Shown in pieces: positions 1 to 64,000 of a stretch of DNA of 64,000 nucleotides (its first letter is position 1; each line of letters starts with the position of its first letter). This DNA comes from Kofleriaceae bacterium. Its GTDB lineage: Bacteria; Myxococcota_A; Polyangia; Haliangiales; Haliangiaceae. A program made the position numbers and the translations under genes. The DNA lies in NCBI GenBank assembly GCA_018057825.1, contig JAGPCY010000005.1, positions 62,001-126,000 of the forward strand, written 5' to 3'. The notes under the pieces were generated by a model. The model searched no databases, was not told the DNA's origin, and saw nothing but the letters and a program-made list of their open reading frames with translations.

Positions 1-841
1 GGTCTTCGAGTTCGGCGAGGTCGATGGTGAACCGTACCTGGCGATGGAGCTGGTCGATGGCTGGACCCTGGCCGAGGTCATGGCCGCGTTCCAGCGCGCC
101 GGGCGCGCGGTGCCGATCGGCCTGGCCTGTCACGTCGGCGCGTGTGTCGCCGATGCGCTCGACCACGCCCACGCCCTGGCCGACGATGGTGGCCACCCCT
201 ACGGTCTGGTCCACCGCGACATCAGCCCGACCAACGTCATGGTGACCCGCCATGGCGCGGTCAAGGTCCTCGACTTCGGCGCCCACGCCGCGGTCGACCG
301 CGACGTCGACGACTCCGGCCTGGTGCGCGGCACCCCGGCGTACATGTCCCCCGAGCAGGCCGACGGCCGCTCGGTCGACGCCCGCAGCGACGTGTTCTCT
401 CTCGGCGTGGTGCTGTACGAAGCCCTGACGTCGACACGGCTGTTCGCCGGCGCCGACGACCGCGACACGCTGCGGCAGGTCCGGGAGGCCAGCGTCCCGC
501 CGATCGAGCGCGCGGATCTGGAGCCGGCGCTGGGCCAGCTCGTCGCGCAGATGCTGGCGCGGGTGCCGGCCGATCGGCCGCGGTCGTGCGCGGCGATCGC
601 CCGGGTGCTGCGCGACCGGGCGCGCCGCGAGCACGTCGACGACGCGGCGGTGCGCCAGACCTTGTCCCAGCTCGGCCTCGATCGCCTGCCGGGACGGGCC
701 GCGACCCAGCTCTTGCTCCCCGATCGCCGACGTAGCCGCCGCGGCTGGTGGCTGGCGCTGGCGTTGACCGCCGGCGCGGCTGCGCCCTACGCGTGCACCG
801 CGCCGCCGCGCACGATCCTGTTCACGTCGCCGGGTCGTTAG
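1..841 (+). CDS. Ser/Thr protein kinase, C-terminal part (start outside window)
   Basis: The reading frame is open from the first bases of the window, so the ATP-binding lobe is missing. What remains is a Hanks-type kinase: the hinge region (AMELVDGWTL), the catalytic loop HRDISPTN, the metal-binding DFG, the activation segment ending YMSPEQ, and the DVFSLGVVLYE helix. After the catalytic domain there is a short Arg-rich linker and one hydrophobic segment (WWLALALTAGAAAPYA) close to the C-terminus, a tail-anchored layout common in myxobacterial kinases. The substrate is unknown. The last 20 bases overlap the convergent gene that follows. The family call is firm; the role is not known. Confidence 0.9.
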   Translation, partial: VFEFGEVDGEPYLAMELVDGWTLAEVMAAFQRAGRAVPIGLACHVGACVADALDHAHALADDGGHPYGLVHRDISPTNVMVTRHGAVKVLDFGAHAAVDRDVDDSGLVRGTPAYMSPEQADGRSVDARSDVFSLGVVLYEALTSTRLFAGADDRDTLRQVREASVPPIERADLEPALGQLVAQMLARVPADRPRSCAAIARVLRDRARREHVDDAAVRQTLSQLGLDRLPGRAATQLLLPDRRRSRRGWWLALALTAGAAAPYACTAPPRTILFTSPGR

Positions 842-1622
842 CGCTGGTCGCCAGGGCGATGCCGGCCGCCGCGGCGCCGATCGTGGCCAGACCGCGAAAC
901 CCCTCGGCTAGCACGCGCAGCTCCTCGCCGTAGCCCGGGACCCGTCCGCTGATCGAGAACGTCGCGTCGTAGCAGAGCCAGCCGGCGAGCGACCAGGTCA
1001 GGAGCGTCCAGGCTTGGCTGACCGGGGCATCGCCCAGCGCGAGCGCGGTCAAGAGCGCCGGCGCGATCAAGGAGATCGTGACCGCGTCCCCCAGGGCGTT
1101 CGTCAGGCCCATGAGCGGCTTGGGGCCGCCCTCGGTCACCGCCGCGCTGCCCTCGAGCCACAGGGTCGGCATCGTGATGGCGATGGCGACGCCGATCGCG
1201 ATCGCCCGCAGCGCGCTCCGGCTGGCTGCGGTCCCGGGCAGCGGTAGGCCGCTGGCCGCCCCGGTCCGCGCCATCACCCAGGCCCCGCTGGCCGCCAGGC
1301 CGTTGGCCGCGACCATCAGGACCAGCTCGATCCACCGCGCCGCGGTGGTGTCGACGTCGATGACGAGGTTGCGGTGCAGCACCGCGTCCCGGACCACCAG
1401 GATGGCGTACGCGCCGGCGAACCGGCCGAAGCTGCGGAACATCCGCGTCCCAGGCGGGAACGCCAGCGCCCCGACCAGGCAGCCGAACAGGGCGACCACC
1501 TTGAGCCCGCGGATCGTCGCGTCGATGATCGGCCACCGCTCGGCGGGCGCGACGCTGAGGGCCAGGGCGATCACGCCGGCGAACGCCGCGAATGGCGCGG
1601 CGAACAGGAGCGAGCGGCGCAT
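822..1622 (-). CDS. multi-pass membrane protein, unknown function
   Basis: A 266-residue hydrophobic protein with about seven predicted membrane segments separated by short polar loops, starting with a membrane segment near residues 5-25. I do not recognise a family. The start codon is preceded by a good -10-like box (TATACT) only 9 bases upstream and by no Shine-Dalgarno sequence, which supports this start and suggests an almost leaderless mRNA. It stands alone on this strand and converges on the kinase, overlapping its 3' end by 20 bases. Confidence 0.7.
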   Translation of the reverse strand: MRRSLLFAAPFAAFAGVIALALSVAPAERWPIIDATIRGLKVVALFGCLVGALAFPPGTRMFRSFGRFAGAYAILVVRDAVLHRNLVIDVDTTAARWIELVLMVAANGLAASGAWVMARTGAASGLPLPGTAASRSALRAIAIGVAIAITMPTLWLEGSAAVTEGGPKPLMGLTNALGDAVTISLIAPALLTALALGDAPVSQAWTLLTWSLAGWLCYDATFSISGRVPGYGEELRVLAEGFRGLATIGAAAAGIALATSANDPAT

Positions 1623-1631
1623 GGGCCGCGC

Positions 1632-1637
1632 AGTATA
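1632..1637 (-). promoter_or_regulatory. -10-like box (TATACT), 9 bases before start codon
   Basis: TATACT on the minus strand lies 9 bases upstream of the ATG at 1622. It matches the TANNNT pattern found before eleven other start codons in this window. I see no convincing -35 box. Confidence 0.45.
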
Positions 1638-1691
1638 GACGCGCGGCGCGGTCGTTGGCCTCTCTGGGGTGAACCTGGTTCGTCGATCGCC

Positions 1692-2762
1692 TCACGGGCC
1701 GGCCGACACGGGCCAGTCGTCGGCGTCCCAGGACAAGGTCGAGATGCGCAAGGTCGGGCGCCCGCCCTGGGTGGCATCGTAGGCGTGGTAGAGGTTGACG
1801 TCGCCCAGCGGGGTCGAGAGGACGGCGTTGTGGCCCGGGCCCCGCCAGCGGCTGTCGCCGGCCACGAGGAGCGTGCCGCCGCCCGATAGCAGCGGTACCC
1901 CGGCGCGGTCGACGTAGGGGCCCGTGATCGCGGTCGCGCGGCCGACCAACTGCTTGTAGGTGCTGTTCACGCCACTACAGCAGACGTCGACCGACTCGAA
2001 CAGGTAGTAGTACCCGCCGCGCCGGATGACGTACGGGGCCTCGACGGCGTTGTTGGCCCGGGTGGCTAGCGAGTACAGCGCCGGACTGCGCCGATCGCCG
2101 TCGGCGTCGAGCTCGATGGCCTTGATCCCGCCCCACCAGCTACCGAAGACCAGCCAGGCCCGCCCGTCGGCGTCGAGCACGTGGTTGGGATCGATCGCGT
2201 TCCACGGGTCGGCCGTGGTCGAACACACGACCGGCGCGCCGCGATCGACCCAGGTCGGCGGGTCGAGGGACGGGCTGGTGGCGTGGCCGATGCAAGAGGC
2301 GCGGCTGCCGAACGACGACGCCGCGTAGTACAGGTGGTACTGACCGCCGAAGAACGCGATGTCCGGAGCCCACAGCTCGTTGGGCGACGTGGGCGGGGTG
2401 GTCGTGATCCAGGCCGGCTTGCTCGCGAACACCCGCCCCGCCGCGGTCCAGCTCAAGAGGTCGGTGGAGTGAAACACCGGCAGTCCCTGGCCGGTCGCGA
2501 ACAGGTAGTACCCGGTCGCGGTGGCGATGGCCGACGGGTCGTGGACCGGTGTGATCGCGCCGGACAGCGGCAAGGTCCCGAGCGCGGCGTCCAGGCCGGC
2601 GTCGACCGCCAACGGGGCGGCGTCGGGCGCGGCGTCGGGCGAGACCTGGGCGTCGTCGCCGGTCCCGGGCCCGGCGTCGATCGCTGGGCGTGCGTTAGGC
2701 GTCCCGCACCCGGCGAGCCACGCCAAGACCAGGCCGCACCGGGCCGTCGTGGGCGCGCTCAT
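1692..2762 (-). CDS. GH43 endo-1,5-alpha-L-arabinanase, lipoprotein
   Basis: Predicted five-bladed beta-propeller glycoside hydrolase of family 43, cleaving the backbone of arabinan. With the start used here the protein has 356 residues: a lipoprotein signal with lipobox WLAGC (Cys19), an Asp/Ala-rich linker to about residue 65, then the catalytic domain. The three expected acidic residues are visible: Asp75 in HDPS (base), Asp191 in AIDPN, and Glu241 in VEAPY (acid). The start at 2762 forms an ATGA overlap with the stop of the upstream LamG gene; a longer frame reaches 2807 but would spoil the signal peptide. It is probably an outer-membrane or surface enzyme working with the neighbouring LamG proteins. 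Confidence 0.88.
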   Translation of the reverse strand: MSAPTTARCGLVLAWLAGCGTPNARPAIDAGPGTGDDAQVSPDAAPDAAPLAVDAGLDAALGTLPLSGAITPVHDPSAIATATGYYLFATGQGLPVFHSTDLLSWTAAGRVFASKPAWITTTPPTSPNELWAPDIAFFGGQYHLYYAASSFGSRASCIGHATSPSLDPPTWVDRGAPVVCSTTADPWNAIDPNHVLDADGRAWLVFGSWWGGIKAIELDADGDRRSPALYSLATRANNAVEAPYVIRRGGYYYLFESVDVCCSGVNSTYKQLVGRATAITGPYVDRAGVPLLSGGGTLLVAGDSRWRGPGHNAVLSTPLGDVNLYHAYDATQGGRPTLRISTLSWDADDWPVSAGP

Positions 2763-4267
2763 CGGCGGGCCAGGAGGTTGATCTCGTCGGCCGACCACGC
2801 GCGGCACGACACCCGCAGCTCGTCGATCGCGCCGTTCAGGTACGGATCGGGTGCGAACTGCGAGCGGCCGAGCCAGTTGTCGGGCGTGGTCGCGAAGTCG
2901 CCGGGCCCGACGTCGCTGGCGGCGCCGCGGACGACCTCGGCGCCATCGACGTAGACGATCACCGTGCCGTCGGCGATCGTGACTGCGACGTGGTGCCAGG
3001 CGTCATCGGCCGGCAGCCCCGCGGGCGCGACCAGATCGAAGGCCGGCGCGCCCGGTCGCTTCATCGCGAAGCGCAGCACCCCGGCGTTGTCGGCGGGCGT
3101 GAGGAACAGGAAGTGATCGCCGCCGGCGCCGAAGTCGAAGATCCGGCTCCAGGTCGGCGTCGCGCGCAGGCGGACCCAGGTGGCGATCGTCGCCGCGCGG
3201 GTACAGCCGGCCAGCGGGCTGACGCCGAAGGCGACGTGAGCGTTCGAGCTGCCGCCGGCGAGGTTGACCGCGGTGCCCAGGCGCCCCGGGGTCCAGGTCG
3301 CTCCCGTCAGCGTGGTGGGGACGTGGTGGTCCGAGGAGTCCGCGGCGACCAACCCGGTCCCCTCGTCGAACCGCCAGTGCGCGTAGTCTCGCCCGGGCCA
3401 GGCCAGGTCGCCGATCTCCGCCGCGCCGAGCACGCGGTCGTAGATCCGGAACTCGTCGAGGGCGGCGCGCAGCCCGGGATCGGGGAAGCGCGACTTGCCC
3501 AGCCACGACGCGCCGCTGAGGGGCTCGAGCTCGCGCGGCGGCACGATCGCGCCGGTCGTGGTCACGACCGGAAAACCGTCGACGTAGAGCGTGCGGGTCC
3601 CCCCGGCGCCGGTGAGCGCGACGTGCTTCCACTGGCCGGTCGGCAGGGCGACCCCGGCGCTGGTCATGAGCTCGTTCGCGCCGCTGCCGCCGTACGACGA
3701 CGCGTGCAGCCCGACCGCGCCGGCGCCGGTGAAGCCGCTTACGGTCATGAACATGAACCGCTCGGCGGTCCCGACGCCGCCGTTGCCGAGGTCGTAGATC
3801 CGGGCCCAGCCGGCGTTGTCAGCGACGTTGACCCAGGTGGCGATCGTGAAGGCGTCGACCCCGGTGAGGACGCCGTCGGGCAGGCTGACGTACTCGGCCC
3901 CGGTCAACGCCAGGGCGCCCGATTGGCCGCGGCCGCCGTTCGGCGCCCACGCCGTCGTCCCGGTCAGGGTTCCGCTCCGGCCCTGACCCGACGAGTCGAC
4001 GACCACCGGGCCGCTGCCCTCCTCGAAGGCGTAGCGCAGGCGCAGGTTCGGAATGCTAGCGGCGTCGGGCGCGACCGCGGCATCGACCGCGGACGGAGCG
4101 TCGCGCTCGGCGGCGTCGGCGCGCGCGGCGTCGACCGCGGCGGCGTCGACGGTAGCCGCATCGCCCGGGTCGCTGGCGTCGGTCGCGGGCTGGGGGTGGT
4201 TGTCGCCGCAACCGACGGCGGACGCGAGTCCAACGATCAACGTGGCGAGGGGGGACCTCTTGCGCAT
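2759..4267 (-). CDS. lipoprotein with two LamG/concanavalin-like domains
   Basis: 502 residues: lipoprotein signal (lipobox ending AVGC, Cys20), an Asp/Ala-rich linker to about residue 72, then two LamG-like jelly-roll domains (about 75-290 and 295-500). Each begins with a RYAFEEG or HWRFDEG strand and ends with a DEFRIYDR or DELRVSCR strand typical of LamG_3. Such domains bind carbohydrate or surface ligands. A clear Shine-Dalgarno (GGAGGT) precedes the ATG. The gene overlaps the GH43 gene by 4 bases and is a tandem paralogue of the next gene. The ligand is inferred to be plant or microbial polysaccharide from the arabinanase neighbour. Confidence 0.85.
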   Translation of the reverse strand: MRKRSPLATLIVGLASAVGCGDNHPQPATDASDPGDAATVDAAAVDAARADAAERDAPSAVDAAVAPDAASIPNLRLRYAFEEGSGPVVVDSSGQGRSGTLTGTTAWAPNGGRGQSGALALTGAEYVSLPDGVLTGVDAFTIATWVNVADNAGWARIYDLGNGGVGTAERFMFMTVSGFTGAGAVGLHASSYGGSGANELMTSAGVALPTGQWKHVALTGAGGTRTLYVDGFPVVTTTGAIVPPRELEPLSGASWLGKSRFPDPGLRAALDEFRIYDRVLGAAEIGDLAWPGRDYAHWRFDEGTGLVAADSSDHHVPTTLTGATWTPGRLGTAVNLAGGSSNAHVAFGVSPLAGCTRAATIATWVRLRATPTWSRIFDFGAGGDHFLFLTPADNAGVLRFAMKRPGAPAFDLVAPAGLPADDAWHHVAVTIADGTVIVYVDGAEVVRGAASDVGPGDFATTPDNWLGRSQFAPDPYLNGAIDELRVSCRAWSADEINLLARR

Positions 4268-4300
4268 TGGGACCTCCAGGCGAGAGCGAACGGGGGCCGA

Positions 4301-5752
4301 CTAGCGGCGCGACAGCAGCCGGATCTCGTCGCCGGTCAGGGCCCGGCAACCGATACGGATCTCATCGAGGGCGCCGGCCAACGACGGCGCGCCGGCGCGC
4401 GAGCGCCCGAACCAGTTCTCGGTGGTGCCGGCCAAGTCGCCTGGCCGGATCGCGACGCCCGAGGTGGTCGCGATCGCGAACCCGTCGACGTACAGCGCGA
4501 CGGTGCTGGCGTCGAACGTGACGACGACGTGGTGCCAGGCGCCATCGGCGGGCAGCGACGCAGTCGCCGAGGTCACGCTGGCCGTGGCGCCGCCCGCGCC
4601 CAGGCCGACCCGGGTCACGCCGCCATCGCTCGGCGCCAGGTACACGTAGGTGCCGGCGCCGGTCCCGAAGTCGAAGACCCGGCTGCCGTTGGCGACGGCG
4701 GTCAGCTTGACCCACAGCGCCACCGAGGCCTGGCTGGTGCACCCGGCGAGGGGGGCCGAGCCGAGGGCGACGTGGGGGCCAGTCGCGCCGCCGCCTGGGA
4801 GCGCGATCGCCTGGCCGAGGCGTCCCGAGGTCCAGGTCGCGCCGGCGGTGAGGGTGCCGTCGACGCTGCGGTCCGACGAGTCGACGGCGGTCGGGCCGCC
4901 GCCCTCGTCGAAGCGCCAATGCGAGTAGTCCGCGCCCGGCCAGGCGAGGTCCTGGACCTCGCTGGTCGACAGCACCCGATCGTAGACGCGAAACTCGTCG
5001 AGCCGGCCGATCAGGCCAGGGTCGACCGCGAAGCGCGAGCGGCCGAGCCACGAGTTGCCGCCGATCGGCTCGAGCACGCGCGGCGGGACATCGAGCGCGG
5101 TGGTCACCGTCACGACCGGGTGACCATCGACGTACAGGGTGCGGGCGCCGCCGGAGCCGGTCAGCGCCACGTGCTTCCACACCCCGGTCGGCAGGACCGC
5201 CTGGGCGCTCAGCACGATCTCGTTGTCGACCGCGCCGCCGTACGAGGACGCGTGCAGGCCAACGCCAGTGCCGCCGGGGTAGCCGGCGATGGTCAGGAAC
5301 ATGAAGCGCTGGGCCGGATCCGCCAGGCCGTTGCCGAGGTCGTAGACCCGCGCCCAGGCGACGTTGCTCGGCAGGTTCAGCCAGGTCGCAATCGTGAAGT
5401 CCTCGACGCCGTCGAGCATCCCGGACGGCAGGGTGACGAACTGCGCGGCCGGCGTCCCTCCGCCGAGCTGCAGCGCGCCGCCGCGGCGCCCCTCGGGGCT
5501 CCACGCCGGCCCACCGATGACCGAACCATGGTGGCCATGGCCCGAGTCGTCGACGGCGGTGGTGCCGCCAAGGTCGAACGCGTAGTAGACCCGCAGGTTG
5601 GGGACCGGCGTGGCGTCGGGGGGCGGGGCGGCGTCGGTCGGGGCGTCGACCACCGTCGCGCCGTCGCCGCCGAGCAGCTCGGGCGTGATCACATTGCAGG
5701 CGGTCGCCACGCAGGCGATGGCAGCGAGTCCGGGGCGAGCGAGCGCAGGCAT
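4301..5752 (-). CDS. lipoprotein with two LamG/concanavalin-like domains (paralogue)
   Basis: 483 residues with the same layout as its neighbour: lipoprotein signal (lipobox VATAC), short Asp/Ala/Pro linker, then two LamG-like domains (about 55-270 and 275-480) ending in DEFRVYDR and DEIRIGCR strands. Many blocks are shared with the other copy, for example ASSYGG, WKHVALTG, LYVDG and WLG(R/K)SRF, so the pair arose by tandem duplication. The frame extends to a GTG at 5785 that would overlap the upstream stop, but the ATG at 5752 gives a clean signal peptide and has GAGG upstream, so I chose it. Confidence 0.82.
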   Translation of the reverse strand: MPALARPGLAAIACVATACNVITPELLGGDGATVVDAPTDAAPPPDATPVPNLRVYYAFDLGGTTAVDDSGHGHHGSVIGGPAWSPEGRRGGALQLGGGTPAAQFVTLPSGMLDGVEDFTIATWLNLPSNVAWARVYDLGNGLADPAQRFMFLTIAGYPGGTGVGLHASSYGGAVDNEIVLSAQAVLPTGVWKHVALTGSGGARTLYVDGHPVVTVTTALDVPPRVLEPIGGNSWLGRSRFAVDPGLIGRLDEFRVYDRVLSTSEVQDLAWPGADYSHWRFDEGGGPTAVDSSDRSVDGTLTAGATWTSGRLGQAIALPGGGATGPHVALGSAPLAGCTSQASVALWVKLTAVANGSRVFDFGTGAGTYVYLAPSDGGVTRVGLGAGGATASVTSATASLPADGAWHHVVVTFDASTVALYVDGFAIATTSGVAIRPGDLAGTTENWFGRSRAGAPSLAGALDEIRIGCRALTGDEIRLLSRR

Positions 5753-5781
5753 GAAGAGGTCCTCGATTGGATCGGTCCGGA

Positions 5782-6288
5782 TCACTCGGACCGTTGGTAC
5801 GGGTTGGCTTCCATCTCGCCGACCGGCGCGGCGCGGGGGCGCGGGGGCGCGGGCGGCGGTGACGGGCGCGACGGCGCGGGGGGTGGCGTCGGCGCGGCCG
5901 ACGGCGGCGTCGGCGCGATCGCGGGCAGCGGCGACGACGACTGCGCAGCTGCGCGGGGCGTCGGCGACTCGGTGCGCGACTCGGTGCGCGCCGGTCGTCG
6001 CGTGGTCCGGGGCGCGGCGCGAAGGACGCGGGCCGGATCCTCGTCGTCGTCCTGAGTGATCGTCGCGGGGACCTCCGAGGTGGCGGTCGGCGTCGATGGC
6101 GGCGCGGTGGCCGCGGGCGGCGCGGTCGTCGGGACGGGCGGAGTGGTAGGCGCCGCGGGGGCGACCGCGTCGGGCTCGGCGCGGTGCGCGGTCGGCGCGG
6201 ACGTCGCGCCGCCGCCGAGGGCCTTGTAGCCGGCGAACGCGGTGCCGTTGGCGACGACGAACCCCAAGACGATGGTGGAGAGCTTCAT
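5782..6288 (-). CDS. Pro/Ala-rich protein with N-terminal membrane segment
   Basis: 168 residues. One hydrophobic segment at about residues 4-25 is followed by a low-complexity Pro/Ala/Thr/Ser chain, an acidic patch (DDDEDP), an Arg-rich stretch and a second Pro run. No enzyme domain is visible. The shape is that of an anchored periplasmic spacer or linker protein. It lies 19 bases after the PEGA-type gene and about 30 bases before the LamG pair, so it is probably part of the same transcript. Low-complexity composition makes the exact function unreadable. Confidence 0.6.
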   Translation of the reverse strand: MKLSTIVLGFVVANGTAFAGYKALGGGATSAPTAHRAEPDAVAPAAPTTPPVPTTAPPAATAPPSTPTATSEVPATITQDDDEDPARVLRAAPRTTRRPARTESRTESPTPRAAAQSSSPLPAIAPTPPSAAPTPPPAPSRPSPPPAPPRPRAAPVGEMEANPYQRSE

Positions 6289-6307
6289 CGGAGGACCTGG
6301 CGGCCGA

Positions 6308-7300
6308 TCAGAACGGCGTGGTGAACCCGACCGCGGCGCCGCCGGTCAGCGGCGTGAGCGCAACGGTGGGCCGCTCGGGCGAGGACCAGCGGGTGAACAC
6401 CGCGGCCGTGAGGGTCGCGAGCCCGGCCGCGGCGGTGCCGATCAACAGCGCGTTGGTCCAGCGCTGCCGATCCTCGGCCTCGGCGTATCGCCGGTCGGCC
6501 GCAGCGCGATCGCCGGCCGCGACCAGATCGCGGATCTGATCGCGGTCCTCGAGAGTGCGCAGCCCCTGGTAGGTCGCGGCGGCGCCCAAGCCGACGGTCA
6601 GCACCGCGCCGGACAGGACCCAGCCGCGGCTGAGCCCGCCGCGGTCGTCGCCGGCCCGGGCAGCGGCGGGCGGTGACGCGACCGTCACCGAGGCTGCCGG
6701 GGCCTCGAATCGGAGCGCCACATGGGTCTCGGCCCGCAACGAGACCTGCTGGTTCGGCGCGCTGCCGGCGTCGAACACCGCGCCCACCGTTCGCGCCCCT
6801 GGGGTCACGAACAGCGCGTGGCTGGTGGCGCGCTGCCGGGACGCCGCCTTGTCGCCGATCACCACAGCGCATGGCGCGTCGCACGCGACGTCGACGCGCG
6901 CGAGCTGGGGCACCAGCTCGCTCAGGACCGCCTCCGCGACTTCGCGGGCGGCCGCGTCGTCGGGGTAGCGGCGCAGCAGGGCTGCGGCGTCGGTCGCCGC
7001 CATCGCCTTGTGGCCGGCCGCGAAGCGCGCCCGGGTCGCGTTGCGCAGGGCCGCCGCCGATGGGGCCAGCTCGTCGGCGAGCTCGTAGAGGTCGGCGGCC
7101 TCCGCCATCTTGCCTTCGAGCGAGAGCCGCTGGGCGCGGGCGAAGGCCTCGGCGGCGGCCGGCACGCCGTCGGCGCGCGCCGCGGTTGGCCCGGTGGCCA
7201 GGGCCCAAAGGACCAGGGTCGCACCGGCCCGGGCCCCACGGGTGGTGATCGACGGCGCGGGTTGGCGCGCGGGCAGGTCGGCGAGGGTGGCGCGGGACAT
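6308..7300 (-). CDS. secreted TPR/PEGA-like protein with membrane segments
   Basis: 330 residues. An N-terminal export segment ends near residue 43 (ARA), followed by a helical TPR-like region (FARAQRLSLEGKMAEAADLYELADEL), a PEGA-like beta region around residues 135-200 with a CDAPC pair, then two hydrophobic segments around residues 225-245 and 285-305. The architecture is common in myxobacteria, where such genes sit beside Ser/Thr kinases, as here: the kinase stop is only 9 bases upstream. AGGAG before the ATG supports the start; a longer overlapping frame (to 7385) is a different frame and is rejected. The molecular role is unknown. Confidence 0.72.
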   Translation of the reverse strand: MSRATLADLPARQPAPSITTRGARAGATLVLWALATGPTAARADGVPAAAEAFARAQRLSLEGKMAEAADLYELADELAPSAAALRNATRARFAAGHKAMAATDAAALLRRYPDDAAAREVAEAVLSELVPQLARVDVACDAPCAVVIGDKAASRQRATSHALFVTPGARTVGAVFDAGSAPNQQVSLRAETHVALRFEAPAASVTVASPPAAARAGDDRGGLSRGWVLSGAVLTVGLGAAATYQGLRTLEDRDQIRDLVAAGDRAAADRRYAEAEDRQRWTNALLIGTAAAGLATLTAAVFTRWSSPERPTVALTPLTGGAAVGFTTPF

Positions 7301-7309
7301 CGCGGGCTC

Positions 7310-8449
7310 CTATAGGTGCGGGACGACGAACAACCAGAAGACCGCGGTCGCGACGGTCATGAGCCCGATCACCGCATAGCGCCATCGGGGCGACGGCGAG
7401 GGTCGAACGGCGATGCTGGGTTCGCTGACCTCGTGGTCGAACGGCGTCGGCTGGCTGGTGCCGGTGGCGAAGGTCAGGCCGGTGTCGGAGCGCTCCTCGG
7501 GCAGGGACTCGGCGACCACCGCGGCCAGGGGCGCGGCGTCGACGTCCCAGCCGTGGGCTCGCGCCACGGCGCGCAGCGCGTCCGCGAAGGCCCGATGGTC
7601 GGCGAATCGCTCGTCGCGGTCAGGGGCCAGGGCCCGCAGCACGACCGCCTCGAGGTCGGCCGGGTAGTCGCCGGCCACCGTCGACGGCCGCGGGTACGGT
7701 TCATGAAGGATGGCGTGGAGGGTCTGGAGCTCGGTCTCGCGGTGAAACAGGCGCTCGCCGACCGTCATCTCCCACAGCGAGACCGCCAGGGCGAACTGAT
7801 CCGCGCGGTGATCGATGGGGCGATTGCGGAGCTGCTCGGGCGACAGGTACGAGGCCTTGCCCTTCACGGTCCCAGCCCTGGTCATCGACTCGCTGGTCAA
7901 CGCCTTGGCGACGCCGAAGTCGATCAGCTTCACGTGGCCATCGCGGCTGACCAGGATGTTCGACAGCGTCACGTCGCGGTGGATGATCCGGAGCGGGACC
8001 CCATCCGGCCCACACTCGGTGTAGGCGTGGTGCAGCGCCTCGGCCACGGAGATCGCGATCCGGACGGCGGCGGGGAGGGGGAGGGCCTTGCCCGCGCCTT
8101 GGGGGCGGGCCCGCAGCAGGTTGAGCACGCTCGGGCCACGCACGTACTCCATCACCAGGACGTAGCCGCTCGGCTCCTCGCGCAGCTCGTAGATGTGGAT
8201 GATGTTTGGGTGGCGCAGGTGGCCGACGAGCTGGGCCTCGTTGGCGAACATCCGCACGAACTCGGGTTGGTCCGTGAACTGCGCGTGCAGGGCCTTCACG
8301 ACCACCATGCGCTGAAAGCCGCCGGGGCCGGTCTGCTGGGCCAGGTACAGGTCGCCCATGCCACCCGAGGCCAGCTTGCGCACCACCCGCAGGGGCTCGC
8401 TGACGACTAGCCGGGTCGGGGGCGAGGGGGTGGGGGCCAGGTGGAGCAT
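7310..8449 (-). CDS. Ser/Thr protein kinase with C-terminal membrane anchor
   Basis: 379 residues from the ATG at 8449. All Hanks landmarks are present: glycine loop LASGGMGDLYLAQ, the ATP-binding Lys in VVVKAL, catalytic loop HRDVTLSN, DFG, activation loop with Ser/Thr residues, and YLSPEQ. The C-terminal tail after about residue 300 is Ser/Pro-rich and ends in one membrane helix (YAVIGLMTVATAVFWLFVV). The frame stays open to 8518, but the 5' part overlaps a TTGACA promoter, so 8449 is the better start. It heads the minus-strand block leading to the LamG/GH43 genes and may control their expression or export; this is inference from position. Confidence 0.88.
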   Translation of the reverse strand: MLHLAPTPSPPTRLVVSEPLRVVRKLASGGMGDLYLAQQTGPGGFQRMVVVKALHAQFTDQPEFVRMFANEAQLVGHLRHPNIIHIYELREEPSGYVLVMEYVRGPSVLNLLRARPQGAGKALPLPAAVRIAISVAEALHHAYTECGPDGVPLRIIHRDVTLSNILVSRDGHVKLIDFGVAKALTSESMTRAGTVKGKASYLSPEQLRNRPIDHRADQFALAVSLWEMTVGERLFHRETELQTLHAILHEPYPRPSTVAGDYPADLEAVVLRALAPDRDERFADHRAFADALRAVARAHGWDVDAAPLAAVVAESLPEERSDTGLTFATGTSQPTPFDHEVSEPSIAVRPSPSPRWRYAVIGLMTVATAVFWLFVVPHL

Positions 8450-8489
8450 GGCGGATTTGGTCGCCAGATGGGACTGGCTTGCTCGCTGC

Positions 8490-8518
8490 TTGATGGCAGT
8501 CTGATGCGAGAATGTCAA
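8490..8518 (-). promoter_or_regulatory. sigma-70-type promoter for the kinase block
   Basis: On the minus strand a perfect TTGACA (8518-8513) is followed after 17 bases by CATCAA (8495-8490), a 3-of-6 match to the -10 consensus. It points to the kinase start at 8449 with a short leader. The perfect -35 and canonical spacing are the evidence; the -10 is weak. Confidence 0.45.
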
Positions 8519-9000
8519 TGTGTGCAGGCCGGGTCATGTGCGGTTGTTGTGGCGTACTTCTCGTCGGTGTTGTCGCGAGTCGACAGGTCCTGTGCGGACG
8601 AGCATGGCTGACATCTACACCGGAGATTCGGTGTTGCTTCTGGCCATCAGGTGCCCGTTTTGAGGTGTGGAGGCTGGCCCACAGCGGTGTTGCTGGAATG
8701 GTCCGGAGCGCCCGCACGGGCTGTGGGGTCGCGGCTACACCGGGTGCGCGTGCTCGTGATCCCCGAGGCGGAGGCCGAGACCGAGACCGAGGCGGAGACC
8801 GAGACCGAGTCCGAGACCGAGGCCGAGACCGAGGCCGAGACCGAGGCGGAGACCGAGGCCGAGGCGGAGACCGAGTCCGAGACCGAGGCCGAGACCGAGA
8901 CCGAGGCCGAGACCGAGACCGAGGCCGAGGCCGAGACCGAGGCCGAGACCGAGACCGAGACCGAGGCCGAGACCGAGGCCGAAGCGGGGGCCGCGGACGC
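8519..9000. other. gene-poor stretch between two kinases
   Basis: About 480 bases with no credible gene. The left half (to about 8760) is visibly less GC-rich than its surroundings and holds no recognisable motif; the right half is the GAGRCC array listed separately. Frames through the array are open only because the repeat lacks stop codons. Confidence 0.6.
8762..8990 (+). repeat. GAGRCC hexanucleotide tandem array (left)
   Basis: About 37 tandem units of GAGACC and GAGGCC, with occasional GAGGCG and GAGTCC variants. The array ends about 10 bases before the stop codon of the kinase on the minus strand. Read on the plus strand it would encode Glu-Ala-Glu-Thr repeats; all frames are open. A second, longer array at 61721-61992 carries the same unit on the opposite strand. 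Confidence 0.9.
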
Positions 9001-10692
9001 TCAGCGCGGGGCGGACGGGGTGGACGGCGCGATCGCGCCGGCGGCGTCGCCGCCACCGGCCAGGGCCAGGACCGCGGCGGTGAGGGCCGCGACGACCACC
9101 ACCGCGATCAGGGCCAGGCGCAGACCGTTGCGCTGGGCCCGGCGGACGTGGGTCGGCTCGTTGACCGCGACGAAGTCGGCGGCCGCGGGCAGGTCGCGGT
9201 CGCGCCCCGGGGACGCCGAGGCGCGCCGGGTCGCGGAGTCGTTCGCCGAGCTGCGTGCTGGCGCCGAGGCCGACGTGCCGCTCGGGATGGCGGTCGCCGG
9301 CCGCGCGGTGGGCGCGCGGATCTGGCTGATCGGCCCGGTGCCGAGGATGGTCTTCACCGGCGCGTTCCACTCGTCGGCCGGGATCCGGGTCTCGCCGGTC
9401 CGCGGCACGGCCGGCGTGGCGCCGGTGACGCTCGCGGTGCCGGGCGCCGACGCCACCGTCGGGTTGGCGCCGGTGACGTTGGGCGCGCCGGCCAGGGCCG
9501 ACAGCACCGGGTTCGGGCCGGTGACGTGAGGGTCGCCGCGCGGTCCGGTCAGCGCCGGGATCGCGACCTGGCTCGACGGCCGCGACGGCATGACCGGCAT
9601 CGGCCCCGTCATGGCTGGGTCGAGGGCGGCCGGGCGGTGGCGGGTCGTGGTCCCGGCGTCGACCTCGAGCTCGACCTCGGCGTCGGGCTCGGTGCCGATC
9701 GCGACCTCGATCTCCGAGTGGGTCTCCTCGATGGTCTTGCCCATCGGGTCGTCGCCGGCGCGGAACCGGGCGTGCATCACCGCGGCGACGTCGGCGGCGG
9801 TCGCGGTCGCGCCGTGGGCCTTGGCGTAGGCCTCGAGGGCCCGACGCAGCTCGTCGGCCGACTGGTACCGGACCGCGGCGTCGGTCGCCAGGGCCTTCAT
9901 GACGATGGCCTCGAGCTCGGGCGGATAGGTCGGATCGATCGCGCTCGGCCGGGTCAGGCGGCCCTTGACGATCCGGTCCATGGTCTCGAAGTCGCTCTCG
10001 GTGCGAAACGCCCGGCGCAGCGTGGTCAGCTCGTAGAGCACGATGCCCAAGGCGAACACGTCGGTCCGGCGATCGACCGGCAGGCCGCGGCACTGCTCGG
10101 GCGACATGTACGCGAACTTGCCCTTGATGGTCCCCGACTGGGTCTCGGCGGCGCGGTTGTTGGCGCGGGCGATGCCGAAGTCGAGGAGCTTCACCGAGCC
10201 GTCCCAGCCCAGCATCACGTTGGACGGCGTCACGTCGCGGTGGACGATCTGCAGCACCTCGCCGGTCGCGCCCTTGCGCTCGTGGGCGTGGTGGAGCCCG
10301 GCCGCCACCGCCATGATGATGTGGAGGCAGACCGGGATCGGGACCTTGGTCCGCGACAGGACCGACCGCTCGAGGAGCGCGCGCACGGTGTCGCCGTCGA
10401 CGAACTCCATGGCCAGGAAGTAGGTGTCGTCCTGGCGCCCGACCTCGAGCATCTGGGCGATGTTCGGGTGGTGGAGGGTCGCGGCGACCCGGGCCTCATC
10501 CAGGAACATCTGGATGAACTTCTTGTCGCCGCCGCGCTCGGTCGCGATCAGCTTGATCACGACCACCTCGCTCTTGCCGGGGGCGACCTGATGGCGGGCC
10601 AGGTAGATCTCGGCCATGCCGCCGCTGGCGAGGTGGCGGATCACCTCGTAGCGGCCCAGGCGCTGGACCGACGGTGCCGGTGCTGGCCCCAT
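9001..10692 (-). CDS. Ser/Thr protein kinase with long repeat-containing tail
   Basis: 563 residues. The kinase domain occupies about residues 12-280: glycine loop LASGGMAEIYLAR, Lys in VVIKLI, HRDVTPSN, DFG, YMSPEQ. A 230-residue tail follows, rich in Thr, Pro and Ala, with short degenerate repeats of the type VTGPNPV / VTGANPT / VTGATPA, then one membrane helix (about 525-548) and a short Ala/Pro end. The kinase is therefore probably cytoplasmic and tail-anchored. It starts 33 bases after the stop of the RND pump gene on the same strand, so it may be the last cistron of the efflux operon and could act on it. The substrate is unknown. Confidence 0.9.
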   Translation of the reverse strand: MGPAPAPSVQRLGRYEVIRHLASGGMAEIYLARHQVAPGKSEVVVIKLIATERGGDKKFIQMFLDEARVAATLHHPNIAQMLEVGRQDDTYFLAMEFVDGDTVRALLERSVLSRTKVPIPVCLHIIMAVAAGLHHAHERKGATGEVLQIVHRDVTPSNVMLGWDGSVKLLDFGIARANNRAAETQSGTIKGKFAYMSPEQCRGLPVDRRTDVFALGIVLYELTTLRRAFRTESDFETMDRIVKGRLTRPSAIDPTYPPELEAIVMKALATDAAVRYQSADELRRALEAYAKAHGATATAADVAAVMHARFRAGDDPMGKTIEETHSEIEVAIGTEPDAEVELEVDAGTTTRHRPAALDPAMTGPMPVMPSRPSSQVAIPALTGPRGDPHVTGPNPVLSALAGAPNVTGANPTVASAPGTASVTGATPAVPRTGETRIPADEWNAPVKTILGTGPISQIRAPTARPATAIPSGTSASAPARSSANDSATRRASASPGRDRDLPAAADFVAVNEPTHVRRAQRNGLRLALIAVVVVAALTAAVLALAGGGDAAGAIAPSTPSAPR

Positions 10693-10725
10693 CAGCGGGA
10701 GCGTTTCACCCCGCGGGGCAAGGTG

Positions 10726-13700
10726 TCAAGTCGCCGCCACCGGCGGCTCGGCCACCTCGGCCTCCCCGCGGTCGCCGCCCCGGGGCCGGCGAAACAGGTC
10801 GTGCCAGATCCACCGCGCCGCGCGCCCGGCCAGGACCGCCGCCGAGTCGAAGACCGAGTAGAAGACCGGGATGGCCAGGAGGGTCAAGACCAGCGACATG
10901 GTCTGGCCGCCGACGACGATGCCGGCGATGGCCTTCGAGAACCCGGCGCCGACCCCCTTGGACACCAGGAGCGGCAGCATGCCGGCCACGAAGGCGAAGG
11001 TGGTCATGAGGATCGGCCGGAGGCGGTCGCGGGCGGCGTTGACGATCGCCTCGTCCTTGCCCTGGCCCCGGGCCCGGAGCTGGATGGCGTGATCGATCTG
11101 GAGGATCGAGTTCTTCTTGACGACGCCGAACAGGACCAGGAGCCCGAGCATCGAGAAGATGTTGAGCTGACCGCCGAACAGGATCACCGACAGGAACGCG
11201 AACGGCATGGTCAGCGGCAAGGCCAACATGATCGTCAGCGGGTGGAGCCACGACTCGAACTGCGCGGCCAGGACCAGGTACATGAAGACGAAGGACAGGA
11301 GGAACGCGAACAAGAACGCCTTGCCGGTCTTGGCCATCTCCTTCGACCGCCCGAAGGGGCCGGCGGTGTAGCCGGGCGGCAGGTCGAGCTCCTCGATGGC
11401 CTTGTCGAGGGCGGCGACGATGTCGCCCTCGGCGTAGCCGGGCGCGACGTTGGCCAGGATGGTGATGCTCTTGGACCGCGCCGTGCGGGTGATCTGCGAC
11501 GGACCAAGGCCGTCGACCGGCACCACGACGTCGGTCAGCGGCACCTGGCCCAGGGTCCGCGACGGCACGGTGATCTGGCCTAGCAGGCTGGGGTCGGTGC
11601 GGAAGCGCTCGTTGGCGCGGACCATGACGACGTAGCGGCTGCCCAGCTCCTCGTCGCCGGGCGCCTCCTGGCCGCCCATCAGGACCGCCAGGGTCGCGGT
11701 CAGATCGGCCGGATCGACGCCCAGGGCGGCGGCGCGGTCGAGGTTGGGCCGGAGCGTGGTCTCGGGCAGCGGCGACGGCAGGCTCGAGTCGAGGTCGACC
11801 ACGCCGGGGGTGTCCTTCAGCTTGGTCAAGATGCGCTCGGCGTAGAGCGACAGCCGATCGAGGTCGGGCCCGGTGATCAGGTACTGGATCATCGAGTTGC
11901 GCTGGCCGCCGAGCGAGAAGTCGTTGACCAGCTCGACCGACACCTTGGCGTCGGCCGGGGCTAGGGGCAGCACCTGCTTGCGGACCTGCTCCATGACCGC
12001 GGCCTGGCTGCGGTCGCGGGCCGCCGGATCGGTCAGGCGGACGTAGACGCTGGCGACGTTGGCGACCTTCTGATCGTTGTCGGCCACCGTCACTAGGGTG
12101 TGGGTGACCTCGGGGATGGTCCGGGTGTGGCGGGCCAGGCGCTCGGCGATGATCGTGGTGGCGTCGAGGCCGGTGCCCTCCTTGGTCTTCACGTAGATCT
12201 CGAAGTGGGCCTCGTCGTTGTCGGGCAGGAAGCCGAAGCCGGCGGCCTTGCCCAGCGGCCCCGACGACACGCAGGTCGCCAGCGACAAGAGCACCACGGT
12301 AAGCTTCATCCACCAGTGGCGGAGCAGGAACCGCAGGATCCGGGTGTAGGCCCGCTCGATCGGCAGGTAGCCGCCGTCGATGATGCGCTCGAGGATCGAC
12401 TTCTTGCGGTGCTCGCCGGGCGGCGGCGGCAACGGCAACATGCGGGCCGCCATCATCGGCGTGATCGTGAACGACACCAGCATCGACACGCCGATCGCGA
12501 AGGCCATGGTCAGGCCGAACGACAGGAGGAACCGGCCGACGATGCCGCTCATGAACGCGACCGGCAGGAACACCGCCATGAGCGACAGCGTGGTGGCCAG
12601 GACCGCGAGGCTGATCTCCTTGGTCGCCTTGACCGCGGCCGGGAACGGCTTCTCGCCGTGCTCGTCGATGTGGCGGTAGATGTTCTCGAGGACGACGATG
12701 GCGTCGTCGATGACGATGCCGACCGCCAGGGCCAGCGCCAGGAGCGTCATCAGGTTCAAGGTGAACCCGGCGACGTTCATGAGCGCGAAGGTGCCGACGA
12801 TCGAGATCGGGATGGCGACCGCGGCGATGATCGTCGAGCGCAGGCTGCCGAGGAAGACCAGCACCACGACCGCGGCCAGAAACGCGCCCAGCCACAGGTG
12901 CTCGGTGACCAGCGCGGCCGAGGTGCGGATGACCTCGGAGTTGTCGCGCACGACGTCGAGGCTGACCCCGGGCGGCAGCGCGGCGGCGATCTCGGCGGCC
13001 GCGGCCTTGGCGGCGTCGACCACGGCCACGGTGTTGGCGCCCGACTGCTTGCGGACCGCCAGGAGGATCGCCGGGGTGCCGTCGCGGACCGCCGCGCTCT
13101 CGGGGTCGGCGATGGTGTCCATGACGTCGGCGACGTCGCGGACCCGGATCGGGCCGTCGCCCATCTGGCGGACGATGAGCTGGCCGATCGCGTCGGCGCC
13201 GGCGCCGCGGCACTCGATGCGCATCGTCGCGTTGTCGGGGCCGCGCTCGAACCGGCCGGCCGGTAGCGACGGCAGGCACACCGACAGGGTCCGCACCACC
13301 TCGAGGGCGCTGACCTTGGCGCCGGCCAGGCGGATCGGATCGAGGGCGACCTCGATGCGGCGCTTCTGGCCGCCGACCACCCGGACCATGCCGACGCCGC
13401 CGACTCGCTCGAGGCGGGCCTTGACCTGATCCTCGGCGATCTGGGTCAGCTCCTGGATCGGCAGCGAGCCCTTGATCGACAGCATGAGCACCGGCGAGGC
13501 GTCAGGGTCGGCCTTCTGGATCTGGGGCGGGCGAATCGAGGTCGGCAGATCGCGGATCGTGGCGATGCGATCGCGGATCTCCTGGGCGGCGACGTCGGGG
13601 TTCTTGTCGAGGTCGAACTGGGCGAAGACCAACGACGCGCCCTCGGACGAGATCGACGACAGGGTCTCGATGCCGGACACGGTGTTGACCGCGGCCTCGA

Positions 13701-13902
13701 TCTTGTCGGTGACGTCGTCCTCGACCGAGGTCGGCGACGCGCCCGGATAGATCGTGGTGATCACCACCATCGGGAAGTCGATGCGGGGGAACTTGTCGAC
13801 GCCCAGGCTGCGGTAGCCGACCAGGCCGACGACGACGATGGTCAACATCAGCACGGTGGCGAACACCGGGCGACGGACCGAGATGCGGGACAGGGTCTCC
13901 AT
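10726..13902 (-). CDS. RND efflux pump, inner-membrane transporter (AcrB/HAE1 type)
   Basis: 1058 residues, the usual length for this family. It begins METLSRISVRRPVFATVLM with the first membrane helix, followed by the first porter domain (PGASPTSVEDDV), helices 2-6, the second porter domain, and helices 8-12. Two adjacent Asp residues in helix 4 (VGIVIDDAIV) match the proton-relay pair of AcrB. The protein uses the proton gradient to push amphiphilic compounds from the periplasm or membrane through an adaptor and outer-membrane channel. Both partners are encoded directly upstream in the same operon (12-base gap to the adaptor). Confidence 0.95.
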   Translation of the reverse strand: METLSRISVRRPVFATVLMLTIVVVGLVGYRSLGVDKFPRIDFPMVVITTIYPGASPTSVEDDVTDKIEAAVNTVSGIETLSSISSEGASLVFAQFDLDKNPDVAAQEIRDRIATIRDLPTSIRPPQIQKADPDASPVLMLSIKGSLPIQELTQIAEDQVKARLERVGGVGMVRVVGGQKRRIEVALDPIRLAGAKVSALEVVRTLSVCLPSLPAGRFERGPDNATMRIECRGAGADAIGQLIVRQMGDGPIRVRDVADVMDTIADPESAAVRDGTPAILLAVRKQSGANTVAVVDAAKAAAAEIAAALPPGVSLDVVRDNSEVIRTSAALVTEHLWLGAFLAAVVVLVFLGSLRSTIIAAVAIPISIVGTFALMNVAGFTLNLMTLLALALAVGIVIDDAIVVLENIYRHIDEHGEKPFPAAVKATKEISLAVLATTLSLMAVFLPVAFMSGIVGRFLLSFGLTMAFAIGVSMLVSFTITPMMAARMLPLPPPPGEHRKKSILERIIDGGYLPIERAYTRILRFLLRHWWMKLTVVLLSLATCVSSGPLGKAAGFGFLPDNDEAHFEIYVKTKEGTGLDATTIIAERLARHTRTIPEVTHTLVTVADNDQKVANVASVYVRLTDPAARDRSQAAVMEQVRKQVLPLAPADAKVSVELVNDFSLGGQRNSMIQYLITGPDLDRLSLYAERILTKLKDTPGVVDLDSSLPSPLPETTLRPNLDRAAALGVDPADLTATLAVLMGGQEAPGDEELGSRYVVMVRANERFRTDPSLLGQITVPSRTLGQVPLTDVVVPVDGLGPSQITRTARSKSITILANVAPGYAEGDIVAALDKAIEELDLPPGYTAGPFGRSKEMAKTGKAFLFAFLLSFVFMYLVLAAQFESWLHPLTIMLALPLTMPFAFLSVILFGGQLNIFSMLGLLVLFGVVKKNSILQIDHAIQLRARGQGKDEAIVNAARDRLRPILMTTFAFVAGMLPLLVSKGVGAGFSKAIAGIVVGGQTMSLVLTLLAIPVFYSVFDSAAVLAGRAARWIWHDLFRRPRGGDRGEAEVAEPPVAAT

Positions 13903-13914
13903 GGTGGTGACTCG

Positions 13915-14985
13915 CTACGGCGCGACGGCGACGCCGTCGACGACCTGCTCGGTGATGGGGGAGGCGACCCGCTCGCCGGCCTTGGCGCCGCGCAGGAGCG
14001 CGATCCGCTCGCCGGGCAGCTCGGGGCCGGGCTGGACGACGCGCTCCTCGAGGAAGCCGTCGACCACCGCGAACAGGCGCCAGGTGGTGCCGCGCTTGAC
14101 CAGCGCGGCCTTGGGGACGACCGCCATCGGCTGCTGGCCGATCGTCAAGCTGGCCTCGGTGAACATGCCGGCGACCAGGGGCGAGCCGGGGGCGATCACC
14201 GCCTCGGCGGTCAGGGCCCGCGACATCCGCCCGACCTCGGCGCCGATCCGCGTGACCTTGGCCGGGAACTGCTGGCCGGGGAACGCCACCGCCGACAGCG
14301 CGACCTCCTGATCGACCGCGATCCGCGGCACGTAGGCCTCGGGGATGGCCAGCTCGACATGGAGCGGATCGTCGTCGACCAGGGTGACCAGGCGCATCCC
14401 GGGGGCGACGTACTCGCCGGGCGACACCCAGCGGCCGTCGACCCGGCCGGCGAAGGGCGCGCGGACGATGCCGTCGGCGATCGACTTCGACACCAGGTTG
14501 AGCTGGGCCTTGGTCGCGGCCACGTTCTGGGCCGCGGCGGTGCAGTTGGTGGTCTCGCGGTCGTACTGCGACCGGGTGATCGCGCCCTTGTCGAGGAGCG
14601 CCTGGGCTCGCTTGCACTCGTCGGTGGCCAGCTTCTCCTGGGCCTGGGCGGCGGCGAGCTGGGCCCGCACGCTCTGCGCCGACAGCGCGGCGCTCGAGGC
14701 GTCGAGGCGGACCAGCGGGTCGCCGAACTTGACCCGGGCCCCGCGCTCGACCAGGACCGCGACCACCCGGCCGGGCACGCTGGCGGCGACGTCCGACGAC
14801 TCCTCGGGGGCGATCAGGCCGGTCAAGACGATGCGCTCGGGCGCGGGCGCGGTCTCGACGGTGACCAGGCCGAGCTTGACCGCCGGCGGGGCGGCCTTGT
14901 CCTTGGCCTGGGCCGCGGACTTCGACGAGCAGCCCGCGGCCAGGGCGGCGAGGGCAGGGAGCGTGAGGAGGGCGAGGCGGTTCAT
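13915..14985 (-). CDS. RND efflux periplasmic adaptor (membrane fusion protein), lipoprotein
   Basis: 356 residues. Lipoprotein signal with lipobox ALAAGC, then the biotinyl-lipoyl-like half (VPGRVVAVLVERGARVKFGDPLVRLD), a short alpha-hairpin (about residues 95-150, AQSVRAQLAAAQAQEKLA), the second lipoyl half, and beta-barrel and membrane-proximal domains. It bridges the inner-membrane pump and the outer-membrane channel. The start at 14985 makes an ATGA overlap with the outer-membrane factor gene; the much longer open frame in this phase is fortuitous. Confidence 0.93.
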   Translation of the reverse strand: MNRLALLTLPALAALAAGCSSKSAAQAKDKAAPPAVKLGLVTVETAPAPERIVLTGLIAPEESSDVAASVPGRVVAVLVERGARVKFGDPLVRLDASSAALSAQSVRAQLAAAQAQEKLATDECKRAQALLDKGAITRSQYDRETTNCTAAAQNVAATKAQLNLVSKSIADGIVRAPFAGRVDGRWVSPGEYVAPGMRLVTLVDDDPLHVELAIPEAYVPRIAVDQEVALSAVAFPGQQFPAKVTRIGAEVGRMSRALTAEAVIAPGSPLVAGMFTEASLTIGQQPMAVVPKAALVKRGTTWRLFAVVDGFLEERVVQPGPELPGERIALLRGAKAGERVASPITEQVVDGVAVAP

Positions 14986-16385
14986 GGCACATCCAGTCCG
15001 GCCGCGTGGCGCAGGCGAGCCCAGGCGACGCGGCGATCGATGAGGGCGTTGATCGCCGACAGGCGCGCGCTGGTGAGCGAGCCCTCGGCGGTGATGAGGT
15101 CGGTGGCGGTGGCCCGCTCGTTGGCCAGCAGATCCTGGCGCACGCGGTAGGCCTCGGCGGCGGCGGCCAGGCCGCGCTGGCTGGTGGTGTAGGCGGCGTC
15201 GGCCAGGGCCAGGCCCGAGCGAGCCGACGCGATCTGGGTGGCGATGCCCATCTCGAGGCCGCGGCGATCGGCGGCCAGGGCGGCGCGCTGGGCGGTGACC
15301 TGATCGAGGTTGGGCTGCGCGAACAGGAAGTCGTTGACCGTCCACGCCACCTGGACCCCGGCGGCCCAGGTCATGCGGAACTCGTCGGCCTGGGGGAAGA
15401 TGCGCTGGTTGGGGTTGTCGTAGGCGACCTGGGCGAACAGGTTGACCCGCGGCAGCTTCTGGGTCGCGGTCTCGCGGTAGCGCTCGTCGATCGCGCTGGT
15501 GGCGGCGGCCACCGCGCGGGCGTCGAGGCGGCGACCCAGGGCGGCCTCCGCCAGGCGGGCGTCGTCGGGCAGATCGGGCAGGGCCAGGTCGGCGCGGAGA
15601 TCCTCGCCGATCGTGAGCGGCTCGTCGGCGCCGGCGCCGATCAGGACCCGGAGCTGCTCGGTCAGGACCTGAGCGGCCTGGCGGAGCTGCACCACCGCCA
15701 GCTCGGCCTGGGCCTTGCCGGCCTCGAGCTGGAGCAGATCGGCGCGCGACGCTCGCTGGACGTCGACCAGGACCGCGAGCTGGGCCCGGGTGGCCTCGAC
15801 CTGGGCGACCTGACGCTCGGCGACCACGGTCGCGAGCTGGACCCGGACCCACTCGTAATACAGGAGCTCGGCCTGGGACGCGGCGTCGAGCTCGGCGGCC
15901 TGGCCGGCCAGCTCGGTCGCGGTGACCTGATGCTCGGCGGCGCGCTTGGCCGGCGGCAGCCGGAAGATCAGCTCGGTGAGCGGCACCGCCAGCTCGGCGC
16001 CGACGTGCATCGAGTTGAGCACCGGGGCGAAGGCCACGCCGGGCGCGAGCTGGGTCGAGCCGACGTCCGACAGGCGGGTGTACGACGCGGTGACCTTGGT
16101 GATCGGCAGGAGCGCGATCTTGATCGTGCCGATCGTGGTCTTGGCGGCGGCGACCTCGGCGCGTTTGCGCTCGGCCGCCGGGCTGGTCTTGGCGGCGCGC
16201 CGCGCGGCGTCGGCGGCGGTCAGCCCACCGGGGCGGCCGACCAGCGCGGCGATCTCGGCGTCGAAGGCCGCCAGCGGATCCGCGGGCGGCGGGGCGGTGG
16301 CCGGCTGGGCGACCGCGGTGGTGGTCGCCGCGACCAGGGCGGTCACGGCGCTGAGGACTCGGAGCATAGGGCGGTCGAATAGCAT
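14982..16385 (-). CDS. TolC-type outer-membrane efflux protein
   Basis: 467 residues from the ATG at 16385. An export signal (ending TTTAVAQ) is followed by two related halves of long amphipathic helices and short barrel strands, typical of TolC/OprM. It forms the outer-membrane exit duct for the RND pump. It is the first gene of the operon and overlaps the adaptor by ATGA. Starts at 16403 (TTG) and 16367 (ATG) are also possible; the signal peptide is intact with either ATG. It is divergent from the histidine kinase gene, which may regulate it. Confidence 0.88.
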   Translation of the reverse strand: MLFDRPMLRVLSAVTALVAATTTAVAQPATAPPPADPLAAFDAEIAALVGRPGGLTAADAARRAAKTSPAAERKRAEVAAAKTTIGTIKIALLPITKVTASYTRLSDVGSTQLAPGVAFAPVLNSMHVGAELAVPLTELIFRLPPAKRAAEHQVTATELAGQAAELDAASQAELLYYEWVRVQLATVVAERQVAQVEATRAQLAVLVDVQRASRADLLQLEAGKAQAELAVVQLRQAAQVLTEQLRVLIGAGADEPLTIGEDLRADLALPDLPDDARLAEAALGRRLDARAVAAATSAIDERYRETATQKLPRVNLFAQVAYDNPNQRIFPQADEFRMTWAAGVQVAWTVNDFLFAQPNLDQVTAQRAALAADRRGLEMGIATQIASARSGLALADAAYTTSQRGLAAAAEAYRVRQDLLANERATATDLITAEGSLTSARLSAINALIDRRVAWARLRHAAGLDVP

Positions 16386-16502
16386 CGGACGTGCCACCCG
16401 CAACCGATGCGCGTCCGCGCGAATTCGTCGCGTCGCCGACGGGCTGTCGGTTTGCTTTACAGGTCGGACGACGGTTCACCGACGGTGTCGGCCGCCGCCT
16501 GC

Positions 16503-16508
16503 TACCAT
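16503..16508 (+). promoter_or_regulatory. -10-like box (TACCAT), 7 bases before start codon
   Basis: TACCAT is followed by seven bases and the ATG at 16516. No Shine-Dalgarno sequence at usable distance exists for the alternative ATG at 16507, which lies inside the box. This favours a leaderless transcript starting at 16516. Confidence 0.5.
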
Positions 16509-16515
16509 GGGGCGG

Positions 16516-17876
16516 ATGTCGGCCTCGGCGTCGCACACTCCGCGCGGGCGCGCCCCTGGCCCGGACCTCGCATCGAGCGGGGCCATGTGGCGCGGGACCC
16601 GCAACGAGCTCCTGGTCGCCGCGGCGCCGCGCACGGTGGCGGTGACCGCGGCGGTCGGGGTGATCGCGCAGTCCCTGATCGTGTTCTTCCTGTGGCGCGC
16701 CGGCTATCCGACCTGGCGCACGGTCACGCCGCCGATCCTGTTCGTGGTGATGGTCGCGAGCCAGCTCGCGGCCTTTCGCTGGGCCGGGCGGCTCCGGTCG
16801 ACTCCCGAGCGCGCCTTCGTGTTCCTCCACGCGCTGTCCCAGGGCTACCTGTTCTCGGTGTGCACGATCACCGGCGGCCTGTACAGCCCGATCATGCCGG
16901 TGCTCGGGGTGTCGACCGCGCTGCCGATCGTGTTCTTCGGCGCGACCTCGACCTCGCGCTGGCTGACGGTGTCGAGCGTGACCTTGTTCGTGGCGATGGC
17001 CGCGCTGCCGCCGCGCTGGCTCGGCCCACATCTGCCCCACGATCAATACGCGACGGTCGCGGTGGTGGCCTTCGTGTGGACCGCATTCATCGTCGGCGCG
17101 TTCCTGCGCCGGATCAGCGACGCGTCGTCGGCGGCCTCGGCCGCGGTCGAGGCGCTGTCGGAGGAGCGGGCCGCGGTCGCCACCGAGCAGATGGGGCGGC
17201 TGCAGTCGGTCGGGGCCAAGGTCGCCCACGAGCTCAAGAACCCGCTGGCCTCGGTCAAGGGCCTGGTCCAGCTCCTGGCCAAGAGCCCGCCCGACGCCCG
17301 CACCCGCGAGCGCCTCGAGGTGGTGCAGAGCGAGATCGCGCGCATGGAGACCATCCTGCGCGAGTACCTGTCGTTCTCGCGGCCGCTCGAAGATCTGCGG
17401 CCGCAGCCGGTCGACGCCGCGGCGGTGGTGGCCGACGCGGTCGCGGTGGTCGCCGGTCGGGCCGAGCACGCCGGCCTGGCCGTGGTGGTCGACGGCGTGG
17501 CCGCGCCGATCACCGCGGATCCCCGCCGGCTCAAGGAGGCCTTGCTGAACCTCCTGGCCAACGCCATCGAGGCCACGCCGCGCGGCGGCACGGTCACCGC
17601 GCGCACCCGGGCCGACGGCGGCGGCGCGGTGATCGAGGTGAGCGACACCGGTCGCGGCATCAAGCCCGACGAGCTCGAGCGGCTCGGCACCTCGTTCTTC
17701 ACCACCCGCGATGGCGGCACCGGCCTGGGCGTCGTCCTGGCGGCGTCGGTGGTGGCCCAGCACGGCGGCTGCGTGCGCTACGCCTCGACCCCGGGCCGCG
17801 GCACCACCGTGACGGTGCGCCTGCCGGCCGAGCCGGGGCCGGCCACCGAGGCCAGCATCACCGTGGATCGCGCGGC

Positions 17877-17880
<4 letters not shown>
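16516..17880 (+). CDS. membrane sensor histidine kinase
   Basis: 454 residues. About five or six membrane helices span residues 25-190, with no large periplasmic sensor domain. Then come a HisKA dimerisation domain with the phospho-acceptor His in AHELKNPLASVKGL, the N box (LLNLLANAIEA), G1 box (DTGRGI) and G2 box (GTGLGV). It should autophosphorylate and pass the phosphate to the response regulator encoded next, with which it overlaps by GTGA. The lack of a sensory loop suggests it detects membrane state or a lipophilic signal. It is divergent from the RND operon, so efflux control is a reasonable guess. Confidence 0.92.
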
Positions 17881-19270
<1,390 letters not shown>

Positions 19271-19274
<4 letters not shown>

Positions 19275-20098
19275 CGGCCGGTCGGCGCGCCGCGGGGATC
19301 GCCGGCCTGATCGCGACCGTGGTCATGGCCGCGCCCCGGCCGGCCGCCGCCGAGCGCGAGCTGGTCGCGCACCACGCCCGCGACGTGCCGATCACCCTCG
19401 GCCTGGTCGGGTTGTGGGTCCTCGGCGAGACCGTCGCCAAGGACGCGCTGTCGCCCGACGCCTGCCGGTGGTGCGCCACCAACGCCGTCGATCGCGGCGT
19501 CCGGCTCAACCTGCGCTGGGAGGACACCGCCCTGGCCAAGCGGCTGTCGGACGTCACCGGCTTCGCCCTGACGCCGCTGGCGGCGATGGGCGGCCTCGTC
19601 GTGCTGTCGCCGGATCGCCGCGCCACCGCGCTCCACGATCTGGTGATCGTCGCCGAGGCCGCGGCGATCGCGACCGATCTGAACTACCTGGTGAAGATCG
19701 CGGTCGCCCGCGAGCGCCCCGACGTGTCCGACCTCGCGCCCGCCGACAAGCCGCGGACCGATCGCCCGGCCGAGAACAACCTGTCGTTCAACTCGGGCCA
19801 CGCGACCTCGGCGATGGCCTTCGCGGTCGCCGCCGGCACCACCGCCACGCTGCGCGGCTACCGCCACGCCTGGGCGGTGTGGGCGACCGGCGTGCCGCTG
19901 GCGCTGGCGACCGGCTACCTGCGGATCGCCGGCGATCGCCACTGGGCCAGCGACGTCGTCACCGGCTGGGCGGTCGGCGCCGCGGTCGGGGTCGCGGTGC
20001 CGTACCTGCTGCACACCCGACCCGGCCCGGGTCGGCCCACGGTCGCGCTCGGCCGCGCCGCCGACGCCACCACCCTCGGCCTGGCCGTGGCCTGGTAG
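19271..20098 (+). CDS. PAP2-family membrane phosphatase
   Basis: 275 residues. N-terminal export segment, then several membrane helices carrying the three phosphatase signature blocks: KIAVARERP, SFNSGHATSAM and RIAGDRHWASDVVTG. Family members hydrolyse phosphate esters of lipids such as undecaprenyl diphosphate or phosphatidic acid at the membrane. The GTG start overlaps the response-regulator stop by GTGA, so the phosphatase is expressed with the two-component pair. Substrate not identifiable from the sequence. Confidence 0.85.
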
Positions 20099-20102
20099 CG
20101 GC

Positions 20103-21080
20103 TCAGCGCTTGGCGAGGAGCTGGGCGGCCAGCATCGCGTGGTAGGTGATCAAGATGTCGGCGCCGGCGCGCCGCATGCCGGTCAGGGTCTCCAGCACGA
20201 TCCGCTCGCGATCGATCCAGCCGGCGGCGGCCGCGGCCTCGATCATCGCGTACTCGCCGCTGACGTTGTAGCAGGCGATCGGCAGGTTGATCTCGTCGGC
20301 CACGACCCGGATCACGTCGAGGTAGGCCAGGGCCGGCTTGACCATGACCAGGTCAGCGCCCTCGCCGACGTCCATCGTCACCTCGCGCACCGCCTCGGCG
20401 GCGTTGGCCGGATCCATCTGGTAGCCGCGGCGATCGCCGTGCTGCGGCGCGCTGTCGACCGCGTCGCGGAACGGCCCGTAGTAGGCCGAGGCGTACTTGG
20501 CCGAGTACGCCATGATCGCGGTGTCGGTGAAGCCCTCGTCGTCGAGGGACTCGCGGCACGCGCCGACGAAGCCGTCGAGCATGCCCGACGGCGCGACGAT
20601 GTCGACCCCGGCCCGGGCGTACGACACCACGGTCCGCGCCAGGTTCTCGAGCGACGCGTCGTTGTCGAGGCCGCGATCGTGGATGACCCCGCAGTGGCCG
20701 TGGTCGGTGTACTCGCAGAAGCAGGCGTCGGCGATCACGACCAGCTCGGGGCAGCGCTTCTTGATCGCCTTGATCGCGCGCTGGACGACGCCGTTTTGCG
20801 CCCAGGCCTCGGACCCGACCGCGTCCTTCTTCTCGGGGATGCCGAACAGGAGGACCGACGGGATGCCGGCGTCGTAGGCGGCCGCCGCGGCGTCGACTGC
20901 CTTGTCGACCGACCAGACGAACTGGCCGGGCATCGACGCGATCGGCTTCTGCACGCCCTGGCCGGGGGCGCAGAACAGCGGGTAGCACAGGTTGTCGACG
21001 GCGAGCCGGGTCTCGCGGACCATGCGGCGCAGGCCCTCGGTGCGGCGGACCCGCCGGGCGCGGTAGTCGGGGAAGTTCAT
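20103..21080 (-). CDS. hemB: porphobilinogen synthase (delta-aminolevulinate dehydratase)
   Basis: 325 residues, the normal length. It condenses two 5-aminolevulinate molecules to porphobilinogen in the cytoplasm. The active-site lysines are visible in the YSAKYASAYYGPFRDA and VMVKPA blocks, and the ACFCEYTDHGHCG segment keeps the three cysteines of the zinc-dependent class. The ATG at 21080 overlaps the hemD stop by ATGA, so hemD-hemB is one tetrapyrrole operon. A longer open frame to 21227 is rejected because it lies inside hemD. Confidence 0.97.
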   Translation of the reverse strand: MNFPDYRARRVRRTEGLRRMVRETRLAVDNLCYPLFCAPGQGVQKPIASMPGQFVWSVDKAVDAAAAAYDAGIPSVLLFGIPEKKDAVGSEAWAQNGVVQRAIKAIKKRCPELVVIADACFCEYTDHGHCGVIHDRGLDNDASLENLARTVVSYARAGVDIVAPSGMLDGFVGACRESLDDEGFTDTAIMAYSAKYASAYYGPFRDAVDSAPQHGDRRGYQMDPANAAEAVREVTMDVGEGADLVMVKPALAYLDVIRVVADEINLPIACYNVSGEYAMIEAAAAAGWIDRERIVLETLTGMRRAGADILITYHAMLAAQLLAKR

Positions 21081-21799
21081 GGGTCGGTTGGATACACCGC
21101 CGCGAGGGCCGCCGCCATCGCCGCGGGCGTGGGCCGGGTCGCCACCGCCGCGGGCGGGACGCCCCGCTCGCGCAGGGCGGCGGCGGTGGTCGCGCCGATC
21201 GCCACGCACGGCGGTGGGGTCGGGCACAGGGCCAGCAAGGCCGCGGCCTGGGACGGCGCGAAGACCAGGACCGCGGCGGCGGTGGGCAGCGCGGCCAGGC
21301 CCTCGGTCAGGGCCGGGTCATCGGCGGCCCGCGGCGCCAGGCGGTAGGCCGTCGCCGCGCGCACCTGGGCGCCGGCCGCCGTCAGGATCGCCAGGCCGTC
21401 GTCGCGCCCGCCCGCGGCCCGGGGGGCGATCACCGCGGTGCCCTCGAGGCCGCGGGCGACCAGGGCCGAGGCGGCGGCGACGGCGTCGTCGCCCAGGGAC
21501 TCGGCGGCCAGTCCGGCGGCCCGCGCCGCCGCCGCGGTCCGCTCGCCGACCGTGACAGCCCGGGGCAGAGCGATACCCGCGGTCTGCAGGGCGGCGACCG
21601 CCGGCGCCACCGCCCGGGCGCTGGCCAGCCACAGGAGCGCCGGTCCGGGGCACGAGACCGCCGCCATCAAGGCGTCGATCTCCTCCGCGGTCAGGGCGAC
21701 CTCGACCAGGACCGGCAGGGCGACCGCGGTGAAGCGGGGCGCCAGGGCCCGCGCGTAGGCCCCCAGATCCTCCCGGCTTCGGGTCAGGACTACCCGCAC
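21077..21799 (-). CDS. hemD: uroporphyrinogen-III synthase
   Basis: 240 residues. The N-terminus VRVVLTRSREDLGAYARAL is typical of the family, which closes the hydroxymethylbilane ring with inversion of ring D. Sequence conservation is generally low in this family; the assignment rests on the N-terminal strand, the two Rossmann-like halves, and coupling with hemB. I chose the GTG at 21799 because a TANNNT box (TACGGT) stands exactly 7 bases before it; an ATG at 21841 would add 14 atypical residues. Confidence 0.82.
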   Translation of the reverse strand: MRVVLTRSREDLGAYARALAPRFTAVALPVLVEVALTAEEIDALMAAVSCPGPALLWLASARAVAPAVAALQTAGIALPRAVTVGERTAAAARAAGLAAESLGDDAVAAASALVARGLEGTAVIAPRAAGGRDDGLAILTAAGAQVRAATAYRLAPRAADDPALTEGLAALPTAAAVLVFAPSQAAALLALCPTPPPCVAIGATTAAALRERGVPPAAVATRPTPAAMAAALAAVYPTDP

Positions 21800-21806
21800 G
21801 GGGACG

Positions 21807-21812
21807 ACCGTA
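21807..21812 (-). promoter_or_regulatory. -10-like box (TACGGT), 7 bases before hemD start
   Basis: TACGGT on the minus strand, seven bases, then GTG. It supports a leaderless hemD-hemB transcript and decides the start codon choice. Confidence 0.5.
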
Positions 21813-21939
21813 CCAGGTCGACTGACCCCGGCGACAGCCATGGCAGCCCGAGTAGCCACGCAACGCGTCGCTATGTGGTTCGATCGACGACGGCCGCCGG
21901 TCGCGAGCTGCTGGCCCACCGCTTGCTTTTGGTCCGGTC

Positions 21940-22341
21940 GTGCTGTCCCTGTTCGTCATCCCCTGGGCCGTCTTCGCCACCCCCACCGCGGCGGCGTCGA
22001 CCCCGGTGGTGCCGAGCCCGTCGGCGTGCCTCGACGTGACCCGGGCCCAGCTCGTGGCCGACGGCGGGTTCGACACCGTCCGGGTGGTCACCGCGGCTGG
22101 CGCCCCGGGCGCCGCGAGCGTCATCGCGGTGGCCAGCCGCGAGCGGTTCGTCGAGCTGACCGCGCGATCGGGCGGCGCCTCGTCGCTGACCCTCGGCGCG
22201 GCGGGCGAGGGCCTGGTGACCGTGGCGATCGAGCCCGATCTCGAGGCGGCCGAGCCGGCGTGTGTCCAGCGGGTGGAGTTGACCCGGGCCGGCGCGGTGA
22301 TCGCCCGGCTCGACGTCGCTGGGCCGCGGGCTTCCTGGTAG
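21940..22341 (+). CDS. small secreted protein, unknown function
   Basis: 133 residues from a GTG start. A short hydrophobic N-terminus ending around ATPTAAA looks like an export signal; the rest is a mixed alpha/beta region with two cysteines (SACLDV and PACVQR) that could form a disulfide. No family recognised. It precedes the DUF192 gene by 10 bases on the same strand; the -10-like box of the next gene overlaps its stop codon. Confidence 0.5.
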   Translation: MLSLFVIPWAVFATPTAAASTPVVPSPSACLDVTRAQLVADGGFDTVRVVTAAGAPGAASVIAVASRERFVELTARSGGASSLTLGAAGEGLVTVAIEPDLEAAEPACVQRVELTRAGAVIARLDVAGPRASW

Positions 22342-22344
22342 CCT
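22339..22344 (+). promoter_or_regulatory. -10-like box (TAGCCT), 7 bases before start codon
   Basis: TAGCCT overlaps the TAG stop of the preceding gene and lies exactly seven bases before the ATG at 22352. It is identical to the boxes before 26366 and 30456. Confidence 0.45.
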
Positions 22345-22351
22345 GCGCGCG

Positions 22352-22873
22352 ATGCGCGCGCTCGCTAGCTTCGCCGCCGTGCTGGGCCTGGCCCAGTGCT
22401 CGAAGGCCCCGCCGCGGGGGGCTGCCACCGGCGAGGTGCCCCCGGCCTCGACCGACGGCGGCGGCGCCGTCCCAGGTCCGGCCGTGCCCCTGGCCACGGT
22501 GACCCTGGCGACCGCGAGCGGCCCGCGTCCGGTCCGGGTCGAGGTCGTGAAGTCGGCCGGGCGGGTCCAGCGCGGTCTCATGTACCGCAAGTTCCTCGGC
22601 GCCGACGATGGCATGTTGTTCCTGATGGGCGACCTCGACGATCACCACTTCTGGATGCAGAACACGCTCATCCCGCTCGACATCATGTTCATCGGCGACG
22701 ATCTGCGGGTCGTCGGCATCCTCGAGAACATGCAGCCCCTCGACACCACCTCGCGTGGCGTCGGCAAGCCGTCGCGCTACGTCCTCGAGGTCAACGGCGG
22801 CTACGCCAAGCAGCACGGCATCGGCCCGGGCACCGCGGTGACCTTCGCCGGCGTCGAGGCCGCCGCGCAGTAG
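22352..22873 (+). CDS. DUF192 family lipoprotein
   Basis: 173 residues. Lipoprotein signal (lipobox GLAQC), a Pro/Gly-rich spacer to about residue 45, then a DUF192 domain: the RGLMYRKFLGADDGMLF block, HHFWMQNTLIPLDIMFI, and the conserved end VLEVNGGYAKQHGI. DUF192 proteins are small beta-rich envelope proteins of unknown biochemistry. It converges on the PEGA-type gene with a 4-base gap. Confidence 0.85.
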   Translation: MRALASFAAVLGLAQCSKAPPRGAATGEVPPASTDGGGAVPGPAVPLATVTLATASGPRPVRVEVVKSAGRVQRGLMYRKFLGADDGMLFLMGDLDDHHFWMQNTLIPLDIMFIGDDLRVVGILENMQPLDTTSRGVGKPSRYVLEVNGGYAKQHGIGPGTAVTFAGVEAAAQ

Positions 22874-22877
22874 CCGG

Positions 22878-23792
22878 CTACCAGCGCCCGATCGCGACCG
22901 CCGCCGCGCCGTCGCCGGTCGGCACGACGATCACCGCCGGCCGCTGCGGGCGCTGCTCGCGCCAGTACAGGTAGCCGGCGGCGCCGAGGCCAACCACGCC
23001 CAGGGCCACCGTCGTCCAGCCCGCGCTGGCGCTGGTGCGGACCTCGGGGCAGGTCGGGGTCGGGCAGGTCGGCTCGCCGTCGATCGAGATCAGGTAGGCC
23101 CCGGTCGCGATCAGCGCCACGCCGGCGCCGGCCACCGCCATCGGGACCAGGCCCGGCCGCCGCCATCGGCGGCCGCCACCGCCGCCGCGCGCCGCGCCCA
23201 GGTCGATCCGCAGCGGGGCGCCGGTCGCCTCGACGAAGACCTCGCGGGTCTCGCCCGCGGCGACGAAGGTGTGCGGGCCGGCCGGCAGCTTGCCGACCCA
23301 CGGCGTCGGCCCGGCCGGGGCGCCGTCGATCGTCAGCTCCACCGGCCGCGGCGCCGACACCGCCACATCGACCGGATCGTCGCCGTCGGCGCCGAGGGTG
23401 TCGAGGACCAGCCGACCGACCGCGGTGCTGGCCTCGCCGATCGCGCAGGTGCCGCAGTCCTCGGCCCGGCGCCGGAGCACCCGGCCCTGGCGATCGACCA
23501 TCGACACCGCGATCGCGAAGCGATCGTGGAAGTCGCCGCTGATGGTCACCGCGATCACCAGGCCGCGCTCGCCGCCGCGGGCGGTCAGGACCTGGTCGAC
23601 GCAGGTCGCGGTCACGCAGGTCGCCACCGGCTGGGTCGGATCCCCCGCGGCCTTGGCGGCGCTGGCGGTCAGGGCGTCGGCGTAGGCCGCACTCGGCGCG
23701 CCGTCGACGGCGACGCCGACCAGCGGCGGCCCGGCGATCGCGACGCGAGCGGACAGACACACGGCGGCGATCGCGGCGAGGCGCAGGCCCAT
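22878..23792 (-). CDS. secreted PEGA-like protein with two membrane segments
   Basis: 304 residues. N-terminal export signal (to about residue 20, VAIA), a domain with two Cys pairs (ATCVTATCVDQ and DCGTCA), a PEGA-like stretch (VELTIDGAPAGPTPWVGKLPAGPHTFVA) around residues 160-200, then two hydrophobic segments near residues 220-240 and 265-285 separated by a Cys-containing loop. It resembles the 6308-7300 protein in layout. A TANNNT box 8 bases before the ATG supports this start rather than 24017. Function unknown. Confidence 0.72.
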   Translation of the reverse strand: MGLRLAAIAAVCLSARVAIAGPPLVGVAVDGAPSAAYADALTASAAKAAGDPTQPVATCVTATCVDQVLTARGGERGLVIAVTISGDFHDRFAIAVSMVDRQGRVLRRRAEDCGTCAIGEASTAVGRLVLDTLGADGDDPVDVAVSAPRPVELTIDGAPAGPTPWVGKLPAGPHTFVAAGETREVFVEATGAPLRIDLGAARGGGGGRRWRRPGLVPMAVAGAGVALIATGAYLISIDGEPTCPTPTCPEVRTSASAGWTTVALGVVGLGAAGYLYWREQRPQRPAVIVVPTGDGAAAVAIGRW

Positions 23793-23800
23793 CGCGCGCG

Positions 23801-23806
23801 AGGGTA
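23801..23806 (-). promoter_or_regulatory. -10-like box (TACCCT), 8 bases before start codon
   Basis: TACCCT on the minus strand lies 8 bases upstream of the ATG at 23792. It fits the leaderless pattern seen elsewhere in the window. Confidence 0.4.
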
Positions 23807-24313
23807 TCACGGCGCCGCCGCCGCTCGCGCCCGGTCGACCGCGCGCCCGAGGGTCGTGTCGTCGAGCTGGCCGGTGAGGCGGGCGATCTCGCGGCCGGCG
23901 CGATCGAGCACGATCGTGGTCGGGACCGCGGCGATCGCCCCGAGCGGGCCGGCGCCGGCGCGGGTCGGCGGGTCGGCCAGGGCGATCAGGTAGGTCACGT
24001 CGCTGGCCGTGCGCCACGGCGCGACCAGCGGATAGCCCTCGGGATCGAGGGCCAGGCCGATCACGGTGACATCGGGCGCGGCGTCGGCTGCGGCCAGCAC
24101 CGGCAGCTCGAGGGCGGTGGCCGGCGACCAGGTCGCGAAGACGTTGATCACGACGACCTGGCCGCGCAGCGCCGCCACCGCGACCTCGCCACCGTCGAGG
24201 GCCGGCCAGGTCGCGGTCACCGGCGGGCCGGGGGGCCGGGGGCGCGGCCCGCCGCCACAGGCCACCGCCAGCGCGCCGCCGAGGCCCAGCGCCGCCAGTC
24301 GCCGCGCGATCAC
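23807..24313 (-). CDS. TlpA/AhpC-like redoxin-fold protein lacking the CxxC motif
   Basis: 168 residues. Lipoprotein-type N-terminus (LAVAC), then a thioredoxin-like fold: VVVINVFATWSPATALELPVL where a thiol redoxin would read WCxxC, the cis-Pro loop (AAVPTTIVLD), and a final helix. Both active cysteines are replaced (WSPAT), so it cannot act as a disulfide oxidoreductase and is probably a structural or binding domain. The GTG start overlaps the antiporter stop by GTGA, so it is coupled to that gene. Confidence 0.72.
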   Translation of the reverse strand: MIARRLAALGLGGALAVACGGGPRPRPPGPPVTATWPALDGGEVAVAALRGQVVVINVFATWSPATALELPVLAAADAAPDVTVIGLALDPEGYPLVAPWRTASDVTYLIALADPPTRAGAGPLGAIAAVPTTIVLDRAGREIARLTGQLDDTTLGRAVDRARAAAAP

Positions 24314-25608
24314 GGCGCCGGCGCCTCGGCGCGCTTGAGCGACCAGGCCAGGAGCGGCGGCGTCACCAGCGTCGTCACCATCACCATCAAGACCACCGCG
24401 GCGTAGGTCGAGCGCGAGATCACCGGCTCGCCGGCCAGGAGCAGGTTGGCCCCGGTGGCGGCGAAGATCAGCCCGACCTCGCCGCGCGGGATCATGCCGA
24501 AGCCGACCGACAGCCGGTGGACGCCGGGCCCGAAGGCGACCAGCGCGCAGGCCTGCTTGCCGACGATCGCCGCCACCGTCAGCGCGGCGGCCAGGCCCAG
24601 CGCGCTGGTGTCGCCCAGGACCGAGAGATCGACCCGGGCGCCAGTCAGGACGAAGAACAGCGGCGTCAGGAGCTGGCCGACCGGCTCGAGCTGGCTCTCC
24701 AGGGGGCGGTCGCCCTTGGCCAGGTGATCGTGGAAGACCACCTCGTCGAGGACCAGGCCGGCGGCGAAGGCGCCGACGATCGGCGCCAGCCCGACCGCCT
24801 GGGCGGCCCACGCCACGATCAGGCAGAACGCCAGCGAGGTGGCCAGGAGCACGCCGTGGACGTCGAGGAAGCTGGCGGCGCGGTACAGCCGCTTGGACAC
24901 CGGGTGGCCGGCGACGATCGCGACCGCGAGGAAGCCCAGGGCCTTGCCGATGATCACCAGCACCGCGACCGCGTCGAGGCTTCCGCCGGTCCCGGCGCTG
25001 GCCACCACGCCTGACACCACGGCCAGGACGATCAGCCCGAGGACGTCGTCGATCACCGCCGCGCCCAGGACGACGCGGCCGGTCGGCGAGTCGATCTTGC
25101 CCAGGTCCTTGAACACCCGGGCGGTGATGCCGACCGACGTCGCGGTCAGGACCGCGCCGATGAACAGGTGAGTGTGCCAGGTCGCGTCGGGCACGATCAT
25201 CGCGTGGAGGCCGTAGCCCAGCCCCAGCGGCAGGATCACGCCGACCACCGCGACCACGAAGGCCGCGATCCCGACCTTGGCCATCTGGCCCAGGTTCGAC
25301 TCCAGGCCGACCTGGAACAGCAGCAGGATCACGCCCAGTTCGCCGAGGAAGGCCAGGTTGGGATCGCTCACCACCAGCGAGGCGTCGTAGCTGGTGTGGG
25401 TCGTGATCAGGTGCAAGCTGTTGCCGACCACGATCCCGGCCGTGAGCTCGCCCAGGACCGGCGGCATGCCGATGCGGCCGAACAGATCGCCGCCGACCTT
25501 GGCGGCCACCAGGAGGCCGCCGATCGCCAGCAGCACCTGGGCGTCGAAGCCGCCGGCCGAGCCGCCCAGGAGCACGATCGCCGCGATCGCGATCGCGGCG
25601 CGCCTCAC
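24310..25608 (-). CDS. CPA2-type Na+/H+ or K+/H+ antiporter
   Basis: 432 residues and about 12-13 membrane helices. Family features visible: the PPVLGELTAGIVVGNS block, the ion-binding AVIDDVLGLIVLA with two adjacent Asp residues, and the late PRGEVGLIFA segment. There is no C-terminal nucleotide-binding (RCK) domain, unlike KefB/KefC, so it is the short form. It should exchange monovalent cations for protons in the inner membrane. GTG start at 25608 overlaps the methyltransferase stop by GTGA; the open frame upstream of it is spurious. Confidence 0.9.
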   Translation of the reverse strand: MRRAAIAIAAIVLLGGSAGGFDAQVLLAIGGLLVAAKVGGDLFGRIGMPPVLGELTAGIVVGNSLHLITTHTSYDASLVVSDPNLAFLGELGVILLLFQVGLESNLGQMAKVGIAAFVVAVVGVILPLGLGYGLHAMIVPDATWHTHLFIGAVLTATSVGITARVFKDLGKIDSPTGRVVLGAAVIDDVLGLIVLAVVSGVVASAGTGGSLDAVAVLVIIGKALGFLAVAIVAGHPVSKRLYRAASFLDVHGVLLATSLAFCLIVAWAAQAVGLAPIVGAFAAGLVLDEVVFHDHLAKGDRPLESQLEPVGQLLTPLFFVLTGARVDLSVLGDTSALGLAAALTVAAIVGKQACALVAFGPGVHRLSVGFGMIPRGEVGLIFAATGANLLLAGEPVISRSTYAAVVLMVMVTTLVTPPLLAWSLKRAEAPAP

Positions 25609-26366
25609 CGCCCGTCCTTGGTCGCGAGCACGATGTACTGGTGCGGCAGCGACTCGCGCGCCACGGTCGCCGACAACCCGGCGGCGCGCAGCTCGGCGAT
25701 CACGACGTCGGCCGACAACCGCATCGACGGCGGCGGCCCCATCGGACCGTCGAGGGTGAAGTCGACGATGGCGATCGCGCCACCCGGGCGCAGGGCGGCG
25801 GCCAGGCGCGCGGCGTAGCGCGGGCGGTCGGGCAGGTGGTGCCAGGTGTCGACGATCAAGATCCGATCGACGCCGGCGGTCGGCAGGCCGGGATCGTCGG
25901 GGGCGACCTGGCGAGCGACCACGTTGGTCCACAGCTCGCGCTTGGCGCGGTCGGCCAGGTGGGCGACCAGCGGCGGGGCGGTGTCGAGGGCGTGGACCTG
26001 GCCGGCGCCGCCGACCGCGCGCGACAGGTGCCCGACGAAGTAGCCGGTGCCGGCGCCGATGTCGGCGACGACGTGGCCCGGGCCCGGGCCGAGGAGCGCG
26101 ATCACCTCGGCCGGACGCTGCCAGCTATCGCGCGCCGGATCGTCGAAGACCGCGACCCACTTGGCGACGTCGGAGAAGTCGTGGGTGACGTGGTCGGCGT
26201 GGTGGCCGCGGTGATCGCCGTGGCCGTGGTCGTGGCCGTGGTGCCCGTCGGCCGGTGTGGCCTCGGTGGTGGGGGCGGGGGTGGCCGGGGCGGCGGCTCG
26301 GCCGCCACAGGCGACCAGCGAGAGCGCGGCGACGAGCGCGGCGACGGTGGACGGAAGCGACCTCAT
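25605..26366 (-). CDS. class I methyltransferase-fold lipoprotein with His-rich linker
   Basis: 253 residues. A clear lipoprotein signal (lipobox LSLVAC) is followed by a His/Asp-rich segment (about residues 40-60, containing many HH, HDH and GHG steps) and then a Rossmann methyltransferase fold: motif I VVADIGAGTGYFVG, an acidic residue after strand 2 (HALD), and motif post-I ILIVDTWHH. Envelope methyltransferases of this type occur in several phyla, but SAM is not known to be available outside the cytoplasm, so the activity is uncertain. It is the first gene of a coupled trio with the antiporter and the redoxin-like protein. Confidence 0.78.
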   Translation of the reverse strand: MRSLPSTVAALVAALSLVACGGRAAAPATPAPTTEATPADGHHGHDHGHGDHRGHHADHVTHDFSDVAKWVAVFDDPARDSWQRPAEVIALLGPGPGHVVADIGAGTGYFVGHLSRAVGGAGQVHALDTAPPLVAHLADRAKRELWTNVVARQVAPDDPGLPTAGVDRILIVDTWHHLPDRPRYAARLAAALRPGGAIAIVDFTLDGPMGPPPSMRLSADVVIAELRAAGLSATVARESLPHQYIVLATKDGR

Positions 26367-26373
26367 CGCCGCG

Positions 26374-26379
26374 AGGCTA
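26374..26379 (-). promoter_or_regulatory. -10-like box (TAGCCT), 7 bases before start codon
   Basis: TAGCCT on the minus strand is separated by 7 bases from the ATG at 26366. It is part of the leaderless pattern and would drive the methyltransferase-antiporter-redoxin operon. Confidence 0.5.
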
Positions 26380-26394
26380 CCGCCGGCGCGACGG

Positions 26395-26859
26395 CTACAC
26401 CAGTGACCCGGCCAGCCAGTCGGCCAGCTCGCCGACCGACGACACCATCCGGTTGGCCTCGCGCAGGCGCTCGGTCAGCGTCTTCACGACCTCGATCAAG
26501 AGCGCGTTGCCGGCCCGCGGATCGTGGCGCATGAGCTGCTGCAGCTCGAGGTAGGGCAGGCGATACAGGAACGACGCCGCGACCGCGGTCACCGTCGCCG
26601 AGCGCGGCGCCGGCTCGATCAGCGCCATCTCGCCGAAGAAGTTGCCCGGCCCCAGGCGGGCCAGGGCATGGCCGGCCTTGGCGACCTCGACCTCGCCCGT
26701 GAGGACCAGGTAGAGTGCGTCGCCCAGCGTGCCCTCGCTGACCACCTCTTCGCCAGGCGCGAAGGTCTCGAGCTGACCGGCGCGCGCGATCCGCCCGAGG
26801 TGGTCGGGACCGACCCGGGCCAAGAGCGGATGGTGCTCGAGCAGGCGGGCCGTCGACAC
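26395..26859 (-). CDS. cyclic-nucleotide-binding domain protein
   Basis: 154 residues forming a single cNMP-binding domain: the beta roll (GQLETFAPGEEVVSEGTLGDALYLVLTGEVEV) and phosphate-binding cassette (FFGEMALIEPAPRSATVTA) with the Arg-Ser pair, then a C-terminal helix region. No DNA-binding domain follows, so it is not a CRP-type regulator; it may act by protein contact. The GTG start has TATGAT six bases upstream, a strong -10, which supports the short form rather than the open frame to 27414. Confidence 0.85.
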   Translation of the reverse strand: MSTARLLEHHPLLARVGPDHLGRIARAGQLETFAPGEEVVSEGTLGDALYLVLTGEVEVAKAGHALARLGPGNFFGEMALIEPAPRSATVTAVAASFLYRLPYLELQQLMRHDPRAGNALLIEVVKTLTERLREANRMVSSVGELADWLAGSLV

Positions 26860-26865
26860 ATCCGG

Positions 26866-26871
26866 ATCATA
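26866..26871 (-). promoter_or_regulatory. -10-like box (TATGAT), 6 bases before start codon
   Basis: TATGAT on the minus strand, 5 of 6 consensus bases, six bases before the GTG at 26859. It is the best single example of the leaderless arrangement here. Confidence 0.55.
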
Positions 26872-27026
26872 CGCGGATCGCAGGCGGGCGGGCGATCGGG
26901 CGTGGTTACGACGGCAGGCCGCCCGGCGCCGTGGCCCCCGGCGAGCTGGCGTCACGCTGTGATGATCGAACCGCTGCCGTCGAATCTGACGGGGGACCAG
27001 CGCCCGCACCGATGATGACCGCCAGA

Positions 27027-28171
27027 TCACCGTCCGTCGGGGCAGTCTCCGGAGCCCTGCCCGGGGACCGGCTCCAGCGCGAGTTCCGGGCCCAACCAGG
27101 CCAGCAACTCGCCGACCTCGCGGCAGCCGCTCCCGGTGCATAGCTGGCGTCGCAGCGCCGGCCGGGCTGGCACCCCCGCGAACCCGTAGGCCGCGCCGGC
27201 TGCGGCGAACCGGACCTCGCAAGGGAGCGGTTCGGCGTCGTCGAGCAGCACCGCCGGCCGGGCCAGGGACGCGAACCTTCCCGAGGTCGGGTCGCGCCAC
27301 ACACACAATGGGTGGACCCCGCCCTGCGCGCGGTCGTGGGCGGTGCCGACCACGACGAGCTGGTAAGGCCAGCCGGCCGGGAGCTGGTACGTCCGACGGC
27401 AGGCGTCGCCGCAAGCCAGCCTGCCCGCCGAGCGTGGCAGCGCCGTCGCCGGCGTGGACGCTGAGAGCTGGACGAACGGCGGCGCCGCCGGTGTCGGGTC
27501 GCGCAGCGTCGGGTAGCGCCGCAGCAGTTCGCGACCCTCGGCGGTCAGGGTCGGGCGCGCATCGCGCAACGCCCGGAGCTGGCCGGTCGGATCTGGACCG
27601 TCGAGGTGGTCGAGGTCAGCGATCAGCTCCAGCGTCGGGGCGGCGCCGTAGCGCAGGATCACCGGCGCCCAGTAGCGGTCCATGGGCGCGGTGTTTGGCA
27701 GTGGCGGCTCGCCGGGCACGAGCTCCCAGTCGACCTTTGGCGGCAGATCGACCAGCACCGCGGTATCGACCACCGCGGGTTCGAGCAAGTTGATCATGTG
27801 CAGCACGCGGCCGCGCCGGAAGCTCACCAGGGCGCCGTGAACCCGCGGCTCGCTGGTCACCCCGGTGGCCAGGGTCGCCACCACGGTCCCGGTCGGCGTC
27901 ACCGCCAGGAGCTGTTCGCCCCGCACCACCACTGCGACCGGTTCGCCGCCCCCGGCTCCTGGAGCCGAAGGCGCGCGGTGGGCGGCGGGGTCGAGGCGTC
28001 GGCCGCCCACACCATCGAGACCGGCGTCGCCCCGGGGCCGGCGTCCACCGGGCTGGCCACCGACGGGCGCCGCGCGGTGCCGCGTGGCGCTGGGCCGCGG
28101 GCCGCCGCTGTCGGCTCCGACGTATGACCGCAACCTGCACCGAGGATGACCACCAACAGCCGCGCACGCAT
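27027..28171 (-). pseudogene. lipoprotein gene with one-base frameshift
   Basis: The protein begins at the ATG at 28171 with a lipoprotein signal (MRARLLVVILGAGC) and the HTSEP leader also found in the next two genes. The frame breaks about 75 codons in. At the run of five C at 27949-27953 (G on the coding strand), adding one base joins it smoothly to the long second frame (EPVAVVVRGEQLLAVTPTGTVV onwards), which runs to 27027. The restored product would have about 380 residues, with four or more cysteines near the C-terminus, and no recognised domain. Either the gene is recently inactivated, or one base was lost in sequencing a homopolymer. Confidence 0.75.
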
Positions 28172-28178
28172 CGTGGAC

Positions 28179-28184
28179 ACGGTA
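28179..28184 (-). promoter_or_regulatory. -10-like box (TACCGT), 7 bases before start codon
   Basis: TACCGT on the minus strand lies 7 bases upstream of the ATG at 28171. The flanking GGCGGCGTGTTA is shared with the promoter of the paralogue starting at 29229. Confidence 0.5.
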
Positions 28185-28338
28185 ACACGCCGCCAACGCG
28201 AACACCCATGTGCTCCTGAGACGCCTGAGGTCGGAATTGCTGGGTGGCCGCGCGGTCGAGCGCCCGCCGACGTCGAGACCTGTTGCGCTACCACACTCGG
28301 CAGGGCGTCAGCGCCGTCTCGGTCTCCAAGCATGCGAC

Positions 28339-29229
28339 CTAGCGGGTCACCGCGGCGCGGCGCTCGAGGCGAAGCGTGGGCGTGGGCGCCGGGGTGTAGA
28401 GCGCGACGGTGCGTGGCCCGCCCGCGCGTCGGTGGGCGATCAGGAGCTCCAGATGTCCGTCGAGATCGAGGTCGATCGCCCCGAGCACGTCGATGACATC
28501 CCCACCGACCGAGGTGCCGTACCACGAGAAGAGTGGCTCTCGACAAGGTGTTCCGGTGGCGCGCTCGCCGTCGATGGGCCCTGGCCCGCGGAACCCCTCC
28601 AGAGGGAAGGACTCGAGGGCGCCGTCGCGGTCGAGATCGCCGACCAGCGAACCGCCCTTGATGCAGATCTGGGTGATCGTGGGCGCGGGGACTGGCGACC
28701 CTGGGCTCGGATCTCCATCGACCGCGAGCGAGATGCCGCAGTTGCCGGCGAGCGCACAGTCCACGTGAGTCACCGTCGACCTTCCAGGCGAGAGCTCGGT
28801 GCAGGGAGACCAACCGAAGCGGAAGGTGCCGACGTAGCCGCGGGGGTCCGCGGGTACCCCGTTCTCAGCGATGGTGAAGTGGCCGCGCACATTTCCTGCG
28901 ACCCCGAGGACATGGAACCGCGGAGGCCGACTGTCCAGCGGAGCACGCGCGACCGACTCGTCCGACGTCCAGTCGATGTCCCCACCCGCGAAGAGCGGGA
29001 ACAAGTGCGCCCCACGAACCGGCAGGCCCACACACGTCTCCCCGACGAGGTAGCGTGGTCCCCGGGCCGGCGGCGCCGCATCGAAGCTCGGAGCCGCAAC
29101 CCCTGCGTCGATCCCCAACGCTGGGCCGTGCGGCGCCTGGCCGCGGGCCGCCGCGGCCGGCTCCGACGGCTCCGACGTATGACTGCAGCCTGAGCCAACG
29201 GCGACCAACAGCACCAATCGGGCACGCAT
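28339..29229 (-). CDS. lipoprotein with FG-GAP/VCBS-like repeats
   Basis: 296 residues: lipoprotein signal (VAVGSGC), the HTSEP leader and an Ala/Pro spacer, then a domain with eight or so cysteines and two DxDxDG calcium-loop-like repeats (GDLDRDGALESFPLEGF and AIDLDLDGHLELLIAH) as in FG-GAP/VCBS proteins. The next gene is a tandem paralogue sharing the blocks LVGETC, FPLFAGGD, DES(V/I)ARAP, LEGFRG and RTV(A/T)LYTP. It is presumably an outer-surface protein; the binding partner is unknown. Confidence 0.78.
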   Translation of the reverse strand: MRARLVLLVAVGSGCSHTSEPSEPAAAARGQAPHGPALGIDAGVAAPSFDAAPPARGPRYLVGETCVGLPVRGAHLFPLFAGGDIDWTSDESVARAPLDSRPPRFHVLGVAGNVRGHFTIAENGVPADPRGYVGTFRFGWSPCTELSPGRSTVTHVDCALAGNCGISLAVDGDPSPGSPVPAPTITQICIKGGSLVGDLDRDGALESFPLEGFRGPGPIDGERATGTPCREPLFSWYGTSVGGDVIDVLGAIDLDLDGHLELLIAHRRAGGPRTVALYTPAPTPTLRLERRAAVTR

Positions 29230-29586
29230 GGGTGGAAGCTAACACGCCGCCCGAGACGAGCGAATGCGCGACAACGATCACCGATCGCGTCTCCGCTCGT
29301 CGCCGGTACGCAGGCTGCGGACCATGAAGCGGTGTAAGCACTTGCGCCGGATGCCAACCCACGATAGCTTAACGTTGTGAACGGGTTCGAGGAGCAGTGG
29401 CTCGATGGGAGCCAAGTTCAGGGTGCGTTCGAACCCATTGGTTCGTCTCCTGGGTCGGGCCGCATCACTACGAGGTGGACATCTCGCGGACGACGCAGTG
29501 TGTCGAGGCGGCGTTCCCACGCGCCGGACCGCTACGCCCGCGCGTGCCGCCAGTACACGAGTATCGGAATCGTGGCCGCTGAGCGA
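29230..29586. other. 357-base stretch without a gene
   Basis: Apart from the -10-like box for the gene on its left, I see no gene, RNA or repeat that I can support. The GC content is visibly lower than in the neighbouring genes. A GTTCGAAC palindrome near 29425 looks like a tRNA T-loop but no cloverleaf can be drawn around it. Confidence 0.5.
29236..29241 (-). promoter_or_regulatory. -10-like box (TAGCTT), 6 bases before start codon
   Basis: TAGCTT on the minus strand lies six bases upstream of the ATG at 29229, in a sequence context shared with the promoter at 28179-28184. Confidence 0.5.
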
Positions 29587-30456
29587 CTAACGCACCACCG
29601 AGGCACGGCGCTCGAGCCGATGTCCGGGCCCGGAGCCCGGGGTGTACAACGTCACGGTGCGAGCCCCGCCAGCCGCTGTGTGTGCGACGAGTACTTCGAG
29701 GTTGCTATCGCGGTCGAGATCAGCGACGCCGAGGATGTCAATCATGTCCGCGCCTGCCGGCAAGCGGTACCAGGCGAAGCGCGGTGTCGAGCACCCCGGC
29801 GCGGCCGGTCTGCCTTCGATGGCGTCGTCGCCGCGGAACCCTTCCAGCGAGTACGCTTCGAGGGCGCCATCGCCGTCGAGATCGGCGACCAAGCTGCCGG
29901 ATTCGGCGCACACGATCTTCGTGGCGATCGCCGAACGCGTGAACGGATCCTCCGGTGCGCCGCTGGCCGCGATCGAAATACCACAGCCACCTGCGGCACC
30001 ACAGTCAACGCGGATGACCGTCGCGCCACCAGGTTGGCGATAGGTGCACGGACCGACGCCCCACACACCCTGGTATTCTCCCAGGAAGCCACGTGGATCG
30101 GACGACGCTTGGTCATGCGTTGTGATGAGATGACCATGCACCTCGCCGTCGAACCCCAGCACCACGAAGCGGTGCGGCGCTGCGGTCACGGGCGCGCGCG
30201 CGATCGACTCATCCGCCGTCCAGGAGACATCGCCGCCCGCGAACAGGGGGAACAGATGCGGTCCGCGCAGCGCGGCGTTGAGGCACGTCTCTCCTACCAG
30301 GACGCGCGGCAATCGGGGGGCGGGCGGTTCGGGCGGCGCGGCATCGACCCTGGAGGCCAGGGTAGGTGGCGCGGCGCTATGAGCAGTCGCGGTCGGTTCC
30401 GACGTATGTCTGCAGCCCGTGGCGACGGCGAGTATCTGTACGAGGCGCGCCTGCAC
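29587..30456 (-). CDS. lipoprotein with FG-GAP/VCBS-like repeats (paralogue)
   Basis: 289 residues from the GTG at 30456: lipoprotein signal (LAVATGC), HTSEP leader, and the same domain as its neighbour including ADLDGDGALEAYSLEGFRG and VADLDRDSNLEVLVAH. In the second calcium-loop repeat the Gly is replaced by Ser (DRDSN). The GTG was chosen because TAGCCT stands seven bases before it and the signal peptide then starts cleanly; the frame is open to 30579, but that part would run into the divergent gene. Confidence 0.75.
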   Translation of the reverse strand: MQARLVQILAVATGCRHTSEPTATAHSAAPPTLASRVDAAPPEPPAPRLPRVLVGETCLNAALRGPHLFPLFAGGDVSWTADESIARAPVTAAPHRFVVLGFDGEVHGHLITTHDQASSDPRGFLGEYQGVWGVGPCTYRQPGGATVIRVDCGAAGGCGISIAASGAPEDPFTRSAIATKIVCAESGSLVADLDGDGALEAYSLEGFRGDDAIEGRPAAPGCSTPRFAWYRLPAGADMIDILGVADLDRDSNLEVLVAHTAAGGARTVTLYTPGSGPGHRLERRASVVR

Positions 30457-30463
30457 AGGGCGC

Positions 30464-30469
30464 AGGCTA
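30464..30469 (-). promoter_or_regulatory. -10-like box (TAGCCT), 7 bases before start codon
   Basis: TAGCCT on the minus strand, seven bases before the GTG at 30456. Confidence 0.5.
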
Positions 30470-30491
30470 GCACGACGCGAAGGATGACTGC

Positions 30492-31709
30492 ATGAGCAAC
30501 TACGGTTGGGTCCCGCGGCCGGATGACGAGTCGGACGACTACCTCGAGCGGCTGGCGCTCCTCGTCGCACGACGACCACGCATGGAGATGATCGAGATCT
30601 CCAACACCCTCCAGGGGTTCATCGCAGCCGCTCATGCTGCGGCAGCGCCGCCCCCGCCCATCGATGACGAGCTGGTCGTCGGTGGCCACGCGAGCCGTCG
30701 CGGTGACTGGATGGTGGACCCGTACCCTTACTCCACGCTGGGGCCGTGGACCGACTATGTCACTCTCGAGATCTCGTTGTCGGACCCTAACTACAGTCTC
30801 AGGATTCCGGACGACCTCGTTGGGGACTCGCCCATCGCACCCGATAGTCCCGCGCCAACGCCCCGCGCGTTTCACGCGAAGGGCTGCAATATCGGGCGGG
30901 CCGCACCGTGGCTGGCCAAGTTGCGCGAGGCGCTCGGCGGTCATGTGCGTGTGACTGCTCCTAGGCACTACCACGGCGTCTCGACCAATGGTACCCCGGG
31001 CGTGACTTCTATCGAGGCCATTGAATGGATGGGGTACCAGTTTGTCGTGTTTCAGAAGACGCCCGTGGCGAGCGTGAACGCGCTCGCGACCGCCTTCTTC
31101 TCGCAAGGCCATACGCGCCCCGACGGCGTGCGGATTCCTCTGAGTGCTTTCCAGGGGTGGCTCACGCTCGTTGCTGGACGAAGACTGAAGCACCCGTCCA
31201 TAACGGAGCGAAAGAGGGTGCGTTTGCCGCTGGGGCGGGATGTCGGCGGACACCGCTACGCGGAGGGGGTTGTTGGACTCTATGTTCGAACGCCGGCGTC
31301 CTCGGTTGTTTTTCAGACGTTCAGGTTTTCGGATCCTGACAGTATTCCAGCTTCCGATCAGGACCGTGTTGCAGCCTTGTCAGCCTGGTTCTTGTCGGAG
31401 TCGTCTTATCGAGATGACTATTCGTACCCGATGTACAAGCAGCACGGCTATCCGACGCTGGCGGACATGATTCGTGGGCTCGAATGGCGTTTCAACGTCG
31501 TCGTGAGGCCGGACTCTGTGACGATGGACTGCATTGGCGGGCGCTACGAGTATGAGCTGCTCGTCCCGATCGCTGCCCCGGGCCGTGGCGGGACGCTCGC
31601 GCCGACCAAGGCTCCTCTGATCTACAACCACATCCCCGAGGCTGGTCCTCCGGTCAAGCCTCCGGCATTCGACGAGGACTCCCCCTTCTACTACGGGACC
31701 GCGCCATGA
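30492..31709 (+). CDS. uncharacterised 405-residue protein, first gene of the island
   Basis: I do not recognise a family. The protein has no signal peptide or membrane segment. It is a mixed alpha/beta protein, Trp/Tyr-rich in its first third (WMVDPYPYSTLGPWTDYV) and ends in a Pro-rich tail (GPPVKPPAFDEDSP). A Shine-Dalgarno-like AAGGA precedes the ATG. The stop overlaps the start of the DUF6603-like gene by ATGA, so the two were translated together. The GC content is visibly lower than in the flanking genes to the left. No counterpart is seen in the second, intact copy of the operon. Confidence 0.7.
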   Translation: MSNYGWVPRPDDESDDYLERLALLVARRPRMEMIEISNTLQGFIAAAHAAAAPPPPIDDELVVGGHASRRGDWMVDPYPYSTLGPWTDYVTLEISLSDPNYSLRIPDDLVGDSPIAPDSPAPTPRAFHAKGCNIGRAAPWLAKLREALGGHVRVTAPRHYHGVSTNGTPGVTSIEAIEWMGYQFVVFQKTPVASVNALATAFFSQGHTRPDGVRIPLSAFQGWLTLVAGRRLKHPSITERKRVRLPLGRDVGGHRYAEGVVGLYVRTPASSVVFQTFRFSDPDSIPASDQDRVAALSAWFLSESSYRDDYSYPMYKQHGYPTLADMIRGLEWRFNVVVRPDSVTMDCIGGRYEYELLVPIAAPGRGGTLAPTKAPLIYNHIPEAGPPVKPPAFDEDSPFYYGTAP

Positions 31710-34700
31710 CAGGGACCCTGCGCGGTTTCGCTGAAGCCCTCGGCGTGGCGCTCCTACCTCTCGTCGAGGCGACCGAGGATGCCGAACTCGGCGTCGATTT
31801 CTTGCTTCGTCTGGGCTGGGAGACCTCCGCGGCGCCGGCTTCGTTCATGGCCATGAACGGCGTGCTCTCACAGGCGTTTGAGAACGCGGTGGGTGGCGAA
31901 GACGGGCTGGAAGTGGATCTTGGCGTGTTGATCCCCTCGGTCCTGGCTGCGTGGGGCGCGATCGATGCCTTGGCGTCCGCCCCTGATCTGTCGGCGGAGC
32001 AGCGCGCCGAGTTGCCGCGGCAGATCATCGACGCTCTCCTCGAGGAGTTGCTTCAGAGCCACTTTCCTGTCTGGCATGCCGCCCTGGACGCCCTGGGCAT
32101 CGTGAATGTGAACGTGGTGGCAGGCGTCGACGGGCGCCGGCCCTACGAGCGACGGACGCTCGATCGTGGCAGGCTCCTCGACTACATCGACGAGCCGCTG
32201 GAGAGCCTCAAAGAGACCTATCGCTGGGGCGAGGCGTCGTTCGACGGCGCGCGCGTGACGCGCGCGGTGACGGCGCTGGCTCGTGCGTGCGGCGCTCAGA
32301 TTGACCGATACGTCGCGCCGTCGGCTCTGACCGACGCGCTTGGTGCCCGAGCGTCCGGCCCGCGCATCGTACTTGTTGACCGGCGAGGTAGTCCGCTCGT
32401 CGTCGGTCTGGCGTTCCTCCAGGTCCCGGCGACGCCGACGGCGCTCCCGGGCGTTGCGATCATCCCGACGGCGACCGCTCCCGTTGAACATGCGATCGGT
32501 CTGTTCGATGGCCGGTTGGTGCTCGACGGTGACCTCGCCGCCGGTGTCGGTGTGGCCCTTCGTGCAGGCCAACCGCCAACGGCGGTCGCCGGGGCGGCCT
32601 TTCGGATCGAGTATGAGCGCCGCCCACCGAATGCGACGACACTTCTCGGTGAGGAGGAGGGCACGCGCGTCGAGCTGCGCGGGACCACGGCGACGCTGGA
32701 GGTCGCTGGCAGCGACGGCGGGCTGATGGTGACGGGCACGCTCCTCGCGCATGACTTTGCGCTCGTGCTGGATGGCGGTGACGGCGACGGGTTCATGGGC
32801 GCCTTGCTCCCTGGCCCGGCGTCGCGTATCGACGTCCCACTGTCGATGTCGTGGTCGACTCATGGTGGGCTGCGCTTGGGCGGAAGCCCGATACGTTCCC
32901 GTAGCGCGGCGACTTGGAGCGGTGGAAGTGACCGAAGCCTCCGTCGCGTTGCGCAAGTTCCCGCCGAGCAGCGGCGGGCCGTCGCTGTCTTTGACGGCCG
33001 CGATGACATGCCGAGGTTCCCTCGGCCCGGTGTCGTTTTCGCTAGCAGGCGCAGGGCTCGAGATGCGTCTAGCCTTCGGGACCGGCAACCTCGGACCCCT
33101 CGATGTCGGCGTGGGGTTCAAGCCGCCGACCGGCCTGTCGCTCGGCCTCGACGCCGGCCCGGTTCAGGGCGGCGGCTACCTTCGGCACGAGGCCGGGCGC
33201 TACGCGGGCGCGCTGGCGCTGGACGTGGTGGGCGTCGCGGTGGGGGCGTACGGGTTGCTCGACGCACGCGGGCCGGGCTACTCGCTGGCGGCGGTGATCG
33301 CGGCTGGGTTTCGGCCGGTGCCGCTGCCGCTTGGGTTCACGCTGGAGGGGGTGGGCGGGCTGATCGGGATCCATCGACGGGTGGACACGGAGGCGCTGCG
33401 AGGAGCGGTGCGGACGGCGGCGGGGATGGCGGAGCTGTTCTTCCCGGCGGATCCGATGGCGCAAGCGGAGCGGTTGACGACGGAGCTGGGGAGGTACTTC
33501 CCTGCGGCGGAGGGGCGGCACGTGTTCGGGCCTGCGGTGAAGTTCGGGTGGGGAAACCCGACGGTGGTTCGGGGGACGGTGGCGGTGCTGCTGGAGCTGC
33601 CGGCGCCGGCGCGGGTGGTGGTGCTGGGGACGATGACGGCGAAGCTGCCGACGGAGGAGCAGGCGATCGTCGACCTGACGATGGACGTGGTGGGGGAGGT
33701 GGACGTGGGGCAGAAGCGCGCGGCGGTGGACGCGTCGCTGCGGAGCTCGACGATCGCGGGGTTCCCGATCACGGGGGACCTGGCGGCGCGGCTGTGCTGG
33801 GGAAACCCGCGGAGCTTCGCGCTGGCGATCGGAGGGTTCCACTCGCAGTTCCGGCCGCCGGCGGAGTTCCCGACGCTGCGGCGGGTGCGGATCGAGCTGG
33901 GGTCGGGGGACGACCCGCGGCTGGACGCGGAGGGGTTCCTGGCGCTGACGTCGAACACGCTGCAGATGGGGGCACGGATCGACCTGTACGCGTCGGCGGG
34001 GCCGCTGAACATCACGGGGGGGCTGGGGTTCGAAACGCTGGTGCAGTTCTCGCCGTTCGGGCTGGCGGTGGACGTGTGGGCTGGGGTGAAGCTGCGGCGC
34101 GGCACGACGACGCTGGCGGGGGTGAGCTTCGAGGGCCACCTGCAGGGACCGAAGCCGTGGCGGATCGACGGCAAGGCGTGCCTGTCTTTGTGGTTCGTGG
34201 AGCTGTGCGTGCCGATCCATGTGACGTTCGGCAGCGGGGCGCCGGTCGCGGTGCCCGACCGGGCGATCTGGCCGGCGCTGCGGGCGGCGGTGGAGGCGCC
34301 GGCGGCGTGGGCGGCGGAGGTGCCGGGTGGCCTGACGGCGGCGATCGTGGCTGGGCCGGAGGAGGGCGCCGGGGTGGCGGGGCCGGCGCGCCGGGTCGAC
34401 CCGTGCGCGACGCTGTCGATGACGCAGCAAGTGGTGCCGCTGGCGCGGAGGATCACGGCGTACGCGCAGGGGCGGCCGACGGGGATCGATCGGTTCGAGG
34501 TGACGGAGGTGCGGGTGGGGGGACAGGCGGTGCCGGCCGCGGCGGTGACGCCGGTCAAGGACTGGTTCGCGCCGGCGCAGTTCGAGGCGATGAGTGAGGC
34601 GGACAAGCTGTCGCGGCCGGGGTTCGAGGAGATGATGGCGGGCGTGGCGGTGGGTGCGGCGACGGTGCGCGCGGGGACGCCGCTCACGCGGGTGCTCGAC

Positions 34701-35045
34701 TACGACACGGTGGTGATCGCGGGGGGACAGCGCCAGACCGCGGAGCGGTACCGACCGACGCGCGCGCTGCAGCTCGCGGGGACGGCGCTGTCGGCGACGG
34801 CGCAGGCGCCGCGCGGTCGCGGAGGCTCGGAGGCGTATGCGCCGCCGCCGGGGGCGGCGCCCGTGGTGACGCTGACCGAGGCGACGTATGTGATCGCGAC
34901 GACGGATGCGTTGACGGCGCGGTGGGATCTGACGGAGGCGGCGAGTCGGAGCGAGGCCGAGCTCGCGCTGCGCGCGCACCTGGCGGCCCACCCTGGCGAC
35001 GCGACGAGACTGCAGGTGGTCCCGAGCTACGAGGTGGCAGCATGA
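31706..35045 (+). pseudogene. DUF6603-like gene, frameshifted copy A
   Basis: The first 390 or so codons (to about 32885) are in one frame and the rest in the next; dropping one base between about 32870 and 32900 restores a product of about 1112 residues. The N-terminal half is a distant relative of copy B. From 33274 the DNA is practically identical to copy B and encodes the DUF6603-like core (PVPLPLGFTLEGVGGLIG, GRHVFGPAVKFGWG, ALAIGGFHSQFRPP). Without the correction the frame continues to 34597 as a meaningless Gly/Arg-rich sequence. It is therefore a decayed copy, or carries a one-base sequencing error. Confidence 0.78.
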
Positions 35046-35134
35046 GTGACGTGAACGCAGCCTTTCGCTTCTATCCCTGGGTTCGCCGCGCCGCCGCCGC
35101 GCAGCTCGCGACGACGGATGGTGCGGCCGGCGGG
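33274..35134 (+). repeat. 1.86-kb direct repeat, copy 1
   Basis: Matches 40733-42593 at a constant offset of 7,459 bases with no gap. I found only two differences, both in the last 50 bases (in the codons after FRFYPWVRR). It covers the shared DUF6603 core through the gene's end and the first 30 or so codons of the next gene, so its borders do not coincide with gene borders. Confidence 0.92.
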
Positions 35135-35197
35135 ATCGGGGGCGGCCGGACGGAAAGACACGAAGAACACCAACACCTCCTTGATCTGTACGGCTAG
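35042..35197 (+). pseudogene. 5' stub of the 948-residue protein gene
   Basis: Begins with the same codons as the intact gene at 42501 (MSDVNAAFRFYPWVRR...) and the same ATGA overlap with the DUF6603 gene before it. The match ends at about 35134; an unrelated tail follows, with a stop at 35197, giving 51 codons. It marks the right-hand end of the duplicated segment and is unlikely to be functional. Confidence 0.8.
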
Positions 35198-35277
35198 CCG
35201 TTGTAGCTTACGACCGTGGCCTCAGTGGCCCGCCGGTCGGGTGCCAGTAGGTCCAAGGCGGCCCCAGGAGAGTGTCG

Positions 35278-35884
35278 TTGAGCAAGAACAAGTCGTCGTC
35301 GGTGGTGCTGGGAGCAGGGCTCTTGCTGACCGCTGCCTGCGGGCCAAAGGCGCCCCCGGAGGACCCCGAGCCCCGGGTCGCTTGTGACCCGATGCCTCCC
35401 GAGGCCTACGAGTACGTGCGGACGGCACCCCGGATCACGCCGGAGGCCTTCGCGAAGCTCGACATGGACGCCGGCATCATCGTCGAAGTGATCAGCCAGC
35501 GGGTGTTCGGCACAGAAGGAAAGCCCATGATAGACGACCGCTTCCTGCCCCACGGCTGCGTCCCGCGGCGCTTGACCCTTACGGTTGTGATGCGCGGCAC
35601 ACTAAGGGAATCGCAGGCGCAGCTGTCGGCCGTGGGCTTCGAGGTGGGAGGGAAGATCGAAGCGTTGGATGGTTCTGAGGCGTTCCTTGGAGGGGTCGTG
35701 TCGCCGTCGCGACTTAGCGCTGCAGCCTGCAGTCTTGCGGATATCGATTTCTCGACCGATGGTTCCAGAGCTGCACAAGAGCGTAGAATATGCAGGGGTG
35801 ACGGTCCTGCGCCCGGTGCCGACGCCCCCCCGTGGATCGACCGGGATGGACGCGGCGAAGGGGTCTGCAAGATGCCGTACCTAG
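35278..35884 (+). pseudogene. small secreted lipoprotein gene with probable frameshift
   Basis: Starts at TTG 35278 (AGGAG seven bases upstream; a GTG at 35272 is too close to it). Lipoprotein signal with lipobox LTAAC, then a region (QLSAVGFEVGG, LGGVVSPSRL) resembling protease propeptide or inhibitor folds. Near 35712-35718 the sense moves to the next frame, which continues ALQPAVLRISISRPMVPELHKSV to a stop at 35884, a natural continuation for such a fold. Without the shift, the frame runs on into the next lipoprotein gene and would fuse two signal peptides. The shift is inferred from sequence sense only. Confidence 0.5.
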
Positions 35885-35943
35885 CAGGCGCGGTGACACC
35901 TATACTGCCACCAGACCGACCTGCGGGGGGACGCTTGACAGTC

Positions 35944-36609
35944 ATGCACTTGGCGACGACCTCGCGTGGAATTTTGGTTCGCTCCTCGATCTTCCTGACC
36001 GCGTGGCTCGCGTGTTCGAGTGGAACCAGGAAGACCGTACATGCAGACCTAGAACTGGCCAAGCGATACGAACGCGGCGACGGGGTGCCCCGTGACTTTC
36101 GTCTAGCGGCACGTCTATTCGAGAAGGCCTGCGATCAGGGGCGCGGCGACGCATCGGCGTGTCGCCGGCTCGCGGTCGCCATGGCCCGCGGTCGCGGTCT
36201 GCCGAAGCAAAGGCGGGCGCTGGCGCTGATGCGTCACGCGTGCGAACGCGGCGACTGGCTTGCTTGTGGTCCGTATGACTCATTCGACGTGGCCAAGGCC
36301 GAGGCGGCTTGTGGTGGGCAGGAGCCGGAAGCGTGCGTCCCCCTCGCCTCAATGCTGGCGTGGAGCCAGAGCGGCACGGTCGAGGAGGAGATGGTGGAGT
36401 TGCTTGCGCGCGCGTGCCAGCGTTCGGTCCTTGAGGCCTGCCTGCGGCTCGTCGAGACGCACGGCAATGAGGCGGCTACCGAGGTGCCCTTCGCAATCGA
36501 GCGCGTCCGTGCTGCGTGCCGGCAGGGCGACTCCGACGCCTGCGCGGCGGCTGGCACCCCGATTCCGGCGCGCGAGCTGTGCGCGGCCGGCGATTTCGAG
36601 GCGTGTTGA
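35944..36609 (+). CDS. Sel1-like repeat lipoprotein
   Basis: 221 residues. The ATG at 35944 opens a lipoprotein signal (lipobox AWLAC) although the frame is open from upstream. The mature part has about five Sel1-like/TPR-like helical pairs with paired cysteines (ACDQGRGDASACRRL, ACERGDWLACG, AACRQGDSDACAA), as in Hcp-type cysteine-rich repeat proteins, where each pair forms a disulfide. It is probably a periplasmic or surface scaffold. It ends one base before the phosphatase ATG. Confidence 0.68.
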   Translation: MHLATTSRGILVRSSIFLTAWLACSSGTRKTVHADLELAKRYERGDGVPRDFRLAARLFEKACDQGRGDASACRRLAVAMARGRGLPKQRRALALMRHACERGDWLACGPYDSFDVAKAEAACGGQEPEACVPLASMLAWSQSGTVEEEMVELLARACQRSVLEACLRLVETHGNEAATEVPFAIERVRAACRQGDSDACAAAGTPIPARELCAAGDFEAC

Positions 36610-36610
36610 C

Positions 36611-39103
36611 ATGCCGTGGGAGAGCCTTCGCACACGCATCGACTCGATGCCGCTTGTGCTTGCCGGCCCGATACTCCGTAAGGTGACGCCCAATTCGGTC
36701 ACAGTGTGGCTCGCTCTACGGCAACGTGCGGCTGTTACGCTCGAGATCCGCACTAGTCACGCCCTCGCGGACGTAGAACTCTTGACCGCGACTGCGCCGA
36801 CGACGCAGATCGGTCCGCGCCTCCACCTTCTTGCGATTACTGCTCGAACAGCAGTCCCGCTCGCGACCGGTGTGACGTACTTCTACAATTTGTCGTTTGC
36901 GACCGACACAGAGTCGATGTCGCTCGAAGTTGCGTCCGGGCTCGATGTCGCGAGCGACCTCTCTTACCCGCCGTACTTGCTTCCGACCTTCTCGCTGTGC
37001 CCAGACAATCTCGAAGATCTGCGCCTTTTTCACGGCTCATGTCGGAAGCCCCATGCCTCCGGCCCAGATTCGTTCGCGGTATTAGACAGCCTCATTCGCC
37101 AGTCGGTGACGACCCCCAACGGACGTCCACATCAGTTGATCCTGTCCGGCGATCAGATCTACGCGGACGAGGTTGCTGATCTATTGCTCATGATGTTGAC
37201 CGATGCAGGCGCTGTGCTGGTTGGCGTCGAAGGTCTGCCGCGGGTCGAGGGAGGCGAAACTGACGTACAGGTGCTTTGGCCGGGCTCGCGCCACGCGGTG
37301 ATCCGCGAGGCCGGCTACACCACTAGCGACACCCGCAGTCACCTGATGTCGTTCGGCGAGTACATGGCAATGTACCTGTTTGTTTGGTCGGCTACACTCT
37401 GGCCCGACGGCGAAGACCTGCCAGACTTTGACGACCTGCTAGCGGCAATGAACAACGGGGCCTCGCCGGCAGAAAAGGCGGCGGTTGGGAAGCTGCGCAA
37501 GGCGGCAACAGCTCAGCGCGCGCGCATCGTTGAGTTCAAGGATACCCTGCCTGCTGTACGGCGGGCGCTCGCCAACGTCCCAACGTACATGATCTTTGAC
37601 GATCACGACATCACGGATGACTGGAACCTCTACAGGTCCTTCTGTGACAAGGTATACGGCAATCCTCTTGGTGTTCGACTCATACAGAACGGATTGATTT
37701 CCTATGCGCTGTGCCAGCATTGGGGCAACGCGCCAGAGCAGTTTGCGTCAGCGGTCCCATTTCATCCGGCCGGCAAGCGTTTGCTTGATCTTCTTGGCTC
37801 GGCAACATCGTACTACGATATCGCTGATCGTCATGAATTGCGTCAGTATATGGGAGTGCACACGCCGGCAGAGATGGCGTCTCGTACGCCGTATCATCTG
37901 TTCCATGACATCGGTCATCGCTCGAACAGTGGCGACGGGCTGGTCGACACATCATCTTTGATTTTTCACTATACGATCGAGGGGTTGCGACATCAGTGCC
38001 TGGTCACCGACAGCCGGACCTGGCGGTCGTTTCCCCGGACCGCAGGCTGGGCCCCACCAGACCTCATCCTGTCGACAGAACTCGTGACTCAGATCGAACA
38101 CGCACCGCCACGTCTCGGACGCCAAACTGTACTTGTCATGACAACCAATCCCGTGGTGGGGCCAGTAATCCGCCAAGGGGCGCGCGACTTGCCTAACCTG
38201 CCGGGCGGCAACAAGCTTCGTAACGAGGACTTTAGCGACTCATGGGAGGTTGAACGCGTGGATTTCGCTCGCCTCCTAGCGTCCCTTTCGCGACGCTTCG
38301 CTCCCAATATGAGTGACGAACGAGTCGGCGCGGTCGTCGTACTCAGCGGTGACGTACATGCTAGTTCGGCTGCGCGAGTTCAATACTGGGCCGATGCTCA
38401 GACAGGTGACTCGCCATCCAATCCGACTCGTGCGCGTCTAGTGCTCGCCCAACTAGTGGGCAGTCCCATGCGCAACGGAAACGCTATGACCCGTGGGCAG
38501 CACACGCGCGGATGGGACTACATCCCGCCCGGTCAAATTGCGGCCATGGTGAGTCAACCTGTGAACCGCACGGAGAAGTTCGTGGGTTGGAATCCGTCGG
38601 CGATGGTTCACGGGCAGCGGGTTGGTGAGGCGTTGGTGGAGCGAGTGGGCCTTGGTCCTGAGGATATACCGCCAGTTACGATGCCTGAGTTGTTCGATAG
38701 CGATCGTCCGTTTGTCACGCTGCGTAGCCAGGTCTACACGCATCTGGTCTATATCGAAATGACCAATATCGAGATCGCGCCCCATTTTCGTATGCTGCTC
38801 AGATACCTGCGCGCTGATGCCGGCGGTCGCTACGGCCATTCCTCGCCGCCGTTTCCATCTGACAGTGAGTTGGCCGCGTCGGCGAGGCGGAATCACCTCT
38901 ATGGTGCGTATGCAGGCATCCGTGGCAATGGCGCTGAGGTTCTCGGACGTTCCAATATTGGTGAAGTGAAGATGACGCCCGCGGTGGTCTCTTATAGAGT
39001 TCATTGGCAAGAATCAATGACTGCGACCGAGATTGACTGGATTCGCTTCGATATCTCACTCGACGTCAGCGACGCGCCCTTTCAGTATCCAGGGCAGCCA
39101 TGA
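36611..39103 (+). CDS. PhoD-like metallophosphatase, no signal peptide
   Basis: 830 residues. An N-terminal fibronectin-like strand region (GPILRKVTPNSVTVWLALRQ) is followed by the metallophosphatase core. The metal-binding blocks are visible: GSCRKPH, GDQIYADEV, FDDHDITDDWN and LSGDVHAS. PhoD enzymes hydrolyse phosphodiesters or monoesters with Ca/Fe centres, but classical PhoD is exported by Tat; here the N-terminus (MPWESLRTRIDSMPL) shows no twin-arginine signal, so it is probably cytoplasmic. The stop overlaps the DUF6603-like gene by ATGA. Its GC content is clearly lower than in flanking housekeeping genes. Confidence 0.85.
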   Translation: MPWESLRTRIDSMPLVLAGPILRKVTPNSVTVWLALRQRAAVTLEIRTSHALADVELLTATAPTTQIGPRLHLLAITARTAVPLATGVTYFYNLSFATDTESMSLEVASGLDVASDLSYPPYLLPTFSLCPDNLEDLRLFHGSCRKPHASGPDSFAVLDSLIRQSVTTPNGRPHQLILSGDQIYADEVADLLLMMLTDAGAVLVGVEGLPRVEGGETDVQVLWPGSRHAVIREAGYTTSDTRSHLMSFGEYMAMYLFVWSATLWPDGEDLPDFDDLLAAMNNGASPAEKAAVGKLRKAATAQRARIVEFKDTLPAVRRALANVPTYMIFDDHDITDDWNLYRSFCDKVYGNPLGVRLIQNGLISYALCQHWGNAPEQFASAVPFHPAGKRLLDLLGSATSYYDIADRHELRQYMGVHTPAEMASRTPYHLFHDIGHRSNSGDGLVDTSSLIFHYTIEGLRHQCLVTDSRTWRSFPRTAGWAPPDLILSTELVTQIEHAPPRLGRQTVLVMTTNPVVGPVIRQGARDLPNLPGGNKLRNEDFSDSWEVERVDFARLLASLSRRFAPNMSDERVGAVVVLSGDVHASSAARVQYWADAQTGDSPSNPTRARLVLAQLVGSPMRNGNAMTRGQHTRGWDYIPPGQIAAMVSQPVNRTEKFVGWNPSAMVHGQRVGEALVERVGLGPEDIPPVTMPELFDSDRPFVTLRSQVYTHLVYIEMTNIEIAPHFRMLLRYLRADAGGRYGHSSPPFPSDSELAASARRNHLYGAYAGIRGNGAEVLGRSNIGEVKMTPAVVSYRVHWQESMTATEIDWIRFDISLDVSDAPFQYPGQP

Positions 39104-42100
39104 GTCTATTCGCTGTGTTCGTAGGCGAGTTAGTCGATGCTCTTGCTCCGCTGCGGCTTGCTGCGACGGATGAGGGGATCCGTGCGAGGCTGCTGGAGAT
39201 GTTGGGCACGAGCGTCGCCGCCGTCGATGCGGCGGGCCTATTGCCGGCCATGGTTGACCTGGCCGCCACAATCGATGACGTCGAGGCCACTCTTGCCTCA
39301 TGGGACACACTCGCCAATCTCCGCGACCGTCTCACCGCGGCTCGGCACCTGCTAGATGCGATTCGCGCGATCCGATCCGGAGTCGCTCCGGGTTCGTTCC
39401 TGCCGCAACTCGGACGGGAGATGCTCGAATTGCTGGCAGCACGCCATCTGCGTCTACGCTCGCCGCTGCTGTATCAAGCTGCGGTGCTGCTCGGGGTGCT
39501 CAGGCCGGTAGTCTTGCCCGACGTATACGAGAACGGTGTCCGTCTGCGCCGGTTCGCCGTGATTGAGCGACTGTCATCCACGCGGCTCCATGGTCTGCTC
39601 ACCGATCCCGTCGGGGCGTTGCGGGAGGATCTCGGGCCCGCGCCGCTCACAACGCGCGCCAAGGCCGACGCCACCGCGGACCTCGTCATTGAGCGCGCAG
39701 GCGGCTTTCTCAGCGCGTTGGGTATGCCTTGGCGGTACGGCGTCGGCCCTGATGACGAAACTTGGTTCGGTTCTGATGCGGCCAGCGTGCGTCACGTCCT
39801 GATGGTGCTGGCGCCTCATGACCTTGTCAGTGACGCCGGAGGGTACGGCACTGTTGGCGCTTGCTTCTCTTTGTCGCCTGCCGATGAGGCCGACTTCGGC
39901 GTCGTGGTCACACCGCTCGGCTTGCTCGACGCAGCACGCACTGTCGGCGACTGGGACGTAACGGCTCGCATGACTGGGAACGTGCAAGCGTTCGCGTTCG
40001 GTGGCGGCCGCGGGTTCGACTTGGTGGCCGACACAGGAACGGCCAGCGTGAACGTCGGCTTCACGGCGCGACGTGCGCCTTCCGGTGTCCCTTTCATCCT
40101 GGGTGCCGCGAGAGGCACGCGCCTCGAGTTCGACCGCGTGTCGTTTGATGGTTCGGCCATGCTTTCGACCACACGTCGGGAGCTGAAGCTCGGGTGCAGT
40201 GTCGAGCGGGTCGTGTTCGTCGCGACGAGCGACGGGGGCGATGGGTTCTTGCGCCACGTGCTCGGTGATGGCGAGTTGCGCGCCATGTTCGATTTTGGGG
40301 TGATGTACTCGAGTGGCTGGGGGCTGAGCTTCGAAGGCGGTGTCGGGCTGCAGACGCGGATTCCGTGTCGTGTCACGCTCGGTCCCATCACGATGGATGG
40401 GATTGTAGTAGTGCTTGAGTCCGCGCCTGAGGTGGTGCGGGTGGTGGTATCGTGTGGAGTCCAGGTCAGGCTTGGGGCTGTGCTGCTTGGCTTGGAAGGA
40501 GTGGGGAGTCAGCTTCTTGTGGCGTTGCCAGCGGAAGCGCCGGCTCGGGATTTCCATGTGGACTTCGATGTTCGGCCGCCCGATGGCGCGGCGATCTCGA
40601 TCGAGAACGCGATCGTGCGTGGCAGTGGATACTTGCGCTGTGTTGGGCCACGCTACTTGGGTGGGCTTTCGCTTGAGGCGCTTGGGGTGAGCTTGTCTGC
40701 GTTCGGGTTGCTGGACACGGATGTCCCTGGAGCGGGCTACTCGCTGGCGGCGGTGATCGCGGCTGGGTTTCGGCCGGTGCCGCTGCCGCTTGGGTTCACG
40801 CTGGAGGGGGTGGGCGGGCTGATCGGGATCCATCGACGGGTGGACACGGAGGCGCTGCGAGGAGCGGTGCGGACGGCGGCGGGGATGGCGGAGCTGTTCT
40901 TCCCGGCGGATCCGATGGCGCAAGCGGAGCGGTTGACGACGGAGCTGGGGAGGTACTTCCCTGCGGCGGAGGGGCGGCACGTGTTCGGGCCTGCGGTGAA
41001 GTTCGGGTGGGGAAACCCGACGGTGGTTCGGGGGACGGTGGCGGTGCTGCTGGAGCTGCCGGCGCCGGCGCGGGTGGTGGTGCTGGGGACGATGACGGCG
41101 AAGCTGCCGACGGAGGAGCAGGCGATCGTCGACCTGACGATGGACGTGGTGGGGGAGGTGGACGTGGGGCAGAAGCGCGCGGCGGTGGACGCGTCGCTGC
41201 GGAGCTCGACGATCGCGGGGTTCCCGATCACGGGGGACCTGGCGGCGCGGCTGTGCTGGGGAAACCCGCGGAGCTTCGCGCTGGCGATCGGAGGGTTCCA
41301 CTCGCAGTTCCGGCCGCCGGCGGAGTTCCCGACGCTGCGGCGGGTGCGGATCGAGCTGGGGTCGGGGGACGACCCGCGGCTGGACGCGGAGGGGTTCCTG
41401 GCGCTGACGTCGAACACGCTGCAGATGGGGGCACGGATCGACCTGTACGCGTCGGCGGGGCCGCTGAACATCACGGGGGGGCTGGGGTTCGAAACGCTGG
41501 TGCAGTTCTCGCCGTTCGGGCTGGCGGTGGACGTGTGGGCTGGGGTGAAGCTGCGGCGCGGCACGACGACGCTGGCGGGGGTGAGCTTCGAGGGCCACCT
41601 GCAGGGACCGAAGCCGTGGCGGATCGACGGCAAGGCGTGCCTGTCTTTGTGGTTCGTGGAGCTGTGCGTGCCGATCCATGTGACGTTCGGCAGCGGGGCG
41701 CCGGTCGCGGTGCCCGACCGGGCGATCTGGCCGGCGCTGCGGGCGGCGGTGGAGGCGCCGGCGGCGTGGGCGGCGGAGGTGCCGGGTGGCCTGACGGCGG
41801 CGATCGTGGCTGGGCCGGAGGAGGGCGCCGGGGTGGCGGGGCCGGCGCGCCGGGTCGACCCGTGCGCGACGCTGTCGATGACGCAGCAAGTGGTGCCGCT
41901 GGCGCGGAGGATCACGGCGTACGCGCAGGGGCGGCCGACGGGGATCGATCGGTTCGAGGTGACGGAGGTGCGGGTGGGGGGACAGGCGGTGCCGGCCGCG
42001 GCGGTGACGCCGGTCAAGGACTGGTTCGCGCCGGCGCAGTTCGAGGCGATGAGTGAGGCGGACAAGCTGTCGCGGCCGGGGTTCGAGGAGATGATGGCGG

Positions 42101-42504
42101 GCGTGGCGGTGGGTGCGGCGACGGTGCGCGCGGGGACGCCGCTCACGCGGGTGCTCGACTACGACACGGTGGTGATCGCGGGGGGACAGCGCCAGACCGC
42201 GGAGCGGTACCGACCGACGCGCGCGCTGCAGCTCGCGGGGACGGCGCTGTCGGCGACGGCGCAGGCGCCGCGCGGTCGCGGAGGCTCGGAGGCGTATGCG
42301 CCGCCGCCGGGGGCGGCGCCCGTGGTGACGCTGACCGAGGCGACGTATGTGATCGCGACGACGGATGCGTTGACGGCGCGGTGGGATCTGACGGAGGCGG
42401 CGAGTCGGAGCGAGGCCGAGCTCGCGCTGCGCGCGCACCTGGCGGCCCACCCTGGCGACGCGACGAGACTGCAGGTGGTCCCGAGCTACGAGGTGGCAGC
42501 ATGA
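39100..42504 (+). CDS. DUF6603-like protein, intact copy B
   Basis: 1134 residues, no signal peptide. The N-terminal 540 residues are helical at first (1-130) then beta-rich; the C-terminal 590 residues contain the core I assign, from memory of the family, to DUF6603: PVPLPLGFTLEGVGGLIGIHR, GRHVFGPAVKFGWGNP, LLELPAPARVVVLG, ALAIGGFHSQFRPP, TSNTLQMGARI and LQGPKPWRIDGKA. DUF6603 has no known function; the pattern of short Gly-rich strands suggests a large beta structure. The C-terminal half from 40733 is near-identical to copy A. Overlaps both neighbours by ATGA, so it is translationally coupled to the phosphatase and the 948-residue protein. Confidence 0.8.
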   Translation: MSLFAVFVGELVDALAPLRLAATDEGIRARLLEMLGTSVAAVDAAGLLPAMVDLAATIDDVEATLASWDTLANLRDRLTAARHLLDAIRAIRSGVAPGSFLPQLGREMLELLAARHLRLRSPLLYQAAVLLGVLRPVVLPDVYENGVRLRRFAVIERLSSTRLHGLLTDPVGALREDLGPAPLTTRAKADATADLVIERAGGFLSALGMPWRYGVGPDDETWFGSDAASVRHVLMVLAPHDLVSDAGGYGTVGACFSLSPADEADFGVVVTPLGLLDAARTVGDWDVTARMTGNVQAFAFGGGRGFDLVADTGTASVNVGFTARRAPSGVPFILGAARGTRLEFDRVSFDGSAMLSTTRRELKLGCSVERVVFVATSDGGDGFLRHVLGDGELRAMFDFGVMYSSGWGLSFEGGVGLQTRIPCRVTLGPITMDGIVVVLESAPEVVRVVVSCGVQVRLGAVLLGLEGVGSQLLVALPAEAPARDFHVDFDVRPPDGAAISIENAIVRGSGYLRCVGPRYLGGLSLEALGVSLSAFGLLDTDVPGAGYSLAAVIAAGFRPVPLPLGFTLEGVGGLIGIHRRVDTEALRGAVRTAAGMAELFFPADPMAQAERLTTELGRYFPAAEGRHVFGPAVKFGWGNPTVVRGTVAVLLELPAPARVVVLGTMTAKLPTEEQAIVDLTMDVVGEVDVGQKRAAVDASLRSSTIAGFPITGDLAARLCWGNPRSFALAIGGFHSQFRPPAEFPTLRRVRIELGSGDDPRLDAEGFLALTSNTLQMGARIDLYASAGPLNITGGLGFETLVQFSPFGLAVDVWAGVKLRRGTTTLAGVSFEGHLQGPKPWRIDGKACLSLWFVELCVPIHVTFGSGAPVAVPDRAIWPALRAAVEAPAAWAAEVPGGLTAAIVAGPEEGAGVAGPARRVDPCATLSMTQQVVPLARRITAYAQGRPTGIDRFEVTEVRVGGQAVPAAAVTPVKDWFAPAQFEAMSEADKLSRPGFEEMMAGVAVGAATVRAGTPLTRVLDYDTVVIAGGQRQTAERYRPTRALQLAGTALSATAQAPRGRGGSEAYAPPPGAAPVVTLTEATYVIATTDALTARWDLTEAASRSEAELALRAHLAAHPGDATRLQVVPSYEVAA

Positions 42505-42593
42505 GTGACGTGAACGCAGCCTTTCGCTTCTATCCCTGGGTTCGCCGCGGCGCCGCCGCGCAGCTCGCGACGCCGGATGGTGCGGCCGGCGGG
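40733..42593 (+). repeat. 1.86-kb direct repeat, copy 2
   Basis: Partner of 33274-35134. Left of the repeat the two DUF6603-like genes are clearly different in sequence; right of it copy 2 continues into the full-length downstream gene while copy 1 breaks off. Confidence 0.92.
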
Positions 42594-45347
42594 ACGCGAG
42601 CGGACGTACCGGTGGTAGTGCGGTTCAATGGCGATCCGGATCTCGAGGCGGCATCGAGCGTCGCCCTGGTCGGTCCGGGCGACGTGACCGGCTTCGACGC
42701 GCGGTCGATCAGTCGGCGCTCCCCACCCGAGCGAACCCTCGACGCCGAGCCGAACTACTTCCCGGCGATCGAGTTCGATCAGGCGGACCTGCCTTGGCGC
42801 TACACGCCGCGCACCGCCGACGCGACGGGACGCCTACGACCCTGGCTTTGCCTGGCGGCGTTCACCGAGGCGGAACTCGGGCCGTTCGAGGTGACCACGT
42901 CGACGCGCGCGCTCGAGGCCGTGACGCTCAAGGCCGGGGCCGCGATGCCCCCGGCCGCTCAGCTCTGGGCCTGGGCCCACGTCCAGGTCAGCGGTGACGA
43001 TGACCTTCTGCTCGAGGAACTCCTGGTCCGCCATCCCGGGCGGTGCCTGGCGCGGCTCCTGTGTCCACGCCGACTGGCCCCGAAGACGACGTACCAGATG
43101 CTCCTGATCCCGACCTTCGAGGTCGGTCGTCGGGCCGGGCTGCGCGAGCCCCTCGACGAGGCCACTGCCGCGCTGACGACGGCCTGGAACGGCGCGGCCC
43201 TCACCGCCGACCTGCGCGTGCCGATCTATCACCGCTGGACCTTCACCACGGGCTTCGAGGGTGACTTCGAGAGCCTGGTCCGAAGGCTGGCGCCGGCGCC
43301 CCTGCCGCCGACCGCAGGAGCCCGGGGCCTCGACGTCGCGAACCCGGGCGGCGGGCTGCCAGCCGCGGCGGCGACGCCGCTGGCACTGGGGGGAGCGCTG
43401 CGGCCACCCACGAGCCCAGCCCCGGCGCCGCTGGCGCCGGCCTTCGTCGACGGCCTGGTGGCGCTCTTGAATCTGCCGGCGACCGTGCGGGAGACCGGCG
43501 GGGCGCCGATCGTGGCGCCACCGATGTACGGGGCCTGGCACGCGAAGCGCGAGACGATTCCTTCGGCTGCCGCGCCCCCGGCGAGCGGCCCGGGCTGGTT
43601 CCGCGAGCTGAACCTCGATCCGCGGGCGCGGGTGGCGGCCTCGGTCGGTACCGAGGTCGTGCAGGAGCAGCAAGAGGGCTTGATGGCCTCGGCGTGGGCG
43701 CAGGTTGCCGGCATCCGTGAGGCCAACGCCCAACTCCGCGCGGCCCAGGTCGCGCGTGCGGTCGGGGAGCGGTTGCATCGACGCCACGTCGCGGCAGCCG
43801 AGGACGCCCGCGTGCTTGAGTTGACCGCGCCGGCCCTCGGTCAGATCCGAGCGACGAGCGCGACCGCGCGCGCGCGGGTCGAGCGCAGCCCGGCGCGGCT
43901 GGCGCTGTCGTCCACGGGGATGCGGCGGATCGCACGGTCGCTGGGGCCCGTGGGGCGTCGCCAGGGGCGGCCGGTCAGCGCGTCTCCTCACGTGCTCACC
44001 CGGGCCAACGCCTCGACGCTGGCGGCCCTGACCGCGACGCCGGTGCCGTTGCCGCGATCGGTGCCGACGCAGGGGTGGCTCGAAGAGGTCCTCAAGCGAC
44101 CCTTCCCGCAGCCGGCGGAGGTCGAACAGGCCCCGCCGGCGGCGAAGGCCTACGCGTGGGATCCGATCGACGGCAAGGTCCCCGAGCGGTGGGATGAGGG
44201 AGACGGGACGGACAGTCCATCGATGGCCGCCTTTCGCGCCGCGGCGCGCGCACTGCTCGGCCGCGATCGCACCGCCGACAAGGGCGAGACCCTGACCCGG
44301 CTCGATCTGCCTGCGCTGCGCGCGACGGTGCAGGCGGCGGTCGACCCGCGCGTGACCATCGTCCAGGCGATGACCGCGCGCCTGGTACGCGCCCCTGGCT
44401 TCACGTGGTCACCGACCGATCCGCTGGCCCCGGTGATGGCGCATCCGGTGTTCCCGCAGCCAATGTTCCAGCCGCTGGCCGAGCGGTCGCCCGACTGGAT
44501 CTTGCCGGGGCTCTTCGACCTTCCAGCGGATCGGGTCACGCTGGCCAAGACCAATCCGGCGTTCATCGAGGCCTACATGGTCGGGCTCAACCACGAGCTA
44601 GCCCGGGAGCTGCTGTGGCGCGAGTATCCGTCCGATCAGCGCGGCAGCTACTTCCGGCAGTTCTGGGATCCAGCCGGGGTCGAGGTGTCGCCGGTGCCTG
44701 AGACCGCGAAGGACGTGCGGCCGCTCCACGGGTGGGACGCGTCGTCTCCGCTGGGGAGCCACAGCCCCCGGCCGCTGGCGCCGGGCCACGAACACCTGGT
44801 GCTGGTCATTCGCGGTGAGGTGCTCAGGCGCTATCCCGGGACGTTGGTCTACGCGCAGCGCGCGACCCGGGCCGGCGCGCTGGTGGGCCTGGGCTCCGAG
44901 CAGCGGCGCCCGGTGTTCTCGGGGCGGTTGCCGCCGGACGTGGCGTTGTTCGGCTTCACGTTGACCGACGCGGAGGTGCGCGGCGACGGCACCGCGGCCA
45001 ACCCAGGCTGGTGCTTCGTGTTCGAGGAGCAGCCGGGCGATCCGCGCTTCGGCCTCGACGTGGGGACCGCCCCTGCGCCACCCGCAGCGACCTGGGACGA
45101 CCTGTCGTGGGGCCACCTGGCGGCGACGCCGGAGGCCCAGGCGGCGATCGCGTACATCGACCTGGCGTCGGCGTTGCCGCTGCGGCCCACGGCCGAGCCG
45201 GCGGGGGGCGTTGGCTGGCAGGCGAGCGCGGGTCCGGGACAACCGATCGCCCGCGGCGCCGACCACGCCGTCATCACGTTGCAGCGCGCGGTCCGCGTCG
45301 CGATCCACGGCGCGGACCTATTGCCGACGGCGCCGACGCCGTCCTGA
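42501..45347 (+). CDS. uncharacterised 948-residue island protein
   Basis: I do not recognise a named family. There is no signal peptide or membrane helix. N-terminal beta-rich region (VPVVVRFNGDPDLE), an Ala/Pro-rich linker at about residues 270-330, a helical middle (EVVQEQQEGLMASAWAQVAGIREANAQLR, about 390-440), and a conserved-looking end (LPPDVALFGFTLTDAE, GWCFVFEEQPGDPRFGLD). It starts inside the DUF6603 stop (ATGA) and is followed after 22 bases by the 1411-residue gene. The helical stretch could be a coiled coil. It is likely a structural component of a complex formed with its neighbours; this is inference from coupling. Confidence 0.78.
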   Translation: MSDVNAAFRFYPWVRRGAAAQLATPDGAAGGTRADVPVVVRFNGDPDLEAASSVALVGPGDVTGFDARSISRRSPPERTLDAEPNYFPAIEFDQADLPWRYTPRTADATGRLRPWLCLAAFTEAELGPFEVTTSTRALEAVTLKAGAAMPPAAQLWAWAHVQVSGDDDLLLEELLVRHPGRCLARLLCPRRLAPKTTYQMLLIPTFEVGRRAGLREPLDEATAALTTAWNGAALTADLRVPIYHRWTFTTGFEGDFESLVRRLAPAPLPPTAGARGLDVANPGGGLPAAAATPLALGGALRPPTSPAPAPLAPAFVDGLVALLNLPATVRETGGAPIVAPPMYGAWHAKRETIPSAAAPPASGPGWFRELNLDPRARVAASVGTEVVQEQQEGLMASAWAQVAGIREANAQLRAAQVARAVGERLHRRHVAAAEDARVLELTAPALGQIRATSATARARVERSPARLALSSTGMRRIARSLGPVGRRQGRPVSASPHVLTRANASTLAALTATPVPLPRSVPTQGWLEEVLKRPFPQPAEVEQAPPAAKAYAWDPIDGKVPERWDEGDGTDSPSMAAFRAAARALLGRDRTADKGETLTRLDLPALRATVQAAVDPRVTIVQAMTARLVRAPGFTWSPTDPLAPVMAHPVFPQPMFQPLAERSPDWILPGLFDLPADRVTLAKTNPAFIEAYMVGLNHELARELLWREYPSDQRGSYFRQFWDPAGVEVSPVPETAKDVRPLHGWDASSPLGSHSPRPLAPGHEHLVLVIRGEVLRRYPGTLVYAQRATRAGALVGLGSEQRRPVFSGRLPPDVALFGFTLTDAEVRGDGTAANPGWCFVFEEQPGDPRFGLDVGTAPAPPAATWDDLSWGHLAATPEAQAAIAYIDLASALPLRPTAEPAGGVGWQASAGPGQPIARGADHAVITLQRAVRVAIHGADLLPTAPTPS

Positions 45348-45369
45348 CCTCTAACTCGGCGAGCAAGAC

Positions 45370-48300
45370 ATGGGCGACCTGGCGTTCGAGCTGACGCAGC
45401 TCCACACCGACTATCCGATCGCGCTGCTACCGGTGCGGCTGGAGACGCGCTTCGTCGCGTCGCCGCCGGCGCTGAAGATCCGGATCTACCCCGACGAGAT
45501 CGTGGCCGACGGCCATCGCCGCGCGTTGACCACCGGCGAGTGGGTTGACGCGACCCAGTACTGGCGCGACGGCTGGGATCCGGCCGACGAGTATCAGGCG
45601 TGGCAGACGTTGACCTCGCGGTACCCGGCCGAGCGCGCGGCCTGGCTGGTGGCGCAGGCGACGCCGACCAACGTCAAGGCGCGCCCCGGCGGCGCGCCCA
45701 GCTTTGCGCCGCCGGCGCTGAAGGACGACCTGCTGCCCGAGGTGACGGCCAAGGCGCTGCCGCGGTCGTGGCTGGTGATCGCCTATCGCGGTGGCCTCGA
45801 GGTGGGCCGGGTGACCAGCGGAGAGATCGTGGAGCCGGTCCACCTGTCGTTCGCGCCGACGGTCGCGGCCGGCGATCCGTCGTTGGTCGCGCGCGACGGC
45901 GTGACCATCGAGCCCGAGCTTCTGTGGACCATCGACTACGACCAGGCCGTGGCGATCGGGATGGCGGTGACCTTGCCGCTCACCAGCGCCGACCTGGCGT
46001 TGGGCTTCGATCGGGTCGTGGTGGTGGGCGTGCGGACCCAGGTCGACGCGGCGGCCGGGGCCGCGCTCGTGACCGAGCTGCTCGACGCCCACCGCTACAC
46101 CCGCGGCGTGGCGCTGGTGCCACAGGGGACGCCGACCAACAACACCACGGCCGTGCCGTCGGGGTTCCCGTTGCCGGGGGACACCCTCGAACGGTTCACG
46201 CTGGAGCGTGGTGGCGCCGAGGTGGTCGGTGCGACCGACGGCGGCTCGATCGCGACCGCGTTGGGGGTGCCCGCCACGACCCTCGCGCGCGTCGACGGCC
46301 ACCGCCGCCGTGAACAGGCGAGCGCGGCGGCGATGAACCTGGCGTTGTGGCCGTGCACGCTCGGCTACTTCCTCGAGCAGATGATGGCGCCTCACGTCTC
46401 GGTCGAGCAGCTCACTGCCGCGCGGGCGCACTTCCGCGACTTCGTGCGGGGGCGCGGACCGTTGCCGGTCCTGCGGGTGGGACGGGTGCCCTATGGGCTC
46501 CTGCCGGTGACCTCGAGCGCGCGCTGGCAGGCGGCGCGGACCGAGGATCCGATCGAAGGTGGACTGGCGACGCTCCTCAAGACCTGGCGTGCCGAGTTCC
46601 TGGCGCGGGCCAGCGCGGTGCCGCGGGTCGGCGCCACGGCTGACGCCGACGAAGATCTGATCGGTGTCCTGGTCCGCGACGCCCACAGCCGCGAGGTCCG
46701 GACCCGCGAGGTCTACGGCCCGGCGTTCGTCTCGAACCTGTTCGTCCTCCTGGGCCTCGACGGTAGCGGGCCGGCGGCGGCGCGGTTGACGCTGGCGGCC
46801 CAGGCGCTGGCGCAGGCCGGGTTGGCCGGATTGGCACCTCGAGTCGCGCAGCTCACGTTGGGCGACGAGGCGCGGCGCATCGGTCGACCATGGGTCGCGG
46901 AAGGTGCGCTGTCCGAGACGGCGACGCTGGCGCCCAACTACATCAATCAGGTCCGGACCTCGAGCCTGCGCGACCTGCGGGGCGCGGGCGCGGCCGCGAA
47001 TCCGTCTTTCGGCCAGCCGTTGCTGTTCCACCTGCTGCGGCAGGCGACGCTGGTCGAGAGCAAGCGCGCGGGGGTCGCCGCCGCCGCGACCGTTGGCGCG
47101 GCCGATGCGGTCGATGGGGTCGAGCGCGAGCTGCACCGCATCGGGCCCGGCACCGAGCCGCGCCGGACCGCGTGGGAGTGGTTCGAGGCGTCGGTCCCGG
47201 GTGTGACCGCGGGGGAACCGCTGGACGCCTGGCTCGGGGATCCGACCTCGACCGACGAGGCTCGTCGCTCGCTGCGGGAGCACCGGGCGGCGCTCGCGAC
47301 CCTGGCGACCGTGCCCACCGCCGAGCTCTCGCGGCTGTTCATCGAGACCCTCGACACGTGCTCGCATCGGGTCGACGCGTGGTTGACCTCCCTGGCGACC
47401 CGCCGGCTCGCGACCATGCGCCAGAGCCATCCCACCGGGGTCTACATCGGTGCCTACGGCTGGGTCGAGGACCTGCGGCCGCGGCCGAGCCCGCGGCCCG
47501 GGACCGCCGGTGGCTTCATCCACGCGCCGTCGGCGGCCCAGGCGACGACGGCGGCGGTGTTGCGCAACGCGCACCTGAGCCGCATCGGGGCGGCTCGCGA
47601 TCTGGTGGCGGTCGACCTGTCGTCGCGTCGGGTGCGCGCCGTGTTGGAGCTGCTTGACGCCGTCCGGCAGGGCCTGCCGCTGGCCGCGGTCCTCGGCTTT
47701 CGCGTCGAGCGCGGGCTCCACGAGGCGCAGCTCGATCGCTACATCGCGCCGCTCCGCCAGGCGTATCCGCTGGGCAATGACCCTGCGGTGCCGGTCGTCG
47801 CCGGCGAGCGCGTCGCCGCGCGCAACGTCGTCGATGGCCTGGCGCTCCGCGCCGCCTTGGCCGGGCAGACGACGGCCTCGACGATCCCGTGGTCGGCCGC
47901 GGCCCCGTTCGTCGCCGCCGGCGACCGCGCGGCGATGGCGCCGGTCCTGGCTGCCCTCGAACACGACGTCGACGGGGTGGCGGATCTGCTCCTCGCCGAG
48001 ACGGTGCATCAGGCGGTGCAGGGCAAGACCGAGCGGGCGGCGGGGACGCTGGCCGCGCTGGCCGGCGACGGCGCGATACCAGAACCGGAGGTGGTGAGCA
48101 CACCGCGCCGTGGCACGAGCGTCACGCACCGGGCCGCGATCGTGGTGGGCCCGGCCGAGGGGCACCCAGCGCTCGGCTCGTGGACCGAGACCCCGCGGAC
48201 CCTGGCCGAGCCGCGCCTGGCTCTTTGGACGGCGCTTCGGCTCGGTGCGGCGGGCACGGCGGAGGCCCGGGTGAGCTTCCCAGCGCCGACCGTTGGTGAC

Positions 48301-49605
48301 CCGGGCGCGCGGGGGACGGCGGTCGTCACCTTGGCCCACCTCGGGCTCGGTCCGCTGGACGTGCTGGCCATGGCGCGCCGCACGGAGGTCGATGGCCGGG
48401 GCGAGCTGGAGCTGCGGCTGCGCAGCCACGTGGCGACGGCCCTCGGCCAGGCCCAGGACGTCGCCATCGATCATGGGCGGGTCGGCGACACATTGACGTT
48501 CCTGGACGTGATCGAGCTGGCGAACTCGATCGATCACGTGATCGAGCAAGGCCGGCCGATGGCGCCCGCCGACGTGGCGGTCGCCGGGGCCCAGGTCGCG
48601 GACGTCGACGAAGGGGAGTTGACCCTTCGCGCGCAGAAGCTGATCGGCGCCCTGGCTGCGGCGCGGGCGACGCTCAGCGAGGCGGTGGCGGCAGCGGCGA
48701 TCGACGACGTCGCGACCAGCGCCGCGTTGCGCGCGGCCTTGTGGAGGGTCGCGGCCTTCGGGGTGGCTGAGGCCGTGCCCCGCCAAGTCGATGATCACCG
48801 TGCTGGCGACCGCGCGTCACTGCGCGAGGCGGGCGCCGCAGCGCTCGTCGTCATCGAGCGACGGCTGGCCGCAGCGGCGAGCCCCGGGCGCGGCGACTCG
48901 CGCCTGCAGGATCTGTTTGGCGGGACGCTGATGGTGCTTCCGACCTTCGCGCCGGTCAACCGGGCCGAGCTCGACGAGGCCATCGCCCGGGCGCCGGCTC
49001 TCGTGCCGGAGCCCGTCGGGGTCCGGCGCTGGTTCGTCGGCGCCGCCGCGGTGCGGTCGCGGCTCGCGGGGTGGCGGCTCGCGATGCTCGCGAGCGAGGC
49101 GGTCGCGCCGTCGAAGACGACGCTGGTCCCGGCACAGTTGCCACTTCAGATCGGCGCGCCGTGGGTCGGTGGGGCCTTCGCGCCGGGGGCGTCCCGACCG
49201 CGCGCCGGCACGGTCTCGCTGGTCCTGGACCTACCGCTCGCGCTCGGTGCGAACGACGGCTGGGCGGGTCTCCTGATCGACGAATGGTCGGAGGTGATTC
49301 CTGACGACACCCAGGACACCAGCCTCGCCGTGCACCACGACGCGCCTGGCGCGGAGGCCGCGCAGTGCGTGCTCCTCGCGGTGCCGCCGCGACCCAAAGG
49401 GGCCTGGGACCTGCCGAGCCTCGAGGCCATCGTCAACGAGGCCTTCGATCTGGCGAAGATCCGCGCGGTGGATGGCGACCTGCTTGGGCCGCTCGGGCTC
49501 CTGGCACCGACCACGTTTCTCGCGGCCAACCTGAGCGACGACACGATCGCCGTCGACCTGGCGGCCATGACCATCGGCGAGGCGACGGTCCTCGCCGCGG
49601 AGTAG
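45370..49605 (+). CDS. uncharacterised giant island protein (1411 residues)
   Basis: No assigned function. The N-terminus has a distinctive block (PIALLPVRLETRFV, then LKIRIYPDEIVADGHRRALTTGEW) that also occurs, as I recall, in unannotated proteins of actinobacteria and cyanobacteria. The body is mixed alpha/beta, Ala-rich, with no membrane helices, signal peptide or catalytic motif I can name; two predicted helical stretches lie around residues 1075-1150. It is two base pairs from the next gene (stop 49603-49605, ATG 49608). Its size and lack of enzyme motifs suggest a scaffold or shell component. Confidence 0.78.
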   Translation: MGDLAFELTQLHTDYPIALLPVRLETRFVASPPALKIRIYPDEIVADGHRRALTTGEWVDATQYWRDGWDPADEYQAWQTLTSRYPAERAAWLVAQATPTNVKARPGGAPSFAPPALKDDLLPEVTAKALPRSWLVIAYRGGLEVGRVTSGEIVEPVHLSFAPTVAAGDPSLVARDGVTIEPELLWTIDYDQAVAIGMAVTLPLTSADLALGFDRVVVVGVRTQVDAAAGAALVTELLDAHRYTRGVALVPQGTPTNNTTAVPSGFPLPGDTLERFTLERGGAEVVGATDGGSIATALGVPATTLARVDGHRRREQASAAAMNLALWPCTLGYFLEQMMAPHVSVEQLTAARAHFRDFVRGRGPLPVLRVGRVPYGLLPVTSSARWQAARTEDPIEGGLATLLKTWRAEFLARASAVPRVGATADADEDLIGVLVRDAHSREVRTREVYGPAFVSNLFVLLGLDGSGPAAARLTLAAQALAQAGLAGLAPRVAQLTLGDEARRIGRPWVAEGALSETATLAPNYINQVRTSSLRDLRGAGAAANPSFGQPLLFHLLRQATLVESKRAGVAAAATVGAADAVDGVERELHRIGPGTEPRRTAWEWFEASVPGVTAGEPLDAWLGDPTSTDEARRSLREHRAALATLATVPTAELSRLFIETLDTCSHRVDAWLTSLATRRLATMRQSHPTGVYIGAYGWVEDLRPRPSPRPGTAGGFIHAPSAAQATTAAVLRNAHLSRIGAARDLVAVDLSSRRVRAVLELLDAVRQGLPLAAVLGFRVERGLHEAQLDRYIAPLRQAYPLGNDPAVPVVAGERVAARNVVDGLALRAALAGQTTASTIPWSAAAPFVAAGDRAAMAPVLAALEHDVDGVADLLLAETVHQAVQGKTERAAGTLAALAGDGAIPEPEVVSTPRRGTSVTHRAAIVVGPAEGHPALGSWTETPRTLAEPRLALWTALRLGAAGTAEARVSFPAPTVGDPGARGTAVVTLAHLGLGPLDVLAMARRTEVDGRGELELRLRSHVATALGQAQDVAIDHGRVGDTLTFLDVIELANSIDHVIEQGRPMAPADVAVAGAQVADVDEGELTLRAQKLIGALAAARATLSEAVAAAAIDDVATSAALRAALWRVAAFGVAEAVPRQVDDHRAGDRASLREAGAAALVVIERRLAAAASPGRGDSRLQDLFGGTLMVLPTFAPVNRAELDEAIARAPALVPEPVGVRRWFVGAAAVRSRLAGWRLAMLASEAVAPSKTTLVPAQLPLQIGAPWVGGAFAPGASRPRAGTVSLVLDLPLALGANDGWAGLLIDEWSEVIPDDTQDTSLAVHHDAPGAEAAQCVLLAVPPRPKGAWDLPSLEAIVNEAFDLAKIRAVDGDLLGPLGLLAPTTFLAANLSDDTIAVDLAAMTIGEATVLAAE

Positions 49606-49607
49606 CC

Positions 49608-51332
49608 ATGCCCTCGATCACCTACTGGAATCGCCTCGAGCCGCGGCCACGCGCGACCGACCTGGCGGAGGCGCTGGCGGCGCGGATCGCCGATCCGGCC
49701 TGGCTCCTGGCGCGCCAATGGCAACTCGGCGAGTTTCAAGGCGAGGACTCCGGATCCCCGGCCTATGTGAAGGTCGAAGCGACGATCGGCCGCGTGCGCG
49801 GCTGGGGTGCGGCGGGGGTGAGCGCGCAGGCGCTGCCGGCTGCGGCCCCGGTGGAGGCCCGGGTGACCGCGGAGCCTGGCGGCGGAGACCTGGCCCATGC
49901 CGTGGAGCTCGGCCAGACCTTCGAGCTATGCTTGGGCCAGGCGGCCGCGGCCGACCTGCGTGGCTACTTCGTGGCGGCGTATCCGATCGCCGCTGGCAGC
50001 GACGATGAGCCGCGCGCGGCGCGCCTGCGCGCATTGTGGCAGGGCCGGGCCATCGATGGCCTGGCTCTGTGGCGCGCGACGACCGAGGCAACGCCACCGG
50101 CGCCGGGGGGCGCGGCGCCGCAGCCCAAGCCTGCGCCCGGCGTGCCGTGGTCGGTGCCATCGACCCGGCGCGGCGCCGCGGCCAGCGCCGTGCAGGCCTT
50201 CGTGGCCTGGGTGCAGTCGACCGGCGTGCCGGGCGTCGGGGCGCCGGCCGGGTGGAGTCCGGGCGAGCTGACGACGCGCGCGCAGCTCTACGTCGATGCG
50301 CCCGCGGGTGGCACGCTCAACTTGACCGCGACGCCGGATCGGCGGGGGGACCTGGATTGGTACGGCTACGACGGGGCCAGCGCGGCGGCTCCCGGCGGCA
50401 CGCCGACCGGTGCGATCGAGACCGTCGCGCGCTCGGTGATCCCCGGCCCGGTGCGGTTCCGCGGCATGCCCAACGAGCGCTTCTGGGACTTCGAGGACGC
50501 GCGCTATCCGATCGATGCGCTGCGGCCGGATCGCCGCAGCCTGGCGTCGATGATCTTGCTCGACTTCATGCTCGTCCACGGCAACGACTGGTACCTGGTA
50601 CCCTTCGAACAACCGGTGGGCAGTGCGTGCGCGATGACGGTCGCGGTGGTGGACGTCTTCGGGACGACGACGACGGTGCCGCGGGCCGAGCCGAGCGGTC
50701 CTTCCGGGCCGGGGCGCTTCGCGATGTTCGCGATCGACCGCGGCGACGTGGGCCTGGCTGGCGTCCACCTGGTGACGGCGTCAGCGGCGACGTCGGTGCT
50801 CGAGAGCGAGCCGATCGAAGACGTGCGCTTCTTGCGCGATGAGCAGGCCAACCTGGTGTGGGCCGTCGAGCACGCGACGGTCGGGGCGCTCGGGGCCGGT
50901 CGCAGGGCCGCGGATCGTGCGCCGGCGGCGGTGACCGCGGAGGCACCGTTGCCCGAGGGCGCGGCGCTGCGTTACCGGCTGGCGTCGGCGGTGCCGGCGA
51001 GTTGGTATCCGTTCCAGCCGGTGAAGCTCAGCGGCGCGAACCCGGATGAGGTCGCGCTCGAGCTGGCGGGGTTGTTGACGCTCGACGGGACGACCCCCGA
51101 GGTGCGGACGCCGCGCGGGCGTGTGCTTGCGGGGGCGGCGCCGGGAGTGGCACTGCGCCTGCGCGAGGAGCAGGTCCCCCGCGAGGGCACGTGGGTGCGT
51201 CGGATCGTGCGGCGTGCGCGCGGCGCCGATGGCGCAGTCCACGTCTGGGTCGCGCGGACGCGTGGGATCGGGACGGGGGAGGGCGATGCGGGGTTGCGCT
51301 ACGATCGTGGGGTCGAAGGGCCGGCGGAGTGA
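49608..51332 (+). CDS. uncharacterised 574-residue island protein
   Basis: No named family. It opens with ITYWNRLEPRPRATDLAEALAARIADPAWLLARQWQLGEFQGED, a strongly patterned segment that I recall from other unannotated bacterial proteins. The rest is beta-rich with repeated Trp-Tyr motifs (GDLDWYGYDG, ERFWDFEDARYPID, FMLVHGNDWYLVPFEQPVGS). No signal peptide. It is the last gene of the five-gene operon, followed by 137 bases without a gene before sppA. The high conservation-like patterning of the first 45 residues suggests a contact surface. Confidence 0.78.
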   Translation: MPSITYWNRLEPRPRATDLAEALAARIADPAWLLARQWQLGEFQGEDSGSPAYVKVEATIGRVRGWGAAGVSAQALPAAAPVEARVTAEPGGGDLAHAVELGQTFELCLGQAAAADLRGYFVAAYPIAAGSDDEPRAARLRALWQGRAIDGLALWRATTEATPPAPGGAAPQPKPAPGVPWSVPSTRRGAAASAVQAFVAWVQSTGVPGVGAPAGWSPGELTTRAQLYVDAPAGGTLNLTATPDRRGDLDWYGYDGASAAAPGGTPTGAIETVARSVIPGPVRFRGMPNERFWDFEDARYPIDALRPDRRSLASMILLDFMLVHGNDWYLVPFEQPVGSACAMTVAVVDVFGTTTTVPRAEPSGPSGPGRFAMFAIDRGDVGLAGVHLVTASAATSVLESEPIEDVRFLRDEQANLVWAVEHATVGALGAGRRAADRAPAAVTAEAPLPEGAALRYRLASAVPASWYPFQPVKLSGANPDEVALELAGLLTLDGTTPEVRTPRGRVLAGAAPGVALRLREEQVPREGTWVRRIVRRARGADGAVHVWVARTRGIGTGEGDAGLRYDRGVEGPAE

Positions 51333-51469
51333 CGCAGCCGGGGTGACGTGGCCGGGGCGAGCGCGCCGGGGCGATCGCGGCGGAGGGACGGCGTCGAAGT
51401 GCAGCGGCCCGCACGGTTTGTGCGGGGGCGTGTTCACATCCGCCGTGGGTCCGAGGAAAGCTCCTACCG

Positions 51470-54028
51470 ATGCAACCCGCCCGTCGCTCGCTCGCGCTCC
51501 TCGTGGCCCACGGGGCTCTCTGGGCCCTCGCCGGGCCGGCCGCGGCCCAGGTCGACGACGCGCGCTACCGCGCCGCGCCGGCCGCCGGGCTCGAGCTGCC
51601 GACCACGCCGCTGGCCGGCGACTTCGACGCCCGGGCCGCGATCGCCAACCCCGGCGGCCTCCAGCTCCTCGACGGCGACAGCCTGGTGGTGGCGGCGGTC
51701 GGGAGCCGGCGCGACGACGCGGTGACCGGCGGCGACGGCGTCGGGGGCTACGCCGCGACGGTGCTCGGCGGTGGCCTGGTGCCGCGGTTCGCCCTGGGCG
51801 CCGGCCTCGAGTACCTGAGCCCGGCCCGGGCCGCGCTGGTGCCCGATCCCGGGACGCCGTGGCGGCTGACCCTGGCGACGTCCTTCGCGCCTCGACCGGG
51901 CTGGGGCCTAGGCGTGGCGTGGCACCGGCTGGCTGGCGACGGCGCGGCCGCCGGGGCCTCGACCTTCGACGTCGGCGCCACCACCCGGTTCGGCAACCAC
52001 CTCGCGGTCGGCGTGGTCGCCCGCGATCTCAACGCGCCGACCGTGGGCGCGGTGGCGATCCGCCGCAGCCTGGCCGGTGAGGTCCTGGTCCGCCCGCTCG
52101 GCACCGATCGCCTGGCGCTGGCGCTCGGCGCCCGGGCCGCGGCGCCGGCCGGCGATCGCACCGTCGATCTCGACGGCTGGCTGCGGGCCGGGGCGACCGT
52201 CGCGACCGGCCTGTCGGTCGAGGCGGTGGCCGAGTCGCGGGCCCTGACCCGGGTCGACCTGACCGGCACCGGCGCTGAGCGCGACGTCGCCGAGCGCGAC
52301 GTCCGCCTGACGGTCGGCCTGACGGTGTCGTTCGGACAGCTCGCCGCCACCGTCACCGGCGGCGCCCGGCTCAGCGACGCCGGCCTGGGCCAGCCCGGCG
52401 GCGCGGTGATCGCGAGCTGGTCCGAGCGGCCACGCCCCAGCGTCCTCGGGGCCGGCCCGCGCCTCGAGCGGATCGAGCTGACCGGCGCGCTGTCGGCGCG
52501 GACCGTGGTCGCGACCGCGCTCCGGCTGCGCGCGATCGCCCGCGATCGCGACGTCCGGGGCGTGATCCTCGCCCTCGATGGCGTCGGCGCCGGCTGGGCC
52601 TCGCTCGAGGAGCTGCGCGCCGAGATCGCGCGGGTCCGGGCCAGCGGCAAGAAGGTCTTCGCCTACCTGGTGACCGCGACCTCCCGCGACTACTGGCTGG
52701 CGTCGGCCGCCGACAAGATCTACCTCGACCCGGCCGGCGGCATCCGGCTGATCGGGTTCGCCGGCACGACGCTGTACCTGCGCGGGCTGTTCACCCGGGT
52801 CGGGGTCGAGCCGCAGTTCGAGAAGATCGCCGAGTGGAAGAGCGCGCCCGAGCAGTTCACCGAGACCGGCCCGAGCGACGCCGCGGCGACGATGCGCGAC
52901 GAGCTGTACGACGATCTGTGGGCCACCTTCGTCGATGGCATCGCCACCTCGCGCCGCCTCGAGCCCGACGCCGTGCGGGCCCTGGTCGACGGCGGCCCGT
53001 ACACCGCCGGCGACTTGGTCGACGATCGCCGGCTGGTCGACGCGGTCGGTCCGCCCGAGCGGATCGTCGAGCTGATCGCCGAGGAGCTGGGCGGGCTGGC
53101 GCCGGTCGGGGTCGCGCCCCGGGTCAAAGACGATCGCTGGGTCCGCCCGGCGATCGCGGTGATCTACGCCGACGGCGACATCGTCGACGGCGAGTCCCGG
53201 ACCATCCCCGGCCTGGGCCGCAAGCTGGTCGGCGGCGAGACCGTGGCCCGCGCGATCGCCGCGGCCCGGGCCGCGCCCGAGGTCGTGGCGATCGTCCTCA
53301 GGATCGACTCGCCCGGCGGCAGCGCCCTGGCCTCCGAGCTGATGGCGCGCGAGGTCTTCGCGACCCGCGGCGTCAAGCCGATCGTGTGCTCGCTGGGCGA
53401 CGTCGCCGCGTCGGGCGGCTACTTCCTGGCTGCCGGCTGCGACACGATCCTCGCGGCGCGCTCGACGGTGACCGGGTCGATCGGGATCTTCTACGGCAAG
53501 TTCGATCTGTCGGGCTTGCTGTCCAAGCTCGGGGTCACCACCGACACCTTCCGGCGCGGCGCGCGGGCCGACATGGAGAGCCTGTTCCGCCCGTTCACCG
53601 AGGAGGAGCGCGCGGTCGTCCGCGATCGCCTCGGCTACTTCTACGGCCGGTTCAAGGATCACGTCGCGCGCGGCCGCGACCTCACCGAGGCCCAGGTCGA
53701 GGCGGTGGCCCGCGGGCGGGTGTGGTCGGGGGCCCAGGCCAAGGCCCGCGGCCTGGTCGATCAGCACGGCGGCGTGACCGACGCGGTCGCCCTGGCGAAG
53801 GCCCGGGCCGGGCTCGACGCCGACGATCGGGTCCGGATCGTCGAGCTGCCGCGGCTGTCGCCCGGGCTGCTCGGCCTGGTCGGTCGGTTCCTCGGCGTCG
53901 AGGCGGCGCCGTCGTCGGGCATCTGGGAGCTGCCGGCGGTGCGGGCGGCCCTCGACGCGGTGCCGCCGGCGCTCCTGGTCGCGCCCGGGGCCCAGGCCCG
54001 GCTACCGTTCGATCTGATCTGGGAGTGA
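51470..54028 (+). CDS. sppA: SppA signal-peptide peptidase with extra N-terminal beta domain
   Basis: 852 residues against about 600 for long-type SppA. A signal peptide (ending AAAQ) leads into about 300 residues of alternating strands (FALGAGLEYL, WGLGVAWHRL, LAVGVVARDL) like an outer-membrane barrel or autotransporter-type protein. Then follow the two SppA repeats: the first with the catalytic Lys in IAEWKSAPEQF, the second with the nucleophilic Ser in GDVAASGGYFLA. The enzyme cuts leftover signal peptides within the membrane. A stand-alone gene; its 3' end overlaps a small convergent frame by 27 bases. Confidence 0.88.
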   Translation: MQPARRSLALLVAHGALWALAGPAAAQVDDARYRAAPAAGLELPTTPLAGDFDARAAIANPGGLQLLDGDSLVVAAVGSRRDDAVTGGDGVGGYAATVLGGGLVPRFALGAGLEYLSPARAALVPDPGTPWRLTLATSFAPRPGWGLGVAWHRLAGDGAAAGASTFDVGATTRFGNHLAVGVVARDLNAPTVGAVAIRRSLAGEVLVRPLGTDRLALALGARAAAPAGDRTVDLDGWLRAGATVATGLSVEAVAESRALTRVDLTGTGAERDVAERDVRLTVGLTVSFGQLAATVTGGARLSDAGLGQPGGAVIASWSERPRPSVLGAGPRLERIELTGALSARTVVATALRLRAIARDRDVRGVILALDGVGAGWASLEELRAEIARVRASGKKVFAYLVTATSRDYWLASAADKIYLDPAGGIRLIGFAGTTLYLRGLFTRVGVEPQFEKIAEWKSAPEQFTETGPSDAAATMRDELYDDLWATFVDGIATSRRLEPDAVRALVDGGPYTAGDLVDDRRLVDAVGPPERIVELIAEELGGLAPVGVAPRVKDDRWVRPAIAVIYADGDIVDGESRTIPGLGRKLVGGETVARAIAAARAAPEVVAIVLRIDSPGGSALASELMAREVFATRGVKPIVCSLGDVAASGGYFLAAGCDTILAARSTVTGSIGIFYGKFDLSGLLSKLGVTTDTFRRGARADMESLFRPFTEEERAVVRDRLGYFYGRFKDHVARGRDLTEAQVEAVARGRVWSGAQAKARGLVDQHGGVTDAVALAKARAGLDADDRVRIVELPRLSPGLLGLVGRFLGVEAAPSSGIWELPAVRAALDAVPPALLVAPGAQARLPFDLIWE

Positions 54029-54241
54029 CGGTCCGGTCCCGGCGGCATCGACGCCGGCGTCGGCCGGCAGGATCACCGGCGGGATCTCGCGGTAATCGGC
54101 GGGCGGCGGCGGCTCGGTGTCGCAGCGCATGACCGCCAGCCCGAGCCCGATGTTGATGCTCATGATGAGGATCATGCCGCCGGTCACGGTCAGCCAGTAG
54201 CGCTTGTGCTTGCGCGCGAACGGTCGGGCTCGATCCTTCAC
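54002..54241 (-). CDS. small single-pass membrane protein
   Basis: 79 residues from GTG: a basic N-terminus (KDRARPFARKHKRYW), one membrane helix (LTVTGGMILIMSINIGLGLAVM) and a Pro/Asp-rich tail (DTEPPPPADYREIPP). No family recognised. A TAGGCT box lies 10 bases before the start. The 3' end overlaps sppA by 27 bases on the opposite strand. The helix and charge pattern make coding likely, but the gene is short. Confidence 0.5.
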   Translation of the reverse strand: MKDRARPFARKHKRYWLTVTGGMILIMSINIGLGLAVMRCDTEPPPPADYREIPPVILPADAGVDAAGTGPSLPDQIER

Positions 54242-54342
54242 GTGAGCGCGCAGCCTAGCAGAGCGTCGCCGGTCGGCGTCGACGGCGACCGCGGCACCTC
54301 GCCGCGCCGTCGAGGCCGCGCCGTCCGGGCCGCCCGGTCGGG

Positions 54343-55521
54343 CTACCGCTGGGCGGCCAGGAAGGCCGCCAGGTCCCAGGCCAGGGGCGCGACCACCTCG
54401 ATCGGCGCGCCGGTCCGCGGGTGCGGCAGGCGCAGGCGATGGGCGTGCAAGGCGTGGCGCGGCAGCACGAACCGGAGCGCCTGGTCCCGGGTCATCCCGC
54501 GATCGCAGAACGTCATGAAGGCCTCGTCGCCATGGGCGTAGAGCTTGTCGCCGACGATCGGGAAGCCGGCGTGGGCCAGGTGGGCGCGGATCTGGTGCTG
54601 GCGGCCGGTCACCAGCTCGCACGCCACCAGGGCGTAGGCGCCGGCGCGCTCGACCACGCTGACCCGGGTCACCGCCGGCAGGCCGTCGGCGCGGACCACC
54701 ATCCGCACCCCCGGCAGCTTGGTCGCGTCGCCGGGCCCCGACAGCGCCAGCGGCGCGTCGAGCGTCAGCGGCGGCGCCCCGGCCTCGGGCCACGGCGGCT
54801 GGCCGTGGCAGATCGCCAGGTAGGTCTTGGCGGCGCGCTTGTGCTCGAAGGCGCCCTTGAGCGCCGCGGCCGCGGCCTTGTGGCCGGCCAGGGCCAGGGC
54901 CCCCGAGGTCTCGCGATCGAGGCGGTGGCCGATCTGCCACGGCGTGGTCGGGAAGCGCTCGGCCACCACCCGGGTGAGCGTGTTCCAGTAGAACTTCGCC
55001 GAGGCGTGGACCGGCAGGCCCGCGGGCTTGTCGATCACCAGGAGGTCGTCGTCCTGGTAGAGCACCTCGAAGGTGCGCGGGCAGGGCGGCTCGGGCCGCG
55101 CGGTCCGGCGCAGGATCAGCTCGTCGCCGACGTGGACGGTCATCGACGAGCGCGGTCGCCGGCCGTCGCCGCGGGTGAGCTGGGTCGCGATCACCTCCTG
55201 GATCCGGGTGCGCGACAGCCGGGGGATGACCCGCTTGAGGTAGTGGTCGAGGCGACTGCCGGCCAGGTCCTCGGTGACCACCAGCCGGCGCTCGACGATC
55301 CGCGGCTGACCGGCGGCGTCCAGGTGCGCGGTCAACCCGAGATCGACCCCGGGCAGGGGCGCCCACCACGGCCCGAGATCGGCGAAGGCCGCCGGATCGG
55401 TGGCGGCACCCGCATCGTCGGCCCGGCCGCCGTCGCCCCCGTCGTCGGCCGGCAGGTCGTCGGTCGCCAGGTCGTCGGCCGGCAGGTCGTCGTCGCTCGG
55501 CAGGTCGTCGTCGGCGCGCAC
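54343..55521 (-). CDS. RluA-family pseudouridine synthase
   Basis: 392 residues. N-terminal acidic repeat region (about 1-45, DDLP/DDD steps), then an S4-like RNA-binding domain ([23 protein letters not shown]) and the catalytic domain with the Asp in [15 protein letters not shown], the [11 protein letters not shown] strand and [15 protein letters not shown]. It converts specific uridines in rRNA or tRNA to pseudouridine. The GTG at 55521 is used because the frame further up runs into the divergent regulator; a TACCAT lies 11 bases upstream. The acidic tail is an addition not usual in the family. Confidence 0.88.
55439..55519 (-). repeat. imperfect tandem repeat encoding acidic DDLP steps
   Basis: GGCAGGTCGTCG-type units recur about four to five times with small changes, coding on the minus strand for Asp-Asp-Leu-Pro steps at the start of the pseudouridine synthase. 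Such repeats can change copy number. Confidence 0.6.
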
Positions 55522-55590
55522 GCGGCCGCGCGATGGTACACGACCGGCCGGACGGGCCCGCGGGCCTTGCGCTACCATCGCCGCGGCCCG

Positions 55591-57036
<1,446 letters not shown>

Positions 57037-57053
57037 CCGCGACGATCCGCCCG

Positions 57054-57082
57054 TTGACAGCGCCGGGTGGCCGCCGCAGACT
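57054..57082 (+). promoter_or_regulatory. sigma-70-type promoter upstream of the DUF4920 gene
   Basis: A perfect TTGACA at 57054-57059, a 17-base spacer, and CAGACT at 57077-57082 (3 of 6 bases of the -10). It precedes the ATG at 57108, which has its own Shine-Dalgarno (GAGGAG). Confidence 0.45.
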
Positions 57083-57107
57083 CCGCCCGTCCCGTCGAGG
57101 AGTCTCC

Positions 57108-57698
<591 letters not shown>

Positions 57699-57702
57699 CC
57701 TC

Positions 57703-58266
57703 GTGGCCGTGATGTGGCGGAAGTGGTTCCGCATCCTCCACCGCGACGTCGGCTACGTCGCGGTCGCGTTGATCATCGCCTACGGCGTCTCGGGGGTGGC
57801 GGTCAACCACATCGAGGACTGGAACCCCAACTACACCTTCGCCGAGCGCGCGATCGACATCGGCCCGCTGCCGCCAGGCCCGGCCGATCAGCTCGCGGCC
57901 GCCGCGGTCGAGCGGCTGCGCCTCGATCCCCGCGCGGTGCGCGGCCACTTCCTCGAGACCGCGACCCACCTGCGGGTGTTCCTGCCCGACGGCCAGGAGG
58001 CGTCGCTCGACGTCACCACCGGCCGCGGCCGGATGAAGGTGGTCGAGAAGCGCGCGGTCCTGTTCGAGCTCAACAGCCTGCACCTCAACAACCTGAAGGG
58101 TGCCTGGACCTACGTCGCCGACCTGTTCGCGATCGCGCTCATCTTCCTGGCCATCACCGGCATGACGATGATGAAGGGCGATCGCGGCTTCTGGGGCCGC
58201 GGCAAGTACTTCGTCGCCGGCGGGCTGGCGGTGCCGGTCTTCTTCCTGATCTACGTCCACCAGTAG
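57703..58266 (+). CDS. PepSY-associated membrane protein
   Basis: 187 residues. An N-terminal membrane helix after a basic WRKWFRILHRDVGY, a periplasmic region (about 40-130) with the PepSY-like strand RGHFLETATHLRVFLPDGQEASLDV, then two further helices (FAIALIFLAITGMTMM, YFVAGGLAVPVFFLIYV). Proteins of this type are often linked to iron or flavin-based electron transfer. It starts with GTG at 57703; an ATG at 57712 is also possible. Pairing with the DUF4920 gene suggests a metal-related envelope role. Confidence 0.78.
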   Translation: MAVMWRKWFRILHRDVGYVAVALIIAYGVSGVAVNHIEDWNPNYTFAERAIDIGPLPPGPADQLAAAAVERLRLDPRAVRGHFLETATHLRVFLPDGQEASLDVTTGRGRMKVVEKRAVLFELNSLHLNNLKGAWTYVADLFAIALIFLAITGMTMMKGDRGFWGRGKYFVAGGLAVPVFFLIYVHQ

Positions 58267-58291
58267 CGCGGCGCGCCGGGGCGACCGTCGG

Positions 58292-59017
58292 TCAGCGCCC
58301 GGCCTGGCCGGCCCACCACGCCGCCACCCACTCGACGTCGCCGTGGCGGAAGCCGCCGAACTCGACGCCGGGCATGGCGCGGACGTGGGCCTCGACCTTG
58401 CGCGCGGCCGGCGCGAAGTACGTCACCAGGTTGGCCCGGCCCAGGCGATCCATCGTCGCCAGGAACTTGGGCATGTCGCTCATGTAGTAGATGACCTCGC
58501 AGGCGGTCACCAGGTCGAAGCGGCCGACCTCGTCGATCCACGGCATCGCGTAGATGTCACCGGCGGCGAACTCGCACTCGCCGGCGAAGGCCGCCAGCCG
58601 GGTCTGGGCCCGGGCCACCGCGGTCGCCGAGACGTCGATGCCGGTGACGTGATCGGCCAGCGTCAGCAGGTGCTCGGTCTGATGGCCCTCGCCGCAGCCG
58701 ACCTCGAGCAGCGTCGCGAAGTGATCGCCGAGCGCGCGCTCGATCACCAGGTTGGTCTCGGCGAACCGGGCCTGCTCTTGCGGCGAGGCCATGTGCCACG
58801 GGTCGGGCATCTTGTAGGCTAGGTCGAGGCGAGCGTGGGCGTCGTTCTGCCGCACCGTGCGCAGCGCGTACTTCATCCACGCCCGGCGGACCGCGGTCTC
58901 GGCCCGGGCCCGCGCGGCGGCGGCCCGGTTGGGCAGATCGAACTCGTCGAGGGCGGCGCGGACCTCGCCGGCGCGCAGGAGCTGGTAGGCGGTGCGGAGC
59001 TTGTCGATGGGGGTCAT
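58292..59017 (-). CDS. NodS-like SAM-dependent methyltransferase
   Basis: 241 residues. Helical N-terminus, then the methyltransferase fold with motif I LLEVGCGEGHQTEHLL, GIDVSATAV, DIYAMPW and VTACEVIYYMSD, resembling NodS and other methyltransferases of glycan clusters. The ATG overlaps the polysaccharide deacetylase stop by ATGA, and the deacetylase is coupled to a GT2 glycosyltransferase; the trio mirrors nodulation-factor logic (glycosyl transfer, N-deacetylation, N-methylation). The substrate is inferred to be an amino sugar. Confidence 0.82.
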   Translation of the reverse strand: MTPIDKLRTAYQLLRAGEVRAALDEFDLPNRAAAARARAETAVRRAWMKYALRTVRQNDAHARLDLAYKMPDPWHMASPQEQARFAETNLVIERALGDHFATLLEVGCGEGHQTEHLLTLADHVTGIDVSATAVARAQTRLAAFAGECEFAAGDIYAMPWIDEVGRFDLVTACEVIYYMSDMPKFLATMDRLGRANLVTYFAPAARKVEAHVRAMPGVEFGGFRHGDVEWVAAWWAGQAGR

Positions 59018-60063
59018 GGGCTCGGGGCTCGGCGGACGAAGCCGAAGCGGTCGGAGGTGAGCTGGGCCAGGAACACGGCGTCGGGCAGATCGCGGTCGAC
59101 CGCGACCCGGGCCAGATCGAGGCGGTCGAGGCCGGGCCGGCCGACCACGCGCAGCCGACCGCTGGCGTTGGTGAAGCCCAGGCGGTACCCGGCGGCGGCC
59201 ACCGCGGCCCGGACCTCGGGGTAGCCGGCGATCGAGCGGCCGACCGGATAGGCGATCGCGTAGCGCGGCCCGCCGAGCTCGCGGGCCAGCTCGGCGCGGG
59301 CGCCGGCCAGATCGTCGGCCAGCTCGGCCGCGGGCAGGCTCTCGAGCACGCGGTGATCGCGGGTGTGCGACTCGATCGCCATGCCGGCGGCGGCCAGCGC
59401 GCGGATCTCATCCCAGGTCATGATCAGCTCGTCGGCCAGGGCGCGCTCGCGCTCGCGGCTCCACGGCACGCCGGCGGCGGTGGCCAGCTCGTCGAGGAAC
59501 CGGCCCAGATCGAGGCCGCGGGTGTTCTTGACCAGCTTGGTCAGCTCGCCGCGGGCGGCGCCGCGATCGGCCAGCGGCACGGTGCGCGCGGTCGGGTAGG
59601 TGAGCGCGAGGCTCGCGACCTGGGCGTGGTGCACCAGGTACGCGATGCGATCCCACCAGTAGAGCCGGCGATGGGTGGTGAAGCCGGTGGCGATGAAGAA
59701 CGTCGCCGTCGCGCCGACCTCGCGCAACGCCGGCAGCGCCACCGTCAGGTTCGAGCGGTAGCCGTCATCGAAGGTGATGAGGCACGGGTTGGGCGGCAGC
59801 GGCGCGCCGTCGAGGCTGGCCTCGAGGGTCGGCAGATCGATGATCGTGAAGTGCCGCGCCAGGAGCGCGAGCTGGCGGCGAAACTGCGCCGGCGTGACGT
59901 CGGCGACGTCGGGGTCGAAGGGGTAGTCGCGGTCAGGATCGCAGACGTGGTGGTAGGTGACGATCGCGACCGAGCGAGCCGGCAGGCGGCGCCGCACGGT
60001 CAGCGCCGCGCCGAGGGCGCCGGTCCGATGGAGGGCGGACGCGACCCGCGCGCGGACGCCCAT
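59014..60063 (-). CDS. polysaccharide deacetylase (CE4 family)
   Basis: 349 residues. The NodB-homology landmarks are present: TFDDGY with the catalytic Asp pair near residue 98, the metal His residues in ESHTRDH near residue 233, and ATFFIATGF. It removes N-acetyl groups from polysaccharide sugars. The frame also offers a GTG at 60066; the ATG at 60063 shares one base with the glycosyltransferase stop. It lies between glycosyltransferase and methyltransferase genes, all overlapping. Confidence 0.88.
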   Translation of the reverse strand: MGVRARVASALHRTGALGAALTVRRRLPARSVAIVTYHHVCDPDRDYPFDPDVADVTPAQFRRQLALLARHFTIIDLPTLEASLDGAPLPPNPCLITFDDGYRSNLTVALPALREVGATATFFIATGFTTHRRLYWWDRIAYLVHHAQVASLALTYPTARTVPLADRGAARGELTKLVKNTRGLDLGRFLDELATAAGVPWSRERERALADELIMTWDEIRALAAAGMAIESHTRDHRVLESLPAAELADDLAGARAELARELGGPRYAIAYPVGRSIAGYPEVRAAVAAAGYRLGFTNASGRLRVVGRPGLDRLDLARVAVDRDLPDAVFLAQLTSDRFGFVRRAPSP

Positions 60064-60992
60064 CACCGACCTCCCAGGGCGCGGCGGGCCCGGACCGCGG
60101 CGTTCTTGGCCATGACCACGCCGAGCCGGGCCAGCTCGCGGGCCTCGTCGGGGCGACGGGTGTTGCGGGCGGCCTGGCTGGCCAGGGCCACCGCGTCGCG
60201 GAACCGTCCGCTGGCCAACGTGCCGCGGGCGTTGCGGGCGTAGGCCCAGAACCGCGCGGCCGCGCGATCGGCGGGCGCCAGCTCGGGGCCGTGCTCGCGC
60301 AGGAAGCGCTCGATCACATCGAGGTAGTCGCGGTTGGTGCGGGCCAGCGCGGACAGCCCCTGGTGGCCGCGCATCGCGCGGGTCAGGGGCTGATCGATCA
60401 CGCCGATCTGGAACTGCCGCGCCACCCGCAGATGGAAGTCGAGATCCTCGGCGGTGCGCAGGCGGGCGTCGAACCCGCCGGTGGCCTGGAAGACCTCGCG
60501 GCGGAACATCGCCGAGGCCGGCGCCAGGGCCGGGTTGCGCAGGACGTAGGGCAAGACCCAGCCGTCGACGGGGATGAACTCGCGGCGCCGGAACCGCTCG
60601 AAGCCGACCCGGTGCTCATCCATGCGCTCGACGTCGGTGATGACCATGCCCAGCGCCGGGTTGGCCTCGAAGGCCGCGACCTGGCGGGCGATCTTCTCGG
60701 GGCGCCACTCGTCGTCGTCGTCGAGGAGCGCGATAAACGCGCCGGTGGCCGCCGCCATCCCGAAGTTGCGGGCCGCCGACACCCCGCCATTGGCCTTGCG
60801 CAGGTAGCGGACGCGGTCGCCGAAGGTGCGGCCGAGCACCGCCTCGGTGTCGTCGGTGCCGCCGTCGTCGACCACGATGATCTCGAGCCGATCGGCCGGA
60901 TAGGTCTGGGCCACCGCCGTGGCCACCGCGATCCGGACGTCGGCCGCGCGGTTGAAGGTCGGGATGACGGCGCTGACCAGCGGCAGGACCAC
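60063..60992 (-). CDS. family 2 glycosyltransferase
   Basis: 309 residues. GT-A fold signature: VSAVIPTFNRAADVRIAVATAVAQTYP, EIIVVDDGGTDDTEAV, ANGGVSAARNFG, and the metal-binding DDDDEW (DxD). It transfers a sugar from a nucleotide donor to a growing chain at the cytoplasmic face. The GTG at 60992 gives a standard family N-terminus. A longer open frame through the hexanucleotide array to 61973 is an artefact. First gene of the glycan trio. Confidence 0.88.
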   Translation of the reverse strand: MVLPLVSAVIPTFNRAADVRIAVATAVAQTYPADRLEIIVVDDGGTDDTEAVLGRTFGDRVRYLRKANGGVSAARNFGMAAATGAFIALLDDDDEWRPEKIARQVAAFEANPALGMVITDVERMDEHRVGFERFRRREFIPVDGWVLPYVLRNPALAPASAMFRREVFQATGGFDARLRTAEDLDFHLRVARQFQIGVIDQPLTRAMRGHQGLSALARTNRDYLDVIERFLREHGPELAPADRAAARFWAYARNARGTLASGRFRDAVALASQAARNTRRPDEARELARLGVVMAKNAAVRARRALGGR

Positions 60993-61042
60993 ACGGGATG
61001 ATGGGCCGAGGCCCGCGCGGTGGTCAATGGCCGGGGCCGGGG

Positions 61043-61663
61043 TCACCGCTGGCGGCGAGGCGCCGGCGGGGCGAGCGCACAGCGCTCGAGGATCCGGACC
61101 GGCATCGGCGCCCCCACGGCGGACGCCTGGACCGCGGCCAGGCGGCGCTGGTACTCGGCGCGCTGGTCGGCCGGGGCGTCGGCCGGCAGGGCATCGAGCG
61201 CGTCGGACAGCGCGCGCTCGGTCACGCGCTGCGCGTCTTGCACCACGCCACGGCGGACCTCGACGTAGATCTCGAGCCACCGGTTGCACCGCGCCACGGC
61301 GCGGGCGCGATCGTCCTCGCTCACCCGCCCGTCGGCGGCGCGGGCGAGCACCGGCACGGCGAGCTCGATCACCGGCGCGCCCGGGCGCGCGCGCGCGGCC
61401 AGGAGCGGGCGCAGCGCCGCGACCTCCGCCTCGGACACCCCGACGTCGTGGACCCAGCGACGGGCCAGCTCGCCGACCACCGGCGCGCTGGCGGCCACCG
61501 CGGCCTCCGTCTCGGCCTCGAGGGGCGGGCTGAGCACCAGCGCGCCGATCGCGCGGGGCGGCGGTGGCGGCGGCTCGTCGCGGCGGTCGCAGGCGAGGCC
61601 AAGCGTGGCGCCGGCGATCAGCGCGACCGCGGCGTGGGACGGGCGGAGGGCAGCGCGGCGCAC
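61043..61663 (-). CDS. lipoprotein of unknown function
   Basis: 206 residues from GTG: lipoprotein signal (lipobox GLAC), a Pro run (PPPPPP), then a helical domain with two cysteines (ARCNRWLE and LERCAL). No family recognised. A TAGGCT box six bases before the start supports the GTG. It reads toward the glycosyltransferase and lies directly downstream of the right-hand hexanucleotide array, which therefore occupies its upstream region. Confidence 0.62.
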
Positions 61664-61669
61664 CGCGCC

Positions 61670-61675
61670 AGCCTA
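61670..61675 (-). promoter_or_regulatory. -10-like box (TAGGCT), 6 bases before start codon
   Basis: TAGGCT on the minus strand lies six bases upstream of the GTG at 61663. The hexanucleotide array starts about 45 bases further upstream of it. Confidence 0.45.
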
Positions 61676-61720
61676 TGCGACCTCGGCCCTCGGCGGGCGA
61701 TGGTCGGCCATCTCGCGCAG

Positions 61721-61992
61721 CGGCCTCGGTCTCGGTCTCGGCCTCGGTCTCGGTCTCGGTCTCGGCCTCGGTCTCGGTCTCGGCCTCGGTCTCGGTCTCG
61801 GTCTCGGCCTCGGTCTCGGTCTCCGTCTCGGCCTCGGTCTCGGTCTCGGCCTCGGTCTCGGTCTCGGTCTCGGCCTCGGTCTCGGTCTCGGCCTCGGTCT
61901 CGGCCTCGGCCTCGGTCTCGGTCTCGGTCTCGGTCTCGGCCTCGGCCTCGGTCTCGGTCTCGGCCTCGGTCACGGTCTCGGCCTCGGCTCGG
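61721..61992 (-). repeat. GAGRCC hexanucleotide tandem array (right)
   Basis: About 45 units of the same hexamer as at 8762-8990, here on the minus strand (CTCGGY on plus). Units alternate irregularly between GAGACC and GAGGCC, with a few variants near the edges. It fills most of the 338-base gap between the reductase and lipoprotein genes. Confidence 0.9.
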
Positions 61993-62001
61993 CCCCGGCT
62001 C

Positions 62002-62544
62002 CTACGCGGCCTCCCCGATGCGCTCGGCCACCGCGTAGCGCGAGACCACGGTTCCGTTCGGATACATCCGCGCGTCGCGCAGCGTCAGGCGGGTCGACGG
62101 GATCGCCGCGCCGAACAGCGCGACGCCACCGCCCAGGAGCAGCGGCGCCTGTTTGACGATGAGCGCGTCGATCAGCCCGGCGCCAAACAGTGTCGCCGCG
62201 AGCTGGCCCCCGCCGCACAAGTAGATCGGTCGGTCGGCGGTCCGGCGCAGCTCGGCGATCCGGGCGACCACGTCGTCGCCGATCACCTCGATCGCGGGAT
62301 CGGGCGGGGTGGTCAGGACCCGCGAGACCACGATCGAGCGCAGGGTCGGGTACGGGTTGGTCACCCCATGGGCCAGGCCCACCTCGTAGGTCCGTCGACC
62401 CATGAGGACGGTGCCGTAGTCGGAGAGCGACGCGAAATAGTCGGCGATGTGATCGCCGACGGTGGGGAACGCGGACCAGGACCCATCCGGGCTGGCGATG
62501 AAGCCGTCGACCGAGGTGGCGACGTGATAGACGATCGGGGACAT
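62002..62544 (-). CDS. RibD/dihydrofolate-reductase-like protein
   Basis: 180 residues, the usual length of single-domain YyaP/YwjB-like proteins. Visible blocks: VATSVDGFIASPDGS, GTVLMGRRTYEVG, VVSRVLT, IYLCGGGQLAATLF. The fold binds NADPH, but the real substrate of this subfamily is generally unknown. A strong Shine-Dalgarno (GGAGGT) fixes the ATG at 62544; a hairpin-forming inverted repeat lies just upstream of it. Confidence 0.85.
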   Translation of the reverse strand: MSPIVYHVATSVDGFIASPDGSWSAFPTVGDHIADYFASLSDYGTVLMGRRTYEVGLAHGVTNPYPTLRSIVVSRVLTTPPDPAIEVIGDDVVARIAELRRTADRPIYLCGGGQLAATLFGAGLIDALIVKQAPLLLGGGVALFGAAIPSTRLTLRDARMYPNGTVVSRYAVAERIGEAA

Positions 62545-62556
62545 AGGGACCTCCAC

Positions 62557-62575
62557 GGCGAGGGCATGCCTCGCC
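62557..62575. promoter_or_regulatory. inverted repeat in the leader of the reductase gene
   Basis: GGCGAGG, five bases, CCTCGCC: perfect 7-base arms. It stands 12 bases upstream of the ATG, immediately before the Shine-Dalgarno sequence, so it could be an operator or a leader hairpin. In DNA this GC-rich, short GC palindromes also arise by chance. Confidence 0.3.
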
Positions 62576-62723
62576 GACAAGCAGCGTTGATCGGTGCGCT
62601 CCGCGAGGAGCGACAGAGCGTGGGATCAGCGCAAGGAGGTCATTGCCGGCGCAGGCGGCTGCGCCGTCGAATACTGTGCGGGAGGTCACGTCGTCGCGCA
62701 AGCCCGATCGAGTCGCGGTGCGC

Positions 62724-62729
62724 TACCCT
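62724..62729 (+). promoter_or_regulatory. -10-like box (TACCCT), 6 bases before start codon
   Basis: TACCCT lies six bases upstream of the ATG at 62736, with no Shine-Dalgarno sequence between. Confidence 0.45.
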
Positions 62730-62735
62730 CGGCGC

Positions 62736-63296
62736 ATGGTGATCCTCCGGCGCGGCTGGGTTGCGTCGCGGCGAACCGCGCCGGTCGCGCTGGTCGCCGT
62801 CCTCGGTGCGATCGCCCCCGCCGCGGCGCAGCCGCCCGCGCGCGGGCCGGTCCAGCTCGCGGTGGGCGCGTCGGCGTGGCACCTGTGGTCGTACAACGGT
62901 GGGACCGAGACCCGCCGCGATCTGGCCGTGGGCGGTGGCCTCGGCTGGGCCGTGCGACCGGAGCTCACGATCGGCCTGGGCGTCGAGCACGCCGTCGACC
63001 AGCCAGAGACCCAAGGGCAGACCTACCTGAGCGGGCTGGTCCGCGCGCGCCTGCCGCGTGGGCTCCTGGTCACGGCGGAGCTGGTGACCGGGCGGATCCA
63101 CGTCGCCCATCGCGGCGACTACACCGTGCTGGGCGGCGGCGCGCGGCTCGGCTACGCCGTGGCCCTCGACCGCGGGGTCGAGCTCCACGGCTGGGTCGGG
63201 GGCCGGTGGTTCGCGACCTTCGAGGACGCGTCGAGCTATGAGGCGCCGTCGATGCCGGCGATCGCGCTCGGCCTCGACGTCCTGTGGTCGCCCTGA
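62736..63296 (+). CDS. small outer-membrane beta-barrel-like protein
   Basis: 186 residues. Basic N-terminus and export signal (ending APAAAQ), then alternating strands of the type QLAVGASAWHLWSY, LAVGGGLGWAV, LTIGLGVEHAV, GARLGYAVAL and a C-terminal strand ending in LDVLWSP. The pattern suggests an eight-stranded barrel of the OmpA/OmpW sort; no precise family is recognisable. Stand-alone gene. Confidence 0.65.
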   Translation: MVILRRGWVASRRTAPVALVAVLGAIAPAAAQPPARGPVQLAVGASAWHLWSYNGGTETRRDLAVGGGLGWAVRPELTIGLGVEHAVDQPETQGQTYLSGLVRARLPRGLLVTAELVTGRIHVAHRGDYTVLGGGARLGYAVALDRGVELHGWVGGRWFATFEDASSYEAPSMPAIALGLDVLWSP

Positions 63297-63378
63297 CCGC
63301 TCGTCGGCGCGATCGCAGCGTCGATCGGCGGCCCCACGTTGCCGTCGACGCCTGCCAGTGCGACCTTCGCACCTGACG

Positions 63379-63747
63379 ATGGAGCGAGCGCGCCCGATCG
63401 CCCGCGGCGACCTGTACTGGATCGCGGCGGATGACAGCCGCGGCCCGGCGCCGCCCTACGCTCACCCTCACGTGGTGGTCCAGGACGACGTCCTCAACCG
63501 ATCGCGGATCTCGACCGTGGTGGTGTGCGCGTTGACCAGCGATCTGCGCAAGGCCGCGGAGCCGGGCAACGTCCTCCTCGACCCTGGCGAGGGCGGGCTG
63601 CCGCGGCCGAGCGTGGTGGTGGTCTCCCAGATCGACGCGGTCGACAAGCGACGCCTGGGGGCCTACATCGGCCAGCTCTCGGCGGCTCGCGTCGACGCCG
63701 TGCTCGACGGCCTGGGCTTTCTCCAGCGGGCGTTCCTCGATCGCTAG
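63379..63747 (+). CDS. MazF/PemK-like endoribonuclease toxin, no antitoxin adjacent
   Basis: 122 residues, typical MazF length. The beta-barrel blocks are visible: ARGDLYWIAADD with the family Arg, HPHVVVQDD, STVVVCALTSDLR (with the conserved Thr-Ser), GNVLLDPGEGGLPRPSVVVVSQIDAVDKRRLG. MazF enzymes cut mRNA at short motifs. Toxin genes normally follow a small antitoxin gene; here only the barrel protein gene lies upstream, and 82 bases with no frame separate them. The stop overlaps the stop of the convergent DUF1801 gene. Confidence 0.82.
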   Translation: MERARPIARGDLYWIAADDSRGPAPPYAHPHVVVQDDVLNRSRISTVVVCALTSDLRKAAEPGNVLLDPGEGGLPRPSVVVVSQIDAVDKRRLGAYIGQLSAARVDAVLDGLGFLQRAFLDR

Positions 63748-64000
63748 CCGACCCGCCGACCGCGCCCGCGGGTCGTGGCGGGCGTCCTGCGCCGCGGCGC
63801 CGGGCGGGCGGCGGCCTTGGCCGCGACCTGGGCCAGGCGCCAGCGGACCAGCGACCGCACCAGCGCCACCGGCAGCCGCCCGTCGAGCGGGAGCTGGATC
63901 GCGCCCTTCGAGCACGCGTAGCCGGCGAGCTTCTCCGCGAAGGCCTCGATCGCCGCCGGCCCTGGGTAGACCCCGACGTGACCCGCGAAGCCGCCGAGGT
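63744..64000 (-). CDS. DUF1801/YdhG-like protein, C-terminal part (start outside window)
   Basis: 85 codons read in from the right edge. The stretch GGFAGHVGVYPGPAAIEAF, then GYACSKGAIQLPLDGRLPVALVRSLVRWRL is the recognisable end of a DUF1801 domain (YdhG-type, a small fold related to frataxin and YjbR). A basic tail (RRRTPATTRGRGRRVG) follows. The stop (63744-63746) shares three bases with the MazF stop on the other strand. Confidence 0.75.
   Translation of the reverse strand, partial: LGGFAGHVGVYPGPAAIEAFAEKLAGYACSKGAIQLPLDGRLPVALVRSLVRWRLAQVAAKAAARPAPRRRTPATTRGRGRRVG

What the first reader, a model, noticed from the sequence alone, without database searches (positions are those of the whole stretch)
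30492..51332. Uncharacterised coupled operon built around a DUF6603-like protein, a PhoD-like phosphatase and three large unknown proteins
Seen: five plus-strand genes from 36611 to 51332 with ATGA overlaps or gaps of 2-22 bases, encoding 830, 1134, 948, 1411 and 574 residues. None has a signal peptide or membrane helix. Only the first has a recognisable enzyme core (PhoD-like: GDQIYAD, DDHD, GDVH). Known: DUF6603 has no assigned function. Inference: the fixed stoichiometry from coupling, the size of the proteins and the single hydrolase suggest a large cytoplasmic assembly with an enzymatic component, such as a storage, defence or secreted particle system. The blocks LLPVRLETRF and LLARQWQLGEFQGED look like conserved family cores.
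Basis: partly seen in the sequence, partly recalled or inferred. Interest (0 to 1): 0.85.

Follow-up and report, generated by a model that had tools for sequence, protein, structure and literature searches.

The report
Conserved four-protein chassis with exchangeable enzymes
Bacteria of many phyla, and some salt-loving archaea, carry the same four large unstudied proteins encoded behind one exchangeable gene (protease, phosphatase, phospholipase, oxidase or pore-former-like protein), and one end of the second protein is exchanged together with it, so this looks like an undescribed 'plug-in weapon or tool' machine.

Summary
The operon is real and its coordinates are exact. It is more interesting than the finding says. 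Four proteins, DUF6603, p948, p1411 and p574, form an invariant operon. All four are present in 70 of 82 surveyed loci from more than ten phyla, and the other 12 loci are cut by contig ends. The set also occurs on haloarchaeal plasmids. p948, p1411 and p574 match no family in Pfam, NCBIfam, PHROGs, PADLOC or the PDB.

PhoD is one occupant of an exchangeable 'slot' gene directly upstream. Other occupants are S8, S1 and M64 proteases, phospholipase D, galactose-oxidase-like protein, tyrosinase, WD40, exo/endo-phosphatase and proteins resembling the pore-forming T6SS effector family BTH_I2691. The slot class changed at least 17 times on the chassis tree.

The first ~400 residues of DUF6603 co-vary with the slot class (0 of 2000 permutations). 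No other part of the chassis does so to a comparable degree. I infer a cognate effector adaptor on a constant platform.

The window seems to have caught such an exchange: an exact 1817-bp repeat, a composition step and a displaced, frameshifted older slot/DUF6603 pair.

Best explanation: a modular effector-bearing complex, probably acting on other cells. The architecture is well supported. Delivery and target are inferred.

The parts
30492..31709 (+). A405: displaced older slot protein, ATGA-coupled to the first DUF6603 copy
   Evidence: 63% identical homologue in the same position before DUF6603 on own contig C63. Faint similarity to the slot class of L063/L095/L112 (hhalign E 0.0018, prob. 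14.7%). No Pfam match.
31706..35045 (+). DUF6603 copy 1, frameshifted between about 32860 and 33021: N-terminal adaptor part in one frame, DUF6603 domain in another
   Evidence: The two halves lie in different frames. The relative on C63 is open through this region. DUF6603 HMM match at 32904-34601.
33274..35090 (+). exact direct repeat, copy 1 (1817 bp): constant C-terminal part of DUF6603 plus the start of p948
35042..35119 (+). truncated start of a p948 copy (26 codons)
   Evidence: tblastn 92% over 26 aa
35272..36609 (+). Sel1-repeat lipoprotein-like gene that probably came with the new cassette; role unknown (possible partner or immunity protein, a lead only)
   Evidence: Pfam Sel1 E 3e-12. 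N-terminal lipobox-like sequence LLTAACG and low GC3 0.75.
36611..39103 (+). current slot protein: PhoD-like phosphatase
   Evidence: Pfam PF09423. GC3 0.65 against 0.88-0.93 in the chassis. 12 slot homologues with invariant metal-site motifs.
39100..40732 (+). DUF6603 copy 2, part before the repeat: holds the slot-specific N-terminal adaptor (about residues 1-420) and residues to 544
   Evidence: GC3 0.68-0.79 and a step to 0.94 at the repeat. The best N-terminal relatives are all PhoD-slot loci. Co-variation with slot class.
40733..42504 (+). DUF6603 copy 2, constant amphipathic beta-meander platform (inside repeat copy 2, 40733-42549)
   Evidence: Pfam PF20248 residues 425-987. AlphaFold model with ~27 long strands. 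Alternating hydrophobic face.
42501..45347 (+). p948, chassis protein 2 (some relatives carry a hydrophobic helical hairpin here; this one does not)
   Evidence: present in 86 loci by iterated HMM; hairpin
45370..49605 (+). p1411, chassis protein 3 (conserved ALLPVRxETRF, GAYGW.E.LRP, GGFIHAPS blocks)
49608..51332 (+). p574, chassis protein 4 (conserved DP.WLL.RQWQ.GEF.GED block), fused to p1411 in one ORF in nine streptomycete-type loci

Best explanation
It is a modular effector complex. Four proteins (DUF6603, p948, p1411, p574) form a conserved chassis. One exchangeable catalytic or membrane-active protein, the slot, is encoded directly before them and docks on the chassis. Docking is through the N-terminal ~400 residues of DUF6603, a slot-specific adaptor. 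The amphipathic beta-rich remainder of DUF6603 and the other three proteins are the same whatever the slot holds. When the slot changes, it moves together with its adaptor domain by recombination inside the DUF6603 gene. In this window a PhoD cassette displaced an older A405 slot and its DUF6603 copy. Shown here: the conserved operon, the exchange of slots, adaptor-slot co-variation, the recombination scar, and p1411-p574 fusion. Inferred: physical docking, assembly, and that the cargo acts on other cells or their membranes, with DUF6603 or the p948 hairpin touching the membrane. Not known: how it leaves the cell.
For: (1) Operon conserved in 70 loci over more than ten phyla and on haloarchaeal plasmids, tightly coupled (median gaps -4, 13, 3). 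(2) The four chassis trees agree (distance correlation 0.90-0.94). p1411 and p574 are one ORF in nine loci. (3) Slot classes by Pfam: PhoD, S8, S1, M64, PLD, kelch oxidase, tyrosinase, WD40, exo/endo-phosphatase. At least 17 class changes on the chassis tree. (4) S1 and S8 slot proteins share one C-terminal ~120-residue domain. (5) Three slots match the BTH_I2691 T6SS pore-forming effector family (E 3e-8, 3e-5, 3e-10), a toxin family (PMC12909789). (6) DUF6603 N-terminal segments track slot class (z 7.7-8.6, 0/2000). The 18 other segments do not (z -3.5 to 2.1). Out of sample: the endosymbiont adaptor (L100) finds the two haloarchaeal adaptors with the same slot type first. (7) Exchange scar: exact 1817-bp repeat, GC3 step at its start, displaced frameshifted older pair. 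(8) In L065 and L122 slot and DUF6603 sit away from p948-p1411-p574 as a pair.
Against: No export signal on nearly all proteins and no conserved secretion gene within 10 kb. No conserved immunity gene was seen. Tyrosinase, galactose oxidase, WD40 and PhoD are not standard toxins. The BTH_I2691 matches lie below NCBI's curated cut-off (150 bits). The fold of p574 matches nothing, and the DUF6603 matches are loose. The permutation test does not model phylogeny; the 18 flat control segments are the only safeguard.
Confidence: 0.6

Rival explanations
1. An intracellular defence (abortive-infection) system: the chassis senses phage or damage and releases an exchangeable suicide effector inside its own cell.
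For: Exchangeable effectors (trypsin-like protease, PLD, hydrophobic proteins), patchy distribution in 5 of 284 phylum genomes, no signal peptides, no conserved immunity gene.
Against: No PADLOC model matches any component. Tyrosinase, galactose oxidase, PhoD and M64 are not usual suicide effectors. No nucleotide-binding sensor domain is found in any chassis protein.
Confidence: 0.2
2. A secreted or surface enzyme-display complex for nutrient processing, the chassis being a carrier for extracellular hydrolases and oxidases, not a weapon.
For: Most slots are typically extracellular enzyme kinds: subtilase, M64, PhoD, tyrosinase, galactose-oxidase-like. Haloarchaeal p574 carries lamin-tail domains and one haloarchaeal p1411 is annotated with a surface domain.
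Against: Pore-former-like slots are not nutrient enzymes. No signal peptides.
Confidence: 0.2
3. Cargo or accessory of a contractile injection system (eCIS or T6SS) encoded elsewhere in the genome.
For: A Phage_sheath_1 match in 21 of 29 operon genomes, one of them about 177 kb from this window on the same contig. Among 56 relatives 8/8 operon genomes have a sheath against 22/48 others (p 0.005). BTH_I2691-like slots resemble T6SS effectors.
Against: 8 of 29 operon genomes, including Kribbella, Nocardia and Arthrobacter, lack any sheath match. Within the window's own family 17 of 22 operon-free genomes also have a sheath, so kinship may explain the excess. Phylum sample p 0.19. No shared tail gene was recognised near the loci.
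Confidence: 0.1
4. The window's duplication is an assembly error that joined two loci through a shared repeat; the exchange scar is not real (this does not affect the general system).
For: An exact 1817-bp repeat in an 84-contig draft; no reads available.
Against: Homology to p948 runs on past the exact repeat with mismatches and then stops (49/50 and 38/50 matches). Composition changes at the repeat start inside one open gene.
Confidence: 0.15

Closest known systems
Polymorphic toxin systems (CDI, Rhs) with displaced orphan modules
   Same: Conserved delivery part with exchangeable toxin parts; recombination in the conserved part; displaced orphan copies left next to the active one (compare orphan Rhs, PMC3967940; abstract only seen).
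   Different: Here the variable enzyme is a separate gene at the 5' end of the operon. A separate adaptor domain is exchanged with it. No Rhs, CdiA or immunity gene was found. The chassis proteins match no family of those systems.
T6SS effector with dedicated Tap (DUF4123) adaptor, e.g. Tap3-Tke5 (BTH_I2691 family, PMC12909789)
   Same: Effector-specific adaptor that loads cargo on a common machine; three slots resemble the C-terminal part of BTH_I2691 effectors.
   Different: No DUF4123 domain and no VgrG in the operon; present in Gram-positive bacteria and archaea; the adaptor is the N-terminus of DUF6603.
Tc toxin complexes
   Same: Idea of a large multi-protein carrier with an exchangeable enzyme (from general knowledge).
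   Different: No Pfam, PDB or NCBIfam match of any chassis protein to Tc components.
Extracellular contractile injection systems
   Same: Similar patchy taxonomic spread (from general knowledge).
   Different: No sheath, tube or baseplate genes in the operon; 8 of 29 host genomes lack a sheath match.
Outer-membrane beta-barrels, LptD, ApoB100 (structural likeness of the DUF6603 platform)
   Same: Long amphipathic antiparallel beta meander.
   Different: Low TM-scores (<=0.24), rmsd 10-12 A, no signal peptide, occurs in cells without an outer membrane.

Membership tests
DUF6603 (PF20248) | match over the Pfam gathering score | tested here: met
   362 bits, cut-off 27; upstream copy also matches
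PhoD-like phosphatases (PF09423) | match over the gathering score with metal-site motifs | tested here: met
   31.2 bits, cut-off 27; GDQIYAD, DDH, GD.H invariant in 12 homologues
PhoD-like phosphatases (PF09423) | phosphatase activity | not testable with these tools
   needs an enzyme assay
Polymorphic toxin systems (CDI/Rhs) | known carrier protein (Rhs, CdiA or other) with C-terminal variable toxin | tested here: not met
   no carrier family match in Pfam or NCBIfam; variable part is a separate upstream gene
Polymorphic toxin systems (CDI/Rhs) | dedicated immunity gene | tested here: inconclusive
   no conserved small partner gene among shared neighbours; the Sel1 lipoprotein at 35272-36609 is only a lead
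Polymorphic toxin systems (CDI/Rhs) | exchange of the effector on a constant machine | tested here: met
   at least 17 changes of slot class; adaptor co-variation
T6SS effector family BTH_I2691 (NF041559), for slots of L100, Halobellus and Halalkalicoccus | curated score 150 bits | tested here: not met
   23-39.5 bits, E 2.5e-5 to 2.7e-10, C-terminal part only; likeness, not membership
Contractile injection systems (eCIS, phage tail) | sheath or other tail genes in the locus | tested here: not met
   no PHROGs match of the chassis; no shared tail cluster in flanks
Contractile injection systems (eCIS, phage tail) | obligate presence of a sheath in the genome | tested here: not met
   8 of 29 operon genomes have no PF04984 match; T6SS sheath not searched
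Known anti-phage defence systems | match to PADLOC-DB models | tested here: not met
   0 matches
Outer-membrane beta-barrel proteins | closed barrel fold | tested here: inconclusive
   VIA Z about 14 but rmsd 10-12 A, pTM 0.45
Outer-membrane beta-barrel proteins | signal peptide for export | tested here: not met
   crude check: 2 of 74 DUF6603 signal-like
Tc toxins | homology of components | tested here: not met
   no sequence match in Pfam, NCBIfam or PDB

The most novel reading that the evidence does not exclude
A previously unknown, non-contractile cargo-delivery machine shared by bacteria and archaea. DUF6603 is a large amphipathic beta pore or belt that carries one enzyme or toxin per complex across or into a target membrane, with the enzyme chosen by an exchangeable N-terminal adaptor domain.
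Probability: 0.25. Interest if true: 0.95.

Novelty: categorically new. Interest (0 to 1): 0.84.

Why it matters
An operon of four giant proteins spread over more than ten phyla and haloarchaea, three of them without any family model, is a large unexplained system. The slot gives it an interpretable logic: one chassis, many catalytic heads, and a matching adaptor domain. That makes testable predictions about which DUF6603 N-terminus binds which enzyme. It would add a new kind of modular machine beside polymorphic toxins, T6SS, eCIS and Tc complexes. It also gives DUF6603 a function to test, and offers natural adaptor-cargo pairs for study.

Tried and rejected
Phage origin: no relative in viral contigs. 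One unannotated, unverified 'Bacteriophage sp.' record matches p574; not followed. Known families: Pfam, NCBIfam, PADLOC and PHROGs gave nothing for p948, p1411 and p574. The PDB by sequence gave only chance or coiled-coil hits. PDB folds for p574: Foldseek best E 0.18, VIA best Z 3.5; the absence of a match does not prove a new fold. A strict link to contractile injection systems was tested and dropped. A conserved partner gene outside the slot was sought by clustering all flanking ORFs. Only slot classes and local genus-specific genes recurred. p1411 or p574 in the divergent class II loci could not be recognised, but the N-terminal part of p948 could. Literature: no paper holds 'DUF6603', and searches by combined slot enzymes gave nothing relevant; subscription papers and preprints are not held.
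Full report
What is in the window. Pfam recognises PhoD in the first and DUF6603 in the second. It finds nothing over its cut-offs in the other three, nor do NCBIfam, PADLOC, PHROGs or PDB sequences.

A conserved four-gene chassis. One scan of 84,980 species genomes with a p1411 alignment returned 80 loci from Myxococcota, Pseudomonadota, Bacteroidota, Actinomycetota, Verrucomicrobiota, Planctomycetota, Cyanobacteriota, Chloroflexota, Acidobacteria, Gemmatimonadota and Aminicenantes. Iterated HMMs found DUF6603, p948 and p574 around them. Of 82 loci, 70 hold all four genes. The 12 others are cut by contig ends. Order and strand are constant, with two exceptions discussed below. Gaps are coupling-sized (medians -4, 13, 3). 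In nine streptomycete-type loci p1411 and p574 are one ORF. The trees of the four proteins agree (r 0.90-0.94). In a sample of 284 genomes of the phylum, p574 occurs in 5 and DUF6603 in 10, and all 5 are among the 10 (p 1.7e-8). Haloarchaeal plasmids carry the operon too, with giant p1411 and p574 extended by lamin-tail domains.

The slot. Directly upstream of DUF6603, usually at -11 to +26 nt, sits a gene whose class changes from locus to locus. It is PhoD in the window and about a dozen other loci. Elsewhere it is subtilase, trypsin-like protease, peptidase M64, phospholipase D, kelch/galactose-oxidase-like protein, tyrosinase, WD40 (with hemopexin nearby in some) or a protein with a peptidoglycan-binding domain. 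In class II loci it is subtilases or an endo/exonuclease-phosphatase. In three loci, one endosymbiont and two haloarchaea, it matches the C-terminal part of the BTH_I2691 family (E 3.2e-8, 2.5e-5, 2.7e-10). That is a family of pore-forming T6SS toxins (PMC12909789). These scores are far under the curated cut-off, so I claim likeness only. On the chassis tree the class changed at least 17 times among rows with a recognised class. Two Ruegeria species have different classes, and an Actinomycetota pair has trypsin against PhoD. Trypsin-like and subtilase slot proteins share a C-terminal domain of about 120 residues, so catalytic heads are also exchanged on a common tail.

DUF6603 is a chimera of adaptor and platform. 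For pairs of loci with different slots, mean identity in the first ~330 residues of DUF6603 stays at about 0.19 however similar the rest is (C-terminal identity 0.30 to 0.70). For pairs with the same slot it rises to 0.41. Example: L071 (S1) and L074 (S8) are 18% identical in the N-terminal part and 77% in the rest. L056 and L058 (both M64) are 55% and 49%. The boundary lies near residue 500. With 40 representatives, 0 of 5000 label permutations reached the observed excess. A scan of 21 segments of the whole chassis shows the effect only in the first three eighths of DUF6603 (z 7.7-8.6). The other 18 segments have z between -3.5 and 2.1. Loci outside the set obey the rule: the endosymbiont adaptor's best matches are the two haloarchaeal adaptors with the same slot type, the window's first eight are all PhoD-slot loci, and PLD finds PLD across phyla. 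In L065 and L122 slot and DUF6603 are displaced together relative to p948-p1411-p574.

The exchange caught in the window. Upstream lies an older pair: slot A405 and a DUF6603 copy frameshifted between 32860 and 33021. It is followed by an exact 1817-bp repeat of the second DUF6603's constant part and by a stump of p948. The relative of A405-DUF6603 on contig C63 runs off the contig end. Contig C28 begins with p948-p1411-p574 of a third operon, probably its continuation. Third-position G+C is 0.65 in PhoD and 0.68-0.79 in DUF6603 copy 2 up to the repeat, then 0.91-0.96 in most of the repeat, with 0.88-0.91 in the three genes after it. I read this as insertion of a foreign lipoprotein-PhoD-adaptor cassette by recombination in the DUF6603 gene. 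It took over the resident chassis and orphaned the old slot. The analogy is displaced orphan Rhs modules (PMC3967940). An assembly error cannot be excluded without reads.

Structure and membrane. AlphaFold places ~27 long antiparallel strands in DUF6603 345-865 (pLDDT 76, pTM 0.45). Their faces alternate strongly (+2.27 against -0.73 mean hydropathy, 0 of 2000 shuffles). Nearest folds are outer-membrane barrels, ushers, LptD and ApoB100, at low TM-scores. A pore, a lipid-binding belt or a soluble sandwich all remain possible. p948 carries a hydrophobic helical hairpin in 22 of 68 loci, gained or lost at least 7 times, and in none of 21 Actinomycetota. p574's most conserved block lies in its least confident part (residues 21-48), as expected of a partner interface.

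Mechanism. Shown: conserved chassis, exchangeable slot, adaptor-slot co-variation, recombination scar, fusion of two chassis genes. Inferred: the adaptor binds the slot protein, the four proteins form one particle, and the particle acts on other cells or membranes. Exit from the cell is unexplained. Contractile systems are common in carriers but absent from 8 of 29 by the phage-sheath family, and the association may be explained by kinship. T6SS sheaths were not searched. Defence and nutrient-processing readings remain open.

Class II. The own genome (C81) and several other genomes hold longer DUF6603 proteins. Most of these are followed by a p948 N-terminal relative (hhalign E 3e-15), a possible split-off C-terminal part (E 0.002) and a large protein not recognisable as p1411.

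Limits. Slot classes rest on Pfam and clustering. Gene calls in draft contigs are heuristic. FastTree has long branches. The permutation tests do not model phylogeny, for which the flat control segments are the safeguard. Novelty against subscription papers and preprints could not be checked.

Noticed in passing
33274-35090 and 40733-42549: Exact 1817-bp direct repeat with a G+C step at its start; a likely recent recombination or gene-conversion tract.
   Followed up: yes
35272-36609: Sel1-repeat protein with a lipoprotein-like N-terminus, one base before PhoD; could be an immunity or partner protein of the slot.
   Followed up: partly
L144 (own contig C81:134001-154000), L133-L139: Class II operons: longer DUF6603 (about 1400-3200 aa), recognisable p948 N-terminus in most but other downstream genes; slots include subtilases and an endo/exonuclease-phosphatase.
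   Followed up: partly
L063, L067, L074, L077, L079, L087, L092 and others, p948 residues about 555-660: Optional hydrophobic helical hairpin in the middle of p948, absent from all 21 Actinomycetota.
   Followed up: partly
L126, L129: Haloarchaeal versions: p948 split into several genes in Halobellus, p1411 of 2619-3124 aa, p574 with C-terminal lamin-tail domains.
   Followed up: partly
L074, L077, L078, L087, L093, L105: A shared ~120-residue C-terminal domain (WHR..GP motif) joins trypsin-like and subtilase slot proteins; no Pfam name.
   Followed up: partly
L145/L146 (own contig C20 near 303275-307594): Two phage-sheath-like genes, a possible eCIS, about 177 kb downstream of the window.
   Followed up: no
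L141: Two operons in tandem: p1411-p574 of one, then PhoD-DUF6603-p948 of the next.
   Followed up: no
L130 (MT835531.1): Unverified, unannotated 'Bacteriophage sp.' record from human faeces encodes a p574 relative; possibly bacterial DNA.
   Followed up: no
51470-54028: S49 (SppA-like) protease gene follows the operon on the same strand; it found no match near the other loci compared.
   Followed up: no
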